Positions 1-64,000 of a stretch of 64,000 nucleotides of DNA are shown here, piece by piece (within the stretch, counting starts at the first letter, position 1; every line of letters begins with the position of its first letter). Source of the DNA: Mucilaginibacter cryoferens (GTDB lineage: Bacteria; Bacteroidota; Bacteroidia; Sphingobacteriales; Sphingobacteriaceae); assembly GCF_014205845.1 (NCBI RefSeq), contig NZ_JACHCR010000019.1, positions 80,347-144,346 of the forward strand, given 5' to 3'. Made by a program: the position numbers and the translations under genes. The notes under the pieces were generated by a model, which was given only the letters and a program-made list of their open reading frames with translations, was not told the origin of the DNA and did not search any database.

Positions 1-1414
1 TGGTCGATTTTGCATTTACTAATTCCATGGCCTTTTTACGGTCGAACACGCTTACTTTAGTTTGCGGATCGGTTATACCCTCGGTAACTTCATCAATAAA
101 GCTTTCCAGCGCCTGTGAGCCGCCTGCGCCCAAAAAGCCACGGCCATTACTATCTGAGTTGATGTATACAACGGCCTTTTGTTGTAACTCTTTATCGTGT
201 CCTTCTGCAAATTCGGTTGAGCCCAACAGTCCAGGTTCTTCACCATCCCAAGAACAGTAGATGATGCTGCGTTTGGGTTTCCAACCGGTTTTAAGTAAAT
301 CGCCAAGTGCTTTGGTTTCCTCTATCATAGCGGCTTGTCCGCTTATGGGGTCGCCGGCGCCGTTAACCCAGGCATCGTGGTGGTTGCCGCGCATTACCCA
401 TTCGTTGGGGTAGGTTGATCCTTTTATTTTGGCTATTACATCATAGGCGGGTACCATATCCCAGTTAAACTCGGTTTTAAGGTGCACCGTAGCTTTGCCG
501 CCACCTATGTGGTAGGTTATAGGTAACGATCCTGCCCATCCATTGGGGGCCACCGGGCCATCCAGAGCAGCTAATAAAGGCTGTGCATCGTGGTAGCTGA
601 TAGGGAGCACGGGTATTTTTAATATAGTAACAGCATCTTTCCTATCTAAACGTTTGGCATTTTTGGTAGCGCCAACATCTGGCGTAAGCGGATCGCCGGG
701 ATAGATAACCATATCCATCACCGAACCACGCTGTACGCCAAACTCGTTTTTATAGGCCCCTTTGGGGTATACGTCACCTGCCGAGTAACCATCATCCGCT
801 GGATCTGAGTAAATGATACAGCCAATTGCGCCGTGTTCATAAGCTACTTTGGGTTTAATGCCCCGCCAGGAGCGGCCGTATTTGGCAATTACAATTTTGC
901 CCTTCACATCAATACCCATGGCTGCCAGTTTTATGTAATCGTCTGGCAAGCCATAATTTACAAACACCAACGGTCCGTTTACGTCGCCATCCGCGCTCCA
1001 CGCGTTATAAGTTGGCAGTTGATTGGGCTGGCCGGATGTTGCATCTTCGGCCAGTGCGGGTTCTTTTAATAACGCGGTATAGGTTGTTGGCCCGGTAAGT
1101 TCCAGTACCCTGGTTTTTGGTGTAGGGAACAGTACTGTATAGGTTTCTATATGTGCATCTAACCCATAGCTTTTATACATGGCTAAAATTTTATCGGCCA
1201 CCACTTTACTCCCCGGCGAACCCACATTGTGCGGAAATGCCGACAGCGTTTTTATTGTTTCGCCTATGCGCTGCGCGCTCAAAGCGGCATCAAACGCTTT
1301 TTCTGCTGTTATTTGTTTGGCAGATGATGCCGGTGTAAAACCGATCAACGCTTTTTGCTGTGCGAAACTGGTGGCCGACAGTGCCAGTAAACCAAGAGTA
1401 AGGGTCTTTTTCAT
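1..1414 (-). CDS. M28-family zinc metallopeptidase (PSMA/glutamate carboxypeptidase II-like), C-terminus off the window
   Basis: Reading the minus strand from the ATG at 1414 gives an open frame of 471 codons that runs off the left edge without a stop. It begins with a signal peptide (MKKTLTLGLLALSATSFAQ), then a protease-associated (PA) type domain around residues 110-300, then the M28 peptidase core. Visible metal-binding segments are RGNHHDAWVNGAGDP (His and bridging Asp), YCSWDGEEPGLLGS (catalytic Glu and metal Glu) and VYINSDS (Asp). This order matches the glutamate carboxypeptidase II / transferrin-receptor branch of M28, which cleaves short peptides or N-acetylated dipeptides. The protein is predicted to be exported to the periplasm. 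The C-terminal dimerization domain and last His ligand lie outside the window, so activity cannot be judged fully. Confidence 0.9.
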   Translation of the reverse strand, partial: MKKTLTLGLLALSATSFAQQKALIGFTPASSAKQITAEKAFDAALSAQRIGETIKTLSAFPHNVGSPGSKVVADKILAMYKSYGLDAHIETYTVLFPTPKTRVLELTGPTTYTALLKEPALAEDATSGQPNQLPTYNAWSADGDVNGPLVFVNYGLPDDYIKLAAMGIDVKGKIVIAKYGRSWRGIKPKVAYEHGAIGCIIYSDPADDGYSAGDVYPKGAYKNEFGVQRGSVMDMVIYPGDPLTPDVGATKNAKRLDRKDAVTILKIPVLPISYHDAQPLLAALDGPVAPNGWAGSLPITYHIGGGKATVHLKTEFNWDMVPAYDVIAKIKGSTYPNEWVMRGNHHDAWVNGAGDPISGQAAMIEETKALGDLLKTGWKPKRSIIYCSWDGEEPGLLGSTEFAEGHDKELQQKAVVYINSDSNGRGFLGAGGSQALESFIDEVTEGITDPQTKVSVFDRKKAMELVNAKST

Positions 1415-1538
1415 TTATATTGTGATGGTGATGCGTGAAGATAATCAAAATATTTTCATCTGTTTCGCTGTCATTTGTCATTGGTTTTAATGTGGGTATG
1501 GCAGATAGGTATCTGTTATTGTAAATACTACAAAACAA

Positions 1539-1569
1539 AACCGGCCTCTCTATTGAAGAAAGGCCGGTT
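1539..1569 (-). terminator. Rho-independent terminator after the polysaccharide deacetylase gene
   Basis: A perfect 9-bp stem (AACCGGCCT at 1539-1547 with AGGCCGGTT at 1561-1569) is followed on the minus strand by TTTTGTTTTG. It lies 40 bases past the stop of the deacetylase gene and 125 bases before the peptidase start, so it separates the two minus-strand transcription units. Confidence 0.8.
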
Positions 1570-1610
1570 AAATATCTTGCTCAAAAGCTGCCCTTTCGGG
1601 ACTTAGGCTT

Positions 1611-2486
1611 TTAGAAGCTGCTTCGTACGCTGTGCGCAAAAGTTTTAGTGGTCCAGTAACCGCTATCTAATATACGGCGTACGGTCATTAGTGGATAATC
1701 AGGGTCGCGTTTGTCTGCTAACTGGAAAGCCATTTTAAAACCTCTTTTCTGAATTTCGGGGAGAACTGGTTTTTTCCATACACCAAACGGGTAAGCAAAA
1801 TATTCCATTTTTTTACCGGTAATTTCTTCCAGTTTTTTTGTTGGTTTATCTATCTGGGTAACCCAGTCATCAACCGGTCTGTTGGTTACTTTGCCGTTTT
1901 TACCTATGATCTTTAATACGGAATTGTGTGAGTATTTATCAACGCGGTGGTGATCCCAGGTGTGGCTGGCTACTACGTTGCCCTCGTCTGATAGTTTTTT
2001 AACCATATCTGCCGTCATATAATGCGGGCGGCCTATTGATACGGTCATCACAAAATAAACGCCTTTAAAGCCGTATTTCTTTAGTGTAGGATTGGCAATT
2101 GTAAACTGATCAAGGTCGGTATCATCAAACGTAAGCATGATGGGTTTTTTCGGCAGCGGAGCACCTGTTGTAAGGTAAGCATACAACTGATCTGGCAATA
2201 TGGTATGGTAACCGCTATCGGCCAATAGTTTAATATGTTCTTTAAACGCGGCTATCTGTATAATATAATCTTTGGCGCTTTTCGAGTCGGTAGATTTCCA
2301 ATCGCGTATCTGGTGGTAGCAAATAACCGGCACTTGCTTACGGGCCATAATGGCGGCATTATCGGGCGTTTTAATGGCTGTAGGTGCAACAGCGGCTGTG
2401 CCTGTTGATTTATCGGTTGGTTTACCCTGGCATGACAAGGTGCTTAATGCACAAACTGTCAACCATACAAAAGCGTGTTTAATCAT
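1611..2486 (-). CDS. Polysaccharide deacetylase (CE4/NodB domain) lipoprotein
   Basis: This 291-residue protein starts with a lipoprotein signal ending in the lipobox LSTLSC (Cys about residue 19) and is probably membrane-anchored. A low-complexity Thr/Ala linker leads to a NodB homology domain from about residue 52. The domain motifs are MLTFDDT (catalytic and metal Asp), SHTWDHH (the His-x(3)-His type metal pair) and YFAYPFGVW. CE4 enzymes remove N- or O-acetyl groups from peptidoglycan, chitin-type or xylan-type polymers; the substrate cannot be read from sequence. It stands alone between a terminator and a 120-base AT-rich gap. The start is supported by the immediate signal peptide. Confidence 0.88.
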   Translation of the reverse strand: MIKHAFVWLTVCALSTLSCQGKPTDKSTGTAAVAPTAIKTPDNAAIMARKQVPVICYHQIRDWKSTDSKSAKDYIIQIAAFKEHIKLLADSGYHTILPDQLYAYLTTGAPLPKKPIMLTFDDTDLDQFTIANPTLKKYGFKGVYFVMTVSIGRPHYMTADMVKKLSDEGNVVASHTWDHHRVDKYSHNSVLKIIGKNGKVTNRPVDDWVTQIDKPTKKLEEITGKKMEYFAYPFGVWKKPVLPEIQKRGFKMAFQLADKRDPDYPLMTVRRILDSGYWTTKTFAHSVRSSF

Positions 2487-2612
2487 GGTATATGATGATT
2501 TTTTTAATTAATTGAACAACGGCGAAATTAACATAAATATATTTTATGCCGTTGCCGATGGTAAATAAAATTAATTTATACTTTAACTATAGTGGGGAGG
2601 TAAGGATGTTTA

Positions 2613-3497
2613 TTATTTGTTTTTATCGATGATCTGTTTTAAACCAGGTTCGCAGGTTAACAGGTGCCAGCCGCCAAATACTACAAATACTTTGTTGTGA
2701 ATCTTTAACAGTGAATCGATGGTAGACAGTAAGTGTTGGTCCCTTATTTGTTTAGAAGCCCGGCCAATTTCCTGGAATTTTCCTTTCGGATCAAACGGAT
2801 TGGTTGGCTCCAGTTCACGGATATTGAAAGGTCTGTTCAATAGTTTTTGGTAGTTGGCTTCGTAAAATGCTAAAGTTTGTTGATGTGGGGTTAGTTTAAC
2901 GCCACCGGTTTTCATGATGTAGCTTTTGATAAATTGGGCATAGCTTTTTTTAAAAGCAGCGGTATCATCGGCTTCTTGCGGGCTTAATCCCCACATAAAT
3001 CGTTCGGTAGCTATGTAGGCTAAAAACTCGCCGGGCGTATATTGTTTTAAGAGTTGTTTAAATTCTAAACTATCGGTCATATCGCCGTTTACAGTTTTAA
3101 TTTTTAAACTATCGGCCAAAATTTTGGTTAGGCCAATTTCGCCGTCTTTGAGTAGTGCGGCCTGTTTTGATGCAAATTTCTTGTTTGAAACGTCGCCTCC
3201 CTCATTTACACATACATCAGGCTTAAACTCAAAAAAGGCTTTTTCAATTCCCGCGTACATTGGGTCGTCTATTTTATTTTTATCCACATGGTTTACGCCA
3301 CAAAAAACAATGTGCTTTTTTGAGTTTTCAAACCTCAATATATAAGGGTTACTCGGTAGGTGACCGGCGGCATCTAGTTTAATATCCAGATAGCTAATTG
3401 TTGGATAAATATGTGCTGGAGGAGGAGCTTTTTTGCCACTGCCGCCGCAGCTCCATAAAATAACAATAAATAAAAGCAGCAATGCAAAACCTTTCAT
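2613..3497 (-). CDS. TraB/GumN-like (TIKI-related) predicted lipoprotein
   Basis: The 294-residue product has a lipoprotein signal (LLLFIVILWSC, Cys about residue 17). An early segment FCGVNHVDKNK followed by PDVCVNEGG resembles the GxxH ... Glu signature of the TraB/GumN/TIKI superfamily, and the C-terminal VFVVFGGWHLL resembles its second Gx(2)H motif. TIKI proteins are metalloproteases, but most bacterial members have no known role. Assignment rests on spacing of these motifs and is moderate. It is transcribed with the same polarity as the oxidoreductase upstream (42-base gap containing a TCTTAACTCTTGATTC-type repeat), so the two may be co-transcribed. Confidence 0.6.
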   Translation of the reverse strand: MKGFALLLLFIVILWSCGGSGKKAPPPAHIYPTISYLDIKLDAAGHLPSNPYILRFENSKKHIVFCGVNHVDKNKIDDPMYAGIEKAFFEFKPDVCVNEGGDVSNKKFASKQAALLKDGEIGLTKILADSLKIKTVNGDMTDSLEFKQLLKQYTPGEFLAYIATERFMWGLSPQEADDTAAFKKSYAQFIKSYIMKTGGVKLTPHQQTLAFYEANYQKLLNRPFNIRELEPTNPFDPKGKFQEIGRASKQIRDQHLLSTIDSLLKIHNKVFVVFGGWHLLTCEPGLKQIIDKNK

Positions 3498-3539
3498 TTT
3501 TTTGTCTTAACTCTTGATTCTAACTTCTTCACTCTCCGT

Positions 3540-4769
3540 TTAAAGAACTATCCTTTTGCCTTCCTTTATAGATCTTTTAGCTGCGTCCAGTATCTGCATC
3601 ACAATCATATTGTATTTTAAAGACGAGCGGTCGTGGCCAGATTTCATTGGGTTTTTGAGGGCGGCTGTAAAATAAGGCACAGGGGCATCCGCGGGCGATG
3701 GCAGGGCCGGGGCTTTAAAGCTGTGCACACTATTGTTTACCTTCACTTCCAGGCTATCTTTATCAAATGTATGGATATAACCTTTGGCTCCAAACACCTC
3801 CATATCTTTTATGCCGTAAGGCCAGGCCCACGAGGCTTCTATCATACCGGTGGCGTTGGGATATTCTACAATAATAGTGGCATCGTCCTCAACCTTTGGA
3901 TATACATTAGGTTTATAATGCCTCGCTATAGCGGTTACCGCAATGGGTTTTTGGCCCTGCATCAGCCATGTCATCATATCGGCACCGTAGCAGCCAAAAT
4001 CGTTTAACGCGCCTGCACCGTTAAGCAGCGGATCTGTAAGCCAGGCTAAAAAATCCTCGCTGCAACCAATTTCGCGCGGACCTTGATGGCCGTCGTGAAA
4101 TACCATTTTACGTATTACGCCAATACTATCGGTTTTTATGGTATTATAAGCAGTTTGTACCGATGGATACCAGCTAGTTTCGTAATTAGTAAGCAGGTTG
4201 ATATAATATTTGAGCGCTAAAAACTCCATGCGTTTGGCCTGATCGAGCGTGGCGGCCAAAGGCTTTTCAACCATTACCGAAATGCCCAACGGCGCGCATG
4301 TTTCAACTACATCTACATGTTTGCCAACGGCGTTATAACCTAATACAATTACCGGTTTGCGGGCAACACACATGCTTTTCAGATCTTCAAAAAACAACGA
4401 ATCGGGCACGCCGTACATTTTGCCATATTTGGCCCATAGCTTTTTATCGGGCTCGGCAATGCCCACAATGTTTACGTTACCGTTGCGGTACTCGTTTAGT
4501 ATCAGGTGGATATGATCGTGGTTTAGGCCGGCTATGCCTACTTTTGGCCCGGTGGCTATTTTTTTCACCGGGACGGTGTCCTTTTTTGCTAAAGCGGTAT
4601 CCTTTCCCAGCTTTTTGGCTGTATCGGCAGGCAGGGCCAAAGGCTTGGTTGGTGCCAGCGGCAAAGTAGGGGTTGGTATGGTAGTTTGCGCTTTGGTTGC
4701 TGCGGTAAAGCCTATTAATACAATAGAGGCCAAAAATAATTTAAGGCCGCGTTTTACTGTTGTTCTCAT
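3540..4769 (-). CDS. Exported Gfo/Idh/MocA-family oxidoreductase
   Basis: This 409-residue protein has an N-terminal signal peptide (cleavage near ATKAQ, about residue 28), then a Pro/Lys/Ala-rich linker (about 30-75). The Rossmann fold begins at KVGIAGLNHDHIH, a divergent dinucleotide-binding loop. The MVEKPLA segment (about residue 169) is the EKP motif of the Gfo/Idh/MocA family, where Lys is catalytic. The C-terminal half is the usual open-faced beta-sheet substrate domain. Family members oxidize or reduce sugars, inositols or open glycosides with NAD(P). The signal peptide suggests a periplasmic member with tightly bound cofactor, as in glucose-fructose oxidoreductase, although no twin-arginine motif is visible. 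Confidence 0.85.
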   Translation of the reverse strand: MRTTVKRGLKLFLASIVLIGFTAATKAQTTIPTPTLPLAPTKPLALPADTAKKLGKDTALAKKDTVPVKKIATGPKVGIAGLNHDHIHLILNEYRNGNVNIVGIAEPDKKLWAKYGKMYGVPDSLFFEDLKSMCVARKPVIVLGYNAVGKHVDVVETCAPLGISVMVEKPLAATLDQAKRMEFLALKYYINLLTNYETSWYPSVQTAYNTIKTDSIGVIRKMVFHDGHQGPREIGCSEDFLAWLTDPLLNGAGALNDFGCYGADMMTWLMQGQKPIAVTAIARHYKPNVYPKVEDDATIIVEYPNATGMIEASWAWPYGIKDMEVFGAKGYIHTFDKDSLEVKVNNSVHSFKAPALPSPADAPVPYFTAALKNPMKSGHDRSSLKYNMIVMQILDAAKRSIKEGKRIVL

Positions 4770-4804
4770 GGTTTATAATCGGTGGATTGTAATATACAAG
4801 TTTA

Positions 4805-5827
4805 TTAAAATAACGACTGGTTGCCTCCTAGTTTTATTTTACCCAAATGCTTATAGGCACTTTCGGTACACTCGCGGCCACGGGCTGTGCGCATTAAAAA
4901 GCCTTCCTGTATTAAAAATGGCTCATAAACTTCTTCAATGGTTCCCTCATCTTCGCCCACAGCGGTGGCAATAGTTTTTAAACCAACCGGGCCTCCTTTA
5001 AATTTATCAATAATGGTTACCAGTATCTTGTTATCCATCTCGTCTAATCCATGCTCATCTACATTAAGGGCGTTAAGCGCGTATTTGGCAATTTCGGTAT
5101 CTATGTTTCCGTCGCCTTTTATCTGGGCAAAATCGCGGGTACGGCGTAGCAGGGCATTGGCAATACGCGGGGTGCCACGGCTGCGGCGTGCAATTTCATA
5201 AGCGCCTTCATCAGTAATAGGGGTTTTTAGTATTGATGAGGAGCGTAGTACTATAGTGGTTAATAATTTAGCATCGTAGTATTCCAGGCGGGAGTTGATA
5301 CCAAACCTGGCCCTCAAGGGTGCCGTAAGTAATCCCGAACGGGTAGTTGCGCCAACAAGGGTGAAAGGGTTTAGCGAGATTTGGACCGAACGGGCATTAG
5401 GGCCGCTCTCCAGCATAATATCTATCTTAAAATCTTCCATGGCCGAGTATAAATACTCTTCAACCAGGGGGCTGAGCCTGTGAATCTCGTCAATAAACAG
5501 TATGTCGCCGGTTTCTAAATTGGTAAGTAAGCCTGCAAGGTCGCCGGGTTTATCTAATACCGGACCCGAGGTTATTTTAATACCCACGCCCATCTCGTTG
5601 GCTATAATATGCGATAGGGTGGTTTTGCCCAGACCCGGAGGGCCGTGCAGCAATACGTGGTCAAGTGCCTCACCGCGTTGGCGGGCAGCCTGTACAAATA
5701 TTTTTAAGTTAGCTAATATTTTATGCTGACCGGTAAAATCCTCAAATTGCTGCGGACGTAAAACTTTTTCGATATCACGTTCGGTACTATTGAGACGTTC
5801 CGGTGCCGGATCAAGGTGCTCATTCAT
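4805..5827 (-). CDS. ruvB: Holliday junction branch-migration ATPase RuvB
   Basis: The protein is 340 residues from the preferred start ([13 protein letters not shown]); an in-frame ATG two codons upstream at 5833 is the alternative. It has the full RuvB architecture: an AAA+ domain with Walker [11 protein letters not shown] (about residue 62), Walker [11 protein letters not shown], sensor segment [20 protein letters not shown], a small helical domain, and the C-terminal winged helix ending in [20 protein letters not shown]. RuvB forms hexameric rings that drive branch migration with RuvA. Neither ruvA nor ruvC is adjacent, which is common in Bacteroidota. Length and motifs are typical. Confidence 0.97.
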
Positions 5828-5853
5828 TACCAACGAAATTAGTTTTTTTAATT

Positions 5854-5966
5854 AGATTTGAGAGGTGAGATATGAGATATGAGACAGATTTTTTACATAT
5901 TGAGAAAGGAGATAAATTGCAATTGATGCTTTTTATCTCACATCTCATATCTCACCTCTCAAATCT
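5854..5966. repeat. Long intergenic inverted repeat (25-bp perfect arms)
   Basis: The arm at 5854-5878 is perfectly complementary to 5942-5966, with a 63-base spacer; with one or two mismatches the arms extend to about 32 bases. The arms are made of GAGATAT/GAGGTGAGAT-like units. The right arm overlaps the stop codon of the glycosyltransferase gene (5965-5967). It could fold as a long hairpin in the transcript between that gene and ruvB. Related low-complexity units occur at 3504-3533, about 10748-10780 and 12999-13124. Confidence 0.75.
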
Positions 5967-6696
5967 ATCCTTCCGGATACTTCCTGAAAATACTGTTGAT
6001 CTTCATTTTTATCACCCCAAAAATAGCTTCACCAAATATGCCCGACGACATTTTGGAGGTGCCGAGGGTGCGGTTGATGAATATAATGGGCACTTCTACC
6101 AGTTTAAAGCCATGTTTAACCGTGGTATATTTCATTTCGATTTGAAAAGCGTAGCCTACAAATTTTATTTTATCGAGTTGTATGGTTTCCAGTACTTTAC
6201 GTTTATAGCACATAAACCCGGCCGTTGAATCGGCAACATCTATCCCTGTAATAAAACGAACATACACCGATGCAAAATAGCTCATAAGCACCCGGCTCAT
6301 AGGCCAGTTTACCACATTAACACCGGTGCTGTAACGCGATCCTATGGATGCATCGGCGCCATCTATACAGGCCTGTCGCAGTTTTAGCAAATCATCCGGG
6401 TTGTGCGAAAAATCGGCATCCATTTCAAAAACATAGTCGTAATGGCGCTCAATTGCCCATTTAAAACCATGGATGTAGGCGGTACCCAAGCCTTGTTTCC
6501 CGGCGCGTTCTACCATAAAAAGCTGCTCGGGATATACGTTCATTAAGTTTTTAACGATGAGGTTGGTGCCATCGGGCGAGCCATCATCGATAATGAGCAA
6601 ATGAAAATCATGCGGAAGGGAAAATACCTTGCGTATCATTCGCTCGATATTTTCCTTCTCGTTATAGGTCGGAATAATTACAATACTATCAGGCAC
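5965..6696 (-). CDS. GT2-family glycosyltransferase, polyprenol-phosphate mannosyltransferase (DPM1)-like
   Basis: This 243-residue single-domain GT-A enzyme opens with IVIIPTYNEKENIERMI, the nucleotide-sugar binding strand of family GT2. It then has LLIIDDGSPDGT, GLGTAYIHGFKWA, and the metal-binding EMDADFSHNPDDL (DAD). The sequence continues with GSRY and the C-terminal KFVGYAFQIEM. This set is characteristic of the dolichol/polyprenol-phosphate mannose synthase group, which transfers a sugar from GDP/UDP onto a lipid phosphate at the inner membrane. There are no C-terminal transmembrane helices, so it is the soluble type. It lies upstream of ruvB on the same strand, separated by the inverted repeat. 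Confidence 0.9.
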   Translation of the reverse strand: MPDSIVIIPTYNEKENIERMIRKVFSLPHDFHLLIIDDGSPDGTNLIVKNLMNVYPEQLFMVERAGKQGLGTAYIHGFKWAIERHYDYVFEMDADFSHNPDDLLKLRQACIDGADASIGSRYSTGVNVVNWPMSRVLMSYFASVYVRFITGIDVADSTAGFMCYKRKVLETIQLDKIKFVGYAFQIEMKYTTVKHGFKLVEVPIIFINRTLGTSKMSSGIFGEAIFGVIKMKINSIFRKYPEG

Positions 6697-6747
6697 GTAT
6701 ATTAATATCAGTGTTTAATGAAATAAAACACAAAACAACAAATTTTA

Positions 6748-8247
6748 TTATACAATTGGGGTATCCGGATGAATTGGAGTTACTTTATTATCCTGAATAT
6801 TCAATCCCTTAGCTAAAACATCGTCTACCAGGTAAGCTTTTTCTTTAAGCCTTGGGCTTACAAAAAGGAATATTACAAAGAAACCAAGGCAGATTTCTAC
6901 AAACAGCCAAAAGAATGATGCTCCTGTGTAGCGTGCAAAATAACCATGTGCGCTAATGCTGTTATTTACAATAGTGTTAAAGAATGATCCTACCGAATAG
7001 GTAAAGTACCAGATAGCCGTCATTGTACTTTTCATAGATACAGGCGATTGGGTATATGCGTACTCTAAACCCACCAGTGAAACTAAAACCTCGCCTGCCG
7101 ATAATACCAGGTAGGCCAATATTTGCCACCAAACAGATGGGTGTAAACCATTATCAACTTTTTCCTGCAATAAAGCGATGATCACAAAACTACCTGCGGT
7201 AACCAATAAGCCAAAGCCAATTTTGCGAAGTGGGGTAAGTTTTAAACCCAGTTTTGTTGCCAAAGGGTATAAAACAAAGTTGAACAGTGGTATCATAGCC
7301 AACAGAAACACCGCGTTAACGGTTTGTATTTGCGAAGGCAGAATATGCCAGCCAAAAATACCCAGGCTAAGGTCAAGCTGGGTTGATTGTAACACCCACT
7401 CGGCACTATTCATATCCCATAACGACCAAAATACGGGGATAAAGGCAAACACGGCCATAACGCGCCATACTGCTTTAATACCATCAACTTTTTCGTATCC
7501 GTATTTAGTTTCGGCTTGCTCCCAGGCTGCTTTGCCCGGTTCTTTTGGGTTGATCTTACATCGCAAGGTATATAAACTCACCGATACAAAATTAGCTTTG
7601 TTAATACCCTTTGCCGGTAGCTTTACGTAGCTTTTTCTGCCCGAGAAAAATATTGCAGTAGCCAGGGCCATTAATATGCCCGGTACGCCAAATGCCCATG
7701 CGGCGCCAAATTTATCGTAAATTAAAGGGATAAGGAATAAACTAACCATAGAGCCGGCATTGATACTGAAATAAAACCAGCTGTAAATGGTACTCATCAA
7801 GTGCTGGTTGCTATGATCAAACTGATCGCCAACGTTGGCAGATACGCATGATTTAATAGCGCCTGCCGAAAAGGCTATAATAATTAAGCCGGTTTGGAAA
7901 CCGGCCAGGTTAGCGTCAAACATCGATAATAAAAAGTGTCCTACGGTGTAAATAAGCGAACCGATAAGGATAACGCGGTATTTGCCAAAAAACCAATCGG
8001 CAAGTATAGCGCCAAGGAGGGGAGTAGCATAAACCAGGGTAGAGAACATGTGGTTGATGCTGTTGGAGTGTGCATTAGCTTCAACAGAATTTTCGTGGCT
8101 AAAAAACTGGTGGACCAAAAAAACGGCGAGGATGCTCCGCATTCCATAAAAACTGAAACGCTCTGCAAACTCATTGCCTATAATGAAAGGTACGGATCTG
8201 GGAATTTTGCCAATTGATCGTGATTGTGCTGCTGTTTTTTCTTGCAT
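6748..8247 (-). CDS. POT-family proton-coupled di/tripeptide transporter
   Basis: The 499-residue polytopic membrane protein belongs to the POT/PTR branch of the major facilitator superfamily. The NEFAERFSFYGMRS segment near residue 24 contains the ExxER-type proton-coupling motif of helix 1. GAILADWFFGKYRVIL is the helix 2-3 loop motif, and FYFSINAGSM is the second PTR signature. The C-terminal YAYTQSPVSMKST is also conserved. Such transporters import di- and tripeptides with protons. A 52-base gap separates it from the glycosyltransferase downstream. The start is supported by the short charged cytoplasmic N-terminus before helix 1. Confidence 0.93.
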   Translation of the reverse strand: MQEKTAAQSRSIGKIPRSVPFIIGNEFAERFSFYGMRSILAVFLVHQFFSHENSVEANAHSNSINHMFSTLVYATPLLGAILADWFFGKYRVILIGSLIYTVGHFLLSMFDANLAGFQTGLIIIAFSAGAIKSCVSANVGDQFDHSNQHLMSTIYSWFYFSINAGSMVSLFLIPLIYDKFGAAWAFGVPGILMALATAIFFSGRKSYVKLPAKGINKANFVSVSLYTLRCKINPKEPGKAAWEQAETKYGYEKVDGIKAVWRVMAVFAFIPVFWSLWDMNSAEWVLQSTQLDLSLGIFGWHILPSQIQTVNAVFLLAMIPLFNFVLYPLATKLGLKLTPLRKIGFGLLVTAGSFVIIALLQEKVDNGLHPSVWWQILAYLVLSAGEVLVSLVGLEYAYTQSPVSMKSTMTAIWYFTYSVGSFFNTIVNNSISAHGYFARYTGASFFWLFVEICLGFFVIFLFVSPRLKEKAYLVDDVLAKGLNIQDNKVTPIHPDTPIV

Positions 8248-8374
8248 TTAGTTGTCAACTTAAAGTTGCTAAAGTAGTATAAATCTTTTAAATCAGAATT
8301 TAATACCTGTACGGTTACAAAATATGAGTGGATTGTTTTGATTATTAGCCCCTAACGTGGCTATAATTCTAAAC

Positions 8375-9301
8375 CTAATGTGATTTTGGAATTAACGCTT
8401 TATCTTTCAATGCCTGCTTTTTGGGGTCTACATATTCATCAGTGGTAGCAGTGCTGGTATTATCGGGTACGTTGCGCATATCCAGTTGTTCTACATAAAC
8501 CCAGCGGCCGTTTTTTAGCTTATAGCCATCGTAACTAAGATCGGGGCCAAAGGTTTCGGGTTTATTCTTTTCTTTATCATCCGGGGGGGCCAGGTGATCA
8601 AACACGATGAGGTTTTGCTCTGGCACGTATCTTAACAGCATAGAAGTTTGGCGGGAGTACTCAAATACCACCCTTTTACGGGTTTTGGCCTTGCTATCAA
8701 AAACTGGCATACCAAAAGTAGGCTCGCCGTTGTTGAAGGATAATACATCAATCACTTTTTTGGTAGATTTTACGGTATTGCCTTTCCAGCCTATTAAAAT
8801 GTAATAGGTTTTTGCACCATACACAGGAATTATTTTATAATACTGTGCCCCAAACCATTTGCGGTTGCTTACAACAGAGTCTTCCGGGTTTTTCAGCAAT
8901 GGCGAATAATCTTCCAGCGGCGACATTTTTAAGGGGCCACCGGTATTCATTTGCACCGTACCATAAAAACGATAGCTGCCATCCAAATTCATGATAGACC
9001 AGGTAAGGATGCGGAAACGGTTATCGGGCGAATTAACGATGCTGATAGTTTTAACAGAATCAAAAGGATAAAGGAACGAGTTGGGTACTTTTAACGCATT
9101 TACCATTGTTTTGATAAACTTGTAATTGGCATTTTTTCGCTCCATGTCGTTTTCATCATTAATGAAGGTTTTGCCCAGGGTTTTAAGTGTATCCTCGTAA
9201 AGCCGAAGTTGTTTTAGCCGCTCGTTCTCGTCAGAGTGCTGGGCGTAGGTATGTAAACAAAACAGGAGGGATAGGGAGGATAGTAAAAGCGTTTTTATCA
9301 C
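8375..9301 (-). CDS. Conserved secreted protein of unknown function
   Basis: The 308-residue protein carries a clear signal peptide (MIKTLLLSSLSLLFCLHTYAQ) and no other membrane segment, so it is probably periplasmic. A charged helical stretch (about 22-75) is followed by a beta-rich body containing RFRILTWSIMNLDGSYRFYG, KIIPVYGAKTYYILIGWKG and RKRVVFEYS. The tail is Lys/Thr-rich. I do not recognise a named domain. It sits alone between the POT transporter (127-base gap) and a hairpin repeat, so context gives no function. Confidence 0.7.
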   Translation of the reverse strand: MIKTLLLSSLSLLFCLHTYAQHSDENERLKQLRLYEDTLKTLGKTFINDENDMERKNANYKFIKTMVNALKVPNSFLYPFDSVKTISIVNSPDNRFRILTWSIMNLDGSYRFYGTVQMNTGGPLKMSPLEDYSPLLKNPEDSVVSNRKWFGAQYYKIIPVYGAKTYYILIGWKGNTVKSTKKVIDVLSFNNGEPTFGMPVFDSKAKTRKRVVFEYSRQTSMLLRYVPEQNLIVFDHLAPPDDKEKNKPETFGPDLSYDGYKLKNGRWVYVEQLDMRNVPDNTSTATTDEYVDPKKQALKDKALIPKSH

Positions 9302-9390
9302 GATGAAAAATATGATTTTATGCTAAATATAATTATAATTTATAAAACCGGCCATTGCTTCGTCCCTATCTATGACAAGTTGTAGATCCC

Positions 9391-9423
9391 AAACTTACGA
9401 AGTTTTTGAAACTTCGTAAGTTT
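9391..9423. repeat. Perfect 15-bp hairpin, REP-like or terminator
   Basis: AAACTTACGAAGTTT (9391-9405) and its exact complement (9409-9423) are separated by three bases. It lies 71 bases beyond the thiolase stop on the minus strand and before the next start. On the minus strand there is no strong T tract beyond the TTT closing the stem, so it may be a terminator or a dispersed palindromic repeat. Confidence 0.65.
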
Positions 9424-9494
9424 TCGCCGCTTTGTCATTTACAAGTTCAGAGGCCACGGATTTTACCAACGATGTGGTGTGTTTAGTAAACCTA

Positions 9495-10673
9495 CTAACG
9501 CAAATTTTCAATAACCATTGCGCTTGCGCCGCCACCACCATTACAAATTCCGGCGGCGCCGTATTTGCCCTGGTTTTGTTGCAGCACATTTATAAGGGTA
9601 ACTATAATGCGCGCACCCGAAGCGCCCAGCGGGTGACCTAAAGAAACCGCACCTCCGTTAACATTCACTTTGGCAGCATCAAGTTTCAAAAGCTGGTTAT
9701 TGGCAAGGGCCACTACCGAAAATGCTTCATTTATCTCAAAAAAATCAATTTCATCTGGTGATAAGCCTGCCCTGTGTAAAGCCAATGGAATAGCTTTGGA
9801 TGGCGCGGTGGTAAACCACTCCGGCGCTTGCTGCGCATCGGCGTAGGATACAATGCGGGCTATTGGGGTAATGCCCAGTTCATCAGCTTTTTCACGGCTC
9901 ATTAACACCAAAGCTGCCGCGCCGTCATTTAAAGTTGATGCGTTGGCGGCGGTTACGGTGCCATCTTTTTCAAATACAGGTTTTAAGGATGGGATTTTTT
10001 CGAACTTAACTGCTTTTGGTTCTTCATCATCGGCAAAAAGGGTGATGTCGCCTTTTTTATCTTTGAGTTCAACCGGGGTTATCTCGTCTTTAAATTTACC
10101 ATCGACCTGTGCTTTTTGGGCCCGTTGGTATGATTCTATGGCGAAGGCATCTTGCTCTTCGCGGCTGATGTTACAGTCAACAGCACAAAGTTCTGCTGCC
10201 GAGCCCATGTGGTAATCGTTGTAAACATCCCAAAGACCATCTTTAACCAGGCCATCAATAATCTGTCCATTACCTAAACGATAGCCATTACGGGCTTTAT
10301 CTAAATAATAAGGTACGTTACTCATGCTTTCCATGCCGCCGGCAACCACAATATCATTTTGCCCCAGGGCAATGCTTTGGGCGGCCAGCATAACGGCTTT
10401 CATACCCGATGCGCAAACTTTATTTACGGTTGTGGCCGGTAAATAAGGTAAGCCGGCAAATATGGCCGCCTGAGTGGCCGGTGCCTGCCCTACATTAGCA
10501 GCCAATACGTTACCCATATAAACTTCCTGTATCTGGTTTGCCTGCAAACCGGCCTTTTCTACCGCCGATTTGATAACCTGCGCCCCAAGCTGCGTGGCGC
10601 TTATAGTGGCTAAACTGCCCCCGAAACTACCTATAGGTGTACGGGTGGCGGCTACAATTACTACTTCTCTCAT
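9495..10673 (-). CDS. Acetyl-CoA C-acyltransferase (thiolase)
   Basis: From the preferred start MREVVIVAATRTPIG the product has 392 residues, the normal thiolase length; the frame is open 9 codons further upstream to 10700 without a better site. The acyl-accepting Cys lies in NKVCASGMKAV (about residue 87). The C-terminal catalytic motifs are EINEAFSVVALANN, GGAVSLGHPLGASG (His) and GICNGGGGASAM (Cys). It catalyses reversible condensation of two acetyl-CoA or the last step of beta-oxidation; sequence alone does not tell biosynthetic from degradative use. No beta-oxidation partner is adjacent. Confidence 0.95.
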   Translation of the reverse strand: MREVVIVAATRTPIGSFGGSLATISATQLGAQVIKSAVEKAGLQANQIQEVYMGNVLAANVGQAPATQAAIFAGLPYLPATTVNKVCASGMKAVMLAAQSIALGQNDIVVAGGMESMSNVPYYLDKARNGYRLGNGQIIDGLVKDGLWDVYNDYHMGSAAELCAVDCNISREEQDAFAIESYQRAQKAQVDGKFKDEITPVELKDKKGDITLFADDEEPKAVKFEKIPSLKPVFEKDGTVTAANASTLNDGAAALVLMSREKADELGITPIARIVSYADAQQAPEWFTTAPSKAIPLALHRAGLSPDEIDFFEINEAFSVVALANNQLLKLDAAKVNVNGGAVSLGHPLGASGARIIVTLINVLQQNQGKYGAAGICNGGGGASAMVIENLR

Positions 10674-10816
10674 GTGTCCCTCATTAAATTGGTAGCGCAA
10701 ATTTAGTTATTTTGAGGAGAGTAAAAAGCTATGCATGCATAATAATTGGTATTGAGTAGTTAGTATCAAGTATCAGGATTTTTTGCGCTGCACGTTAAGG
10801 GAACCAGTAGATTCAA

Positions 10817-10981
10817 TTATTCCTTTTTCTTCTTTGTACTCTTTTTACGGGCAAGTAAAGCCTGTTGCATCAGGTATTCTATCTGCCCGTTGGTGCTTCT
10901 AAATTCTTCGGCTGCCCAGGCTTCAAGCTCCTTTAATACATCGGGGTTGATGCGTAATACAAATGCTTTTTTCTCTGCCAT
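10817..10981 (-). CDS. Small ribbon-helix-helix (Arc-family) DNA-binding protein
   Basis: A 54-residue frame, found by direct reading, starts at 10981 only one base after the stop of the upstream gene (stop 10983-10985), indicating translational coupling. It begins MAEKKAFVLRINPDVLKELE, a beta-strand followed by helix A, then STNGQIEYLMQQALL as helix B, and a Lys-rich tail. This is the Arc/MetJ ribbon-helix-helix pattern, which dimerizes and binds DNA through the strand. As last gene of a four-gene operon with an SPFH protein, it is a plausible autoregulator. The 3' flank holds another TATCAAGTATCAGG-type repeat. Confidence 0.8.
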   Translation of the reverse strand: MAEKKAFVLRINPDVLKELEAWAAEEFRSTNGQIEYLMQQALLARKKSTKKKKE

Positions 10982-10982
10982 A

Positions 10983-11516
10983 TTAACTCCCCGCCGCTGC
11001 GGCTGCTTGTGCTTGTTTTAATAAAATTAAGTTTACGCCCAATAACACCAGCAAGGGCATATCTGCAATGGCTTTTAGCTTATCCAGATCAACGGAAACT
11101 TTAAATGGCTTTTTAAAGCCCCATAACGAGGTTTTAATATCCAGAATATCGCCGTACTGGTCGTTTGTTAAGCTAAAGGTACGGGTAAACATTTTTTTGT
11201 TGAGATAGGTAGCGGTAAAGCCATCGCTCATGTTGAGGTTTACCTTACGGGATAGTAGTTCTGGGGTAACAACCCCAAGCTCCATCTCATTGCTATCAAT
11301 AATTAATAGCGACCGGTTAAAAATGCCCTTACGTTTAACTATCCACGTTTTTTGTGCAGTTTCTAAAGTTGTCCGGGTTTTCAACACGCTGGCATAGCTC
11401 AGTTTGCCATAAACAAACTGCCCATCGGTAAGCTCAAAAGAGGGCTTAAAAAAGCCATTTCTTACGATGCTAAGCTGATTGGTGCGTAACAGGTCGAAAC
11501 TTCTGTAATCGTTCAT
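10983..11516 (-). CDS. Unknown protein, possible LURP-one/tubby-like fold (copy 2)
   Basis: The 177-residue protein is a diverged paralog of its upstream neighbour. Both start with SFDLLRTNQLSIVRNG-type sequence, share ELTDGQFVYGKL (ELSDGQFCYAKI in the other), a mid segment of short strands, DGFTATYL/NGFRASYI, and SLWGFKKPFKVSVD/STWNIKKPFGISVD. Each ends in a hydrophobic helix (here MPLLVLLGVNLILL). Successive strands closing on a C-terminal hydrophobic helix resemble LURP-one/scramblase-like barrels, but this is only a structural guess. It lies six bases from the gene upstream and one base from the ribbon-helix-helix gene downstream, so it is certainly in their operon. Confidence 0.6.
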   Translation of the reverse strand: MNDYRSFDLLRTNQLSIVRNGFFKPSFELTDGQFVYGKLSYASVLKTRTTLETAQKTWIVKRKGIFNRSLLIIDSNEMELGVVTPELLSRKVNLNMSDGFTATYLNKKMFTRTFSLTNDQYGDILDIKTSLWGFKKPFKVSVDLDKLKAIADMPLLVLLGVNLILLKQAQAAAAAGS

Positions 11517-11522
11517 CTCTAT

Positions 11523-12065
11523 TTAATTGGGCCCTAAAGGCAGTTTAGGGTTTGGATCTCTTTTTAATAAATTGTAGGCAACGCCATATAAAATCATTAA
11601 AGCTAGTTCGGGTACTTTTTTTATCAGCGAAGGATCTACAGAAATGCCAAATGGTTTTTTAATATTCCAGGTGCTCTCTTTAATCGATAGCATATCGCCA
11701 AACTGTAAATTTTTCCAAACAGAAGTAACCCCAAACAAGTGCGAGCCTTTTGTTTGGATGTATGAGGCCCTGAAACCATTTTTCATGCAAAGTGTCAGCT
11801 CTTTTGTTTGTTTACTAAACGTTACAGAGCCAATAACCTCCTTATATGTGTTGCTGATACGAATTGTTTTAGTTTCGCCCCGCAAATCCCTGTCCTTTTT
11901 AAAAGTCCATTTGTTATCTGCTACGCCGATGAATTTTTGCCGCTCATCTATTTTCGCATAGCAAAACTGCCCGTCTGATAGTTCATAAACAGGATTAAAA
12001 ATGCCCCGGCGCGCTATAAATAATTCGCCTGTGCGTATTTGTCCAAAGCTTCTGATGTTTTCCAT
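11523..12065 (-). CDS. Unknown protein, possible LURP-one/tubby-like fold (copy 1)
   Basis: The 180-residue product is the upstream paralog of the pair. It opens with ENIRSFGQIRTGELFIARRG and shares the ELSDGQFCYAKI, KNGFRASYIQTKG and NIKKPFGISVD motifs with the next gene. A C-terminal hydrophobic stretch (LALMILYGVAYNLL) is followed by a short Pro/Lys-rich tail. There is no signal peptide. It starts five bases after the SPFH gene stop. The internal duplication within one operon suggests a heterodimer or two subunits of one complex; no function is assigned. Confidence 0.6.
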   Translation of the reverse strand: MENIRSFGQIRTGELFIARRGIFNPVYELSDGQFCYAKIDERQKFIGVADNKWTFKKDRDLRGETKTIRISNTYKEVIGSVTFSKQTKELTLCMKNGFRASYIQTKGSHLFGVTSVWKNLQFGDMLSIKESTWNIKKPFGISVDPSLIKKVPELALMILYGVAYNLLKRDPNPKLPLGPN

Positions 12066-12070
12066 AACGG

Positions 12071-12928
12071 TTAATGATACAGTGTACCGGTATTTACCAC
12101 AGGGCTAACGCTTCTGTCGCCACATAATACCACCAGCAGGTTGCTTACCATGGCGGCTTTGCGTTCTTCATCCAGCTCTACAATATTTTTTTCTGATAGC
12201 TTAATCAGCGCCATTTCTACCATGCCTACAGCTCCTTCTACAATAAGGCGACGGGCGGCAATAATAGCTGTTGCCTGTTGTACCTGTAACATCGAATGGG
12301 CTATCTCTGGTGCATAGGCCAGGTGCGATATCCGGGCTTCCAGTACTTCTATACCGGCGCGATCAAGCCGTTCGTTCAACTCCTTTTCTAATAAAAGGCT
12401 CACCTGCTCGGCCCCTCCACGCAGGGTGATGGTTGCCGTTTCATCTTCCAGGTTATCGTAAGGGAAAGAGTTGGCCAGGTGCCTTACAGCGGCCTCGCTT
12501 TGTATGTTTACATACTGTATGTAGTTTTCTACTGCAAAAACAGCGCTGGCGGTATCTTTTATCTGCCATACAATTACTGCCGCAATTTCAATAGGGTTAC
12601 CAATGCTGTCGTTCACTTTTAACTGCTGACCGTTTAGGTTAAATGCTCTTAGTGATACTTTCTTTTTTACAGTAAATGGGTTCACCCAAAAAAATCCATC
12701 TTGCTTAACAGTACCCTCGTACTTGCCAAAAAGGGTAAGTACTTTTGATTCATTAGGGTTAACCACAACAAGACCCGGGAGCAGAAAAAAGACGCCAATC
12801 ATAGGTAATACAATGCCGATAGCTTCTTCACCTGTGCAAAGGCAAATGATGGCTACAATTATTAATGCAAGAAATGCAAAGAACACGGTAAAGCCGGATG
12901 GCGGGTTGATTATTTTTTCAGCGTTCAT
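12071..12928 (-). CDS. SPFH/band-7 (stomatin/prohibitin-like) membrane protein
   Basis: The 285-residue protein has two hydrophobic segments near the N-terminus (about 14-33 and 36-55), then a band-7 domain. It starts at [20 protein letters not shown] and continues through [20 protein letters not shown] and [19 protein letters not shown]. The Glu-rich helix [28 protein letters not shown] is followed by a short helical tail. SPFH proteins form oligomeric cages or microdomains that organize membrane proteases and other partners. The usual NfeD partner is not adjacent; instead two paralogous small proteins and an Arc-like regulator follow in a tightly spaced operon. Confidence 0.9.
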
Positions 12929-12998
12929 AGTGATTTAGATTGATTTTAAAATGATATCATAAAGATATCAAACTTTAATTGATAAAAGCAAATAAAAT

Positions 12999-13124
12999 AA
13001 TCAAGAATTGAGAGTCTGGAATTAAGACAGGAAAAATGTGGGCGGCTTTTTTTTAAAAAATTAAGAGGAGGGGTACCGCGTTTTATATGCAAAACTCTCC
13101 TGTCTTGATTCTTGGCTCTTGATT
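12999..13124. repeat. Imperfect intergenic inverted repeat of TCAAGA-type units
   Basis: The segment 12999-13032 and the complement of 13098-13124 share AATCAAGA at one end and AAGACAGGA at the other, differing by about one extra 7-base unit. The arms flank a 65-base spacer between the divergent SPFH operon and the HD phosphohydrolase gene. It matches the same low-complexity family as the repeats at 3504-3533 and 5854-5966. Confidence 0.55.
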
Positions 13125-13187
13125 GTTGACGCTCATTCTACCCTCATTCAAAAAACTTATATTATTTTTGAGCGGTTAATTAAATAC

Positions 13188-15257
13188 ATGGCAAAACTAT
13201 CTACCTCGCGGCAAAAGGCCCTAATGCGCAAATATGCCCGCAATGTTAAGTTTTTGATGATGCTGATGAGTATTAGCCTTATCGTTTTCTTTTTACCCAA
13301 GCAGGCAAAATTTGGCTACGAATACGAGAAAGGACGCATCTGGAATCAAAAGGACCTGGTATCGCCCTATAACTTTGCCATATTAAAAACCGGGCAGGAG
13401 ATTGACAGCGAAAAGAAAACCGCCTACGAAAGTATTACCCCCATTTATCAGCTCGACGCGGCAGCGGGTGGCCAGCAAACAGATGGTTTTAAAAGCGATC
13501 TGGAAATAAAATGGCATAATGCTGCTATAAACGACAGGTTTAAACCAAAGTATATTGAGGCTGGTGTTGCCTTGCTTACCGAGTTATATAACACCGGTAT
13601 TTTAAAGCTTAACGATAAGTACCTGCAACATGGAAACAGCTATCAGGTAACCATTTTAAACAAAAATGAGGGTACGGATAAAAATACAAATGGGCTGTAC
13701 ACCAAAGAAAAGGCCCTGGCTTATTGCGATAAGATATTGAGCAAACGCACCGATGTTGATAAGGCCTTTTTGCTCGATCTGCTGCAAAACCGCATTCAAA
13801 CTAACTTAAGCTACGATGATAACTTAACCCTGCGGCTGGAGAAGGAGGTTTACGATGGTTTATCTATAACCCGTGGCATGGTGCAAAAAGGGGAGGTGAT
13901 AGTTTATAAAGGATCGGTTATTAATGATGATGTTTATCAGAAATTAGAATCGTACAAAAAAGCGTTCGAGAACAATGCCCGCGTAAACGGTAATCGTGTT
14001 TTGGTGTTGCTGGGGCAGTTTTTACTGGTATCAATAGCCATATCATTACTGATGATATTCCTGTACCTGTTTCGTAAGGATATTTATGCCGATAACCGCC
14101 TGGTAGGTTTAATATTATTGGTTATTACGGCTATGCTGGCCACACTATCGGCAGCTATTAAATTTCAGTTTCCAACAAACCTGTATTATATACCATATTG
14201 TATAGTACCAATCATCATCCGTATTTTGTTTGATACCCGCCTGGCGCTCAATATTCATTTGCTGGTGGTATTAATAGCGGGCTTTTTTGTGCCCAACAGC
14301 TTTGAGTTTGCTTATTACGAGATCACCGCCGGTATGGTATCTATTTATAGTATTAAAAACCTTATCCGTCGCGAGCAATTCCTGATATCGGCGGCGATTA
14401 TCATATTTACCTATTTTGTGGCCTTTTTGGGTATCTCGTTCATTCGCGAAGGTACATTTCTGGATATCGACTGGCTGGATTTTTTACCTTTCGGCGTAAG
14501 TGTATCACTTACCTTGCTGGCCTACCCAATGATCTATATCTTCGAGAAGCTATTTGCCCTCACATCAGATATTACGCTTATAGAGCTTACCAACACCAAC
14601 GCGCCATTATTGCGCGAGCTGGCTTTTACCGCCCCGGGTACGTTTCAACATTCGTTACAGGTAGCCAATTTGGCCGAGAACGCCATTTACAGTATTGGAG
14701 GCAATGCGTTATTGGTTAGGGCAGGGGCTTTGTATCACGATATTGGTAAAATGGAAAACCCGTTGTTCTTTATCGAAAACCAAAGTTCGGGTTTTAACCC
14801 GCACGATAAGTTGCCTTATGAAGAGAGTGCACAGGTTATTATAAGGCACGTAAGCAAAGGAATTGAAATGGCCCGCAAAGCCAATCTGCCTGAAGTGATC
14901 ATCGATTTTATCCGTACGCATCACGGCAATACCCGGGTCGACTATTTTTACCAGTCGTCATTGAAGAATTTTCCCGAAAAATTCATCAACGAGAACATTT
15001 TTAGGTACCCCGGACCCATCCCTTTTTCTAAAGAAGCAGGTGTTTTGATGCTTGCCGACTCGGTTGAGGCCGCCTCACGCTCATTAAAAGAACCGGATGA
15101 GGAATCTATAAGCGTTTTGGTTGATAGGATAGTAAAGTACAAGCTCGATCAAAACCAACTGAAAGACAGTGATATAACTTTGAAGGATATTGAAACTATT
15201 AAAGCTATTTTCAAAAGAATGCTTATGAGCATCTACCATGTGCGAATAGATTATTAA
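13188..15257 (+). CDS. PgpH-type membrane HD phosphohydrolase (probable c-di-AMP phosphodiesterase)
   Basis: The ATG at 13188 (MAKLSTSRQKALMRKY) gives 689 residues; the frame extends upstream to a TTG at 13119 inside the intergenic repeat, which is unlikely. Order: one N-terminal transmembrane helix (about 20-40), a long extracytoplasmic domain (about 45-270), a run of transmembrane helices (about 275-455), then a cytoplasmic HD domain. HD residues are visible in TFQHSLQVANLAE, LYHDIGKMENP, IRHVSKGIEMA, IRTHHGNTRVD and LADSVEAASR. This is the 7TM-receptor-HD layout of PgpH, which hydrolyses cyclic-di-AMP in Firmicutes; the activity in this phylum is inferred from the family. It is monocistronic and ends just upstream of the tRNA-Ser promoter. 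Confidence 0.9.
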   Translation: MAKLSTSRQKALMRKYARNVKFLMMLMSISLIVFFLPKQAKFGYEYEKGRIWNQKDLVSPYNFAILKTGQEIDSEKKTAYESITPIYQLDAAAGGQQTDGFKSDLEIKWHNAAINDRFKPKYIEAGVALLTELYNTGILKLNDKYLQHGNSYQVTILNKNEGTDKNTNGLYTKEKALAYCDKILSKRTDVDKAFLLDLLQNRIQTNLSYDDNLTLRLEKEVYDGLSITRGMVQKGEVIVYKGSVINDDVYQKLESYKKAFENNARVNGNRVLVLLGQFLLVSIAISLLMIFLYLFRKDIYADNRLVGLILLVITAMLATLSAAIKFQFPTNLYYIPYCIVPIIIRILFDTRLALNIHLLVVLIAGFFVPNSFEFAYYEITAGMVSIYSIKNLIRREQFLISAAIIIFTYFVAFLGISFIREGTFLDIDWLDFLPFGVSVSLTLLAYPMIYIFEKLFALTSDITLIELTNTNAPLLRELAFTAPGTFQHSLQVANLAENAIYSIGGNALLVRAGALYHDIGKMENPLFFIENQSSGFNPHDKLPYEESAQVIIRHVSKGIEMARKANLPEVIIDFIRTHHGNTRVDYFYQSSLKNFPEKFINENIFRYPGPIPFSKEAGVLMLADSVEAASRSLKEPDEESISVLVDRIVKYKLDQNQLKDSDITLKDIETIKAIFKRMLMSIYHVRIDY

Positions 15258-15272
15258 AAAGTGAAGTTTTTT

Positions 15273-15302
15273 TTTGACACGAAGCTTGAATTACTATATT
15301 TG
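15273..15302 (+). promoter_or_regulatory. Bacteroidota-type promoter for tRNA-Ser
   Basis: TTTG at 15273-15276 and TATATTTG at 15295-15302 are separated by 18 bases and lie about 40 bases upstream of the tRNA. They match the TTTG / TAnnTTTG promoter known from Bacteroides and relatives. Confidence 0.7.
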
Positions 15303-15341
15303 CAATCCCGAAAAACGGGGAACGTTTTTAAAAGAAAACAT

Positions 15342-15428
15342 GGTGAGGTGCCTGAGAGGCCGAAAGGATCAGTTTGCTAAACTGACGTACGGGAAACTGT
15401 ACCGAGGGTTCGAATCCCTCCCTCACCG
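15342..15428 (+). tRNA. tRNA-Ser (anticodon GCU)
   Basis: The 87-base gene folds with acceptor GGTGAGG/CCTCACC. It has a D-arm (GCCTGAGAGGC), an anticodon arm with GCT at 15376-15378 flanked by TCAGT/ACTGA, a long type-II variable arm (TACGGGAAACTGTA), a T-arm GAGGG/CCCTC around TTCGAAT, and discriminator G. CCA is not encoded. The anticodon reads AGC/AGU serine codons. Its 3' end is the integration target of the downstream island; the gene stays functional because the element supplies an identical 3' end. Confidence 0.97.
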
Positions 15429-15430
15429 CT
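15406..15430 (+). repeat. attL: left attachment site inside tRNA-Ser 3' end
   Basis: The 25 bases here match 57084-57108 at 23 positions; the exact shared core is TCCCTCCCTCACCGCT (15415-15430). The core covers the T-arm 3' strand, acceptor 3' strand, discriminator and two bases beyond. A tyrosine integrase gene begins 250 bases downstream, the usual arrangement for a tRNA-targeting element. Confidence 0.85.
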
Positions 15431-15452
15431 GATTGAATAGTCGAAAAACGCC

Positions 15453-15487
15453 AAAAGCCTGTAAATCATATATTTACAGGCTTTTTT
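15453..15487 (+). terminator. Rho-independent terminator after tRNA-Ser
   Basis: A perfect 14-bp stem (AAAAGCCTGTAAAT with ATTTACAGGCTTTT) has a 5-base loop and ends in TTTTTT. It lies 25 bases beyond the tRNA. It is on the island side of attL, so it was probably brought in by the element; the right attachment site is followed by a different terminator. Confidence 0.88.
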
Positions 15488-15544
15488 GTTGCCATGAGTT
15501 AACCAAAACATACACGAATTCGCAAAGAAAATGAGCGACATCCA

Positions 15545-15576
15545 TGGCGTCTTTTTTTCATCAAAAAAAGACGCCA
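15545..15576. repeat. Perfect 14-bp hairpin upstream of the integrase gene
   Basis: TGGCGTCTTTTTTT (15545-15558) and its complement (15563-15576) surround a 4-base loop, about 100 bases before the integrase start. With its T/A-rich stem it may be a bidirectional terminator, an attenuator in the integrase leader, or an integrase arm-site structure. Confidence 0.6.
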
Positions 15577-15678
15577 CGTAAATGGTATAATAATCTGATT
15601 TACAATATGTTCGATCATTAAACATCTTGACTTTTTGCCGCTGCATTTCGATATTTATTCACTTAAAAATCTATCGTT

Positions 15679-16932
15679 ATGTTAGAAAAAAGTTTAGGCT
15701 TAATGTTTTTTTTAAAACAGCCAAGAAATTATGATGGGGGTGAAATGTATATCTACCTCAAGATTACTGTAGACGGTGTTTCCAAAGACCTTTCTATTAA
15801 ACGTTCCTGGCTTCCTTCCAGATGGAATTCAAAAGGAAACCGTGCCATCGGCAATAAAGAAGATGCAAAAGTACTTAACGAGTTCCTTGATGTTATGCAA
15901 AATAAAGCATACGATGCCAGGAAGCATTTGATCGACCGGGGTAAAGTGGTAACAGCTTTAGCAATAGTAGAATTGTTATCCGGGATTAATGAGCGGAAAT
16001 GGATGCTGCTTTTGTTGTTCGAAGGGCATAACAAAGACTTAAAGAAAATGATTGGTAAAGGTGTCGCTAAAGGGACTTATACCAATTTTAACACATCCTA
16101 TAAACACACCTGCAAATTTATTAAGGTCATCTATAAAGTTGATGATATCAATATCCGCTCACTGGACTTGGAATTCATTAAGAAGCTATATAACTGGTAT
16201 CGTACAGATTTAGAACTTAATCATAATTCAGCATTGAAAAACATTGCCAATATGAAAAAGATTGTATTGGATTGCGTGGATAACGGATGGCTGGTAGGGG
16301 ACCCATTCGCCAAGTTTGAGATGACAAGAGAAGATGTTGATACAATATATCTGGACAAAGAGGAAATTCAGCGAATTACATCAAAAAGTATCCAGAATGA
16401 ACGACTGTCTCGGGTAAGGGATTTGTTCGTTTTTTGCTGTTTTACCGGTCTTTCTTTCATCGATGTAAAGCAGTTAAAGCGTTCCGAAGTAACCCTGGCC
16501 CATAACAGTGAACTCAGAATTTATAAGAACAGGCAAAAAACAGGAACACCGTCAGCGATTCCACTATTGCCAATAGCGCTTCTGATTTTAAAAAAATACC
16601 AGGATGATGAGATGTGTTTAGCAAAAGACATGCTATTACCAGTACTCAGCAATCAGAAGTATAATTCATATTTAAAAGAGATTGCCGATACCTGTAACGT
16701 TAATAAGGAGCTTACCTCAAAGATGGCTAGGAACTCGTTTGCGACTACGGTGACCTTAGCAAACAATGTTCCGATGGAAACCATCAGTAAAATGATGGGA
16801 CATAAGAGCCTAAAGCAAACACAGCATTACGCTAAAGTATTGGCTGTCAAAGTCACCGAGGATATGGTTACGCTGAAGAAAACGTTAGCAAAAAAGAAAT
16901 TTATTCCTGAACAGCGGATTATGTTAGGTTAG
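15679..16932 (+). CDS. int: Tyrosine-type site-specific integrase
   Basis: The 417-residue protein has the Bacteroidota integrase layout: an N-terminal arm-binding domain (about 1-95), a SAM-like core-binding domain (about 100-225), and the catalytic domain (about 235-400). Visible catalytic features are CFTGLSFIDVKQL (the box that often lacks the first Arg in this group), RQKTGTPSAIPL (Lys strand), KMARNSFATT, GHKSLKQTQHYAKV (His and nucleophile Tyr). The usual HxxR box reads KMAR, so the conserved His is replaced by Lys. It is the first gene after tRNA-Ser and presumably integrates the element at the 3' end of that gene. Confidence 0.92.
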   Translation: MLEKSLGLMFFLKQPRNYDGGEMYIYLKITVDGVSKDLSIKRSWLPSRWNSKGNRAIGNKEDAKVLNEFLDVMQNKAYDARKHLIDRGKVVTALAIVELLSGINERKWMLLLLFEGHNKDLKKMIGKGVAKGTYTNFNTSYKHTCKFIKVIYKVDDINIRSLDLEFIKKLYNWYRTDLELNHNSALKNIANMKKIVLDCVDNGWLVGDPFAKFEMTREDVDTIYLDKEEIQRITSKSIQNERLSRVRDLFVFCCFTGLSFIDVKQLKRSEVTLAHNSELRIYKNRQKTGTPSAIPLLPIALLILKKYQDDEMCLAKDMLLPVLSNQKYNSYLKEIADTCNVNKELTSKMARNSFATTVTLANNVPMETISKMMGHKSLKQTQHYAKVLAVKVTEDMVTLKKTLAKKKFIPEQRIMLG

Positions 16933-16971
16933 ACAATATAGTCGCATCACCCATTAATTAAAGTTTGAGTT

Positions 16972-17511
16972 ATGGAAAATAACAATGAAGAAATGATGGT
17001 TCCTGATGAAGTCATTTCCAATAAAATCTATTATATCAGAGGTCAAAAAGTTATGCTTGACGAAGATCTCGCACAGCTTTACAATGTTACTACTGGCAAT
17101 TTAAACAAAGCTGTAGCACGCAACATCAAGCGGTTTCCTGATGACTTTATGTTTCGGTTAACGGATGAAGAATTTAAAAACTTGCTATTCCAAAATGGAA
17201 TAGCAAGTTGGGGTGGCAGAAGACAAGCGCCCAATGCGTTCACTGAGGACGGGCTGGCCATGTTGTCCGGTATACTTTCAAGTGATAGAGCAATACAGGT
17301 TAATATTCAGATTATGAGGGTTTTTACCCGGTTGTGGCGCATGTTTATTGACAATACAGAGTTGCGCCTTGAAATTGAGAAAATAAAGGCAAAATTGGAC
17401 AACCAGGATAAAAACATGGAAATCGTTTTCCGGTATCTAGACGAATTAATCCAAACTAAAGCAACAAGCCAAACACGAAAAGGTATAGGCTACAAACCAA
17501 ATGAATTTTGA
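16972..17511 (+). CDS. ORF6N domain-containing DNA-binding protein
   Basis: The 179-residue protein carries an ORF6N (KilA-N related) domain over about residues 13-100: IYYIRGQKVMLDEDLAQLY, VARNIKRFPDDFMFRLTDEE, and NAFTEDGLAMLSGILSSDRA. A C-terminal coiled coil follows (about 125-165). ORF6N proteins are frequent accessory genes of Bacteroidota integrative elements and phages; the exact role is unknown, though DNA binding is inferred. It starts 39 bases after the integrase stop and is probably co-transcribed with it. Confidence 0.88.
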   Translation: MENNNEEMMVPDEVISNKIYYIRGQKVMLDEDLAQLYNVTTGNLNKAVARNIKRFPDDFMFRLTDEEFKNLLFQNGIASWGGRRQAPNAFTEDGLAMLSGILSSDRAIQVNIQIMRVFTRLWRMFIDNTELRLEIEKIKAKLDNQDKNMEIVFRYLDELIQTKATSQTRKGIGYKPNEF

Positions 17512-17699
17512 AAAGTAGAGACAGATTCTCACAGGGAGGCAGGCATGGTCGTGGAATCATCCACTTCCATTGCCCGTTCTGCCACTGTAGTCCTGCCGGT
17601 ACTTTCTTAACTCTCTTATAATTTGCTGGAAGAAGATTATAATCCAACGGTAGTCTCACTTTTTTTATCACCCTTGAGAAAATTTCTCCTTTTCGATTA

Positions 17700-18332
17700 T
17701 TAGAGATGTTTATCATTTGCTCGTTGAAAAATTATCCACGCAGCCGAATACAATTTTACGAGGTGGTCATATACCTTTATGACACCACCCGGCAACACTA
17801 ATTCGTTTATTGTATCCTCTGACAAAGCAGCTTTTAGCCACTTCCAAAGATAATCCCTGAATTGTGCCGGGTTAATTTCCTTAAACGCACATTCGATGAC
17901 CAGATAGGGGTTTAATAGTTCATCTCTCTCAAGGTTGTCAGGATACCAATTCCAGTTTCTTTTCTCTTCAGCCAGTTGTTCTTCAGATATGTGGTCACTA
18001 ACAAACGCCTGGTTCTGATCTTTCAGCAGCAAAATAAACAGTGATTCCAGTAACCTTACGTTTAACTCATAATAAAAAAGTAAATCACACGGCATAAAGT
18101 CTTTGTCCTCAGAATATGCACAGTTTGCCGCATGATGTTGCCATCTTTTCAATCTTTCCAGATAACGCTCAATATCGCTTATGTCGAAGAAATCCGTTAA
18201 GACTTTCATTGAATCTCCCACTTCTGATTGGCGAAGAAATTTGGGATAGTGGTCCCAGGGAGCATAAACACCACAATACATAACCAAATCATTAAACCGG
18301 CCTGCATTGACCAGTGATACAAAGTTGGCCAC
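17700..18332 (-). CDS. Unknown mobile-element protein, divergent from an XRE regulator
   Basis: The 210-residue protein is rich in aromatic and acidic residues and predicted helical, with no signal peptide or transmembrane segment. Notable stretches are MYCGVYAPWDHYPKFLR, CDLLFYYELNVRLLESLF and FKEINPAQFRDYLWKWLKAALS. I do not recognise a domain. It is transcribed away from the XRE gene at 18483 with a 150-base shared upstream region, so it may be controlled by that regulator. Cargo function such as defence is possible but unsupported. Confidence 0.6.
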   Translation of the reverse strand: MANFVSLVNAGRFNDLVMYCGVYAPWDHYPKFLRQSEVGDSMKVLTDFFDISDIERYLERLKRWQHHAANCAYSEDKDFMPCDLLFYYELNVRLLESLFILLLKDQNQAFVSDHISEEQLAEEKRNWNWYPDNLERDELLNPYLVIECAFKEINPAQFRDYLWKWLKAALSEDTINELVLPGGVIKVYDHLVKLYSAAWIIFQRANDKHL

Positions 18333-18482
18333 TTCAATAATGCTAAACCATTCCCAGCTGTTTCTATCGAAGTAAAATCAGGGCATAACTTATTCTCCTG
18401 TTATTTCTAAAACAGGCTTTTCAACACAAGGATATTTTTTTGTTACATTTGTTTATATATCATACTATCACATATCTGCCCC

Positions 18483-18884
18483 ATGAGCGCTACCACTGAA
18501 AAACCAAATCAAATACATCAGGGCCGTAACATTAAACGTTTCCGTGAAATGCTCGGCCTAAAACAAGAGGCTTTAGCCTATGCACTTGGTGAGGAATGGA
18601 GTCAGAAAAGGGTGTCCCTTTTGGAAGCAAAAGAGACTATCGAAGAAGATGTTCTTATACAGGTAGCGGAGATTTTGAAAGTGCCTGTAGATGCAATTAA
18701 GAATTTAGATGATAATAAAGCTGTAAATATTATTGCCAATACATTCAATGATGAGGCTGTTGCATACAGCCAGTACTATAAATGTACTATCAACCCTATG
18801 GAAAAATGGCTTGAATCATTAGAAGAAATAAAGCAGCTTCACAATGAGATCAAAAAACTTTACGAACGCCTTCTAGATAAATAA
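18483..18884 (+). CDS. XRE-family helix-turn-helix regulator
   Basis: The 133-residue protein has an N-terminal HTH domain: QGRNIKRFREMLGLKQEALAYAL (helices 1-2), GEEWSQKRVSLLEAKETIE (recognition helix region) and VLIQVAEILKVPVDAIK. A short acidic, coiled-coil-like C-terminus follows (about 95-130). It is preceded by an AT-rich region between divergent genes. It probably regulates the divergent 17700-18332 gene or element functions. Confidence 0.85.
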   Translation: MSATTEKPNQIHQGRNIKRFREMLGLKQEALAYALGEEWSQKRVSLLEAKETIEEDVLIQVAEILKVPVDAIKNLDDNKAVNIIANTFNDEAVAYSQYYKCTINPMEKWLESLEEIKQLHNEIKKLYERLLDK

Positions 18885-19283
18885 GCCGTTTAGCTGTTTT
18901 AAAGTCAATCTTCCCAATCGAATCTGCGCACACCCAGTCATTACACCGCTTAAACAACCGGAGCTTAAAGCAGGAAAACGGTCAAGGGCGGGGCAAGCAG
19001 GTAAAAAACAAAACACCCCTGCCCCGTTTATATACCCTTTACCGTTTTCCTGCGTGAGCTATTTTTGTGACCGCGGTGCAGTGACTAACCGATAACCCAC
19101 GGGCGGGAAAGGCAGGTGTGTATGAGGAACGAATACACTCCTGCACGTGCGGCGGCAAGGCTGACAGCGTAATGGAACCCGGAGCGAAACGTGTGGTGTA
19201 ATAAAGCCGCCTGCCGCAGCCGCTTGGCCGCTTTATTTTATCAAAAAAGAAATATTTGTTTACTATAGCATCAGCAACCTTGT
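18885..19283. repeat. Non-coding region with an 82-base imperfect palindrome (18971-19052)
   Basis: CAGGAAAACGGT (18971-18982) pairs with ACCGTTTTCCTG (19041-19052), and nested inside CGGGGCA (18989-18995) pairs with TGCCCCG (19020-19026). The rest of the gap is GC-rich with GTGTAT/ATACAC-type short inverted repeats near 19115-19140. It lies between convergent XRE and mobilization genes and may act as a terminator or a transfer-related site. I see no convincing gene here; an 82-codon minus-strand frame looks spurious. Confidence 0.6.
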
Positions 19284-20258
19284 TCAACGCGACACCTGTT
19301 GGCCCTGGGATTTTTTCTTTCTTTTTTTCTTTTTCTCTATCTCGCTTTCCGGGACAATATTAGCACCTCCTGTATATATAGGTTCCAGCATCACTTCCAA
19401 AAAGCTTGACGCCGTCTTACCTGCTGCGGACAGCATCCCCGCCGTCGTCGTAAATAAGCCTTCTGCAACTCCCTGGGCCAGTTCCTTAGCCACCGATTTG
19501 CTTTCATAATTCTGCGAAGCGCCTTCGGCCAACACACCTAACTGTTCCCGCTGCGATAGTTCGCCATTCTTCTGAACATTAGCATATGCCATCGTATCTT
19601 TAAGCTGCCTGTCAAATCCGAACAAGCTGTCGAAAAGAGATTCCCCGCTTTGTTTGAAAGCTACCCGGTCAAACTGACCCATCTTTTTAGAATGCTCCGC
19701 ATTCTTTCCCCTTGAGGTATTCATCGGGCTAAGCTTGATCTTATTGGTTATATCCTTACGGCTTACAATAACCTGCACATGCATCTGTTCGCCTTCTTTA
19801 CGTTCGCCCCGTTGTTTCAGGCCTTGTTTTACTTCCGGGTCATTGTAGCTGTAATAACGGTAGTTGTCCAGCTTGGCGAACCACAACAGGTCTTCGTTAC
19901 TGTTAACACCATCCCGGTTAAAGTTTTTTGCGTAGGCATCCATCACCCTGACCGCAAAGCCTTTCATTTGTTCTTTAGCGCCATCTTCGCCATATTGTTC
20001 TTTCAGAAACCTGATCTCTTTCTGGCTCGGGCTGATATTAACCAGGAAAAACTTAGCATCGTCTTTACCCAGCTTGGCGACATTACCATCTATGGTGCGC
20101 ATCACCTCATAAGGCTCGACCCTGATCTCCTGACCATTGAACCAGTATTCAGGTTCCTGTTTATGGTCGAGCCGGTTTTCTTTTTCCAGGTAATGTACCA
20201 GTCCCGCGCTGCTACCTTTGTTCGCCGCTTCTTTACTGTCCGTAATATTGATAAACAT
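19284..20258 (-). CDS. MobB/BtgB-like mobilization protein (DUF5712 family)
   Basis: The 324-residue protein opens MFINITDSKEAANKGSSAGL, then LVHYLEKENR and YWFNGQEIRVEPYEV. It contains a relaxase-like His-bearing strand GEQMHVQVIVSRKD (HxQ-hydrophobic pattern) around residue 160. The C-terminal third includes a Gly/Ala-rich segment and a strongly basic tail (KKKKRKKK). This matches the DUF5712/BtgB group of Bacteroides mobilizable transposons, which nicks or binds oriT with its BfmA/BtgA partner. It follows the bfmA-like gene by 39 bases. Confidence 0.8.
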   Translation of the reverse strand: MFINITDSKEAANKGSSAGLVHYLEKENRLDHKQEPEYWFNGQEIRVEPYEVMRTIDGNVAKLGKDDAKFFLVNISPSQKEIRFLKEQYGEDGAKEQMKGFAVRVMDAYAKNFNRDGVNSNEDLLWFAKLDNYRYYSYNDPEVKQGLKQRGERKEGEQMHVQVIVSRKDITNKIKLSPMNTSRGKNAEHSKKMGQFDRVAFKQSGESLFDSLFGFDRQLKDTMAYANVQKNGELSQREQLGVLAEGASQNYESKSVAKELAQGVAEGLFTTTAGMLSAAGKTASSFLEVMLEPIYTGGANIVPESEIEKKKKRKKKSQGQQVSR

Positions 20259-20297
20259 AAAGTACCCCTCCTCCTGAAAGGGAAATTAAATACATGA

Positions 20298-20855
20298 TTA
20301 AAGCAAACTGACCTGCGATCTGGTAACAGTGATGAGCTCATCTTTCTCCCGGCCCGATGTCATCATCCCAAAAGCTTCCCTTGATTTGATATAACCGTCA
20401 AGGATGAACAGGAACTGTTTTTTCAGGTGTTCCTTACTCTTTTGGTTTTTCGAGATCGTATCCATCAATGTATCTATTCCAATTAATTTCTGAGCCAGAG
20501 CATGCTGATTATTCAGCAGGTCAGTATTCGCCTTGAGAATTTGCGTATTAAAACGCTCGATGATCTTGGCCTGTGATACCGATACCCTGTCCATTTCTGT
20601 TTTGATCGGAATGAGCAGCATGTTCTCCTGGCTTTTGATAAAACCGATATACTGCTGGTGGTTTTTCATCAGGGCATTTTTCAATAATTCATCATTCAGG
20701 TCCAGGGGATCTTTCTTGCTTTTATAAAAGTAATCGACCATCTGGATAAACGTCTGCCGCTTTGTCCTGCCCAGTTTAAGGGCGATCTTTTCAAACTTCT
20801 GATCTACCGTAACCGGGTATCTCACTGATCTCACATTGATATCTTCCATACTCAT
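20298..20855 (-). CDS. BfmA/BtgA-family mobilization protein
   Basis: The 185-residue protein starts MSMEDINVRSVRYPVTVDQK and has RTKRQTFIQMVDYFYKSKKDP, a ribbon-helix-helix-like DNA-binding start, followed by long coiled-coil helices (about 60-160). This is the pattern of BfmA/BtgA accessory mobilization proteins, which bind oriT and help the relaxase. The region directly upstream (20881-21236) is rich in palindromes, supporting an oriT there. It is co-directional with the BtgB-like gene. Confidence 0.8.
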   Translation of the reverse strand: MSMEDINVRSVRYPVTVDQKFEKIALKLGRTKRQTFIQMVDYFYKSKKDPLDLNDELLKNALMKNHQQYIGFIKSQENMLLIPIKTEMDRVSVSQAKIIERFNTQILKANTDLLNNQHALAQKLIGIDTLMDTISKNQKSKEHLKKQFLFILDGYIKSREAFGMMTSGREKDELITVTRSQVSLL

Positions 20856-20880
20856 CTTTTCAAACTGACCAAATAGCTGT

Positions 20881-21236
20881 CTATGCAGCTATGCCTTTAT
20901 TCCTATATGCAGGATACCCCATAGTATCCTGTATTCTTTTATTCCATAGGCGTAAACGCCATAAAGTATCCCCGGAGGATACGTAAAACCCTCGTAGCGA
21001 AGCGTAGGGCAAGCAAAGTAGGGCTCTGCCCAACTTCCGCTTGCTCCTTCGCTTTTGCGAAGCGACCTGTACTTCTCCCATGATTGCGAAGCAAATCATT
21101 ACCGGTGCCGCCAATGGCTGCACCGGATTTTATATATCGGTATATCTGTCTATCCATATATCGGAATAACTGGTTATTCGGATATGCAGCTATTGGGATA
21201 GCCCGATATACAGATATACCGTTACAAAGTATCGGG
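20881..21236. other. Palindrome-dense region, candidate oriT
   Basis: No gene is convincing here. The region is packed with inverted repeats: GGATAC/GTATCC pairs near 20908-20930 and 20962-20980, GGCGT/ACGCC, CTTCGC/GCGAAG, ATGATTGC/GCAAATCAT, and CCGGTGC/GCACCGG. The largest is at 21138-21221: CGGTATATCTGT with its exact complement, enclosing CTATCC/GGATAG and a 13-bp arm pair (one mismatch) around AATAACTGGTTATT. It lies immediately upstream of the two mobilization genes, where oriT normally sits. The assignment is by position and structure only. Confidence 0.5.
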
Positions 21237-21554
21237 CTACACTTCCCAACCGGCAGGCCAGTAAACCTGGCTGCCGAGTTTGGGATGGTATGACGGCTCA
21301 TAGCGGATGTAACCATATTCATCGAGTTCTTTGATACACTTGTGATACGTTGCGATGGATGCGACCTTGGAAAACGCCATGAGCGTTTTCCGGGTCACAC
21401 TGAATGGACTTACAAAACCAGCCCGCTGCCAGCAAACAAACAAGCCCGTGAACAAACTTAGATGGGTTGGCAGCAGCCGGTTATCCTTCTCCATTCGCTT
21501 AACGAGGCTGGCATAACCAGCTAATTCTTTAACAATCTCCTTCTGCAACTTCAT
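21237..21554 (-). CDS. Small winged-helix-like element protein
   Basis: The 105-residue protein contains THLSLFTGLFVCWQRAGF, FSVTRKTLMAFSKVASIAT and YHKCIKELDEYGYIRYEPS. It looks like a winged helix: helices, then a wing ending GSQVYWPAG. Proteins of this kind accompany excisionase-like HTH genes in Bacteroidota mobile elements and may act in replication or regulation. Its ATG overlaps the stop of the upstream HTH gene by four bases, so the two are translationally coupled. Confidence 0.7.
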   Translation of the reverse strand: MKLQKEIVKELAGYASLVKRMEKDNRLLPTHLSLFTGLFVCWQRAGFVSPFSVTRKTLMAFSKVASIATYHKCIKELDEYGYIRYEPSYHPKLGSQVYWPAGWEV

Positions 21555-21817
21555 TTGCCTTCACCCTCCAGGATCTTGTTGATGTCTTCCAGCTTGTAGT
21601 ACATAATGCTGCCTACTTTGGTAAAACGTAGTGTACCTTTAATCCTTAAGTTTTGAAGTGTGCCCGGTGATATGCCCAATAGCTTTTTTACCTCCACGCT
21701 CTTCAGCCATTTTTTAGATTGTCCCTGTCCAGGCTGCATCAGTTGTTTGATCTCCTTCAATAACTCCCCTTTAAACTCCCTTAAATCTTCCTTGGTGATC
21801 AATTCGATTGCTGTCAT
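21551..21817 (-). CDS. Helix-turn-helix (excisionase/MerR-like) protein
   Basis: From the preferred start MTAIELITKEDLREFK the product has 88 residues; the frame is open 12 codons further upstream but that part is Lys/Ser-rich and less likely. A helical N-terminus is followed by KWLKSVEVKKLLGISPGTLQ and FTKVGSIMYYKLEDINKIL, the helix-turn-helix 17 (excisionase-type) pattern. Such proteins act as recombination directionality factors or regulators in Bacteroides elements. It overlaps the next gene by four bases. Confidence 0.82.
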   Translation of the reverse strand: MTAIELITKEDLREFKGELLKEIKQLMQPGQGQSKKWLKSVEVKKLLGISPGTLQNLRIKGTLRFTKVGSIMYYKLEDINKILEGEGK

Positions 21818-22081
21818 AGTTGATATTTTTTTTCGTGAATAATTCTTGCCCAAATTTGAGTAAGCCCTATTTAATTAATTGGGGACTTTAATAGGGTGAC
21901 CCCAATTTTCTGTTTATTACATCTTGTTTAGTTTCGCATGGCGGGGACCTCCTTTCTTATAAACCTGTTCAGCGGAACAATAAAATGCCAGCCACTGAAT
22001 GCAATGGTTCAAAACTGAGGGCGAAAACAGCAAAATGAATGACCATTGGAGGCGTTTGGTCACGGATGAAAAGACAAAAGT

Positions 22082-22840
22082 CTATTTCTTAGGCTTTTGA
22101 ATGATTTTGAAGAGTTTGTCCTTTTCGGTGATGATCGTGTATTTCGGTGATGGGTTATCCTTATCGGCAGGAAAATAATTATGGGCTGTATCGATGGATA
22201 TGGGTTTATCGCCGTGTTGGAAATTCTTGGCGATCAGTTTATACCACGGGCTTTCTGTCTGGCTATTGACGAGCTTGTTATCATTGGGCAGGATCAATGT
22301 TCTGATCTGATTAACCAAATCTATAAATACCGGCAGGCCTCCTTTACTGATCACGATCTTTTCACCGGCATCGTATTTCGCGGCTTCTTTCAACTGGCTT
22401 TCCAGCTCTTTTATTCTTTCCTCTAATTGATCTATACGTTTATTTTTATCACTGATGACCGATTCTAAAGGTTGTGTTTTATGCCAGCAATCAATTGTTT
22501 TAAGGAACGCCAGGAACGCTTCTAGTTTTTCTGTATATATCAGTCCTTTGGCATAGGCGCTGACGAATGGCTTGAGACCTTTATAGTATCCGATCCTTTC
22601 GGTTACGATATGATAAACATGATTGAAAAACGCCTCTTCCTGTCCAGCGTTCCCTTCCAGGTAGTGATTCAATTGGCGATTGTAAAACGGGGCGTATTCA
22701 TCTTCCTTAATTTTATAGATCTTATCCACAAAGAAGTTCAGACCGAAAATCCTGTCCGTAAATATTAACCAGCCAATATCATAACGATGAGGAAATATCT
22801 CAAAGCGGCCACGAAATTTGAAGTAAGTATCTGAAGGCAT
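22082..22840 (-). CDS. Unknown mobile-element protein with central coiled coil
   Basis: The 252-residue soluble protein has an aromatic-rich N-terminal domain (about 1-120: FRGRFEIFPHRYDIGWLIF, FFNHVYHIVTERIGYYKGLK). A coiled coil follows (about 128-155: KNKRIDQLEERIKELESQLK). The C-terminal domain includes LILPNDNKLVNSQTESPWYKLIAKNF and SIDTAHNYFPADKD. The C-terminal part recalls RteC-like proteins of Bacteroides transposons, but the match is weak. It is the last backbone gene before the tRNA-like scar at 22.9 kb. Confidence 0.65.
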   Translation of the reverse strand: MPSDTYFKFRGRFEIFPHRYDIGWLIFTDRIFGLNFFVDKIYKIKEDEYAPFYNRQLNHYLEGNAGQEEAFFNHVYHIVTERIGYYKGLKPFVSAYAKGLIYTEKLEAFLAFLKTIDCWHKTQPLESVISDKNKRIDQLEERIKELESQLKEAAKYDAGEKIVISKGGLPVFIDLVNQIRTLILPNDNKLVNSQTESPWYKLIAKNFQHGDKPISIDTAHNYFPADKDNPSPKYTIITEKDKLFKIIQKPKK

Positions 22841-22924
22841 AAAATAATATTTCTTTATAAACGACTTACCATAGTTTTAGTTTATATGACTGAAAGAATT
22901 TGGAATTTGCCTTCATTAATAAGT

Positions 22925-22948
22925 GGTTCGAGTCCAGTCCCGGACCCA
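22925..22948 (+). other. tRNA 3'-end-like fragment (second attachment-site scar)
   Basis: The sequence GGTTCGAGTCC followed by AGTCCCGGACCCA looks like a T-loop, T-stem 3' strand and acceptor 3' strand of a tRNA. The 5' three quarters are absent: the upstream 80 bases do not fold as a tRNA, and the T-stem 5' strand is mismatched. A very strong terminator follows six bases later, as behind real tRNA genes. It differs from tRNA-Ser, so it would be the displaced 3' end of another tRNA used by a different or earlier element. Confidence 0.55.
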
Positions 22949-22953
22949 TTTCT

Positions 22954-22989
22954 AAAAAAGCCTTTTTACTATAGTAAAAAGGCTTTTTT
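22954..22989. terminator. Perfect 36-base palindromic terminator
   Basis: AAAAAAGCCTTTTTACTA is followed immediately by its full complement, giving an 18+18 palindrome with T tracts on both strands. It is a bidirectional terminator directly behind the tRNA-like fragment. Confidence 0.85.
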
Positions 22990-23101
22990 AGCCCGCAGGT
23001 AGGTTTTTCGATAAATATACAACAGATCAAGCATGATTTTTAGGAAAAAACCCGGCTATCTGATCAATCAGCACAAACCATTCAAGCCATCAATACCTAA
23101 A

Positions 23102-23147
23102 AAAAATCTCTAACACCTCATTTAAAACAGCGGCATTAGAGATTTTT
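23102..23147 (-). terminator. Terminator after the GH5 lectin-domain gene
   Basis: AAAAATCTCTAA (23102-23113) pairs with TTAGAGATTTTT (23136-23147). On the minus strand the stem is followed by a T run. It lies 44 bases beyond the GH5 stop. Confidence 0.75.
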
Positions 23148-23190
23148 GGCAATTTTGTGAAATAATTTAATTGATTTCTTTGTATCTAAC

Positions 23191-24894
23191 TTATATTTTC
23201 ACAAATCCCCATTGCTGATTTTTGCCCCCATAGTAGTCGTATTGGTCGACCGCACTGCCATTTCTGAATGGAATTGCGGAATTAGTCCCTAATGTAACTT
23301 CCAGGGCTTTTCCGCTATTTACGTTGATGATTTTATAGAATCCATCGTAGGTTGGCTGAATTAACCAGTTTTGATTATTTCCGCCTGTGCCTGTATAATC
23401 CCACATATCTACGGCTCCGCCGTTAGCGCCAGACCAACCCCATACCTCCAAACACTTCCCGCCAACATGCAGAGGCGTTAACAGGTAGCTGCCATTTGCC
23501 GCAGCTTGCACTTTAAATTGCTGATTTGCTCCGGCTACATAATCCCATTGATCTGCCAGCGACCCATTAGCAGTTGCCCAGCCACCGATCTCTAAAGGCT
23601 TAAAACTATACCTATTGATAATCTGGTACACACTACCAACCTGAAATGCAGGGGACGCGCCAGTTTGTGTTCCCTGTAGAAGGGCCGCTAATTCACGTTG
23701 ATCTTGTACCGCATAAGTTGACCTGTTGATGAGATGCCCAACGTCCCAAAGAAATGGGTGTAAACCGTTCCCCAAAGCCTGGTGCACATTGTAATTATAC
23801 CAATATGCTTTGGAAGCAAGATTGAAATTTAAAGAGTCTCCCGTAAGGTTTCGCTCCATTACTGCAAATTCGCCCATTATTACCGGGATGCCTTTACTTG
23901 TAAACTTTTTCTGCATCCTTTGGTAATATCCGCTAAGGGTCGATTCCTCGCCCCAGGTCGGATTGTTCGCAACATCGAAGGTGGTGTGATATCCCGAGCC
24001 CCAATAAAAAAACCTGTTACCATATGATGCGTCCGCGTCCAACAAACAGAAGTTCCAGGGAGTGTAGTTATGGATTTCCACCATCAAACGACTGGATGCC
24101 GGATCAGTTGGCATTGTGTTCATCAGACTGTCTGTATAAACCATATCACCTCCTTTGGGGCCCTGGATTACCAGCGTCCTGTAACTGTTGTGCCCGCCGG
24201 TTGACCTCACCGCGTTGATAAAAGTTTGATGATAAGAAAGCAGAACCCTCATCCCTGTGGTATCAATTGCGCTGTTAGGTTCATTCGCGCTCGCAAAAAG
24301 CAGGTGTTGATCAAAACCGCGCATTTGTGTTGCAATTTGTTCCCAAAGTGCTTTTTGTTTGGCATTAACTGCAGCCTGCGCGGTGGTTGTGCAATTATTC
24401 TCCAACCATCCGCCGTCGTAATGTATATTTAATATCGCATACATGCCATCGTTAACGCAGTATTGCACAACCTGCTGCACACGGGCAAGCCAGGCCGGGT
24501 CTATTTGTTCAGTTGACGTATTTATTATATGCGACCAGTCCCAATTACAAGGTATCCTTATGGCGTTAAAGCCCATTCGTTTATAACCGTCGATGAGTGC
24601 CTGGGTAATATTAGGGTTTCCCCACCCGTTTTCGTTATATTGGGCTTCCAGTGTGTTGCCAATATTAATGCCTAAGGTCATATTTGCAGCAATTTGAGGT
24701 GCTGTACTGGTCATCCCTGTTTGATCGGGCGGAAGCGGCGAAATGTTGTAACTCGGATAACTGGTGGCGGCGAGTTTTTTAGTGCTCGTTTTAGCAAGCA
24801 GTTTAACATCCGGAGAAGCGATTTGTTGCTTCGTGCACCTTGTCAATGCCGGGATTGCAAGAATGCATAAAAAATAACTTAAAGTTTTCTTCAT
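23191..24894 (-). CDS. GH5 endo-beta-glucanase (GH5_4-like) with C-terminal ricin-type lectin domain
   Basis: From MKKTLSYFLCILAIP (start 24894) the product has 567 residues. The frame is open 77 codons further, through a hairpin (25015-25054), which I reject as N-terminus. A lipoprotein-like signal ends at LTRC. The GH5 domain (about 60-400) shows INIGNTLEA, NAIRIPCNW, acid/base Glu in SANEPN (about 205) and nucleophile Glu in MGEFAV (about 342). Residues about 420-567 hold repeated QFKV/QNWLIQ/QQWGF units of a ricin B lectin domain. It is divergent from the HTCS regulator and closely resembles the second GH5 (38722-40194), so it is probably a second endo-acting enzyme of this PUL. Xyloglucan or mixed-linkage glucan are likely substrates. 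Confidence 0.9.
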   Translation of the reverse strand: MKKTLSYFLCILAIPALTRCTKQQIASPDVKLLAKTSTKKLAATSYPSYNISPLPPDQTGMTSTAPQIAANMTLGINIGNTLEAQYNENGWGNPNITQALIDGYKRMGFNAIRIPCNWDWSHIINTSTEQIDPAWLARVQQVVQYCVNDGMYAILNIHYDGGWLENNCTTTAQAAVNAKQKALWEQIATQMRGFDQHLLFASANEPNSAIDTTGMRVLLSYHQTFINAVRSTGGHNSYRTLVIQGPKGGDMVYTDSLMNTMPTDPASSRLMVEIHNYTPWNFCLLDADASYGNRFFYWGSGYHTTFDVANNPTWGEESTLSGYYQRMQKKFTSKGIPVIMGEFAVMERNLTGDSLNFNLASKAYWYNYNVHQALGNGLHPFLWDVGHLINRSTYAVQDQRELAALLQGTQTGASPAFQVGSVYQIINRYSFKPLEIGGWATANGSLADQWDYVAGANQQFKVQAAANGSYLLTPLHVGGKCLEVWGWSGANGGAVDMWDYTGTGGNNQNWLIQPTYDGFYKIINVNSGKALEVTLGTNSAIPFRNGSAVDQYDYYGGKNQQWGFVKI

Positions 24895-25773
24895 AAAAAA
24901 GTTGGTTAGTTGGCGATATTTAAATCGGCCGTTATTAATATACGGGTTAATTGTTTGTAAAAGAGTTAGATAAAAAAGAGCATATGTGTCATTACCTTTG
25001 AGGCCGTATAAATATTGGCTAAAGGCAGTTATCAGGATAACTGCCTTTAGCCAACTGGGCGTTAAAAAAAATAATAATAAGGCAGTTGCCATTCCGCTTA
25101 ACGCGGAGTTTAACATCAGTTTCATTTTTCGATAAGATAAAACGGGCCTGATCCGGTTTATTTGTTTAATTGGTTAAACCTTGTTTTCAGGTGCGGAATT
25201 ACAATTAATAAAAACATGCAATTAAAATGAACAAAAGACAACCGATGGAACAACGGGCATATTTTAGTTAGCAATTGTTGAATGGGTAGCAGGTTTATTA
25301 ATTGATTAGTAAAACTACAGATGAGATAATTTAATGAAGGGATGTAAAAGTTAGAAAATAGGGAGGTAAATGTTAATTTTTAAGAAAAAATTGTGGGTTC
25401 TGTGGGTGTTTTGCATAAACAGCTGTCTTATCTGAAGGAGAATTTATAAAATGGTGTAGAGAATCTGTGTTAACTACTTAATAAACTGTAAATAAAAGTG
25501 TTTCGTCGCTTTTTTTTAACTGGATGAGCCGGATAGCCTCCTAAATAACAACCTGTAACAAGCTTTATTTCACTGTAAGTTCAGGCATGGCCCGTACCAT
25601 AGTATCGGCAACCCGTTTGCTTCAGAGTAGGCTATTTATTTTCCGCTGATCAAATGAAGGAATTGCCACTTTTATCTCTTTAATTACGAATTTATCTTAC
25701 TTTTATGCTATCTAAGGTGTACTGGATTGCCAAGGGCCAGGCTCCTGATTTCGAAGATCTCAACTAAATTTTA
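24895..25773. promoter_or_regulatory. Divergent intergenic region with an 18-bp perfect hairpin
   Basis: This 879-base AT-rich region separates the divergent GH5 and HTCS genes and must hold both promoters. The clearest structure is at 25015-25054, where TTGGCTAAAGGCAGTTAT faces its exact complement across a 4-base loop, 120 bases upstream of the GH5 start. It may be a leader hairpin or a remnant of an inserted repeat. I cannot identify the HTCS binding site. No further gene is seen. Confidence 0.45.
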
Positions 25774-28700
25774 ATGCGTGTAAAACTTTATATTGTCGTT
25801 TCAGTGTTGTTTTTTGTTTACACGAACAATTTTGCGCAAAACAGCCAATACCAGTTTTCGCGGCTCAATATAAGCAACGGGTTATCTCACAACAAGGTTA
25901 GTTGCATATTTAAAGATCCCAAAGGCTTCATGTGGTTCGGCACGGCTTCGGGCCTTAACCGTTATGACGGCTATACTTTTAAAGTATTTAAGCACGATGT
26001 AAATAACAAAAACTCCGTTAATGAGGATTTTATAAACAATATTTTTGAAGGGCCTGAAAAAAAATTATGGGTAATAACCCCGGCTGGATATTCTTTTTAT
26101 GACCCCGAAACGGAGCAGTTTAACAATGACGTATCGTCAGTGCTCCATGCTTGCAAACTTCCGGGATATCCGTTCGTTTCCAAGATACTTCACAACGGCA
26201 AAGGCGACTTCTGGTTTTTGTGTCCCGATTCCGGTCTTTACAGGTATAATGAGCTGAAAAAAACTGCCACGCGTTATTATCATCACCATGATTCCAGCCC
26301 ATTATTATATTCAAGTTCTGTTACAGACATTGTGCAGGATGCAAACAGCAACATTTGGCTTGCTTATGACGATGGCGTAGTAGAGCTATTTGATGTAAAA
26401 CGTAATGCAATTACTTACCATACTGATATTTTTAAAAAAGCCGCTAATAACAGGGGTAAGGACTACTCGATAACTATAGATAGTGAAGGCGATCTCTGGG
26501 TGTTTAACCCCAATATGGATTCCGGCGTTTATTATTACAGCCGCCGTACCGGCCGGTTTCGGTACATCACAAAAGAATCGGCAGAAACTCCGCTTACATC
26601 GAATAACATCACTAATATCGTTCAGGCTGGCGACGGCCTTATGTGGATTTCTACTGATCATGGCGGAATAAACTTATTGGATAAAAAAAGTGGAAAAATT
26701 ACTTATTTATTAAACAGGGAAGATGACGCAAAATCGTTGGGACAAAACACGGTGTCGCTTTACAAAGACAACAAAGGCATTATTTGGGCTCGTACGCTCA
26801 GGGAAGGGATAAGTTATTATCATAAAAATATTATCAGGTTCCCGTTATATAGGCACTTTGCCTCAGATCCCCGGAGTCTCAGCTTTGAAGATGTTAATAA
26901 ATTTGCTGAAGATAAAAGCGGCAACTTATGGGTTGGTACCAATGGAGGCGGTTTAATTTATTTTGATCGCAAAACAGGCAAGTTTACCCAGTATAAACAC
27001 GATCCGGCAAACCCCAACAGCCTCAGTAGTGATATTATTGTAAGCTTATGTATCGACCATGACCAGCAACTATGGATAGGTACCTATTTTGGCGGGCTGA
27101 ATCATTTCGACGGAAAAAATTTTATTCATTACAAACATAATGACAAGGTGCCCACGAGCATTGCTGATGACCGTGTGTGGAATATCCTGGAAGATTCATC
27201 AAACCGGTTATGGATAGGCACTTTTGCGGCGGGTTTGCAAATATTTGACAGAGACAAACAAATATTTTCATCTCCCTTTAAGCAAACGGATATCAGGGCG
27301 CCTTATATATCTGCACTCTTTGAGGACACCAAAGGTAATCTCTGGGTAGGAGGATATTTGGGCATAGATAAAATATTAAAAAACGGACGTGGCATTATTC
27401 ATTATAATAAAAAGAAAAATGACCCTAACAGTTTGACTGGCGATGATATCAATAGTATCACTCAGGATAGCCGTGGCCTGATGTGGATAGCGACAAGGGA
27501 CGGACTGAGTATATTGAACCCCGAAACCAACCGTTTTATCTCGCTGACAAAAAAGGACGGGTTGCCCGACAACCAGGTTTTGAATGTATTGGAAGATAAC
27601 AGGGGGGCCATGTGGCTAAGTACATCAAAAGGGCTGGGCCGAATAACATTGACACCCGACAACGGCACCTCTAAGTTTCAATTTGAACGCTTTGATGAAA
27701 CAGATGGCCTACAGGGCAGAGAGTTCACTGTAAATGCAGCTTTAAAAACCAGTAAAGGGGAATTGGTATTTGGTGGCTCGCACGGCTTCAATATTTTCGA
27801 CCCACAGAGTATTCATCCGAATATAGATGAGCCTAAATTAATTTTCACCGATTTTCAGCTATTCAACAAAAGTATAGCAGCCAATGAAGAAGTTGACGGC
27901 CATGTCGTGTTATCTAAAGCAATTTCGGCCACACAGGAAATAACGCTGAACCACAGCGAAAATGTGTTCACCATTGAATTTGCCGCCTTAAATTTCTTTA
28001 ACCCCAATAAAATAACGCATCAGTATATGATGGAAGGTTTTGATAAAGGGTGGCTTACTGCAAATAATGCCACCCGGAAAGCTACCTATACTAACCTTGA
28101 CGGAGGCGATTATACTTTTAAGGTACGGGCTATTGGCCAGGAGGGAAAATGGAAACCCAGCTATATAAAATTAAAAATTAAGGTATTACCCCCGTTCTGG
28201 AAATCTACTTTAGCTTATGTTATTTACCTGTTGATGATAACCGGGACTCTCTTTTTTATACGCCGGCGCGGAATACAAAAAATAAGGAGACAATTCATAG
28301 CAGAGAAAGAAAAATTTATAGCAGAGAAAGAAAAACAGGAAGCAAAATTGATAATTGAACAGGAGCGCCAGGAGGTTAAGCGAATGCGAGATCTTGATCA
28401 ACTGAAAACTAAATTTTTGACCAACGTAAGTCACGAGTTCAGGACACCGATTTCGCTGATCATGGCACCCGTCGAAAAAATGCTTACCCGAGCTGATCAG
28501 GAACAGAAACAACAGCTGGGCATGATTGGAAAAAACGCCAGGCGATTGTTGAACATGGTAAACCAGTTGCTTGATTTTAGGAAGATGGAAGTTCAGGAGT
28601 TGAAACTGCATAGCAAGCCAGGGGATATGGTGAAGTTCATCAACGAGATATACCTTTCGTTTACTGATATAGCTGAACAAAAAGAGATTAATTTTATTTT

Positions 28701-29979
28701 TGATACCACGATTGATTCGTTGTTTACCAGTTTTGACCATGATAAGATAGAAAGGATATTGTTTAACCTACTATCAAATGCCTTTAAATTTACACTGCCC
28801 GGCGGCCAGGTAAGCGTCTTGCTTAATGTAGATAGCGAAACCGGTGATACCCCGCTTGAAATTAAGGTGATTGATACCGGTATTGGTATTCCGCATGAAA
28901 AACAAAGTAAAATTTTCGAACGGTTTTTTCAACATGATATTCCGGAGTCGATGATTAACCAGGGCAGCGGCATTGGCCTTGCAATTACCCATGAGTTTGT
29001 GAAAATGCACGGAGGAGAAATAACCGTTGAGAGCGAGCCAGATCGCGGCAGTTGTTTTAGTGTTAAACTACCGTTTGTTATCTATAACAGTCGGGAAAAG
29101 GACCTGCCATCAGACGATGAAATTGATAACGATAGTGTAAACGAAATTACTCATAATGAAGATAAAAGTATTTCCAAAGAGCCGCGATCAAATAAAAAGC
29201 AGGTAGTTCTTTTAGTTGAGGATAACGATGATTTTCGTTTTTATCTGAAAGACAATTTAAAAGATGTGTTTTTTTTAATCGAAGCTTCAAACGGGAGGGA
29301 GGGCTGGCAAAAGGCCCTCTCGCAACATCCTGATATTATTATAAGTGATATCAGCATGCCCGGGATGACAGGAATTGAGTTGTGCAAAAAACTAAAGAAG
29401 GACAAACGTACCTCGCACATTCCTGTTGTTCTGTTAACCGCGTTAACTGGTGACGAAGAACAGATAAAGGGCTTGGAAATTGGCGCTAATGATTACATGA
29501 CAAAGCCATTTAATTTTGAAATATTGATTTCAAAAATCAAAAATATCTTAACTCTTCGGGATACCTATAAACGCACGTACAAAAAGCAGATGGATGTGCA
29601 ATTGCAGGAAACTCCTTTAGAAAATGAGGATGAAAAACTGTTAAGGTGTATTGTTGAATATATAGAATCGAATATAGTAAACGAGAGCCTTTCGGTAAAA
29701 GAATTAAGCAGCAAGATGAATATGAGCCGTGTATCGCTTTATAAAAAAGTTTTAATGCTTACGGGTAAGTCGCCTGTTGACTTTATTCGTTCTATAAGAC
29801 TTAAAAAAGCAGTGTATTTGCTTGAGACCAGCCAGTTGACGATCAGTCAGATTGGCTACGAAGTTGGCTTTAATTCTCCCAAATATTTTACAAAAGCATT
29901 TAAGGATGAGTATAACATCCCACCCTCTGCCTATGTCAGTTCAATTCGCCAACAAAAACTGGAAGAAAAGAACGGTTAA
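25774..29979 (+). CDS. Hybrid two-component system sensor-regulator (HTCS) of the PUL
   Basis: The 1401-residue one-protein signalling system has a signal peptide (cleavage after NNFAQ), then about 14 Reg_prop beta-propeller repeats (about 25-690; e.g. GFMWFGTASGLNRYDG, GNLWVGTNGGGLIYFD). A Y_Y_Y domain (about 735-800) and one transmembrane helix (about 812-830) follow. The HisKA domain has phospho-acceptor His in SHEFRTPISL (about 887), and the HATPase has NLLSNAFKFT, DTGIGIP and GSGIGLAIT. The receiver domain has phospho-acceptor Asp in ISDISMPG (about 1192), and the C-terminus is an AraC HTH (about 1300-1395). HTCS proteins bind oligosaccharides in the periplasm and activate the neighbouring sus operon. 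It stands directly upstream of susC. Confidence 0.96.
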   Translation: MRVKLYIVVSVLFFVYTNNFAQNSQYQFSRLNISNGLSHNKVSCIFKDPKGFMWFGTASGLNRYDGYTFKVFKHDVNNKNSVNEDFINNIFEGPEKKLWVITPAGYSFYDPETEQFNNDVSSVLHACKLPGYPFVSKILHNGKGDFWFLCPDSGLYRYNELKKTATRYYHHHDSSPLLYSSSVTDIVQDANSNIWLAYDDGVVELFDVKRNAITYHTDIFKKAANNRGKDYSITIDSEGDLWVFNPNMDSGVYYYSRRTGRFRYITKESAETPLTSNNITNIVQAGDGLMWISTDHGGINLLDKKSGKITYLLNREDDAKSLGQNTVSLYKDNKGIIWARTLREGISYYHKNIIRFPLYRHFASDPRSLSFEDVNKFAEDKSGNLWVGTNGGGLIYFDRKTGKFTQYKHDPANPNSLSSDIIVSLCIDHDQQLWIGTYFGGLNHFDGKNFIHYKHNDKVPTSIADDRVWNILEDSSNRLWIGTFAAGLQIFDRDKQIFSSPFKQTDIRAPYISALFEDTKGNLWVGGYLGIDKILKNGRGIIHYNKKKNDPNSLTGDDINSITQDSRGLMWIATRDGLSILNPETNRFISLTKKDGLPDNQVLNVLEDNRGAMWLSTSKGLGRITLTPDNGTSKFQFERFDETDGLQGREFTVNAALKTSKGELVFGGSHGFNIFDPQSIHPNIDEPKLIFTDFQLFNKSIAANEEVDGHVVLSKAISATQEITLNHSENVFTIEFAALNFFNPNKITHQYMMEGFDKGWLTANNATRKATYTNLDGGDYTFKVRAIGQEGKWKPSYIKLKIKVLPPFWKSTLAYVIYLLMITGTLFFIRRRGIQKIRRQFIAEKEKFIAEKEKQEAKLIIEQERQEVKRMRDLDQLKTKFLTNVSHEFRTPISLIMAPVEKMLTRADQEQKQQLGMIGKNARRLLNMVNQLLDFRKMEVQELKLHSKPGDMVKFINEIYLSFTDIAEQKEINFIFDTTIDSLFTSFDHDKIERILFNLLSNAFKFTLPGGQVSVLLNVDSETGDTPLEIKVIDTGIGIPHEKQSKIFERFFQHDIPESMINQGSGIGLAITHEFVKMHGGEITVESEPDRGSCFSVKLPFVIYNSREKDLPSDDEIDNDSVNEITHNEDKSISKEPRSNKKQVVLLVEDNDDFRFYLKDNLKDVFFLIEASNGREGWQKALSQHPDIIISDISMPGMTGIELCKKLKKDKRTSHIPVVLLTALTGDEEQIKGLEIGANDYMTKPFNFEILISKIKNILTLRDTYKRTYKKQMDVQLQETPLENEDEKLLRCIVEYIESNIVNESLSVKELSSKMNMSRVSLYKKVLMLTGKSPVDFIRSIRLKKAVYLLETSQLTISQIGYEVGFNSPKYFTKAFKDEYNIPPSAYVSSIRQQKLEEKNG

Positions 29980-30795
29980 TTAAATTTAACCAATTTATTG
30001 CCTAGGGCAAACGCATCTAATTGGGTTAACATAACTTAACACATTTCAGAAAAAAATATTCATAAATATTTGATAGTAAATATTTTATAGTAAACATGGT
30101 TAACACTAAAATGGTCGCGCAATTTAGGCGCATTCAAATATTTGTGCCTGTTGTTGGCCAATACAGGTCCCTTCGGTAGACGGATCATTTAACCACGATC
30201 TGCCAATAAAAACAAGCTATCGTTTGATGCTTATATCTTCCCGACGCCATAAGCTCATTCCATTAGCTATTTTGATGCGTTTGCCTTGCCAATTACTCCC
30301 GATTGTTGTCATTGGAGTCAATATTTTGCAAAAAAATAAAGGAAACATGAATGTGGAGTAGTTTAAAGTAATTTAACGCATTGATTTTTAGAGTTTTATA
30401 AAGTGGTTAACATTTTAGGCTGTATTCATTATCAAATTCGGTAGTCCTTTCTTTTTAACAATCATAGTTTCATCCCCCAGAATATCAGCTCAAGGTAATG
30501 TGTTTAAAGACGTTGCTTTTGAACAATATTCCACCAATAACCAATTGGACCAACAGTTAACTTTTTTGAATTAGTAAGCATGTACCTGACTGCACCTGAA
30601 GTTTTTTAACTGATTGTTCGGGCAGCGGTTTCATGTGAAGAAACTAACAGTAAAGTAGTTTTCAAAGTTTGTTTTTGAGTATTGGGCCACCTGAAAAAAT
30701 ATGATAACAAAACAATTATGAATGAAATAAAAACCAATTAATTACTAACCAAAAACCAATGAACCAATTATCAAACCTTAAAATCCTTTTAAAAG
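29980..30795 (+). promoter_or_regulatory. Upstream region of susC with a possible decayed gene start
   Basis: This 816-base region must contain the HTCS-controlled promoter of the susCD operon; I cannot point to a convincing TTTG/TAnnTTTG pair. At 30419-30574 a frame without Met encodes a signal-peptide-like start, FFLTIIVSSPRISAQGN, then 25 residues ending in a stop; it may be a leftover of a lost secreted protein. A 14-codon frame (30759-30803) overlaps the susC ATG by eight bases and could be a coupled leader peptide or chance. Confidence 0.4.
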
Positions 30796-33700
30796 ATGGA
30801 TAAAAATTTACAAAGAAGAGTGAAACACCAGATTTCATTATTTATCACGGGCATGTTTCTTTATTTTTCTGCCCATGCGCAAACCGTAAATATTACGGGC
30901 AAAATAACAAGTTTCGATGATGATGCGCCAATGCCAGGAGTAAGTATCAAAATTAAAGGGACGGGCCTCGGGACTATATCCAGTATTGACGGTAGTTATT
31001 CAATAGCTGCTGAACCTGGTAAAGTGCTCGTTTTTAACTTTTTAGGTTATGCGCCACGGGAAATAACGGTTAAGCAAGCTGGCGCAATTAATGTCAGGCT
31101 CAATTCAACATCCAGCAACTTGAACGAGATTGTTGTTATTGGTTATGCTAAAGCGCCGAGACCAGATGTAACGGGCTCTATCAGTTCCATATCGGGAACC
31201 AATCTGCGCCAAACGCAACCAACTACTATTGACCAGGCCCTGCAAGGTAAAGTTGCAGGGGTTGTGGTGCAACAGATATCGGGTCAGCCTGGTGGGGGCG
31301 TATCTATCCAAATACGTGGCGTGTCGTCAATAAGCGGCTCTAATTCGCCATTATACATAATAGATGGTATTATTATTCCACCGGTCGGTGATCCGGGTAA
31401 CGGTTCAAATCCATTAAATGCTATCAATCCTTCCGAAATAGAATCCATAGATGTATTGAAAGATGCTTCGGCAACGGCCATATACGGTTCGCAGGCAACT
31501 AATGGCGTAGTTGTTATCACTACAAAAAGGGGCAAAGCCGGCCCACCGCAGATAACTTATGATTTCTATACCGGTTACCAGGAAATGCTAAAACGACTCC
31601 CCACAGTAAATTTGCAGCAGTTTGCTACTATCATTAATGCCCGGGGCCTTGTCTGGGGCTTTGATACCAGGCCCCAATTTGCCAACCCTCAATACCTGGG
31701 CCCTGGTACCGACTGGCAAAAAGAATTATTCAGGAAGGCTCCGATGATGAATCACACACTTACAATAAGCGGCGGAGATGCCAGGACCCAATATTTATTA
31801 TCAACCTCGTATTTTGACCAGGAAGGGATAGCCCTTGGATCTGATTTTAAAAGATACTCGGTAAGGCTGAATTTAGATAACAAAACCACTAATTGGCTAA
31901 AAATAGGTACCAGCCTTCAATTGGCGCATATTAATGAAAGTGTAAATACAACCTCCGGTAATGTAATTGGAACCGCACTAAGCAATAGCCCTGATGTTGT
32001 GGTAAGAAACCCTGATGGATCCTATGGCGGTGTTACCGATCCTAACGGTTGGGTAGCACCTGTTGCCAACCCGATAGCAATAGCCAAAATTGTAAAAGAC
32101 CTGAGAAGGAGGGATCAGATATTCGGCAATGTGTATGCCGAAGTACAATTTACTAAAGACCTGACGCTGCGAAATGAACTATCCGGTAATTTCGATTTTA
32201 ATACGGAAAATAGATATTCGCCAACTTATAGTTTTGGCAAAAGTGCTGTCAGCCTTAATTTCGGTTCCTCAAATGCCGGCCAAAATTTTTATATAGCAAT
32301 ACGCAATTTTTTAACTTATAACCATAATTTCAAAAAACTTCATGTTGATGCCTTAGCGGGGCATGAATCGCAGGAGAGAACTTTTGAATATCTTTACGCC
32401 GGGCGAAGGAATTTTGCTTCAGACAATGTGCAGGCCATTAATGGCGGGGATGCTACCACGGCCACAAACTCGGGCGATAATTCACAATCAAGCCCTACCG
32501 GCGGCAATGCACAGGAATCCTGGTTCGGCCGTCTCAATTTTTCCTGGGATGACAGATACCTGCTCACCGGCAATATACGGAATGATGGTTCTTCAAATTT
32601 CTCCCCCAATAATCGTTGGGTTACTACCTATTCGGGTGGGTTTGCCTGGAAAATTAATAACGAGGCGTTTTTAAAAGGCGTAAAATCTATCAACGAGTTG
32701 AAGCTGAGGCTTGGTTATGGGCTTACTAACAATCAAGGTATACCGGGCAATACTTTTGTAACCCAACTTACATCGGTGCCTAACAGCCTGTCAGGTGTAG
32801 CGCAGTTTCAAAACAATTTGGCAAATCCGAATGTGAAGTGGGAAAAAACTGATTATTACAATGCCGGGATCGACGCATCGTTCTGGAACGGGCGGTTAGG
32901 TTTTTCATTAGATGTTTATGATCGCGAAACACACGGCCTTTTATTACAGGTGCCGCTTCCTGAATACTCTGGTACTGTATCGGGCTGGGGGCCGGGGGCT
33001 ATGCAAGCGCCTTATGCCAATGTAGGCTCGCTAAGCAACAAAGGGTTTGATTTCCAAATCAACTCTACCAATATTATTTCTAAAAATTTCACCTGGAAAA
33101 CTACTTTTACCATATCGCGAAATAACAACAAAGTGACCAGTTTAGGTGCAGGTGGAGACCAGGCCAACTTAAGCCAAAAATCTTATACAATTAATGATAT
33201 CATTGAAAAAACGGTGGTGGGCCAGCCCATTGGCGAATTTTACGGCTATGTATTTGACGGGATATTTTCAAAGCCAAGTGATTTTCTAACACATGCCCGG
33301 CCTGCCGACCCCAATGGTAACCCCTATCCGGTTTCTTCGGCAGGTGGGGGGATCTGGTACGGCGACCGTATGTTCAAGGATTTAAATGGCGACGGTGTTA
33401 TCGACTCAAAAGATCAAACCTTTTTGGGCTCCCCGATCCCCAAATTCCAGTATGGTATCAATAATACATTTAACTACAAAAATTTTGACCTGAATATTTT
33501 CTTCAGCGGCAGTTATGGCAACAAAGTATTCAATCAAATAGCTATACCGGAAAATGATCCGGGAAATCATGCCACTTTTTTCACATCGGTACTAAATTAT
33601 GCGAAACTGGCCCTGGTAGATCCCAAAGGCTCTGCAACCGATGTTAACAATGTATATGTTACCAATCCAAATACTACTGTTTTTGGGCTGAGAAACGATA

Positions 33701-33987
33701 ATACTAATACTAATAACCGACCTAATAGTTTAATGATCGAGGATGGCTCATTCCTGCGGTGCAAAAATATCACCTTAGGTTACCGGATATCAGAAAGCCT
33801 TTTATCCAAAATATCTGTGCATTCTGTTAGGGTATATGCCAATGTGTCCAACGTATTTTTAATTACAAAATATAAAGGCATGGATCCCGAGATAGGTTCA
33901 TGGAACCCGCTTCAGGCAGGTTGGGACGCAGGTAATTATCCGCTGCCAAGAGTATTTACTTTGGGTGCAAACATAACCTTGAAATAA
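30796..33987 (+). CDS. SusC-like TonB-dependent outer-membrane transporter
   Basis: The 1063-residue protein has a signal peptide (cleavage after SAHAQ), a carboxypeptidase-regulatory-like domain (about 32-112: VNITGKITSFDDDAPMPGVS), and a TonB-box region around NEIVVIGYA. The plug domain follows (QALQGKVAGVVVQQISGQPG, IRGVSSISGSNSPLYIIDG, DVLKDASATAIYGSQATNGV), then a long beta-barrel ending in FTLGANITLK. SusC proteins import oligosaccharides with energy from TonB-ExbBD. It is the first gene of the susCD pair and is preceded by the HTCS regulator. No STN domain is present, consistent with HTCS rather than anti-sigma regulation. Confidence 0.97.
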   Translation: MDKNLQRRVKHQISLFITGMFLYFSAHAQTVNITGKITSFDDDAPMPGVSIKIKGTGLGTISSIDGSYSIAAEPGKVLVFNFLGYAPREITVKQAGAINVRLNSTSSNLNEIVVIGYAKAPRPDVTGSISSISGTNLRQTQPTTIDQALQGKVAGVVVQQISGQPGGGVSIQIRGVSSISGSNSPLYIIDGIIIPPVGDPGNGSNPLNAINPSEIESIDVLKDASATAIYGSQATNGVVVITTKRGKAGPPQITYDFYTGYQEMLKRLPTVNLQQFATIINARGLVWGFDTRPQFANPQYLGPGTDWQKELFRKAPMMNHTLTISGGDARTQYLLSTSYFDQEGIALGSDFKRYSVRLNLDNKTTNWLKIGTSLQLAHINESVNTTSGNVIGTALSNSPDVVVRNPDGSYGGVTDPNGWVAPVANPIAIAKIVKDLRRRDQIFGNVYAEVQFTKDLTLRNELSGNFDFNTENRYSPTYSFGKSAVSLNFGSSNAGQNFYIAIRNFLTYNHNFKKLHVDALAGHESQERTFEYLYAGRRNFASDNVQAINGGDATTATNSGDNSQSSPTGGNAQESWFGRLNFSWDDRYLLTGNIRNDGSSNFSPNNRWVTTYSGGFAWKINNEAFLKGVKSINELKLRLGYGLTNNQGIPGNTFVTQLTSVPNSLSGVAQFQNNLANPNVKWEKTDYYNAGIDASFWNGRLGFSLDVYDRETHGLLLQVPLPEYSGTVSGWGPGAMQAPYANVGSLSNKGFDFQINSTNIISKNFTWKTTFTISRNNNKVTSLGAGGDQANLSQKSYTINDIIEKTVVGQPIGEFYGYVFDGIFSKPSDFLTHARPADPNGNPYPVSSAGGGIWYGDRMFKDLNGDGVIDSKDQTFLGSPIPKFQYGINNTFNYKNFDLNIFFSGSYGNKVFNQIAIPENDPGNHATFFTSVLNYAKLALVDPKGSATDVNNVYVTNPNTTVFGLRNDNTNTNNRPNSLMIEDGSFLRCKNITLGYRISESLLSKISVHSVRVYANVSNVFLITKYKGMDPEIGSWNPLQAGWDAGNYPLPRVFTLGANITLK

Positions 33988-34018
33988 TAAAACGATTATC
34001 GATTTAAAATATATGTTT

Positions 34019-35608
34019 ATGAAATCAATTCACAAAATTATCACCATACTGCTATGTGTTGCCGCAATAGCCGGATGTAAAAAGAGTTTTTTGGACCGTC
34101 CGTCCAACTCGCAGATCAGTGCTAATACTTTTTACAAAACCACTTCCGAATTGCGGCTGGCTACGGCAAGCCTGTACGCCGGTTCAGAGTGGTTTCAATG
34201 GAACACTCAGGGCTACATACCACTTGGCGACGTATTGGCCGGTACCGCCAGCTTTCCGTATAACGGCGATTTGGTACAGCTTTTTACACGCACTATTACC
34301 GCTCAAAATGGCCTTGTAACCAATGGTTGGGTTGGCTTGTACAATGTTATAGCGCAATGTAATACTGTTATCAGTGCCATACAGCAACAGGCGTCTTCGT
34401 CAATTTCGGTGGCAGACAAAAATGCGGCCATAGCTGAGGCAAAATTTATTCGTGCCGTAGCTTATTATCATTTGGCGGTGTATTGGGGGGCTGTGCCAAT
34501 TATTGAAGACAACAACAAACTGATAAAAGATCCGCTGCTTCCGCGCAACATTGTTTCGGATGTCTATAAATTCGTTGCTAAAGACCTGACTTACGCAGTG
34601 CAATATCTTCCAAAAACAGATGAAAAAGGCCGGGTAACTACCTGGTCGGCGCAGGGAATGCTGGGCAAGGTATATTTAACGATGTCCGGTTTAGGCAAAA
34701 GTGGCAGCCGCGACCAGGCCTTGTTGGACAGTGCCAAAAAGTATGCGGGCAACGTATGTAAAAATAGCAACTTAAATTTGTTTCCCAGCTATTATGATCT
34801 TTTCAAGGTACAAAACAACGATAGCCCTGAATCATTGTTCGCGCTCCAGTGGGCCGGAGGTGTGGGTTATGGTATTGGTAATGCCCTGCAACAATATTTT
34901 GCGCCAGATGGTAAAGTTACTCCTCAACAACAAGGTGGATGGGAGAACTTGGCGCCAAGCTATGATTTATACCAGATGTATTCGGGTAAGGATACGGTAA
35001 GGCGTAAAGCCACTATTATGCTTACCGGAGATTTTTATCCCGAATTGAATCAAGCCGGTGGTGGTTTTACGGCAAAAGCTCCAGGCCTGAAAAAACACAT
35101 TGTCGGCACCGAAAAAGATAACAACCTGCCAACAATGGATTCCTGGTCATCTCCCGAACATAATGCAATCCTAAGGTTGGCCGATGTCTATTTGGTATAT
35201 GCTGAAGCTATTTTGGGCAATAATGCTACTACAAGCGATGGTGACGCTATAACTTATTTTAATAAAGTGCGGGCAAGGGCCGGCGTGGATATTGTTACTG
35301 CAATAACCCCGGCATTACTGCGTACGGAAAGAAGGGTTGAACTTGCTTTTGAAGGACAATATTGGATAGACCTGGTTAGGTATTCTTATTATGATCCAAC
35401 TAATGCGGTGAAGTTTCTTAATGATCAGGATCTTAATCACGGTCGGATTTCGTTTACTTATGACCCTGCAACGAAGATAGCCAGAAGGGATACTATTGCT
35501 CCGCCAGTTACGCTTCCGGCAACTATCGCTTCATTTACGTTGCCAATCCCTTCATCCGAGTTGACTACTGACCCTAAATTGGCGCAGCCACCGGTACCCT
35601 ATTATTAA
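34019..35608 (+). CDS. SusD-like surface glycan-binding lipoprotein (SGBP-A)
   Basis: The preferred start MKSIHKIITILLCV (34019; an ATG lies two codons upstream) gives 529 residues. The lipobox AIAGC places the anchored Cys at about residue 20, followed by KKSFLDRPSN, the standard SusD mature start. The alpha-helical TPR scaffold shows AEAKFIRAVAYYHLAVYWG (about 145), and the C-terminal motif LRTERRVELAFEGQYWIDLVRY is typical of RagB/SusD proteins. It caps the SusC barrel and binds glycan at the cell surface. It starts 31 bases after the susC stop. Confidence 0.96.
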   Translation: MKSIHKIITILLCVAAIAGCKKSFLDRPSNSQISANTFYKTTSELRLATASLYAGSEWFQWNTQGYIPLGDVLAGTASFPYNGDLVQLFTRTITAQNGLVTNGWVGLYNVIAQCNTVISAIQQQASSSISVADKNAAIAEAKFIRAVAYYHLAVYWGAVPIIEDNNKLIKDPLLPRNIVSDVYKFVAKDLTYAVQYLPKTDEKGRVTTWSAQGMLGKVYLTMSGLGKSGSRDQALLDSAKKYAGNVCKNSNLNLFPSYYDLFKVQNNDSPESLFALQWAGGVGYGIGNALQQYFAPDGKVTPQQQGGWENLAPSYDLYQMYSGKDTVRRKATIMLTGDFYPELNQAGGGFTAKAPGLKKHIVGTEKDNNLPTMDSWSSPEHNAILRLADVYLVYAEAILGNNATTSDGDAITYFNKVRARAGVDIVTAITPALLRTERRVELAFEGQYWIDLVRYSYYDPTNAVKFLNDQDLNHGRISFTYDPATKIARRDTIAPPVTLPATIASFTLPIPSSELTTDPKLAQPPVPYY

Positions 35609-35632
35609 TTAAAACATTTTAAATATATTGTT

Positions 35633-37144
35633 ATGAAAAAGAAATCATACTTAAGCTTGTATTTTTTGTCACTTCTTTTGATGATCGTGGCTTTATTACC
35701 GGCTTGTAAAAAGAACAATGATAGCGGCGGTGGCGCGCCTCCGGTTATCGCGGCTATTAAAACTTATGTAGCCTCACCTAATGATACGGTTTTAAATAGA
35801 GCCGAGGCAAAGGGCCAATGGATAGTAATAACCGGGCAAAATTTGCAAAATGCAACTCAAATCAATTTTGACGGGGTTCCAGCATCTTTTAACAATGCTT
35901 TATTTGCGCCTGGCAGTGCTGTTGTGCAAATACCTAACATACAGTTTGCAAAAATTGATACTGCTAAGCTATATACTGTAGACTATAGAACAACAGCCGG
36001 ATCAACAACGTTTTCTTTTAAATTAGGTCCGGCAGCACCTGCTGTTTGGTCAATTTCTAATATATATGCCAACCCGGGTGATTCTGTTTTTGTTAATGGC
36101 GCAAATCTGTTTTTCGTTCGAAGCTTTTCATATAGGGGTACAGCAATCCCGTCGTTTAAATTAGACACTAACGGGACCTCTATTGGATTTTTGATGCCGG
36201 CTGCAACAACCAATGATAGGGTATTGGTAACCACCAAAATCGGTGCGGTGAATTTTAAAATAAACGCGACCCCGGTAATAGCAGGTATTTCCAATGAAAA
36301 TGCCAACCCGGGTGATTCGGTTTATATTTATGGTAGCTATCTTAAAGATATTCAAACGCTAACTTTTGCCGGTACGCCAATTCCTTCTTATAAATCATCA
36401 AAAGATGGGAGCTCTGTTGGGTTCGTTTTGCCAACGCTAACGCAAAGCGGGCAGGTATCTGTTACTACAGTGTTTGGCACGGGTACTACCGTGTACAATG
36501 TGCACGATCTTGTGCATGGTATAATTGCCAATATGGATGATAAGTTTGGTATGATAGGCTGGGATGGTGGAAGCCAGGTTACCGGTAACCCTGCTAATGC
36601 TCAATCATGGATGCCATACAATCCTGATTTTCCCGGAAATACTTCAAATTTTGCTGTGCTAAAAACCAATGTTCTGGAGCCGGGAGAAGGTTATGGTAAT
36701 GGTTGGCCGCCTGATTATCAACTTGCCTTTGATAAGGAGCAATGGATACCACAAGCTAATTTGGGCGATTCTATTGAGAATTATGCATTAAAATTTGAAA
36801 TAAGTATTCCGAAAGCTTGGAATGGAGGTGCACTTAATATTGAAGTTAACGGTAATAGCACATTTATTTATCGTTGGGAACCATGGAAAAAAGCCGGGAC
36901 TACAGCTACGGTAGCATATACTACAAAAGGTTGGATGACGCTGACGGTTCCTTTTACGGAGTTCCGTAAAACAGATCTTGATCTGGGCGCTGGCAAAGGT
37001 GTTGCAATGACACAATTTTCGGATATACTGGATAGTTCAGGAAATGGTACGTGCTATATATGGTTACATAACTATGGCGCTTTCAATACAGCAACCGGCT
37101 TTTATGGCGCTGTTGATAACTTGAGAGTTGTAAAAATTAAATAG
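35633..37144 (+). CDS. SGBP-B-like surface glycan-binding lipoprotein (IPT/TIG repeats plus XBD-type domain)
   Basis: The 503-residue lipoprotein (lipobox LLPAC) has three tandem IPT/TIG-type Ig-like domains: GQWIVITGQNLQNATQINFDG, ANPGDSVFVNGANLFFVRSF and ANPGDSVYIYGSYLKDIQTL. A C-terminal domain of about 240 residues (HGIIANMDDKFGMIGWDGG ... FYGAVDNLRVVKIK) is rich in Trp and resembles the xyloglucan-binding domain of Bacteroides SGBP-B proteins. It follows susD by 24 bases and is in the same operon. Its job would be polysaccharide capture; the xyloglucan specificity is inferred from family resemblance. Confidence 0.88.
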   Translation: MKKKSYLSLYFLSLLLMIVALLPACKKNNDSGGGAPPVIAAIKTYVASPNDTVLNRAEAKGQWIVITGQNLQNATQINFDGVPASFNNALFAPGSAVVQIPNIQFAKIDTAKLYTVDYRTTAGSTTFSFKLGPAAPAVWSISNIYANPGDSVFVNGANLFFVRSFSYRGTAIPSFKLDTNGTSIGFLMPAATTNDRVLVTTKIGAVNFKINATPVIAGISNENANPGDSVYIYGSYLKDIQTLTFAGTPIPSYKSSKDGSSVGFVLPTLTQSGQVSVTTVFGTGTTVYNVHDLVHGIIANMDDKFGMIGWDGGSQVTGNPANAQSWMPYNPDFPGNTSNFAVLKTNVLEPGEGYGNGWPPDYQLAFDKEQWIPQANLGDSIENYALKFEISIPKAWNGGALNIEVNGNSTFIYRWEPWKKAGTTATVAYTTKGWMTLTVPFTEFRKTDLDLGAGKGVAMTQFSDILDSSGNGTCYIWLHNYGAFNTATGFYGAVDNLRVVKIK

Positions 37145-37398
37145 CCTACAGTCCCACGGTAGCATATCGCCGTGGGGCTTCTTTACCAATCGAAAGCATT
37201 GGATTCGCAAAACGGAGCAGGATTTTGGAGCCACGAAATTAACAGTAAAAAAGATCAACGTACAATTGAGCCGCTATCATAGCGGGCAAAAAAAAGATAT
37301 CATACCAGTATTTTTTTGCAGGGGATGTTTCTGCAATTTTTTCAAACAAATAATGAACAATTTTTAAACTATAATTAAATATTTAAAACTCAAGTAAA
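37145..37398. other. Gene-free gap downstream of the susCD operon
   Basis: CCCACGG near 37151 pairs with CCGTGGG near 37170 (CCCACGG-tagcatatcg-CCGTGGG), followed by GCTTCTTT, forming a probable terminator of the susC-susD-SGBP operon at about 37151-37180. The remainder is AT-rich and includes the presumed promoter of the next gene. Confidence 0.5.
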
Positions 37399-37950
37399 AT
37401 GAAAAAAATCACACTATTATTTTTTGCTCTAACAATAGGCATGTTAGCCAAAGCACAGCAAACTGTATATGCCGAAAATTTTGAATCAAATGTTGCCTAT
37501 GTTAGTGATGCCCATATGTATTCATTTGCACCATCTACAAAGACAGGAACATGGAATGGTGGAGTAGATTTAAAAACCGCCGGCAATGCCAATATAAATT
37601 TGCGTCAAGGTTGGGGTAACGGATTTCTATTGAAAATAGAATCCAAAGGTGCTGCTGTTACCATACCTAATATCAATGTGGCTGGTTTTACAAATTTAAA
37701 CCTGTCTTATGAATTTGTTGTTGAAGATGGAGGAGATGCTGTAGTACCAAAAATTGAAGCAAGTATTGATGGCGGTGCTTCTTGGGTAGCTCTACCTACA
37801 GTTGCCAGTGGTGGAGGGTGGAATAGAGAAGCAAAATCGGTTGCTTTGCCTTCAGGAAATTATAAAACAATAAGCCTCAGAATGAATCCTAATACTGTGA
37901 ATGCTAATGCTATAATGTTTGATAATTTTACAATTACTGGAAAGCAGTAA
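37399..37950 (+). CDS. Secreted beta-sandwich protein that has lost its T9SS sorting domain
   Basis: The 183-residue protein has a signal peptide (MKKITLLFFALTIGMLAKAQ) and a single beta-rich domain of the jelly-roll/carbohydrate-binding type. Typical segments are ESNVAYVSDAHMYSF, NGGVDLKTAGNANINLR and SYEFVVEDGGDAVVPKIEAS, ending at NAIMFDNFTITGK. It stops at 37950, but the following DNA (37989-38177) encodes a frameshifted type IX sorting domain, so the ancestral protein was longer and exported to the surface by T9SS. Whether the shortened form is still useful is unknown. It was probably a glycan-binding protein given its place in the PUL. Confidence 0.75.
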   Translation: MKKITLLFFALTIGMLAKAQQTVYAENFESNVAYVSDAHMYSFAPSTKTGTWNGGVDLKTAGNANINLRQGWGNGFLLKIESKGAAVTIPNINVAGFTNLNLSYEFVVEDGGDAVVPKIEASIDGGASWVALPTVASGGGWNREAKSVALPSGNYKTISLRMNPNTVNANAIMFDNFTITGKQ

Positions 37951-37988
37951 GCCTGGCGGCTGAATCGAACCAATCATGTGACGATTCA

Positions 37989-38177
37989 ATTAAGGTTTAT
38001 CCAAATTCTATTTGTTAACGAATTTAAAGGTGAAGCTGTAAATTCTGATCAACCATTTTGTGTTTCCATTTTTGATATACCTGGAAGAAAAGTAGAGACA
38101 ATAAAATTTTAAGCTAATTGTCAATGGGATCTTCAATAAAATCAGGATTGTATATAGTTCAGATTGAAGGAGTATAA
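37989..38177 (+). pseudogene. Decayed T9SS type A C-terminal sorting domain
   Basis: Three reading frames together reconstruct a Por-secretion C-terminal domain. IKVYPNS (from 37989) is in one frame, NEFKGEAVNSDQPF...VSIFDIPGRKVETIKF in a second, and MGSSIKSGLYIVQIEGV ending at the TAA 38175-38177 in a third. The order KVYPNP-like, then DxxGRKV, then G-hydrophobic-Y-hydrophobic-V is the hallmark of the domain. At least two frameshifts and the earlier stop at 37950 separate it from the upstream gene. Confidence 0.72.
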
Positions 38178-38196
38178 TCAAATTACTCCTTCAATC
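38162..38196 (+). terminator. Hairpin terminator overlapping the lost stop codon
   Basis: GATTGAAGGAGTA (38162-38174) pairs perfectly with TACTCCTTCAATC (38184-38196). Its position at the end of the decayed sorting domain supports 38177 as the original gene end. Confidence 0.65.
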
Positions 38197-38248
38197 ATTT
38201 AAGTTGGTTAAAAATAAATCATTGAATTTTTTATATACAGGGCAGACG

Positions 38249-38589
38249 CATTACTATTGAGCCAGACCGCAACGCCACCTTTGGAGAAGAGGATGTGATC
38301 GATTCTGAATTCCAAAAAGATTAAACAGAAGTTTGTTGATAAAGGTATCCCTGTGGTGCTGGTTGAATATGGAACCTTTAGACGGACTCCCACATCCGGC
38401 AATGGTATTCCTAAGGATACGCTGATGCACAACAGGTCTGTGGATTACTGGCTAACTTTTTCGACCAAAACTATGAGAGCGAATGGTCTTTTACCATTCT
38501 GGTGGGAGGTAAGTAATGGTTTTGACAGAAAAAATAATGTGGTTAATGACCAGCGGATGGTAAATGCCATTATTGCAGGATATAAGTAA
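38249..38589 (+). pseudogene. Truncated 3' duplicate of the GH5 gene
   Basis: The DNA from ACTATTGAGCCAGACCGCAA (38249) to the stop at 38587-38589 closely matches the 3' part of the intact GH5 gene (from 39856). It covers the last ~110 residues, including GIPVVL-EY (nucleophile Glu region), PKDTLMHNRSVDYW, LLPFWWEV and DQRMVNAIIAGYK. Frame is broken near 38320 and there is no signal peptide or catalytic-domain start, so it cannot make an enzyme. Confidence 0.85.
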
Positions 38590-38721
38590 AAAATGATGTT
38601 TGCCAGAGGCAAATAAACGCTGATTCAACAGTCCTAAAATTATCCTGGATAATTAATAAAAAATGTTATCAGATGTTTTTAGTGCGGAGATTATTTATAA
38701 AAAGTTTAGTTATAGAGGAAA

Positions 38722-40194
38722 ATGAAAAAAATGTATTTTTTTAAATCAGTAGTATTTCTAACTGCGATTATCGCCCTTTTAGCATGCAAAAATGCGAAAA
38801 GTCCGGCACCGGAACTCACGGTTAGCATGTCGACCATGATGTTTGCGCCTGATGGTGGAAGTCAGGACATTACCGTTACCAGCAATGCCGACTGGAATAT
38901 AAGCAACCCTGCTTTTTCATGGATGCAACTAAGTGCTACATCCGGTAAAAGCGGCAGTACGGTTGTTCATGTAACAGTGACATCGCCAAATGGCACCGGG
39001 GCAAACCAGTCTGCAATTTTAAGCATAAGTTCATCAAACGGGCAGGCAAGAAGGCTGACGGTTACCCAGGCCCCCACCTTATACCCAAGTTATAATAAAT
39101 CGCCTATAGCGCCAGACATGACTGGAGTGACCAGTACTGCCGTGCAACTGGCTGCAAAAATGGGAACGGGAATGGGAATGAATTTTGGCAATACCATGGA
39201 CTCCGACATCGAAAATGCTTGGGTGACTGGAAAAATTACCGACGCGCAGCTGAAATTTGTAAAACAAATAGGTTTCAATGCTGTACGGATTCCCATGAAC
39301 TGGGTTTGGACCCATTTAAGCGATCGGAAAAAGGCAACTATTGACCCTGCATGGCTTGCGCGGGTGAAAGAAGTGGTTGGCTATTGTGTGAATAATGGTG
39401 TGTATGTGATAGTAAATGCTCACGCGGATCTTGGCTGGCTGGAAGATAATGTCAATGCCATAAAGAAAGATTCCGTTAATGCAATGCAAAAGGCAATTTG
39501 GGAGCAGATTGCTACAACCTTGCGTGATTTTGATGAGCACCTTATATTTGCCGGCACCAATGAACCTAAGGCTGATAACGCTGAGCAGATGGCCATACTC
39601 AATGGTTATCACGAAACATTCATCAACGCAGTTCGCTCTACCGGAGGCAGGAACAGTTACCGGGTGCTGATTGTACAGGGGCCTCACACTGATCCTACAA
39701 AAACTGCTAGTTTGATGACTACTATGCCTCACGACCCGGTACCTAACAAGTTGATACTCGAGGTGCACGACTATACGCCTTTTCAATTTACTCTAATGGA
39801 TGCAGATGCAAGCTGGGGCAAGATGGTTTACTACTGGGGGACTGGGAATCTTTCTACTATTGAGCCAGACCGCAATGCCCCCCCTGGAACAGATGAGAGT
39901 CAGATCACCACTGAGTTCCAAGGGATAAAACAGAATTTTGTTGACAAAGGTATCCCTGTGGTGCTGGGTGAATATTCAACCGCGAGGAGAACTGACCCCA
40001 ACAAGCCTATGCCTAAGGATACGTTGATGCACAACAGGTCTGTGGATTACTGGACAAAATTTGTGACCAAAACGGCTAAAACGGATGGTATCCTGCCATT
40101 TTTTTGGGAGGTAGGGCAAATGTTAGACAGGGCTAATAATGTGATAAAAGACCAGCGTATGTATAATGCCCTCGTAGCTGGATATAAAAAGTAA
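38722..40194 (+). CDS. GH5 endo-glucanase (GH5_4-like) lipoprotein with BACON domain
   Basis: The 490-residue protein has the lipobox LLAC (about residue 22), a BACON domain (about 33-112: VTSNADWNISNPAFSWMQLS), and then a GH5 catalytic domain. Its motifs are MNFGNTMDS, NAVRIPMNW, acid/base Glu in GTNEPK (about 281), EVHDYTPF and nucleophile Glu in VVLGEYS (about 417). The BACON-GH5 arrangement equals that of the surface endo-xyloglucanase of the Bacteroides ovatus xyloglucan PUL. It would make the first cuts in the polymer at the cell surface. The upstream pseudogene and the 50716 fragment show that GH5 copies have multiplied here. Confidence 0.93.
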   Translation: MKKMYFFKSVVFLTAIIALLACKNAKSPAPELTVSMSTMMFAPDGGSQDITVTSNADWNISNPAFSWMQLSATSGKSGSTVVHVTVTSPNGTGANQSAILSISSSNGQARRLTVTQAPTLYPSYNKSPIAPDMTGVTSTAVQLAAKMGTGMGMNFGNTMDSDIENAWVTGKITDAQLKFVKQIGFNAVRIPMNWVWTHLSDRKKATIDPAWLARVKEVVGYCVNNGVYVIVNAHADLGWLEDNVNAIKKDSVNAMQKAIWEQIATTLRDFDEHLIFAGTNEPKADNAEQMAILNGYHETFINAVRSTGGRNSYRVLIVQGPHTDPTKTASLMTTMPHDPVPNKLILEVHDYTPFQFTLMDADASWGKMVYYWGTGNLSTIEPDRNAPPGTDESQITTEFQGIKQNFVDKGIPVVLGEYSTARRTDPNKPMPKDTLMHNRSVDYWTKFVTKTAKTDGILPFFWEVGQMLDRANNVIKDQRMYNALVAGYKK

Positions 40195-40222
40195 GGTTGG
40201 ATTAAAGCTTTTTCTGGAATAG

Positions 40223-40255
40223 CGGTACTGTGAACAGATTACACAGTACCGTTTT
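40223..40255 (+). terminator. Terminator after GH5
   Basis: CGGTACTGTG (40223-40232) pairs with CACAGTACCG (40242-40251) around a 9-base loop and is followed by TTTT. The surrounding 66 bases are duplicated at 42313-42378, where the stem is degraded. Confidence 0.78.
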
Positions 40256-40353
40256 CTGGTGAGCTAAATTTAAAAAATTTTAGCTTGCCGTGTGTAATTG
40301 GTATTGATTGTGAAAAGATAAATTAAACTAACAAAAATGAACAATATAATAAT

Positions 40354-42150
40354 ATGAAAAAGGGTCACGGTATATTTTTAGGCTTGCTATTGTTGGTCCC
40401 ATTGTTTTCTTTTTCCTGTAAGAAGAAACAGGTTGTGCCTCCATCTCAATTCACTGTTTCTTCTGTGCAAGTTGTTTTTGAATCGGAAGGAAGTAGTTCT
40501 AATGTTTCTATCACCGGCAATGATAATTGGACAGCGACAGCCAATAGTTCATCTATATGGTTCACGATAAGTCAAGCATCGGGAGGCCCGGGAAATGTTA
40601 CGCTTAAATTAACCGCGAACGCTAACAACACGGGGGCCGGCCGCGAGGCGACAGTGACTATCAAAGCTTCAAATGGTGATGCCAGGCAAATTCAAGTTTC
40701 ACAGCCAGATAATCAAGATCTGGAAGCAAAATTCGCAAAAGTTTCGCCGAAACTTCTCACCAATAATGGGAATCCTTTATTAGATTTTATGTTTACGGCC
40801 GACCCAACAGCTATAGAATACAATGGAAGAGTTTATGTGTATGCCACGAATGATAATCAACAGTATGACACGGTAGGATCGGGTGGGAAAAATAATTACG
40901 GGTACATCCGTACACTGGTCATGATGTCTTCCGCTGATATGGTCAACTGGACTTATCATGGCCTCATAAATACAGCAAAACTGGCGCCATGGACTTTTAC
41001 GTCCTGGGCGCCTTCCATTGAATCCAGAATGGAAGCAGATGGTAAAACGCATTTCTATATGTATTATTCCAATAGCGGTGCTGGCTCAGCCGTGCTTACT
41101 TCCACCTCTCCAGTTGGCCCCTGGAAAGACCCATTAGGGAAGAACATAGTCGACCACTCTGTCCCCGGTGTGGATGGCCATGTTGTTCCATTCGATCCCG
41201 GTGTTGTGATTGACAAGCAGGGTACAGGCTGGCTGGTTTTTGGCGGCGGAACGGAAAATACACCCTATCTGCCGGGTACTGCCAGAATCGTCAAATTAGG
41301 AGCAGATATGATCAGTTTGGCCAGTAGTATTTCTAAGATACCCGCTCCTTATTTTAATGAGGCCAGCGACCTTAACTTTATCAACGGGACCTGGGTTTAT
41401 AGCTATTGTACAAATTGGGATGCACGCACGGTATGGCCTTATAGCAATATTCCTAAACCAAGCGCAGCCTGCATATCTTATATGACGAGTAAAACACCCT
41501 TAGATTCGAGTAGTTGGCAGTATGGCGATAATTACTTTAGGAATTCTGGCGAAAACGTGGGGGATAACGTGGGGCCTTTGTGCAACAATCACTCTCACTT
41601 GTTCACGTTTAAAGGGAAATATTATTTTGCTTACCATTCCATGTATTTACAGAATTATTTTAACACTACGGGCGGTTTTCGTAATGTGGGTATCGAAGAA
41701 GCATCGGTGAATACAGGGAATGGCGTGAACATCCCCATGATCAGCGCAACCTATAAAGGTCCGTCACAAACTCAGCTATTAAATCCATTCGTTGTACAGC
41801 AAGCAGAAACCACCGCAGGCACTTCGGGGCATGTCAAGTTCGATACTGCTGGTGTTGTGGGTAATATGGTTGCCAAAGGACAAATAGATAAACAATGTCT
41901 CATGGTTCGGGGAGCCGATTTTAGCAAACAGATTCCTTCCAAATTCGAAGCCCGGGTGAAAGGAACAGGTCAAATTGATGTTTATGTAAATAGTCTTGCC
42001 GGCCCAGCTCTTGTTTCCTTTAAGTGTGATGTGAAGGACTGGACTACGCTCTCTCAGCAAATAACACAGAAAATACCTAAAGGAGTGGGGAATATCTATT
42101 TTGTATTTTATGGAGAGGGTTTTTTGTTTGATGAATGGAAATTTTATTAA
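40354..42150 (+). CDS. GH43 glycosidase lipoprotein with BACON and CBM6-like domains
   Basis: The 598-residue protein has lipobox FSFSC (about residue 22), a BACON domain (about 33-110: SITGNDNWTATANSSSIWFT) and a five-bladed GH43 domain (about 130-455). Candidate catalytic acids are Asp in MFTADPTAIEYNG (general base), Asp in PFDPGVVIDKQG and Glu in FNEASDLNFING (acid). The C-terminal part (about 470-598: VVQQAETTAGTSGHVKFD ... FLFDEWKFY) is CBM6-like. GH43 enzymes of this layout remove arabinofuranose or xylose. It is surface-exposed by analogy with other BACON lipoproteins. It starts 160 bases after the GH5 terminator. Confidence 0.9.
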   Translation: MKKGHGIFLGLLLLVPLFSFSCKKKQVVPPSQFTVSSVQVVFESEGSSSNVSITGNDNWTATANSSSIWFTISQASGGPGNVTLKLTANANNTGAGREATVTIKASNGDARQIQVSQPDNQDLEAKFAKVSPKLLTNNGNPLLDFMFTADPTAIEYNGRVYVYATNDNQQYDTVGSGGKNNYGYIRTLVMMSSADMVNWTYHGLINTAKLAPWTFTSWAPSIESRMEADGKTHFYMYYSNSGAGSAVLTSTSPVGPWKDPLGKNIVDHSVPGVDGHVVPFDPGVVIDKQGTGWLVFGGGTENTPYLPGTARIVKLGADMISLASSISKIPAPYFNEASDLNFINGTWVYSYCTNWDARTVWPYSNIPKPSAACISYMTSKTPLDSSSWQYGDNYFRNSGENVGDNVGPLCNNHSHLFTFKGKYYFAYHSMYLQNYFNTTGGFRNVGIEEASVNTGNGVNIPMISATYKGPSQTQLLNPFVVQQAETTAGTSGHVKFDTAGVVGNMVAKGQIDKQCLMVRGADFSKQIPSKFEARVKGTGQIDVYVNSLAGPALVSFKCDVKDWTTLSQQITQKIPKGVGNIYFVFYGEGFLFDEWKFY

Positions 42151-42260
42151 GTCCGGTTGCTGGTTTATTGATGCTATTAATAAGTAGATGTTCGATCAAA
42201 ACGGGCTGGTACCGCCGATTCGGTGAAACCGTTAAACCTTTCTTTTAGGAGTCAGGTAAG

Positions 42261-42311
42261 GTGCTTGATCAGGGTATGATGGATGCCATTAAAGCAGGAT
42301 ATAAACAGTAA
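42261..42311 (+). pseudogene. 3'-end scar of a third GH5 copy
   Basis: Seventeen codons, VLDQGMMDAIKAGYKQ and stop, align with the GH5 C-terminus (KDQRMYNALVAGYKK). They are followed by a 66-base copy (42313-42378) of the sequence that follows the intact GH5, including a degenerate version of its terminator (42340-42369). The rest of the gap 42151-42260 shows no gene. Confidence 0.7.
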
Positions 42312-42312
42312 T

Positions 42313-42378
42313 GTTGGATTAAAGCTTTTTCTGGAATAGCGGTGCTGTGACCATATTAGACATTACCGTTTTCTGGTG
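42313..42378 (+). repeat. Direct repeat of the GH5 downstream region
   Basis: The bases GTTGGATTAAAGCTTTTTCT and the next ~45 are nearly identical to 40196-40263. The repeat shows that a GH5 3' end with its flank was duplicated or left behind here. Confidence 0.8.
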
Positions 42379-42416
42379 AAAATTAAATAAGAGAGAGTTT
42401 AGTTGAATATAAGTGG

Positions 42417-42455
42417 ATGCCTGGGGCCTTTACCGAGAGGTCCCGGCATTTTTTC
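42417..42455 (+). terminator. Strong terminator upstream of the 102-residue gene
   Basis: ATGCCTGGGGCCT (42417-42429) pairs with AGGTCCCGGCAT (42438-42449) with two G-T type pairs, followed by TTTTTTCT. It makes a start upstream of 42455 unlikely for the following small gene. Confidence 0.75.
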
Positions 42456-42480
42456 TAACGCTGACAATTCTGTTTTCAAC

Positions 42481-42789
42481 ATGAAGGAAATCAACAGTGA
42501 TCTATTTGAACGCATGACGATTGCCACGGCAAATGATACCCGGTTAAAAAAAGAGGATATGGAAGATCAAATTATGTCAAAAGCACCGGAATTAGATGAA
42601 AGCGAAATTAAGGCTTTGATAGAGAATTTTGATACGATTGGGGTGTTACTTAAGGAGCACGTTACTATCTTCAGTAACCCTATTTTAACGCCGGAATCGA
42701 AAAAAATGTGTAAAGAGGGCCTGGTTCTTATTAGGAAGTTCACTCAAAAATGTTTAGAACATTATGGCATGCGTTACCTTCCAAAATAA
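42481..42789 (+). CDS. Small soluble protein of unknown function inside the PUL
   Basis: The preferred ATG at 42481 gives 102 residues (MKEINSDLFERMTIATAND ...). It is acidic and helical, with LDESEIKALIENFDTIGVLL and a Cys-containing C-terminal helix KKMCKEGLVLIRKFTQKCLE. There is no signal peptide, unlike the surrounding enzymes, and no domain I recognise. A longer frame to 42403 would run through a terminator. It may be a remnant of DNA from another locus. Confidence 0.5.
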   Translation: MKEINSDLFERMTIATANDTRLKKEDMEDQIMSKAPELDESEIKALIENFDTIGVLLKEHVTIFSNPILTPESKKMCKEGLVLIRKFTQKCLEHYGMRYLPK

Positions 42790-42949
42790 GCATTCAACTA
42801 CACGCTACGTGAGTATGGGCAGACCCGAGCAGTTAAACAGGTAACAAGTTGAAAAATTAAAACAAGAAAATGTAGACCGCACGGTGTCCGTGCTGAAATT
42901 AACAGGCAGGACCATTGATTCGGGACAAGAAGAAAAGAAATAATAATTT

Positions 42950-45106
42950 ATGAAATATACGATTGCCTGTTTTATGGCATTTTTCGTGGCCGGCGGAGTT
43001 TCGGCACAAAACAAAAGTGAGGCTGCGCTTAAAGCGAAGATCAACAGCATCGTCAGCAAAATGACGCTGGAAGAAAAGATAGACATGCTACATGGCAACG
43101 CGCTTTTTTCTTCGGCAGGCGTAAGCCGTTTAGGTATCCCGGAGCTTACGTGCGATGATGGCCCCTTAGGTGTACGTGAAGAAATAAAGCGCTTTGATTG
43201 GGCATCGGCTAACTGGACAACCGATTCTGCCACGTTTTTACCAAATGGCTCGGCAATTGCAGCTACCTGGAACCCCATAATGGCCAACCGGTATGGCGTA
43301 GTTATAGGCGAAGAAGCCAATGCCCGTAAAAAACATATCATGCTCGCCCCGGCATTCAATATTTGCCGGATGCCGCTTTGCGGCCGTACCTATGAATATT
43401 ATTCGGAAGATCCTTATTTAAACAGCCTGCTGGCTGTTCAATCTGTAAAAGGGATTCAAAGTCAGCATGTAGCAGCCTGTATAAAACATTTTGCTGCCAA
43501 TAACCAGGAGCTTAACCGTGATAGCGTAAACACGATAGTTGATGAAAGGGCCTTGCGCGAAATTTATTTCCCGGCATTTAAAGCAGCCATACAGCAAGGG
43601 AATGCTTACACCATTATGTCGGCCTACAATAAGCTGAATGGTTATTGGTGTTCCGAAAATAATTTTTTATTAAATAAGGTACTGAAAAACGAATGGGGCT
43701 TTAAAGGGGCGGTTATCTCAGACTGGGGAGGTGTGAACCATACCGTTGCAGCGGCCAACAACGGGCTGGACATTGAAATGGGATCAAGCGGGCCGTACGA
43801 TCAGTGGTATTTTGCTAAGCCATTGCTTGCGGCTGTAAAATCAGGCCAGGTTCCGGTAAAAACAATTGACGATAAGGTACGCAGAATTTTGTGGGTAATG
43901 TACCATACCTCCATGAGTGCCAATCATCCCGTAGGATCTATTGCTACACCGGCGCATGCCAAAGCCGCCTATGATATTGCCTCAGAATCCATCGTTTTGC
44001 TAAAAAACGACAACCATTTGCTGCCTTTAAAAGCGGGTAACATTAAAAGCATTGCCGTCATCGGCGATAATGCTATCCGCACATTTGCTTTGGGTGGGTA
44101 TGGCGCCGGTGTAAAAGCTAAATATGAGGTTACCGCGTTGGCGGGTATAAAATCAAGGTTCGGCAAAACAGCCAGTATCAGTTTTGCCCAGGGTTACAAG
44201 GCTAACTATTTAGCAAACAATACTGATGCACAGAATAAAGGTTATGATCAACCCAATCAAACCCTGATCGATGAGGCGGTAGCGCTTGCGAAAACCAGCG
44301 ATGTTGCCATTTTATGTATCGGTTCCAATCGTGAATATGAAAGTGAAGCCCATGATCGTAAAAGCCTGGAACTGCCTTTTGGGGAACAGGCCTTGGTTAA
44401 CGCGGTTACGGCCGTTAATGCCAATACCATTATTGTGATAATGGCAGGTGCTCCGTATGATCTGAATGAAATCAAAAAATCCAATCATGCGGTTGTTTGG
44501 GTGTGGTTTAACGGTTCAGAAGCCGGTAATGCATTAGCCGACGTATTAAAAGGTGTTGTAAACCCGTCAGGTAAGCTGCCATTTACTTTTCCTGTATCGT
44601 TAAAAGATTCTCCTGCTTCCGCTTTAAATTCTTATCCGGGCAAAGGCGCTACCGCAGAATATAAAGAGGGCATACTGGTTGGATACCGCTGGTACGATAC
44701 TAAGAAGATTCAACCGGAATTTCCTTTCGGTTATGGGCTTTCCTATACTGATTTTTCCATAAGCCATTTTTCGGCAGACAAATCAAGCTATAAAAAAGAT
44801 GAAACAATCCGTGCAAAATTTACGGTCAAAAATACAGGCAGTCGCTATGGAGCCGAGGTTGTGCAATTGTATGTAAGCGATCCGGTTTGTTCTGTTTTGC
44901 GCCCTGAAAAAGAATTGAAGGCTTTCCAAAAAGTTTTTCTGCAACCTGGCGAAATGAAAACAGTTGAACTGGATGTAAAGGTTGGCGATCTGGCATTTTA
45001 TGATGAAGGAAAAAAATCATGGAAAGTTGAAGCCGGCGAATTTGTGCTGCAATTAGGTAATTCATCACGCAATATTTCAAAAACAATAAAAATATCGGTT
45101 AAATAA
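42950..45106 (+). CDS. GH3 beta-glycosidase (probable beta-glucosidase)
   Basis: The 718-residue exported protein has a signal peptide (cleavage after GGVSAQ). The GH3 N-terminal barrel shows MLHGNALFSSAGVSRLGIPE, APAFNICRMPLCGRTYEYY and KHFAANNQELNRD; the nucleophile Asp lies in GAVISDWGG (about 258). The C-terminal alpha/beta sandwich includes LLPLKAGNIKSIAVIGDNA and a fibronectin-III-like domain from about 600 (FTVKNTGSRYGAEVVQLYVSD). GH3 enzymes release single glucose or xylose residues from non-reducing ends. In this PUL it would finish oligosaccharides in the periplasm. Confidence 0.94.
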   Translation: MKYTIACFMAFFVAGGVSAQNKSEAALKAKINSIVSKMTLEEKIDMLHGNALFSSAGVSRLGIPELTCDDGPLGVREEIKRFDWASANWTTDSATFLPNGSAIAATWNPIMANRYGVVIGEEANARKKHIMLAPAFNICRMPLCGRTYEYYSEDPYLNSLLAVQSVKGIQSQHVAACIKHFAANNQELNRDSVNTIVDERALREIYFPAFKAAIQQGNAYTIMSAYNKLNGYWCSENNFLLNKVLKNEWGFKGAVISDWGGVNHTVAAANNGLDIEMGSSGPYDQWYFAKPLLAAVKSGQVPVKTIDDKVRRILWVMYHTSMSANHPVGSIATPAHAKAAYDIASESIVLLKNDNHLLPLKAGNIKSIAVIGDNAIRTFALGGYGAGVKAKYEVTALAGIKSRFGKTASISFAQGYKANYLANNTDAQNKGYDQPNQTLIDEAVALAKTSDVAILCIGSNREYESEAHDRKSLELPFGEQALVNAVTAVNANTIIVIMAGAPYDLNEIKKSNHAVVWVWFNGSEAGNALADVLKGVVNPSGKLPFTFPVSLKDSPASALNSYPGKGATAEYKEGILVGYRWYDTKKIQPEFPFGYGLSYTDFSISHFSADKSSYKKDETIRAKFTVKNTGSRYGAEVVQLYVSDPVCSVLRPEKELKAFQKVFLQPGEMKTVELDVKVGDLAFYDEGKKSWKVEAGEFVLQLGNSSRNISKTIKISVK

Positions 45107-45200
45107 ACTCATTTCAGAAGCCGTGTGAAGTTTATGGAAAATCTGTGAACCGGACATACAGCTATCTGAAATACGATAAACTCAGAAATAGTTTTCAGTG

Positions 45201-45335
45201 GAAATGGCCTGTTGGCCTTGTAAATAAGTGTAAAAAACAATTAATAATATTGACTTTGACGAAGAAAAAAATATTACCCATTTTAAGTTTGTGCCTGTTC
45301 TTGTTCACTGCAACAAGCTTGAAAGCGCAAAACCC
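45201..45335 (+). repeat. Duplicated leader/signal-peptide segment (copy 1)
   Basis: This 135-base segment is about 85-90% identical to 46793-46931. It covers GGCCTGTTGGCCTTGTAAAT-type leader, an AT-rich spacer and the codons for the signal peptide through KAQNP. The two copies sit at the starts of the GH43 and GH51 genes. Confidence 0.8.
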
Positions 45336-46617
45336 AATTATCCAAACCACATTTACAGCCGATCCGGCACCCATGGTATACCACGACACCGTGTTTTTGT
45401 ATACGAGCCACGACGTGACTACATCTTACGATTTCAATATGCAAGATTGGCGCTTATTTTCAACCATAGATATGGTGAATTGGACCGACAGGGGCGCGCC
45501 GTTATCGTTAAAAACATTCTCATGGGCAAATAAAGAAGCCTGGGCCGGGCAGTGTATTTTTCGTAATGGTAAATTTTACTGGTACGTGCCAATGAACCGG
45601 ACCGACGGCAAAGGTATGGCTATTGGGGTAGCCGTTGGCCCAACAGCCGAAGGGCCATTTATTGATGCCATTGGCCATCCCTTAGCTTATACTGGTCGTG
45701 GCGATATTGATCCTACGGTATTTATTGATACCGATGGGCAGGCTTATCTGTATTGGGGAAACCCACATTTGTTTTATGTGAAATTAAATCAGGATATGAT
45801 CTCTTATTCAGGAGATATACAAATGGTGCCGTTTACAGAGCAAGGGTTTGGGAAACGTACCGGAGATCCCAACCGTTTTATCCAATACGAGGAAGGGCCT
45901 TGGTTTTATAAACGAAACAATTTGTACTATATGGTATATGCTGCCGGTGGTGTGCCGGAGCACATAGCTTTTTCTACCAGTATGGGGCCAACGGGTCCTT
46001 GGGTGTACCGGGATACAATTATGCGCAGTATTAAAAAACACGGCGCATTTACAAACCACCCTGGGATGATAGATTACCATGGTAAATCCTACTTTTTTTA
46101 TCATAACGAAGCTTTACCAGGCGGAGGGGGCTTTACAAGGTCGGTTTGTGTTGATCAATTTACTTATCAACCCGACGGTACAATCTCTATGATCACCCCG
46201 ACTACCGAAGGCGTAACCGAAGCAGTAAGAAACCTGGATACTTTTGTTCGTCAGGAGGCCGAAACAATAGCCTGGGAATCGGGTGTTAGTACCGCAACAG
46301 GTAATAATGGAATATACGTAACAAATATAGATAGTGGTGATTATATTAAAGTACGAAGCGTCGATTTTAAAAGAGACCCAAAGTCATTTTATGCGAATGT
46401 GGCAGCAAATACTGATGGAGGTATGATAGAGATACACATTGACAGTCCCACCGGTTTCTTACTGGGCACTTTATCCGTAAAAAGCACAGGCGGTTTGGAT
46501 ACATGGAGAACCCAATCTGTTGCGGTTTACAAAGCAAGGGGTATTCACGATGTGTACTTTGTGTTTAAAGGTAGTCAGGGGCATTTGTTTAATTTCAACT
46601 GGTGGAAATTCAATTAG
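45250..46617 (+). CDS. GH43 arabinofuranosidase/xylosidase with CBM6-like domain, non-ATG start
   Basis: The product is about 455 residues from a TTG at 45250 (or 45256); a GTG at 45145 is possible but leaves a long N-terminus before the signal peptide KKKILPILSLCLFLFTATSL. In the duplicated leader of the GH51 gene the corresponding position is ATGATG, so the start codon seems to have been lost. The GH43 propeller has FTADPAPMVYHD (base Asp), DIDPTVFIDTDG and YEEGPWFYK (acid Glu). A CBM6-like domain follows (about 335-455: FVRQEAETIAWESG ... FNFNWWKFN). Substrate is probably arabinofuranose or xylose side chains. Confidence 0.88.
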   Translation: MTLTKKKILPILSLCLFLFTATSLKAQNPIIQTTFTADPAPMVYHDTVFLYTSHDVTTSYDFNMQDWRLFSTIDMVNWTDRGAPLSLKTFSWANKEAWAGQCIFRNGKFYWYVPMNRTDGKGMAIGVAVGPTAEGPFIDAIGHPLAYTGRGDIDPTVFIDTDGQAYLYWGNPHLFYVKLNQDMISYSGDIQMVPFTEQGFGKRTGDPNRFIQYEEGPWFYKRNNLYYMVYAAGGVPEHIAFSTSMGPTGPWVYRDTIMRSIKKHGAFTNHPGMIDYHGKSYFFYHNEALPGGGGFTRSVCVDQFTYQPDGTISMITPTTEGVTEAVRNLDTFVRQEAETIAWESGVSTATGNNGIYVTNIDSGDYIKVRSVDFKRDPKSFYANVAANTDGGMIEIHIDSPTGFLLGTLSVKSTGGLDTWRTQSVAVYKARGIHDVYFVFKGSQGHLFNFNWWKFN

Positions 46618-46792
46618 AAATAAATAAGGGCTTAAGAATTTACTTAATGTAAAGAAAAGTCGAGGTCGATGAATTTTATAAAGTTAGGCTGCCCGTGAAA
46701 AAAAGATGCGTCGGATAAAATACTGGATTTCAGGTGTTTTATTTCAGACGAAGTTAACCAATCTGCCAATGTTTGAGTGCATTCCGAATAAT

Positions 46793-46931
46793 GAAAATGA
46801 CCTGTTGGCCTTGTAAAATAAGTGTAAAAAACACAATAAATAATATTAAATTTCATGATGAAAAAGTTATTACCCATTTCAAGTTTGTGCCTGTTCCTGT
46901 TCACAGCAACAAGTTTGAAAGCACAAAACCC
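46793..46931 (+). repeat. Duplicated leader/signal-peptide segment (copy 2)
   Basis: This is the GH51 copy of the leader described at 45201-45335. Here the ATGATG start is intact. The enzymes downstream are unrelated, so the shared segment is a module of promoter, ribosome-binding region and signal peptide. Confidence 0.8.
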
Positions 46932-48972
46932 TAAGCTTACGCTTGATTTAACTAAACCCGGTGCAAATGTAAGTCCGCAACTGTATGGGTTGATGACCGA
47001 AGAGATCAACCATTCGTACGATGGGGGCTTGTATGCCGAACTGATCAGAAACAGGATATTTAAAGACAACCCAAATACGCCCGAAGCATGGAGCGTAATC
47101 AACGAAGGTGGCGCGAAGGCCACAATTCAATTGGTTGCCACAAACTCCGACTATGTACCGGCAGATCAGCGGCGCCATGCAATTAATGGTGCGTTAACTA
47201 CTTGTTTAAGACTGTTGGTGGATACCGGCGGTGGCCGGGCCGGTATTGCAAATGAAGGCTATTGGGGCATCCCTGTTTTGCCTAATACAACGTATAACGC
47301 CTCTTTTTATATTAAAGGTACGGAAGGTAAGCCAGTGCCTAACGAGCCATGGGCTCCCAAGCATACAGCTGCTGTTACGGTAATTGCCGATAACACGGCC
47401 GGGCCTATAACCGTAAGCATAGAAAGTAATGACGGTAAAACGGTATTTGCTTCGGGGACTATTAATTTGGTAAAAAGCACCTTTTGGAAAAAATATGAAC
47501 TTAAATTAACAACCAGCGCTGGTGTTAAACCAACAACTGATGCCCGTTTTGTTATTTCGACAAACCGTACCGGGGTTTATTATTTTAACCTCGTGTCTTT
47601 ATTTCCGCCAACCTATCATAACCGTCCCAATGGGAACCGGATAGACATCATGAAGTTATTGGCCGATATGAAACCCCGTTTTTTACGTTTCCCAGGCGGT
47701 AATTTCCTTGAAGGCCCGAAATTGACCGATGCCTTCCCATGGAAGACTACTTTAGGCGCGCTTGAGGGGCGCCCCGGCCATACCGGCTCATGGGGCTATC
47801 GCCCTACCGACGGAATGGGCTTACTTGAATTTTTAGAATGGTGCGAAGACCTGAAAATGGAACCACTGCTTGCCGTTCATGCCGGCTATTCACTTGATGG
47901 CGACCATGTGGACGCGGGCCCGCTTTTAAAGCCATATGTAGATGATGCACTGGATGAAATTGAATATGTTACGGGCGACGTACACACCTACTGGGGTGCT
48001 AAGCGTGCGGCAGATGGGCACCCGGCACCTTTTAAACTCAGCTATGTGGAGATTGGTAACGAAGACGGGTTTGATGCGTCTGGCAGTTACGACGGACGTT
48101 TTGCCCAGTTTTATGATGGCATTAAAGCCAGATATCCTAACCTTCACTGTATTGCAACCATCGGTGGTAAAGATTGGCTTGGGACCAGGAGTAAATTAAC
48201 CATTCGCAAGCCCGAAATTGTAGATGAACATTATTACCGCAATGCCTGGGGAATGGAAGAGGATGCGGCACATTATGATAACTACGACCGCAATGGATAT
48301 AAAGTATTTGTAGGTGAATGGGCAACAACGGAAGGCATGCCCACCACCAATTTGAATGCCGCCCTTGGCGATGCAGCCTGGATGACCGGTATGGAGCGCA
48401 ATTCGGACCTGGTTATCCGCTCATGCTATGCGCCTTTATTTGCAAATGTAAACAAGGCTACCGCAACCGTGCAGAAAGCATGGCAATGGGAATCAAACCT
48501 GATAGGTTATGATGCATTGACAAGTTTTGGTTCGCCCTCGTACTATGTACAAGTAATGTTTAATAGCTATATCGGCAATAAAGTGGTGCCTATAGCGGGC
48601 GCAAATATCCCCACCCAAACAAGACCTGCCACCAAACAGGACAGCGCGGCGAACAACATGCCCAAACCTATACCAGGCATGTTTTATGTAGCTACCCGGG
48701 ACACCAAAACGGGAAAACTGTTTCTTAAAGTAGTAAATGCAACAGGAAAGCCGCAGCAGGTTGATATTGATTTAAAGGGGGCTGGAAAGCTTTCTCCCGA
48801 GGGTATTATTGTGGTAATAAAAGGTGATAAACCCGAAGATACGAACACGATCAGCGATCCGGTAAAAATAGTTCCGGTTACCTCCAAAATAAAAGTGACC
48901 GGCGCTAAGTTTATAAGGACTTTCGATCCATATTCAGTAAGCATGCTTCAAATAAATACGTTAACTAAGTAA
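46855..48972 (+). CDS. GH51 alpha-L-arabinofuranosidase
   Basis: The 705-residue protein has a signal peptide (MMKKLLPISSLCLFLFTATS, cleavage after LKAQ). A CBM4-like beta domain (about 90-265) precedes the (beta/alpha)8 domain: FLRFPGGNFLEGP, acid/base Glu in YVEIGNEDGFD (about 403), DEHYYRN and nucleophile Glu in FVGEWATTEG (about 488). A C-terminal beta-sandwich follows. GH51 removes alpha-linked arabinofuranose from arabinan, arabinoxylan or arabinoxyloglucan oligosaccharides. It begins 237 bases after the GH43 gene. Confidence 0.95.
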   Translation: MMKKLLPISSLCLFLFTATSLKAQNPKLTLDLTKPGANVSPQLYGLMTEEINHSYDGGLYAELIRNRIFKDNPNTPEAWSVINEGGAKATIQLVATNSDYVPADQRRHAINGALTTCLRLLVDTGGGRAGIANEGYWGIPVLPNTTYNASFYIKGTEGKPVPNEPWAPKHTAAVTVIADNTAGPITVSIESNDGKTVFASGTINLVKSTFWKKYELKLTTSAGVKPTTDARFVISTNRTGVYYFNLVSLFPPTYHNRPNGNRIDIMKLLADMKPRFLRFPGGNFLEGPKLTDAFPWKTTLGALEGRPGHTGSWGYRPTDGMGLLEFLEWCEDLKMEPLLAVHAGYSLDGDHVDAGPLLKPYVDDALDEIEYVTGDVHTYWGAKRAADGHPAPFKLSYVEIGNEDGFDASGSYDGRFAQFYDGIKARYPNLHCIATIGGKDWLGTRSKLTIRKPEIVDEHYYRNAWGMEEDAAHYDNYDRNGYKVFVGEWATTEGMPTTNLNAALGDAAWMTGMERNSDLVIRSCYAPLFANVNKATATVQKAWQWESNLIGYDALTSFGSPSYYVQVMFNSYIGNKVVPIAGANIPTQTRPATKQDSAANNMPKPIPGMFYVATRDTKTGKLFLKVVNATGKPQQVDIDLKGAGKLSPEGIIVVIKGDKPEDTNTISDPVKIVPVTSKIKVTGAKFIRTFDPYSVSMLQINTLTK

Positions 48973-49016
48973 TTGAAACCAGGTAAGAATACCAGGACAA
49001 AAAAACAAATTTCAAT

Positions 49017-50591
49017 ATGAGAAATGCGATTTACAGGTTATGGACAACGGCCTTAATTACCACGCTTATAGCGCCGTGTTTATATGCACAAAAAGCCACT
49101 AATCCTATTATTTACGCGGATGTACCAGACATATCAATAGAACGTGCAGGCAATAGCTATTACATGAGCAGCACAACGATGCACATGAGTCCCGGTGTGC
49201 CGATTATGAAGTCGAACGACCTGGTGAACTGGAAGACGGTGGGTTATGCATATGATACTTTAGGAAACGTTGATGCATTAAATCTCACAAATGGAAAAAA
49301 TGCATATGGGGAGGGTTCGTGGGCAAGTTCTATTCGTTTCCATAATGGCACCTATTATGTAAGCACATTTTCTGCAAATACCGGCAAAACGCACATTTAC
49401 AGTACTAAAAATATCGAAAAAGGCCCATGGAAAGCCAGGTCATTTACCCCCGACCTGGGTGATCACTCCTTGTTTTTTGATGATGACGGAAAGGTTTATA
49501 TGATTAGCGGGAGCGGAGATTTAAGATTAGTTGAATTAAAGGACGATCTTTCCGGTATAAAGCCTGGCGGAACGGACCAGGTTATCATTAAAAAAGCAAA
49601 CGTGCCTTCGGGCGGTACCGGCCTCGGTCCGGAGGGCTCTCAGCTGTTTAAGATAAACAGCAAATATTATCTTTTCAATATTACATGGCCACCTGGCCAC
49701 GTACGCACTGTTATCATACACCGGGCAGATAAAATCACCGGCCCGTATGAAGGACGAATTGGCCTCCAGGATCTGGGTGTGGCGCAAGGTGGATTGGTTG
49801 AAGCGCCAAATGGAGCCTGGTATTCTTATTTGTTCCGTGATTATGGCTCGGTGGGCCGTATTCCCTATTTGGTTCCTGTAAAGTGGGAGGATGGATGGCC
49901 CGTTTTGGGCAACCACGGCAAAGTGACCGATACACTCGACCTGCCGGCCGGTAATGGTTTGATCCCGGGAATTGTTGCCTCAGACGAGTTTGCCCGTAAA
50001 AAAGGTGAACGTGCATTACCACTGGTTTGGCAATGGAACCATAACCCGGATAATAGCCTGTGGTCTGTTACCGCGCGGAAAGGGTATTTACGACTCACCA
50101 CCGGCAGGATCGACACCAATTTCCTGATGGCTCGAAATTCATTGACACAACGCACTATCGGCCCGGTATGCTCCGGGATAGTTTCGCTCGACATTTCTAA
50201 AATGAAAGATGGTGATTTTGCAGGTTTGGGCCTTCTGCAAAAAAATTACGGATTGGCTGGTGTCAAAATAACGGGGGGCAGCAAAGCCATCGTAATGATC
50301 AATGCAAGCACCGGAAAACCTGTAGAAGCACAGAAAATTCCCTTGGACCAAAAGATAGTATACTTTAAGGCGGAATGCAATTTTACGAACAGAAAAGACG
50401 TGGCAGATTTTTTTTATAGCCTGGACGGGAAAACGTGGATGCCATTAGGCACGCAATTAAAAATGGCCTATACCTTTCCCCATTTCATGGGCTATCGTTT
50501 TGCTTTGTTTAATTATGCTACAAAAAATATAGGGGGCGCGGCCGACTTTGACTTTTTTCATATAACAGATTCCATTTCCCCGGAAAAATAA
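49017..50591 (+). CDS. GH43 beta-xylosidase/arabinofuranosidase with C-terminal beta-sandwich (GH43_12-like)
   Basis: The 524-residue exported enzyme (signal cleavage after CLYAQ) has a GH43 propeller (about 25-310). Its motifs are IIYADVPDISIERAGNSYYM (base Asp), PDLGDHSLFFDDDGK and GLGPEGSQLFKINSKYYLF (acid Glu). It is followed by the XynB-type C-terminal domain (about 320-520: FARKKGERALPLVWQWNHNP, DFAGLGLLQKNYG). This architecture is that of the arabinofuranosidases of the B. ovatus xyloglucan PUL and of many xylosidases. It starts 44 bases after the GH51 stop, so the two are likely co-transcribed. Confidence 0.92.
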   Translation: MRNAIYRLWTTALITTLIAPCLYAQKATNPIIYADVPDISIERAGNSYYMSSTTMHMSPGVPIMKSNDLVNWKTVGYAYDTLGNVDALNLTNGKNAYGEGSWASSIRFHNGTYYVSTFSANTGKTHIYSTKNIEKGPWKARSFTPDLGDHSLFFDDDGKVYMISGSGDLRLVELKDDLSGIKPGGTDQVIIKKANVPSGGTGLGPEGSQLFKINSKYYLFNITWPPGHVRTVIIHRADKITGPYEGRIGLQDLGVAQGGLVEAPNGAWYSYLFRDYGSVGRIPYLVPVKWEDGWPVLGNHGKVTDTLDLPAGNGLIPGIVASDEFARKKGERALPLVWQWNHNPDNSLWSVTARKGYLRLTTGRIDTNFLMARNSLTQRTIGPVCSGIVSLDISKMKDGDFAGLGLLQKNYGLAGVKITGGSKAIVMINASTGKPVEAQKIPLDQKIVYFKAECNFTNRKDVADFFYSLDGKTWMPLGTQLKMAYTFPHFMGYRFALFNYATKNIGGAADFDFFHITDSISPEK

Positions 50592-50715
50592 AGCCTGTTA
50601 AATAGCGAACTGAAAAAATAAAAAAAAGCGCACTTGTTTTTATTAACTACCTTTTTCGCCCTGCGAAAAATGAAATTCAACCAGTTAAACAAATAAATCT
50701 GTCCAGACCTGTTTT

Positions 50716-50862
50716 ATGAAAAAAACTCTAAATTATTTATTAGGCATCCTGACATTAACAAGATGCAGTAAGCAAGAAATTGCTGATTTAAGCGTAAAAC
50801 CAGTCATTACAAACACTAATAAGTCGTTCAACGCAACCACTTATGTATTATTTACAATATAA
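50716..50862 (+). pseudogene. 48-codon leftover of a GH5 lipoprotein N-terminus
   Basis: The frame MKKTLNYLLGILTLTRCSKQ, then EIADLSVKPVITNTNKSFNATTY, aligns with the N-terminus of the GH5 at 23191-24894 (MKKTLSYFLCILAIPALTRC, then TKQQIASPDVKLLAKTSTKK). It stops where the catalytic domain would begin. It is best read as a truncated GH5 paralog rather than a functional peptide. Confidence 0.7.
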
Positions 50863-50873
50863 ATCTCCGATAG

Positions 50874-52235
50874 ATGACCACAACTTGGAAAATTTTAACT
50901 TTTTTAATAGTATTTAGTTTTTGTACATCTGTAAAGGCGCAAAACACGAGTGTTGCGCTAAGCCCCCCCATGGGATGGAACAGTTACAATTGTTACGGTA
51001 TGACAGTTCATGAGGATGAGGTAAAAGCAAATGCTGATTACGTTGCGCAAAACCTGAAGGCGCATGGCTGGCAATATATAGTGGTGGATTTCTTATGGTC
51101 CTTTGATAGCCGAAGTGGCGACCCGTTTCAAAAAAGACTTAAAGATGGTTCATATAGCCCCTGGCTGGCAATGGATCAATGGGGGCGTCTAACACCTGAT
51201 ACAATTAAGTTTCCGTCGGCATTGGGCGGTAAGGGGTTTAAGCCATTGGCTAAGTATGTCCATTCGCTGGGGTTGAAATTTGGTATTCATGTAATGCGTG
51301 GCATCCCACGCCAGGCAGTATGGGCAAAATCACTCGTAATGGGCGCTAATGGCATAACTGCTGATATGATAGCCGATACTAATTCAAAATGCGCCTGGAA
51401 CAACCACATGTTTGGCCTGAATATGGCTAAACCCGGTGCGCAGGAATACCTGAATTCAATATTGAAGTTATATGCCGCTTGGGGCGTTGATTTTATTAAG
51501 GTTGATGACTTATCGGCTCCTTATAGCATTGCGGAGGTTGAGGGCTATCGGAAGGCAATTGATAATTGCGGCAGGGCCATCGTGTTCAGTACATCACCGG
51601 GGGCTACGCCTGTTTATAGAGCTGATAACGTAAAACAAAATGCCAATATGTGGCGGGTGGCCAATGACTTTTGGGACGAGTGGCCCGCAGTATTGCAAAT
51701 GTTTAATTATGGCAAACAATGGGAGGGCGTTGGCGGGCCCGGCCATTGGCCCGATTGTGATATGATACAGATAGGCAAGTTGTCAAAACGGGGCCCTGTA
51801 GGTAACGAACGTTATAGCCGTTTTACAAAAGACGAGGAGTATTCGCATATGACATTTTGGACCATCTTCCGCTCCCCGTTAATTTTGGGCGGCAACCTGC
51901 CCGAAAACAGGGAACAGGAATTGAAACTGTTTACAAACGATGAGGTGATAGCCGTTAACCAACATGGGACCGAACCGCGCCAGTTATACAAAACTAATGA
52001 TGCAATGGTTTGGTATTCGCACGCGCCCAATAGTAAGGATATTTATGTCGCTTTATTCAACCTGGCGGCACAGTCGCAGGATGTGGATGTAAACTTTGCC
52101 CAACTTGGCCTGAATGGAAAGGTAGCCGTTCGGGACCTTTGGGAAAAGCAAGATGTAGGTACCTTTAAAGACGGATATAAAAAAACAATCAATACACACG
52201 GGGCCGCTTTGTTAAAACTATCGTTGCTTAATTAG
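50874..52235 (+). CDS. GH27-family alpha-galactosidase (or beta-L-arabinopyranosidase)
   Basis: The 453-residue protein has a signal peptide (cleavage after VKAQ). Its GH27 barrel shows SPPMGWNSYNCYG, YIVVDFLWSF and KFGIHVMRGIPRQAVW; the nucleophile Asp lies in DFIKVDDLS (about 211), and the acid/base candidate is in ANDFWDEWP (about 265-268). PGHWPDCDMIQIG is also typical, and a C-terminal beta domain follows. Typical GH27 has KYDNC at the nucleophile; KVDDL here marks a divergent clade whose sugar could be galactose or arabinopyranose. It starts 11 bases after the GH5 leftover, so that fragment may occupy its leader. Confidence 0.9.
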   Translation: MTTTWKILTFLIVFSFCTSVKAQNTSVALSPPMGWNSYNCYGMTVHEDEVKANADYVAQNLKAHGWQYIVVDFLWSFDSRSGDPFQKRLKDGSYSPWLAMDQWGRLTPDTIKFPSALGGKGFKPLAKYVHSLGLKFGIHVMRGIPRQAVWAKSLVMGANGITADMIADTNSKCAWNNHMFGLNMAKPGAQEYLNSILKLYAAWGVDFIKVDDLSAPYSIAEVEGYRKAIDNCGRAIVFSTSPGATPVYRADNVKQNANMWRVANDFWDEWPAVLQMFNYGKQWEGVGGPGHWPDCDMIQIGKLSKRGPVGNERYSRFTKDEEYSHMTFWTIFRSPLILGGNLPENREQELKLFTNDEVIAVNQHGTEPRQLYKTNDAMVWYSHAPNSKDIYVALFNLAAQSQDVDVNFAQLGLNGKVAVRDLWEKQDVGTFKDGYKKTINTHGAALLKLSLLN

Positions 52236-52251
52236 CTATTCGAATAAAAAA

Positions 52252-54204
52252 ATGAAAATAAACAAACGGATATTATTAGTGCTTTTTACACTATTCCATT
52301 TTTTTCAAACGTCCGGTTATGCCCAGGTAACTTTGCCAAAAGTGTTTGGCGATAATATGGTTTTGCAAAGAGGCATAAAAATTCCTGTTTGGGGTAACGC
52401 AACTCCGGGTTCTTTGATTGTTGCAACGCTTGGTAAAGTAAGTACAAAAGCAAAAACTGATAAAGACGGCAAATGGATGTTGCATTTTTCGAAGTTTAAG
52501 GCAGGTGGCCCCTATGATCTCAAAATTTCTGAATCAGGAAATCCCGACTTCGCAATAAAACTAACAGGAATTCTTATCGGGGATGTATGGCTTGCTTCGG
52601 GCCAATCTAATATGGAATGGCAGGTACAGCAGGCGCGGGATGCTCCGAATGAAATTGCCAAAGCAGATTTTCCCAAAATCCGCTTTCTTTTGGTAGAACA
52701 CGATATTAAACTTATTCCTCAATCTGATTTTTTAGCGGGTAAGTGGAAACTATGCGACACAAATAATGTAAAGCAGTTCTCTGCCGTGGCCTATTATTTT
52801 GCCCGCAAAATACATAAAGAGCAAAACGTTCCAATCGGGATCATTCAAAGTACCTGGGGTGGAACGCCGGTACAGGCATGGACAAGCCGGGAAATGCAGC
52901 TTACATCGTCTGCTACCAGGGCAAAAATGCTTGCAGTTGATACCCTGACTCAAAACAATGTTGTAAAAGATAGCCTGGATATGATACGTTTTTGGGACAT
53001 CGTTTATCATCCACAGAATAATACTGATAAAACTGTTCCCTTACCGGATTATGACGATTCTGGTTGGACGGCGGTCGAGATGCCCCGGCTGATTAAAGAT
53101 TTTGGAATTGGAAAATATGAAGGGATGATTTGGTTACGCAAAAAAATTGTGTTACCCCCATCTTTTGCAGGAAAAGAGTTAGTACTGAATATTGGTCACC
53201 CTGAAATGAATTACTCACTTTATTTTAACGGCGCCGAAATATGCAAAACAATTTGGAATAGCAATTCAAAGCAATCCTATACCATTCCGGCCGACCTGGT
53301 TAAAAACGGGGAAAATACCATTGGTATAAGAATGGCTATGCTGTGGGGCGGCGGCGGATTGAACCCTCCGGCCGAAAATATTTATATTACTGATGGTTAT
53401 TCTAAGATCTCTTTAGCAGGGAAATGGTTGTATAAAATAAATGTTGAACCGGCCATTCCTAAAATCCACAATTACCAAAATTACCCCGCAGTACTGTTTA
53501 ATGCCATGATTAATCCGTTAATTCCTTTTGGGGTCAAAGGGTTTATTTGGTACCAGGGAGAGGCGAATGATACGGAGGCTTACCGCTATAGGGAATTATT
53601 TCCTATGCTGATCAATGACTGGCGAAAACATTGGCATCAGGGTAATCTTCCTTTTTTATATGTTCAGTTGGCAAACTTCAAAAAAGAAGATCCGCTTCCT
53701 GCTGAAAGCGAATGGGCTGAATTGAGAGAGGCGCAAACACTAACACTGTCACAACCCAACACAGGCATGGCTTGTATAATAGATATCGGCGATGCCGGCA
53801 GTATTCATCCTACAAATAAGCAGGAGGTAGGACGCAGGTTGGCGCTGATAGCGGAAAAAAAAGCCTATGGGGAAAATGTTATTGCCTCGGGGCCAATGTA
53901 TAAAAGCTTCGTTGTCAAAGGGACAGATATAATTATAAGTTTCACCGGGACCGGTTTGGAACTTGCAACCCGCGATGCAGCTTCACTAAAAGGATTTGTG
54001 ATTGCCGGAGATGATAAAAAATTCTACTGGGCATCGGCCAGGATCGAAGGAGATAAGGTGATAGTTAGTTCGGATAAGGTAAATATACCCGTAGCCGTAC
54101 GTTACGCCTGGGCCGACAACCCCGTTTGTAACCTTGTTAACAAAGAAGGGCTGCCGGCCGCGCCCTTCAGAACAGATGAATGGAAGGGAATTACCCAAAA
54201 GTGA
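52252..54204 (+). CDS. SASA-family carbohydrate O-acetylesterase
   Basis: The 650-residue exported esterase (signal cleavage near SGYAQ) has an N-terminal beta domain, then the SGNH/SASA catalytic module. The nucleophile Ser is in LASGQSNMEWQ (about 119), the GVKGFIWYQGEAND block is in the middle, and the catalytic Asp/His segment is DAGSIHPTNKQEVG. A galactose-binding-like beta insert (about 255-390) interrupts the module, as in sialate-O-acetylesterase relatives. In plant-polysaccharide PULs such enzymes strip acetyl groups from hemicellulose. It starts 17 bases after the GH27 gene. Confidence 0.9.
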   Translation: MKINKRILLVLFTLFHFFQTSGYAQVTLPKVFGDNMVLQRGIKIPVWGNATPGSLIVATLGKVSTKAKTDKDGKWMLHFSKFKAGGPYDLKISESGNPDFAIKLTGILIGDVWLASGQSNMEWQVQQARDAPNEIAKADFPKIRFLLVEHDIKLIPQSDFLAGKWKLCDTNNVKQFSAVAYYFARKIHKEQNVPIGIIQSTWGGTPVQAWTSREMQLTSSATRAKMLAVDTLTQNNVVKDSLDMIRFWDIVYHPQNNTDKTVPLPDYDDSGWTAVEMPRLIKDFGIGKYEGMIWLRKKIVLPPSFAGKELVLNIGHPEMNYSLYFNGAEICKTIWNSNSKQSYTIPADLVKNGENTIGIRMAMLWGGGGLNPPAENIYITDGYSKISLAGKWLYKINVEPAIPKIHNYQNYPAVLFNAMINPLIPFGVKGFIWYQGEANDTEAYRYRELFPMLINDWRKHWHQGNLPFLYVQLANFKKEDPLPAESEWAELREAQTLTLSQPNTGMACIIDIGDAGSIHPTNKQEVGRRLALIAEKKAYGENVIASGPMYKSFVVKGTDIIISFTGTGLELATRDAASLKGFVIAGDDKKFYWASARIEGDKVIVSSDKVNIPVAVRYAWADNPVCNLVNKEGLPAAPFRTDEWKGITQK

Positions 54205-54331
54205 TTTGGTTTACGCTATGCTGGATGCAGGCGAAGTTGAGGCGATTGAAAAACGTCGCTGATGGGTTACATCTAAACTGGCCATCTGGTATATTTATTA
54301 TCGGTATAATACCTGTTACCAAATTTGCAAT
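54203..54331 (+). other. Short gap with a coding-like remnant
   Basis: The frame 54203-54262 reads DLVYAMLDAGEVEAIEKRR and a stop. It looks like the C-terminus of a lost gene, but I cannot name it. The rest is AT-rich leader of the GH127 gene. Confidence 0.3.
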
Positions 54332-56257
54332 ATGAAGAAAAAAACAATCCTTAGAACTATCCTAATCGCCGGCCATTTTATTGCCGTTATGCTCATTTGC
54401 AAGCCGGCTTTTTCACAATATATCGGCCAGTATCAAATAGAAATGACCAAACGGTCCGAAATCACTGCAAAGGCACAAAGCTTTAATTTGCAGGATGTAA
54501 GGTTATTAGACAGTCGTTTCAAACAAAACATGGAACGCGATGCCAAATGGATGTTGAGCATTAGTAACGCAAGCTTGTTGCATACCTGGCGGTTAAATGC
54601 CGGTATCGCATCTAATGCCAAACCCCTGGGTGGATGGGAATCACCAAATTGCGAGTTACGTGGGCATATTATGGGTCATATACTTTCCGGGCTTGCGTTG
54701 ATGTATGCTTCAACAGGAGAAATAGTTTACAAACAAAAAGCCGATTCGTTGGTGACAGCACTTGCGGAATGCCAGCAGGTTTTGGATGAAGGGGGTTACC
54801 TAAGTGCTTTCCCCAAACAATTTATCAACCGGGCAATTAAGGGTGAGTGGGTGTGGGCTCCCTGGTATACGATCCACAAAGTGATGGCAGGGCTAACCGA
54901 TATGTATCTGTATTCAGGTAACAAGCAGGCTTTGGACATTGCAGAAAAGATGAGTGGATGGGCTTTTCATAAACTTGAGCCTTTAACTCCTCAACAATTG
55001 GCCACAATGGAAAAAACTGAATTTGGCGGAATGAGTGAAGTTGCCTATAATTTGTATGCCATAACAGGAAACAAGAACGACAAAAGATTAGCAGAACTTT
55101 TTTATCATCACGCTATTCTGGACCCTTTAGCAAATAAGGAAGATAAACTCGCGGGGGTTCACGCTAATACCCAAATCCCTAAAATAATAGGTGCGGCGCG
55201 CGGATATGAACTTACACACGATGACACGCTAAAAACGATTGCTGAATTTTTTTGGCAGACGGTTATCGATCACCATACTTTTGCAACTGGCGGAAACAGC
55301 GATCAGGAATTTTTCTTTACGCCCGATCAAATCTCGAAACATATAACAGCCACCACCACTGAAACCTGCAACACCTACAATATGCTAAAACTGACACGTC
55401 ACTTGTTTACCTGGACAGCAGACGTAAAGTATGCAGATTATTACGAGCGTGCTTTATATAACCATATATTGCCATCTCAGGAAGCGGAGACTGGTATGGT
55501 TACATATTTACAATCAGTAAAGCCTGGTTTGTTCAAGACCTATAGTTCACACGACGACTCCTTTTGGTGTTGTGTTGGCACAAGTTTTGAAAATCATGCT
55601 AAATATGCTGAAAGTATTTATTACCATACGGATAATGGCATTTATGTTAACCTGTTTATCCCATCCGAATTGAATTGGGGTGAGAAAGGCTTTAAAATTG
55701 TTCAACAAACCCGCTATCCCGAAGAAAGTGTAACTAATCTCACCGTAAAGGAAGCGCCGTCGCGTATCCCGTTTTCGTTATATATCCGATATCCGCATTG
55801 GGCAACGTCTGGTGCGAAGATTACAATAAATGGTAAAGTGGTTAAAATATCAGAAAAACCCGGTAGTTATATTGAGTTAAAAAGAGTATGGAAAACCGGT
55901 GATGAAGTGGCTGTTAGTTTTCCTATGTCGTTGCGATTGATCCCTGCAAACGATAATGCAAAGGTGGCCGCAATCGCTTACGGCCCATTATTGCTGGCTG
56001 GAGATATGGGCACCGGCGGAATAAACCCGCCTGCACCTTTTGCCAGGGATCAGCTGGAATTTGTAAAATATAATATCCCTGAAGATGTTATCAGTTCGCT
56101 AACTGTAAAAAAACGGAAATTAACTGACTGGCTAACACCATTGGCGGGGAAGCAGCTTACATTCGAAACGAAAGATGTAGCGGGCAGGCCCATTACTCTG
56201 ATTCCGTATTACCAGATTGATAAACAGCGTTATGTACTCTATTGGAATTTGAAATGA
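54332..56257 (+). CDS. GH127/GH146-type beta-L-arabinofuranosidase (DUF1680)
   Basis: The 641-residue protein has a signal peptide (cleavage near KPAFSQ) and the DUF1680 (alpha/alpha)6 barrel. Visible motifs are LRGHIMGHILSGLAL, WAPWYTIHKVMAGL, FATGGNSDQEFF, TTTETCNTYNMLKLTR and FWCCVGTSFENHAKY. Cys 413/414 include the zinc-held catalytic nucleophile of GH127, with Glu in the TETC motif. The C-terminal beta-sandwich ends with QRYVLYWNLK. These enzymes remove beta-L-arabinofuranose, a sugar found in extensins, RG-II and the T side chain of solanaceous xyloglucan. It is the last gene of the PUL. Confidence 0.92.
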   Translation: MKKKTILRTILIAGHFIAVMLICKPAFSQYIGQYQIEMTKRSEITAKAQSFNLQDVRLLDSRFKQNMERDAKWMLSISNASLLHTWRLNAGIASNAKPLGGWESPNCELRGHIMGHILSGLALMYASTGEIVYKQKADSLVTALAECQQVLDEGGYLSAFPKQFINRAIKGEWVWAPWYTIHKVMAGLTDMYLYSGNKQALDIAEKMSGWAFHKLEPLTPQQLATMEKTEFGGMSEVAYNLYAITGNKNDKRLAELFYHHAILDPLANKEDKLAGVHANTQIPKIIGAARGYELTHDDTLKTIAEFFWQTVIDHHTFATGGNSDQEFFFTPDQISKHITATTTETCNTYNMLKLTRHLFTWTADVKYADYYERALYNHILPSQEAETGMVTYLQSVKPGLFKTYSSHDDSFWCCVGTSFENHAKYAESIYYHTDNGIYVNLFIPSELNWGEKGFKIVQQTRYPEESVTNLTVKEAPSRIPFSLYIRYPHWATSGAKITINGKVVKISEKPGSYIELKRVWKTGDEVAVSFPMSLRLIPANDNAKVAAIAYGPLLLAGDMGTGGINPPAPFARDQLEFVKYNIPEDVISSLTVKKRKLTDWLTPLAGKQLTFETKDVAGRPITLIPYYQIDKQRYVLYWNLK

Positions 56258-56274
56258 CCGAACTACAATTATGA

Positions 56275-56386
56275 AATGATCGGCCAGCTCTATCCTATGG
56301 AGCAATTGCTCCATAGCATCCACCCTGCTTAATGTATTACGGGTACCATACATTGCCGAAGCAAAACTGTCTATTCCTATTTCCAT
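56275..56386 (-). pseudogene. 5' fragment of an LLM-class flavin oxidoreductase gene
   Basis: The minus-strand start MEIGIDSFASAMYGTRNTLS and then RVDAMEQLLHRIELADH is the typical N-terminus of luciferase-like (LLM) oxidoreductases. After about 37 codons similarity ends and the sequence becomes the antisense of the GH127 3' flank. The PUL end therefore joined or cut this gene at about 56270. Confidence 0.75.
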
Positions 56387-56423
56387 GATAGTAAAATTAT
56401 TTAATTAGAATAGCGGTTTAAAA

Positions 56424-56453
56424 AAATGGTTGCTTTTTTAGGAGCAACCATTT
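56424..56453 (-). terminator. Terminator behind the isochorismatase-like fragment
   Basis: AAATGGTTGCT (56424-56434) pairs with AGCAACCATTT (56443-56453); on the minus strand a run of T follows the stem. Confidence 0.7.
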
Positions 56454-56502
56454 CTTATTGGCTTGGTATTTTAATGTATCATTAGGATACAGCGGCCACG
56501 TA

Positions 56503-56691
56503 TTATTTTTCTGATTTTGTAACTTCCTGGGCTTTATAGTATTGTTCAATAATAGCCTGGAAATTAGGCACCATTTCTGCCAGCAGTTTGGCAAAATCTC
56601 CGGCTTCTTTCCTTCTCCAGTCTTTCATCAATTCAGGAAGCACGGCGCCACAGGTTACCGGGATAGCACCTGCCTGGGTTAAACGGAGCAT
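56503..56691 (-). pseudogene. 3' fragment of an isochorismatase-like hydrolase gene
   Basis: Sixty-two codons (MLRLTQAGAIPVTCGAVLPE, then LMKDWRRKEAGDFAKLLAEM) match the C-terminus of YcaC-like isochorismatase-family hydrolases; the catalytic N-terminal part is missing. It is followed by its own terminator, then by the LLM fragment. Confidence 0.65.
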
Positions 56692-57083
56692 GTACTTACG
56701 CGTTGAACTTTAACTTGGAAACCCGGCCAATAAGTGAATATACCAACGGTGCCCTTGAATTGGGAATCAAGCTGCTATTATTAAAAAAACAGAAGAGGGA
56801 TGGCTTAAACCAAGATGTGTTTACGTTAGCTACCAAGGGGTTCCCGAGAGTTTCTTGATCTCATTGACAGCTAAACGGCCCTCGGCAAATGTCGAGTTAT
56901 TGAAAATACGGATTATACTGGACTAAGTTGCAGTCTCTAAAATTATAATCTCTCAACTTGCTGGTTTTTTGAAAATAGTGTATCTTTAGTTAAGATTTGC
57001 AGAGGTAATAAAAAGAGCGGCATCTGTGGCGACTGATTATCTCATGGTTGTTAAATAGCTACAAATCAACAGTATAATAGGTT
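56692..57083. other. Gene-poor right end of the island
   Basis: No intact gene is visible. Short coding-like stretches on the plus strand near 56710-56860 (e.g. NLETRPISEYTNGALELGIK) cannot be assigned. The remainder up to the right attachment site is AT-rich. Confidence 0.5.
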
Positions 57084-57108
57084 GGGTTCTATTCCCTCCC
57101 TCACCGCT
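57084..57108 (+). repeat. attR: right attachment site (tRNA-Ser 3'-end copy)
   Basis: GGGTTC, two mismatches in three bases, then TCCCTCCCTCACCGCT matches the 3' end of tRNA-Ser. It has no tRNA 5' part, so it is the displaced original 3' end. A terminator follows at 57118-57156, presumably the original terminator of the tRNA gene. Confidence 0.85.
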
Positions 57109-57117
57109 AGGTATTAG

Positions 57118-57156
57118 AAGCCCGATTAAGCATCACACTTAATCGGGCTTTTTTTA
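57118..57156 (+). terminator. Original tRNA-Ser terminator, now behind attR
   Basis: AAGCCCGATTAAG (57118-57130) pairs perfectly with CTTAATCGGGCTT (57138-57150), followed by TTTTT. It differs in sequence from the terminator now behind the tRNA (15453-15487). Confidence 0.88.
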
Positions 57157-57270
57157 TTTGCTTGTAATGAATATTTGTTGGAAATACCCAATAGAGGCTA
57201 AATGATTTTTATGCTTCCTGTAAGGTTTTTTCTAAAATTTGTAGGCGATTTGACATCTATCAATTGCTTG

Positions 57271-57642
57271 CTAAGGAGTTGCATTAATTGCACTCTTTCT
57301 ATGTGTGGCTCCCCAATTTTCCAAAACTTCCCAAACCGGTATTAATTCAGATGACATTTCAGTCAGCCCGTAATCTACATGTGGCGGAAATTCAGGGCGT
57401 ACAGTACGGTACACTAGTCCGTCTTTCTCCATCTCACGAAGCTGAACTGTCAGCATTTTTTCGGTTATGCCTGGAATTTTACTTCGTATTTCACTATATC
57501 TCAATATCCCATCCTGAAGATGGCACAGTATCAGAAGTTTCCATCGTCCCGATAGTAAGCATACTGCATAAGTCAGGTCGCAGGTGGTTGCTATAAATCT
57601 TTCATTCTGCAGGTTTGTTGAGGTTGTTTTTCGTTTTCCCAT
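57271..57642 (-). CDS. HxlR-family winged-helix regulator
   Basis: The 123-residue protein shows the HxlR domain: TYAVCLLSGRWKLLILCHLQDG, RYSEIRSKIPGITEKMLTVQLREMEKDGLV and the wing RPEFPPHVDYGLTE. Cys residues near positions 20, 28 and 40 could serve in redox sensing, as in YodB. It is divergent from a flavin oxidoreductase gene with a 225-base shared region, the classical arrangement for an HxlR repressor and its target. Confidence 0.92.
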   Translation of the reverse strand: MGKRKTTSTNLQNERFIATTCDLTYAVCLLSGRWKLLILCHLQDGILRYSEIRSKIPGITEKMLTVQLREMEKDGLVYRTVRPEFPPHVDYGLTEMSSELIPVWEVLENWGATHRKSAINATP

Positions 57643-57867
57643 ATTATATTGACATATGCCAGCGGAATCGCAAAGTTAATTATCTTATGGGTGATTTGAA
57701 TTTCTACCCCACAACTACGTAATACGAACAAAAAAGTTCGTAGCGCACAAATAGCCGCACATTCGTCATCAACCCAACCTAACCATAGTTTTGCTTACCC
57801 GCCGTTATTCATTGTGCTATTTTATAAGAATTGCGGTGGCCAACTTATTTTTCACACATAAAAACAC

Positions 57868-58446
57868 ATGGCAAAAAAACTCATGATTTTAGGACATCCC
57901 ACTATAGAGCAGTCGCTTGCCAATAGTACAATCGTTTCAGCAGTTCAACAGAATGTGCAAGACATTGAAATTAGAAATTTAGCACAGCTCTACCCTGATT
58001 ATAAAATTAACGTTCTGGCAGAGCAGGAAGCTTTGATAAAGGCGGATATTGTTATTTTTCAATTCCCGTTCTATTGGTACGGGGTTCCTGCAATTTTAAA
58101 AAAATATATCGATGATGTATATACCTATCAGTTTGCCTACGGAAGTGAGGGCGATAAACTAAAAGGGAAAAAAATGCAGTTAAGCTTTACTACTGGTGCA
58201 TCAGAGGCTGATTACACACCCATTGGGATTGAGAATTATCGCTTACCTGAGTTTTTAAAACCTTTGGAACAAACAGCATACTATACTGGTATGGATTATT
58301 TAGATCCGGTTTTTACACAAACCATGATGTATATACCCGGTTTGATGGGTATAAAGGAGGAGGTTGTCGTAAATGCCAAAGTACATGCAGAAAGATTGAT
58401 CGACAAAATCACACAAGCAGAACAATCGTTGGAAGCTGTTGCATAA
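57868..58446 (+). CDS. Flavodoxin-fold NAD(P)H oxidoreductase (KefF/MdaB-like)
   Basis: The 192-residue protein starts MAKKLMILGHPTIEQSLANS, the FMN/FAD phosphate loop of the Flavodoxin_2 family. It continues with ADIVIFQFPFYWYGVPAILKKYIDDV and LSFTTGASEADY. These enzymes reduce quinones or other electrophiles with NAD(P)H. Control by the divergent HxlR regulator is likely, giving a stress-detoxification pair. An inverted repeat (58613-58653) lies 167 bases beyond its stop. Confidence 0.92.
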   Translation: MAKKLMILGHPTIEQSLANSTIVSAVQQNVQDIEIRNLAQLYPDYKINVLAEQEALIKADIVIFQFPFYWYGVPAILKKYIDDVYTYQFAYGSEGDKLKGKKMQLSFTTGASEADYTPIGIENYRLPEFLKPLEQTAYYTGMDYLDPVFTQTMMYIPGLMGIKEEVVVNAKVHAERLIDKITQAEQSLEAVA

Positions 58447-59276
58447 AAACGCGAGTCCGATTTAAGTATTTTTTATTAATTCGAAATCCGAGCAGTCTTT
58501 AAGTGGTTTCAGAACAGAACTTGATCTTCAATGTTCTTCGGGTGACTTTTGCCTTAACGCTGGTGGATTGGGTGGAACTTGCATGTAATAACTACTGCGC
58601 ATTTTAGCTCAAGCGATGGCAAATTGAGTTTTCATTTATTCAATTGCCATCGCATCTAAAGCGAGGTGTATTTAAAGATAAATATTTTTACGCGGAAATC
58701 AGAGCGATTAACTATCTTGTTTTCGATAATTATATTTCGATAAAATAATTAGTCTCTATGATGTTTTGCATGGGGATTTTAATAGGTTCAAATTCATGAA
58801 TTTATTTAATAATCTCTTTCTTTCAAAATGTCAATAAGGGGATATTCGGAAGTTTATCACAAAATTAATCGACAGATAGCGATAAAACATTGCTCACGCT
58901 ATTCTCCATTGAGCCGACAATTATCAGGTGAGTTTGTTCAATTGCCCGGGTTTAGTTAACATGCTTTGGTTTAATCCGTAAAGGTTTTGCTTAATTAACA
59001 AAATCTTTAAAGCAAAAGCAATCAGTTTTGGTAATTGCACTCTAAATTACTATTGCAATGATAGAAGTGGTTTTTGGCGAAAGATCGGGCAGCGGTATCG
59101 TTGTTGCACAATGGGGGCGACATATCATCTTTTTTTGTATAGGATTGAACGGCAATTGTATTTATTCTTCGGGCATTCCTATATGCGATTGATTGTCACT
59201 TTAATATGGATAATACCTGAAAAGCAATAGGTGTTTTGATATATATTTATCTAAATAAACCGTCATTATAACCGAT
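58447..59276. other. 830-base gap with a hairpin and a DUF1835-like gene fragment
   Basis: GCGATGGC-AAATTGA (58613-58627) pairs with TCAATTGCCATCGC (58640-58653) with one bulge. At 59058-59192 a 44-codon frame starts MIEVVFGERSGSGIVVAQWG, close to the N-terminus of DUF1835 proteins, then degenerates to a stop. It is probably a remnant. The rest is AT-rich with no gene seen. Confidence 0.45.
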
Positions 59277-62200
59277 ATGCTTAAGGCCTTACTTTTTGTC
59301 ACTCTTCTTTTCCCGATTGGTTGTTTTGCCCAGTTTACAATCACCGGAAGAATAATAAACAAAAACGACAATAGCCCGGTAGCTAATGCCAGTGTGTTTT
59401 TAAGTAACGCCACTACAGGCGGCAAAACTTCAAGTGTCGGCACTTTCGCCTTACACGATGTGAAGCCGGGTAAATACGATCTGGTAGTTTCCATTATTGG
59501 CTTTGAAAGCTTTAGCCAGACTGTTACAGTAACGGCAAGCAATATCAGTTTGGCTGATATTGAGATAGTACCCAAAACAATTATTTTAAAAGAAGTAACT
59601 ATAAAGGCTGTAGATGATAAATACAGGGAAAGAAATTACGACTTGTTTAAAGACGAGTTTTTAGGTCACTCAAGCCTGGCTAAAGATTGTAAAATACTAA
59701 ACCCGCAATTGCTTGATTTAAATTATGATGAGACAACTAAAATGCTTACCGCCTCTTCGGTTGATTTTTTAGAAATTGAAAATTCGGCATTGGGATATAA
59801 GTTAAAGTACCTGCTGTCCAATTTTAGTATGGATGATAAAGACAGGAATGCCAGGAAGATTCATTTTGAGGGCCATGTACTATTTGAAAAAATGCACGGA
59901 ACGCCTGCACAAGAACAAAAATGGCAAATAAAAAGGCAAAATGTTTATGAGGGGTCGATAATGCACTTTTTGCGCTCAACGCTTAACAATACTTTGGCCG
60001 AGGAGGGTTTCAGAGTGCTGCAAATAGAGAAGAACCCCGACGCGAAAAAAAGCAGAACGTTGATGCATTTCCCTTTGAATGAGACCGAAATTTTACAACC
60101 AACAAACCAGGAAGGGATATATGCGCTGGGATGTGATAATGATGAGCTGCATATAACTTACAATAAAAAACACCGATTTTCAAAAAACGCGCAGATTTCT
60201 TACCTGAAAAATCCAAATAATACAGACGTTACTGTGATAAGTTTTAATATGCCATATGTTTTGTTTGATAACAATGGAGGCATCATTAATCCCAACAGCT
60301 TATCATTTGCCGGTGCCTGGGGCCAGAGCCGTGCCGCTGAACTTTTACCGGTAGACTATGTGTCCGAGGCAGAAAAAAGTAACCCCAATGAGCAAAAAAT
60401 ACACACTGACTCTTTAGCAATTTCGCAAGTTCCTTTAAAAAAGGATTTGCTTTCAATTACTTCCCGATCTGATAGCCTGGCCAATGCAAATCCTGCCGAA
60501 AAGCTGTACTTACAATTTGATAAACCCTATTATGCCATTGGCGATACTATTTGGTTCAAAGCGTATTTGTTTAATGCACCTACCGAATTTCTATCCGCCA
60601 AAAGCGGCATCTTGCATATTGATATTACTACTGATAGCGGTAAAATGGTTAAGCAATATTTAATACCCGTATCTAATGGCTTAAGCTGGGGTAATATTTG
60701 CCTGGATACTACCAATTTTAAATCCGGGGATTATACCCTGCATGCCTACACCAACTGGATGAGGAATTTTGATAACGATATTTTTTACACCCATCATTTC
60801 TTCGTTGCAGGTCCGCGCGAAACCAGGTTGTTAATAAATACGAAAATTAATGCCAGGGATACCAGCGATAAAACCCAGATCAGCTGTCAATTGCAGTTTG
60901 CCGGTATAAATAAAATACCTATGGCCGGCAGGCAATTTCAATTAAGCGTTTACGCGGAAACAAAAAAACTTTATAAACTACAAGCCAATACCGATAAGCA
61001 AGGTTTGCTAAAGATGAATTTTTCTCTTCCGCGAAAATCATCTCACCCTTTTATACTTGTAGAGAGTACAGATAAAAGCAAAAGTGCAGTTATCCCGTTG
61101 GAGGTAACCCGCCCTGAAAATACAGATCTCCAGTTTTTGCCGGAAGGAGGAGATCTGGTTGGGGGTCTGCCAGCTCATATAGGTTTTAAAGCATTAGGCG
61201 AAAATGGAAAAGGAACCGAAATTTCGGGAATAATAACCGACCACAAACAAAAACAGGTGGCTATCTTTAAATCCTCGCACAACGGGATCGGTAGCTTTGA
61301 TTTAACGGTAAAAAATGCAGAAATCTATACTGCCAAAGTTAACCTGCCGGATGGGAAAATTAAAGAGTACCTATTGCCCACCGTAAAAAATTCGGGAACT
61401 ATCTTAAATGTCCGGGGCGGTTTTGATGAAGATTCTGTCATTGTATCGATAGACGCAACTAACGATGTGAAACAATTAGGCGAAAACTTTTTTTTAATCG
61501 GCAAAGCCAGGGGCATTGTTTGTTATGCTGCTGTCTTAAACTTTGCCACCGGCAAAGTGCAGCAAGCAATTGCAAAACGTTTATTCCCTTCTGGTATCGC
61601 GCATTTTATTTTGTTCACAAACAAAGGCCGTTCGCTGAACGAACGTTTGTTTTTTATCGACCATAACGATAATCTTGATATAAAGACTGTCTATAACAAT
61701 GTAATTTTTTCCCCTCGAGACAGCGTTACTTTGCAATTAAATGTTACCGATAAAACCGGCGAACCAGTTAGCGGCAATTTTTCAATGTCGGTAACAGACG
61801 ATTCAGTGATAAAAGAAGATACATTGAATGCTGATAATATAATTGTTCATTTACTGCTTACGGGAGACTTAAAAGGATATATAGAAAATCCCGCATATTA
61901 TTTCCCGGCAAATAACAAACAAACGTGGCAGGCTCTTGATAATTTATTGCTTACACAAGGTTGGAGCAGTTTCGATTGGCCGACTGATAAACAATTGCCA
62001 AGGTTCGGGGCGGAAAAAGAATTTTCTATACAAGGGCGGGTTATCAACGCGCTTAACAATCCGGTCAAAAAAACTCATGTGCAGGGTTTATCCAGATCAC
62101 CGTTGGTGGCAAAGGATACAATAACAGATAACGACGGCAGGTTTGTTTTCAATGATTTCCCCCGCATTGATACCCCTGCCTTTTTTTTGGAAGCTGTAAA

Positions 62201-63128
62201 CAAAAGCGGAAAAAGCTTCAATGTTGGCATAAAAGTAGACGAGGCAACACCGCCGCACTTTAAAACAGCTTACCCGGCAACTACGCCCTGGTATATAAAC
62301 AGCGATTCGCAATTGCTTAAATTTATTATAAATACCGATTCTATTAAAGATATAACGGACGATTTTGGAGTAAACAACCATCGATTAAAGGAGGTGAAGA
62401 TATTTGGAAAGAAGATTGTAAAGGGATCTCAAAATCTGAATGGACCGGGTAATTCGGATATGGTTTTGGACGAAAAAGATATGCTAAAAGCCGGTAAAAA
62501 AAGCTGGTTGGATGTCTTTCTGGAAAATATTAAAGGATTCAGAATAGTATACAGCAGGGAGCTTCCATTTCCGTATATTAAAGATCGTGTCACAATATTC
62601 GTCGTTGATGGTTTTGTGCTGGAACCATTAGAAGAGTTTGACCGTAGCGCGTACGCCTACAATGTAATGAATTTTTTAAAATCACATTCTGCTGAGGATA
62701 TTAAAGGAGTTGAAGTAAATGCTTCGCCAATACATAATTCAATGTACAACATGCGATTTTTTCGCGATAATAGTTTGCATGACTGTGCATTTGTCGAAAT
62801 TACCACCCGTTCGGGAAAAGGCCATTTTATGGATAATAGGCCTGGCACATACTTATACAAGCCATTGCCTTTAAGCTGGCCTAAGCTATTCTATAAACCA
62901 AGGTATACGGTAAATAGTATGGCAAAGACCCCACCGGATTTACGGTCTACCATTGACTGGGAGCCCAATATTTTTACCGATAAAAATGGATCTGCAACCG
63001 TATCTTTCTATGCGGCAGATAACCCCGGAACTTATACAGTAATTATTGAGGGAACCGATGGGGAGGGAAACTTTGGTTATAAAAGAGGAAAGATTACTAT
63101 TGGCAAACCGCAATATCAAACAAAATGA
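59277..63128 (+). CDS. Large secreted protein with carboxypeptidase-regulatory-like and MG2-like domains
   Basis: The 1283-residue protein has a signal peptide (MLKALLFVTLLFPIGCFAQ) and a carboxypeptidase regulatory-like domain (about 20-100: FTITGRIINKNDNSPVANAS). A DUF-type region follows (about 115-360). From about 405 come alpha-2-macroglobulin MG2-like repeats (AEKLYLQFDKPYYAIGDTIW, GDYTLHAYTNWMRNFDND). A second regulatory-like domain lies near 920, a TonB plug-like segment near 1100 (LKEVKIFGKK, VFVVDGFVLEP), and the C-terminus is Ig-like. Similar proteins of Bacteroidota are periplasmic or outer-membrane and of unknown role. There is no beta-barrel, so it is not a transporter by itself. 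Confidence 0.85.
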   Translation: MLKALLFVTLLFPIGCFAQFTITGRIINKNDNSPVANASVFLSNATTGGKTSSVGTFALHDVKPGKYDLVVSIIGFESFSQTVTVTASNISLADIEIVPKTIILKEVTIKAVDDKYRERNYDLFKDEFLGHSSLAKDCKILNPQLLDLNYDETTKMLTASSVDFLEIENSALGYKLKYLLSNFSMDDKDRNARKIHFEGHVLFEKMHGTPAQEQKWQIKRQNVYEGSIMHFLRSTLNNTLAEEGFRVLQIEKNPDAKKSRTLMHFPLNETEILQPTNQEGIYALGCDNDELHITYNKKHRFSKNAQISYLKNPNNTDVTVISFNMPYVLFDNNGGIINPNSLSFAGAWGQSRAAELLPVDYVSEAEKSNPNEQKIHTDSLAISQVPLKKDLLSITSRSDSLANANPAEKLYLQFDKPYYAIGDTIWFKAYLFNAPTEFLSAKSGILHIDITTDSGKMVKQYLIPVSNGLSWGNICLDTTNFKSGDYTLHAYTNWMRNFDNDIFYTHHFFVAGPRETRLLINTKINARDTSDKTQISCQLQFAGINKIPMAGRQFQLSVYAETKKLYKLQANTDKQGLLKMNFSLPRKSSHPFILVESTDKSKSAVIPLEVTRPENTDLQFLPEGGDLVGGLPAHIGFKALGENGKGTEISGIITDHKQKQVAIFKSSHNGIGSFDLTVKNAEIYTAKVNLPDGKIKEYLLPTVKNSGTILNVRGGFDEDSVIVSIDATNDVKQLGENFFLIGKARGIVCYAAVLNFATGKVQQAIAKRLFPSGIAHFILFTNKGRSLNERLFFIDHNDNLDIKTVYNNVIFSPRDSVTLQLNVTDKTGEPVSGNFSMSVTDDSVIKEDTLNADNIIVHLLLTGDLKGYIENPAYYFPANNKQTWQALDNLLLTQGWSSFDWPTDKQLPRFGAEKEFSIQGRVINALNNPVKKTHVQGLSRSPLVAKDTITDNDGRFVFNDFPRIDTPAFFLEAVNKSGKSFNVGIKVDEATPPHFKTAYPATTPWYINSDSQLLKFIINTDSIKDITDDFGVNNHRLKEVKIFGKKIVKGSQNLNGPGNSDMVLDEKDMLKAGKKSWLDVFLENIKGFRIVYSRELPFPYIKDRVTIFVVDGFVLEPLEEFDRSAYAYNVMNFLKSHSAEDIKGVEVNASPIHNSMYNMRFFRDNSLHDCAFVEITTRSGKGHFMDNRPGTYLYKPLPLSWPKLFYKPRYTVNSMAKTPPDLRSTIDWEPNIFTDKNGSATVSFYAADNPGTYTVIIEGTDGEGNFGYKRGKITIGKPQYQTK

Positions 63129-63978
63129 TTGTCAAAACAATTGATAAAACCGTTTTTTAAATGAAGCAAAATAAAAGCATAGCTATTGTAATATGCTATT
63201 TCGGTAAATTTCCATGGTGGTTTTCTTACTTTCTCCGTTCGTTTAATTATAACCCAACGGTTGATTTTTTATAATTGCTGACATTGATAATTATACAGAG
63301 TCTATCTAATACCATGCCGCCGACCTGATGCCTGTTATCTATTTTACCTTTGCCTCCCGCAAATAAGGAATCGGGATTGTTCTTAGAAAGGTTAGTGAAG
63401 GGTTTTTGTTGAGGTGGGAAAGCGAGCGAGATTAGTATAAAACAGGAGCCAAAAAAACTTCAGATAAAATTTCGGAAAGCGAAAAAGTTTACTACTTTTG
63501 CACCCCGCTACAGAGGGATAAAAGAGAGGTAGTAGGCGGGTCAAAACTTAGAATTTCGAAAGAAAAAATAAAAAAAATAAGTTTTGGAAATAAGGAAAAG
63601 GTTTCTACCTTTGCAGACCCAAACGGAAGGGTGTTAGCGATAACGAAAGAAGTTGAGTCTGAGCGAATCAGATGAGAAAAAAGAGGAGAAAGTTAACGAG
63701 AGTTGGTGAGTAAACGAAAACGGTTTGAGAGCGATTCTCAGGCTAAGAAAAATGACAAATTGAGCGGGGCAACCTGCAGAAATTATATAGCGGATTCGGA
63801 TGATGAAGCGGAAAAGTTCTTTTAAGAAATAGAAAATCATGTAGAGTAACAACCGAAAGGGCGTCGAGAGACAAGACAACGGGAGTTATGATAACAACAA
63901 GTTAGATACTGTATAAAGATATAATTATATACAGATTCTATTATTAATAATAGGGTCAGTGAACAAACAAAACATTTT
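63129..63978 (+). promoter_or_regulatory. rRNA operon promoter and leader region
   Basis: No gene is visible. Two tandem TAnnTTTG promoters occur: TACTTTTG at 63493-63500 (upstream TTTCG at 63470-63474) and TACCTTTG at 63606-63613 with TTTTG at 63582-63586. The purine-rich leader that follows, rich in GAGA/GAAAG motifs, leads into the 16S gene. Tandem promoters are expected for growth-rate-controlled rRNA transcription. Confidence 0.7.
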
Positions 63979-64000
63979 ACAATGGAGAGTTTGATCCTGG
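63979..64000 (+). rRNA. rrs: 16S rRNA, 5' end only
   Basis: AGAGTTTGATCCTGG at 63986-64000 is the universal 16S 5' sequence; by analogy with E. coli numbering the gene begins at about 63979. The rest is outside the window. Confidence 0.93.

Follow-up and report, generated by a model that had tools for sequence, protein, structure and literature searches.

The only tRNA gene of a stretch of 64,000 nucleotides from Mucilaginibacter cryoferens (hereafter the window) is followed by an integrase, mobilization genes and a PUL. Is this DNA a mobile element with the PUL as its cargo, and has it moved between species? A reading made from the sequence alone had proposed an island in tRNA-Ser whose backbone is mobilizable, lacks Tra genes and carries a PUL, and this proposal is supported by MobB and BfmA family matches, by relatives in two other genomes (G077 and G002) and by lower synonymous divergence. 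We consider it highly probable that positions 15406-57108 (41.7 kb) are an integrative and mobilizable element (IME) of Mucilaginibacter which carries a hemicellulose PUL and has spread between species. The segment has its own integrase beside a site-specific target with direct repeats, as well as its own relaxase, and no T4SS or coupling genes were found among the 25 of its ORFs that were scanned in Pfam.

Both ends of the island

The following features mark the ends and their surroundings.

15342..15429, +, tRNA-Ser(GCU), the integration target (ARAGORN, GCT; the sole tRNA call in the window)
15406..15430, +, left attachment repeat attL, GGGTTCGAATCCCTCCCTCACCGCT, with the exact 16-base core at 15415-15430
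15453..15487, +, element-borne terminator hairpin adjoining attL
15530..15577, +, repeats and hairpin of the left end, candidate arm sites of the integrase (left-end alignment; likeness to the right end marginally above that of shuffles)
56937..57083, +, right terminus of the element (91% identity to the right end in G077 over 56937-57108)
57084..57108, +, right attachment repeat attR, GGGTTCTATTCCCTCCCTCACCGCT, with the exact core at 57093-57108
57119..57156, +, terminator-like hairpin right of attR, belonging to the host or an older neighbour (sequence)
57271..57642, -, HxlR regulator, outside the element (Pfam)

The repeat of the tRNA 3′ end that the sequence-only reading had placed at 57084-57108 is indeed there: attL and attR agree at 23/25 positions, the last 16 exactly, and both mismatches of attR fall outside the core. 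Across the 6.95-Mb genome, the 15-mer TCCCTCCCTCACCGC has exactly two occurrences, on the same strand and 41,678 bases apart, and the backwards-read pattern, used as a control, gave 0 matches in every genome. Blastn homology between the right ends of the window and G077 stops at 57108. Local scores of the right end were 231 (G077) and 82 (G002); among 500 shuffles, none exceeded 28 and 34, respectively. The end repeats proved too weak against shuffles to serve as proof of integrase arm sites: own-end direct matches (out of 18) number 15 in the window, 16 in G077, 15 in G002 and 16 in G071, and the respective shuffle maxima are 14, 15, 15 and 15.

Unlike sequences, each with a terminator-like hairpin, lie to the right of attL and attR. 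It had been supposed that the tRNA's original terminator was displaced to the right end. The left half of this idea holds, as the left terminator is element-borne and kept in 15/15 aligned left ends of related elements, but the right hairpin is not attributable to the host, given a single weak match of the flank. This match (102 bases, 74%, G170) was all that a search with window positions 57084-59250 found in the other 148 genomes of the genus, two candidates being scored per genome. In the tRNA-bearing regions of 31 relatives (~3 to 20 kb each), HxlR had one match, 34% identical and 13.6 kb off (G023). The search for an empty site by synteny of the right flank therefore failed and did not yield the pre-insertion site. 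As for the protein at 59277, it is one of a multi-copy family, with none at tRNA-Ser among the matches listed. Another contig of the same genome, which holds a second PUL, was considered as a possible continuation of the window's contig; 150.9 of its 153.9 kb contain no att copy or tRNA. GC content showed no contrast between the island and the rest.

Backbone genes

Next to the tRNA lie the genes of the backbone.

15679..16932, +, tyrosine integrase, 417 aa (Pfam: Arm-DNA-bind_5, SAM_5, Phage_integrase)
16972..17511, +, ORF6N-domain protein, PADLOC candidate PDC-S05 (Pfam, PADLOC; split in G077)
17700..18332, -, backbone protein without family match (38% relative in the G002 element)
18483..18884, +, HTH regulator, HTH_3 (Pfam)
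19284..20258, -, MobB-family relaxase, DUF5712 (NF041495, 260 bits, cut-off 200; PF18976)
20298..20855, -, BfmA/BtgA-family mobilization protein (NF041200, 40.7 bits, cut-off 24)
21237..21554, -, short ORF within the mobilization cluster, 105 aa (no PHROGs match)
21551..21853, -, HTH_17 protein, excisionase-like (Pfam; TIGR01764 below cut-off; relatives in G002, G077 and G099)
22082..22840, -, conserved backbone protein without Pfam match (81% in G077)

The integrase adjoins tRNA-Ser(GCU), and its reading frame, like that of the relaxase, is open and conserved. Its domain make-up presumably makes it IntDOT/NBU-like. Residues K287, R351, H375 and Y384 are kept and Ser259 stands at the position expected for Arg I. 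For the relaxase, 9 of the 11 best PDB matches of the fold model are titled relaxase, all with E > 0.001; 4ht4, one more of the 11, we also take to be a relaxase. The relaxase profile had no match among the sequences of solved structures.

No Tra, T4SS or coupling protein was found by the Pfam scan of 25 island ORFs, all of them non-overlapping and at least 80 aa long. A search for a helper gave no match to CtnDOT_TraJ, but none in the control genomes either, and two matches to AAA_10, both below cut-off. Plasmid records contain relatives of the relaxase (120 records) and the integrase (69 records), all under 60% identity.

These genes suggest how the element may move. As the anatomy and the relatives show, the integrase recombines a short core shared with the tRNA-Ser(GCU) 3′ end, so that the left end keeps an intact tRNA and the right end has only part of it. 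By family membership, the MobB relaxase and the BfmA/BtgA-type accessory protein would nick a putative oriT, and a putative co-resident conjugative element would export the excised, likewise putative, circle.

PUL cargo

The remaining island genes form the PUL.

23191..25125, -, GH5 enzyme with ricin-type lectin domain (Pfam; nearest solved chain 5oyc, 'Cellulase, putative, cel5D')
25774..29979, +, HTCS hybrid two-component sensor/regulator (Pfam)
30796..33987, +, SusC-like TonB-dependent transporter (Pfam)
34013..35608, +, SusD-like binding protein (Pfam)
35633..37144, +, surface glycan-binding protein (SGBP) with SGBP_B xyloglucan-binding domain (PF18329)
37399..37950, +, conserved PUL protein, 183 aa, without Pfam match (88% in G077)
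38722..40194, +, BACON-GH5, xyloglucanase-like (Pfam)
40354..42150, +, BACON-GH43 (Pfam; nearest solved chain 3c7e)
42403..42789, +, PUL ORF, 128 aa, without Pfam match (81% in G077)
42950..45106, +, GH3 (Pfam)
45145..46617, +, GH43-CBM6 (Pfam)
46855..48972, +, alpha-L-arabinofuranosidase, ASD1 domain, GH51-type (Pfam)
49017..50591, +, GH43 with GH43_C2 (Pfam)
50874..52235, +, alpha-galactosidase, Melibiase_2 (Pfam)
52252..54204, +, SASA carbohydrate esterase (Pfam)
54332..56257, +, GH127 beta-L-arabinofuranosidase (Pfam)

A susC/susD pair, CAZymes and a regulator are thus present together, and Pfam and family matches bear out the claim that the two att copies enclose an HTCS/SusCD/CAZyme locus together with an integrase and mobilization genes. 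A XyGUL comprises a GH5 endo-xyloglucanase, a xyloglucan-binding SGBP and side-chain enzymes including a GH31 alpha-xylosidase. The island has GH5 and the SGBP_B_XBD domain, with no GH31 among the 25 ORFs scanned in Pfam. The locus had been called 'complete', a word stronger than these results allow. From the domains, we infer a hemicellulose PUL of the xyloglucan type. It would give a recipient a sensor, a surface binding and uptake cassette and debranching enzymes.

Related elements in other genomes

In G077, a second species, the same element occupies the same tRNA, PUL included (integrase 97% identical, relaxase 92%, shared PUL enzymes 82-94%). Since the same element stands at the same place in two species, it has probably moved between them. 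M. robiniae (G002) has a relative of the backbone (integrase 78%, relaxase 80%, BfmA 79%) that spans 24.9 kb between exact 22-base repeats when the contig is taken as circular, end joined to start. The PUL genes have no counterpart at 38% identity or more in this element. Among 12 named loci with a 61-87% identical integrase, 10 (including the partial match L146) lie directly after tRNA-Ser(GCU); one of the other two follows a degenerate att copy and one is lost at a contig end.

At fourfold sites, divergence between the window and G077 was 0.421-0.612 in all 11 chromosomal genes queried and 0.121-0.407 in 13 of the 14 island genes compared; only the SGBP gene is as diverged as the chromosome (0.522). 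As divergence is lower in the island, it is younger than the split of the two species. These values point to a spread of both backbone and PUL from one Mucilaginibacter species to another after the species had separated.

The finding named beforehand as contrary to the island was a PUL that occupies this place in a relative but lacks the backbone. It exists only in the form of another PUL, about 70% identical, which four genomes (G020, G072, G156 and G155) have downstream of this tRNA. This does not refute the island reading; it gives the site a longer PUL history.

Alternative explanations

The island could by now be an immobile, domesticated genomic island, which we regard as unlikely. The two differences in 25 positions between attR and attL fit this view, as does the element-type left terminator beside a PUL in G020 and G156, with no adjoining integrase of the window's family (G156 has only a 60-residue fragment, 69 kb away). 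Against it stand the open, conserved integrase and relaxase, the exact core and the low fourfold divergence from G077.

Lower still is the chance, in our view, that homologous recombination between resident PULs built the PUL at this site, and that the element is a neighbour enclosing it by coincidence. Equally close PUL genes do exist off the island: fourfold divergence from the window is 0.107-0.258 in 9/10 genes of such a PUL in G155, where the best match of the GH5-ricin gene sits in that genome's second PUL, and 0.114-0.206 in 8/10 genes in G087 (GH3 0.422, GH5-ricin 0.541). Furthermore, susC and susD have been exchanged inside related PULs. Yet the same two termini enclose the PUL in the window and in G077 alike, and the backbone order is the same in both. 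The orthologous PULs in G087 and G155 lie outside any such element, which means that PULs may also move by means other than this backbone.

A decayed ICE, which lost its own Tra genes and retained integrase, relaxase and PUL, is very unlikely. CTnDOT-like ICEs exist in Mucilaginibacter (PMC6316836), and the left ends of element type that G077 and L137 have behind an att copy point to elements in tandem or composite form at this site. However, Tra families are absent from all 25 scanned island ORFs and from the 8 scanned ORFs of the extra cargo in G077. The relaxase/BfmA pair also recurs in seven further loci, as expected of a mobilization module; in five of these an integrase of 44-47% identity, a fragment in one case, lies next to tRNA-Leu or tRNA-Glu.

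Vertical inheritance by the window's species and G077 from their shared ancestor, without transfer, would explain the shared site and order but is extremely improbable, as 13 of 14 island genes lie below all 11 neighbouring chromosomal genes in fourfold divergence, and G020, about as close as G077 by the HD protein (93% versus 92%), holds a different island at the site.

Beyond the preferred reading of a transferred IME, we offer a tentative idea, to which we give somewhat less than even chances: tRNA-Ser(GCU) may be an exchange site for hemicellulose PULs in Mucilaginibacter. IMEs of one integrase family would have brought at least two PUL lineages, and SusC/SusD/SGBP cassettes would swap by recombination, independently of regulator and enzymes, both there and in copies elsewhere. 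If so, delivery and substrate recognition would evolve as separate modules.

Comparison with known systems

Both ingredients of this locus, the use of tRNA-Ser (NBU2) and PULs riding on mobile elements, are already known. The papers cited below document PUL carriage on mobile elements in gut Bacteroides. The locus offers both element ends, a second-species copy with diverged contents and a PUL-less relative of the backbone, which make it directly testable whether land-plant polysaccharide degradation is transferred from one Mucilaginibacter species to another. It also identifies a single tRNA gene at which PUL loci have landed repeatedly.

Canonical IMEs of Bacteroidetes encode a relaxase and no coupling or pore protein (PMC5704250). 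The island resembles NBU1 and NBU2 of Bacteroides in its tyrosine integrase, its relaxase and the lack of a transfer pore, and, like NBU2, it has integrated at a serine tRNA's 3′ end (PMC13188876). Unlike these elements, whose relaxase is MobP (PMC5704250), it has a MobB/DUF5712 relaxase with BfmA/BtgA, is larger, carries a PUL and belongs to a different genus.

In gut Bacteroides, PULs for porphyran, agarose and lambda-carrageenan are cargo of mobile DNA, and most variable PUL regions are without mobile-DNA functions (PMC8845570); 47 SusC/SusD PULs were found on gut MGEs (PMC6907783). The island is likewise mobile DNA with PUL cargo. However, the gut carriers are parts of ICEs or mobilizable plasmids, whereas here an integrated mobilizable element of Mucilaginibacter carries a PUL predicted to target land-plant hemicellulose. 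Finally, the CTnDOT-like ICEs of Mucilaginibacter rubeus and M. kameinonensis (PMC6316836) share with the island the genus, IntDOT-related integrases and adaptive cargo, but their cargo is heavy-metal resistance and they have genes for a mating pore.

Insertion site and termini of the element

The window covers positions 80347-144346 of contig C19 of a Mucilaginibacter genome (G000), and its right edge is the right end of the contig. The features used below are as follows.

15342-15429: tRNA-Ser(GCT), integration target
15406-15430 and 57084-57108: left and right repeats (attL and attR)
15679-16932: integrase
16972-17511: ORF6N protein
MobB-family relaxase (NF041495, 260 bits, cut-off 200)
BfmA/BtgA-family mobilization protein (NF041200, 40.7 bits, cut-off 24)
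HTH_17 protein, excisionase-like

The 25 bases of attL recur at attR with 2 mismatches, the last 16 bases being exact. Their 15-base core has exactly 2 copies in the genome, and a control pattern, the core read backwards, gave 0 matches in any genome searched. The left terminator was kept in 15/15 aligned left ends of related elements (a set without loci L132 and L140) and therefore belongs to the element. At the right end, local scores against the window reached 231 for genus genome G077, 82 for Mucilaginibacter robiniae (G002) and 37 for G099, each above the best of 500 shuffles (28, 34 and 26, respectively); the right ends of G071, G020 and G026 did not rise above the shuffles.

The right flank (57109-64000) encodes an HxlR protein, a flavodoxin-fold protein and a 1283-aa protein. 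Its GC content is lower (0.38-0.39), our search of genus genomes gave no clear DNA counterpart, and the flank may represent an earlier insertion in its own right.

Backbone and cargo genes

From the left, the gene order is integrase, ORF6N protein, small regulators, relaxase and mobilization protein, HTH_17 and then the PUL. Modelled with AlphaFold (mean pLDDT 71), the relaxase had no match in the PDB at E < 0.001; its best 11 matches comprise 9 titled relaxase, 4ht4, which we take to be a relaxase, and a lipoate ligase.

Tyrosine recombinases usually carry Arg I and a His in box II. The integrase has Ser259 and Lys348 at these positions, a pattern shared by G077 and M. robiniae; M. agri has Ala and His. 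IntDOT, too, is not known to carry Arg I. The ORF6N protein matches PDC-S05, a candidate defence family in PADLOC (203 bits), and its G077 copy is split. Elsewhere in G000, two more genes for MobB-type relaxases, C14:7345-8067 (80% identity) and C17:151145-151984 (63%), perhaps mark other mobilizable elements.

The left part of the PUL encodes a GH5-ricin lectin, HTCS, SusC, SusD, an SGBP with a xyloglucan-binding domain, BACON-GH5 and BACON-GH43; the right part encodes GH3, GH43-CBM6, a GH51-type arabinofuranosidase, GH43, alpha-galactosidase, a SASA esterase and GH127. The solved chains nearest to its GH5s are 'cel5D', and that nearest to one GH43 is 3c7e, deposited as endo-1,4-beta-xylanase. 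Among the 25 island ORFs scanned in Pfam, there was no GH31.

Related elements at the same tRNA

After the same tRNA, G077 has relatives of the integrase (97% identical), relaxase (92%), BfmA (95%) and HTH_17 (90%), and an att copy closes the element at 53.4 kb. Its PUL has HTCS at 93%, SusC 83%, SusD 73%, SGBP 43% and GH5-ricin 89%, followed by GH5 89%, GH43 82%, GH3 90%, GH51-type 93% and GH43 94%; GH43-CBM6 is only a fragment, and the alpha-galactosidase, esterase and GH127 have no counterpart at ≥40% identity. With blastn, one block crosses the tRNA and integrase, further blocks cover backbone and PUL, and the last (56937-57108, 91%) ends at the right repeat. About 19 kb of extra cargo is inserted between backbone and PUL; its 8 scanned ORFs include a transposase, esterases and two GH3.

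The window's left end also matches DNA after the right att copy of G077 (L248-L251), where an element-type left terminator stands. This suggests a second element right of that attR, in a tandem arrangement at the tRNA. The integrase of M. psychrotolerans (L137) likewise lies behind a degenerate att copy.

M. robiniae carries a 24.9-kb element that spans the two joined ends of its contig, taken as circular, and has exact 22-base repeats at both ends and relatives of the integrase (78%), relaxase (80%) and BfmA (79%). It holds no counterpart of the window's PUL genes at ≥38% identity.

Scanning named genomes for related integrases gave 16 loci (identities are those of the best segment). Twelve reach at least 61%, and tRNA-Ser(GCU) directly precedes 10 of them (L146 is a partial match), the others being L137 and L132, which is cut by a contig end. 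In the remaining 4 (36-45%), the core differs. The core is present in 116/149 genus genomes, and at least 18, counting M. robiniae and one pair spaced by 172 bases, carry two copies on the same strand of a single contig; other spacings among the matches listed range from 3.9 to 192 kb. The relaxase/BfmA pair occurs in 7 other loci read, 5 of them with a 44-47% identical integrase (one a fragment) and adjoining tRNA-Leu (4) or tRNA-Glu (1).

Probable transfer between species

Fourfold divergence between the window and G077 was 0.421-0.612 in 11/11 genes queried left of the tRNA (all ORFs except the two leftmost; one gene is only 39% identical in protein, with 23 sites). In 13/14 island genes it was 0.121-0.407, the exception being SGBP (0.522). 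The remaining 11 island ORFs, outside this comparison, comprise 7 that G077 lacks or holds only in broken form and 4 short ORFs with a G077 counterpart (20939, HTH_17, 37399, 42403).

Orthologous PULs stand outside this element in G087 and G155, their near ends 8-10 kb from tRNA-His, with no integrase or relaxase relatives in the surrounding 60 kb. Against the window, 9/10 genes of G155 lie at 0.107-0.258 (its best GH5-ricin match, 0.443, belongs to its second PUL), and the chromosomal HD gene lies at 0.479 (71 sites). In G087, compared in its PUL genes only, 8/10 genes lie at 0.114-0.206, with GH3 at 0.422 and GH5-ricin at 0.541. The low island divergence and the close off-element PULs indicate that backbone and PUL probably moved after these species separated, and that the PUL has more than one home.

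The sequence-only reading of an island in tRNA-Ser with a PUL on a mobilizable backbone holds and is strengthened by the repeats, the relaxase and BfmA families, the relatives in G077 and M. robiniae and the fourfold divergence. We further infer a displaced host terminator, an excised circle and a helper element.

Other PULs at the tRNA and apparent exchange of their genes

To the right of this tRNA, G020 (probably Mucilaginibacter sp. OK283), G072, G156 and G155 carry another PUL, 67 kb away in G155. Its HTCS, SusC and SusD show about 70% identity, and it encodes GH5, GH39, GH42, GH3, alpha-L-fucosidase and GH2 enzymes. In G020 it is enclosed by exact repeats 54.5 kb apart, with no integrase of the window's family between them. 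The element-type terminator beside the tRNA is kept in G020 and G156 and absent in G072 and G155. G000 itself carries a copy on contig C18; the 150.9 kb of that contig that were read contain no tRNA.

Among SusC matches of at least 64% identity (scoring covered up to five candidates per genome), 6/36, the window included, are no more than 75 kb downstream of a core, against 0.42 expected (nominal P 3.4e-6); this is only indicative, because both limits were chosen post hoc and the matches are not independent. The elements of G002, G071 and G099 lack counterparts of the window's PUL genes, and among the matches listed no SusD falls inside the repeat pairs of G108, G097, G146, G102, G150, G140, G071 or G099, which counts against a PUL-specific element family. 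One listed SusD lies inside the 146-kb repeat pair of G060.

Between G020 and G156, fourfold divergence is 0.067 for HTCS, 0.480/0.437 for SusC/SusD and 0.13-0.33 for the downstream enzymes; between G072 and the C18 copy (L263/L264), the values are 0.126, 0.484/0.442 and 0.18-0.27. The pattern is reversed between G020 and G072 (HTCS 0.415, enzymes 0.33-0.42, but SusC/SusD 0.171/0.223). Between the window and G077, HTCS is at 0.201, SusC 0.318, SusD 0.306, SGBP 0.522 and the next GH5 0.122, although GH3 also lies at 0.314. From these comparisons, SusC/SusD (and SGBP; window 30796-37144) appear to have been swapped independently of HTCS and enzyme genes, and it looks like the recognition cassette was repeatedly exchanged between related PULs.

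Comparison with known elements

In the Mucilaginibacter literature searched (titles and the opening of abstracts, most subscription journals lying outside the search), we found no such IME. ICEs with metal resistance are already known from the genus (PMC6316836). Further sources document PULs riding on mobile elements (PMC8845570, PMC6907783), a tRNA-Ser as the insertion site of NBU2 (PMC13188876) and canonical Bacteroidetes IMEs that encode a relaxase and no pore (PMC5704250).
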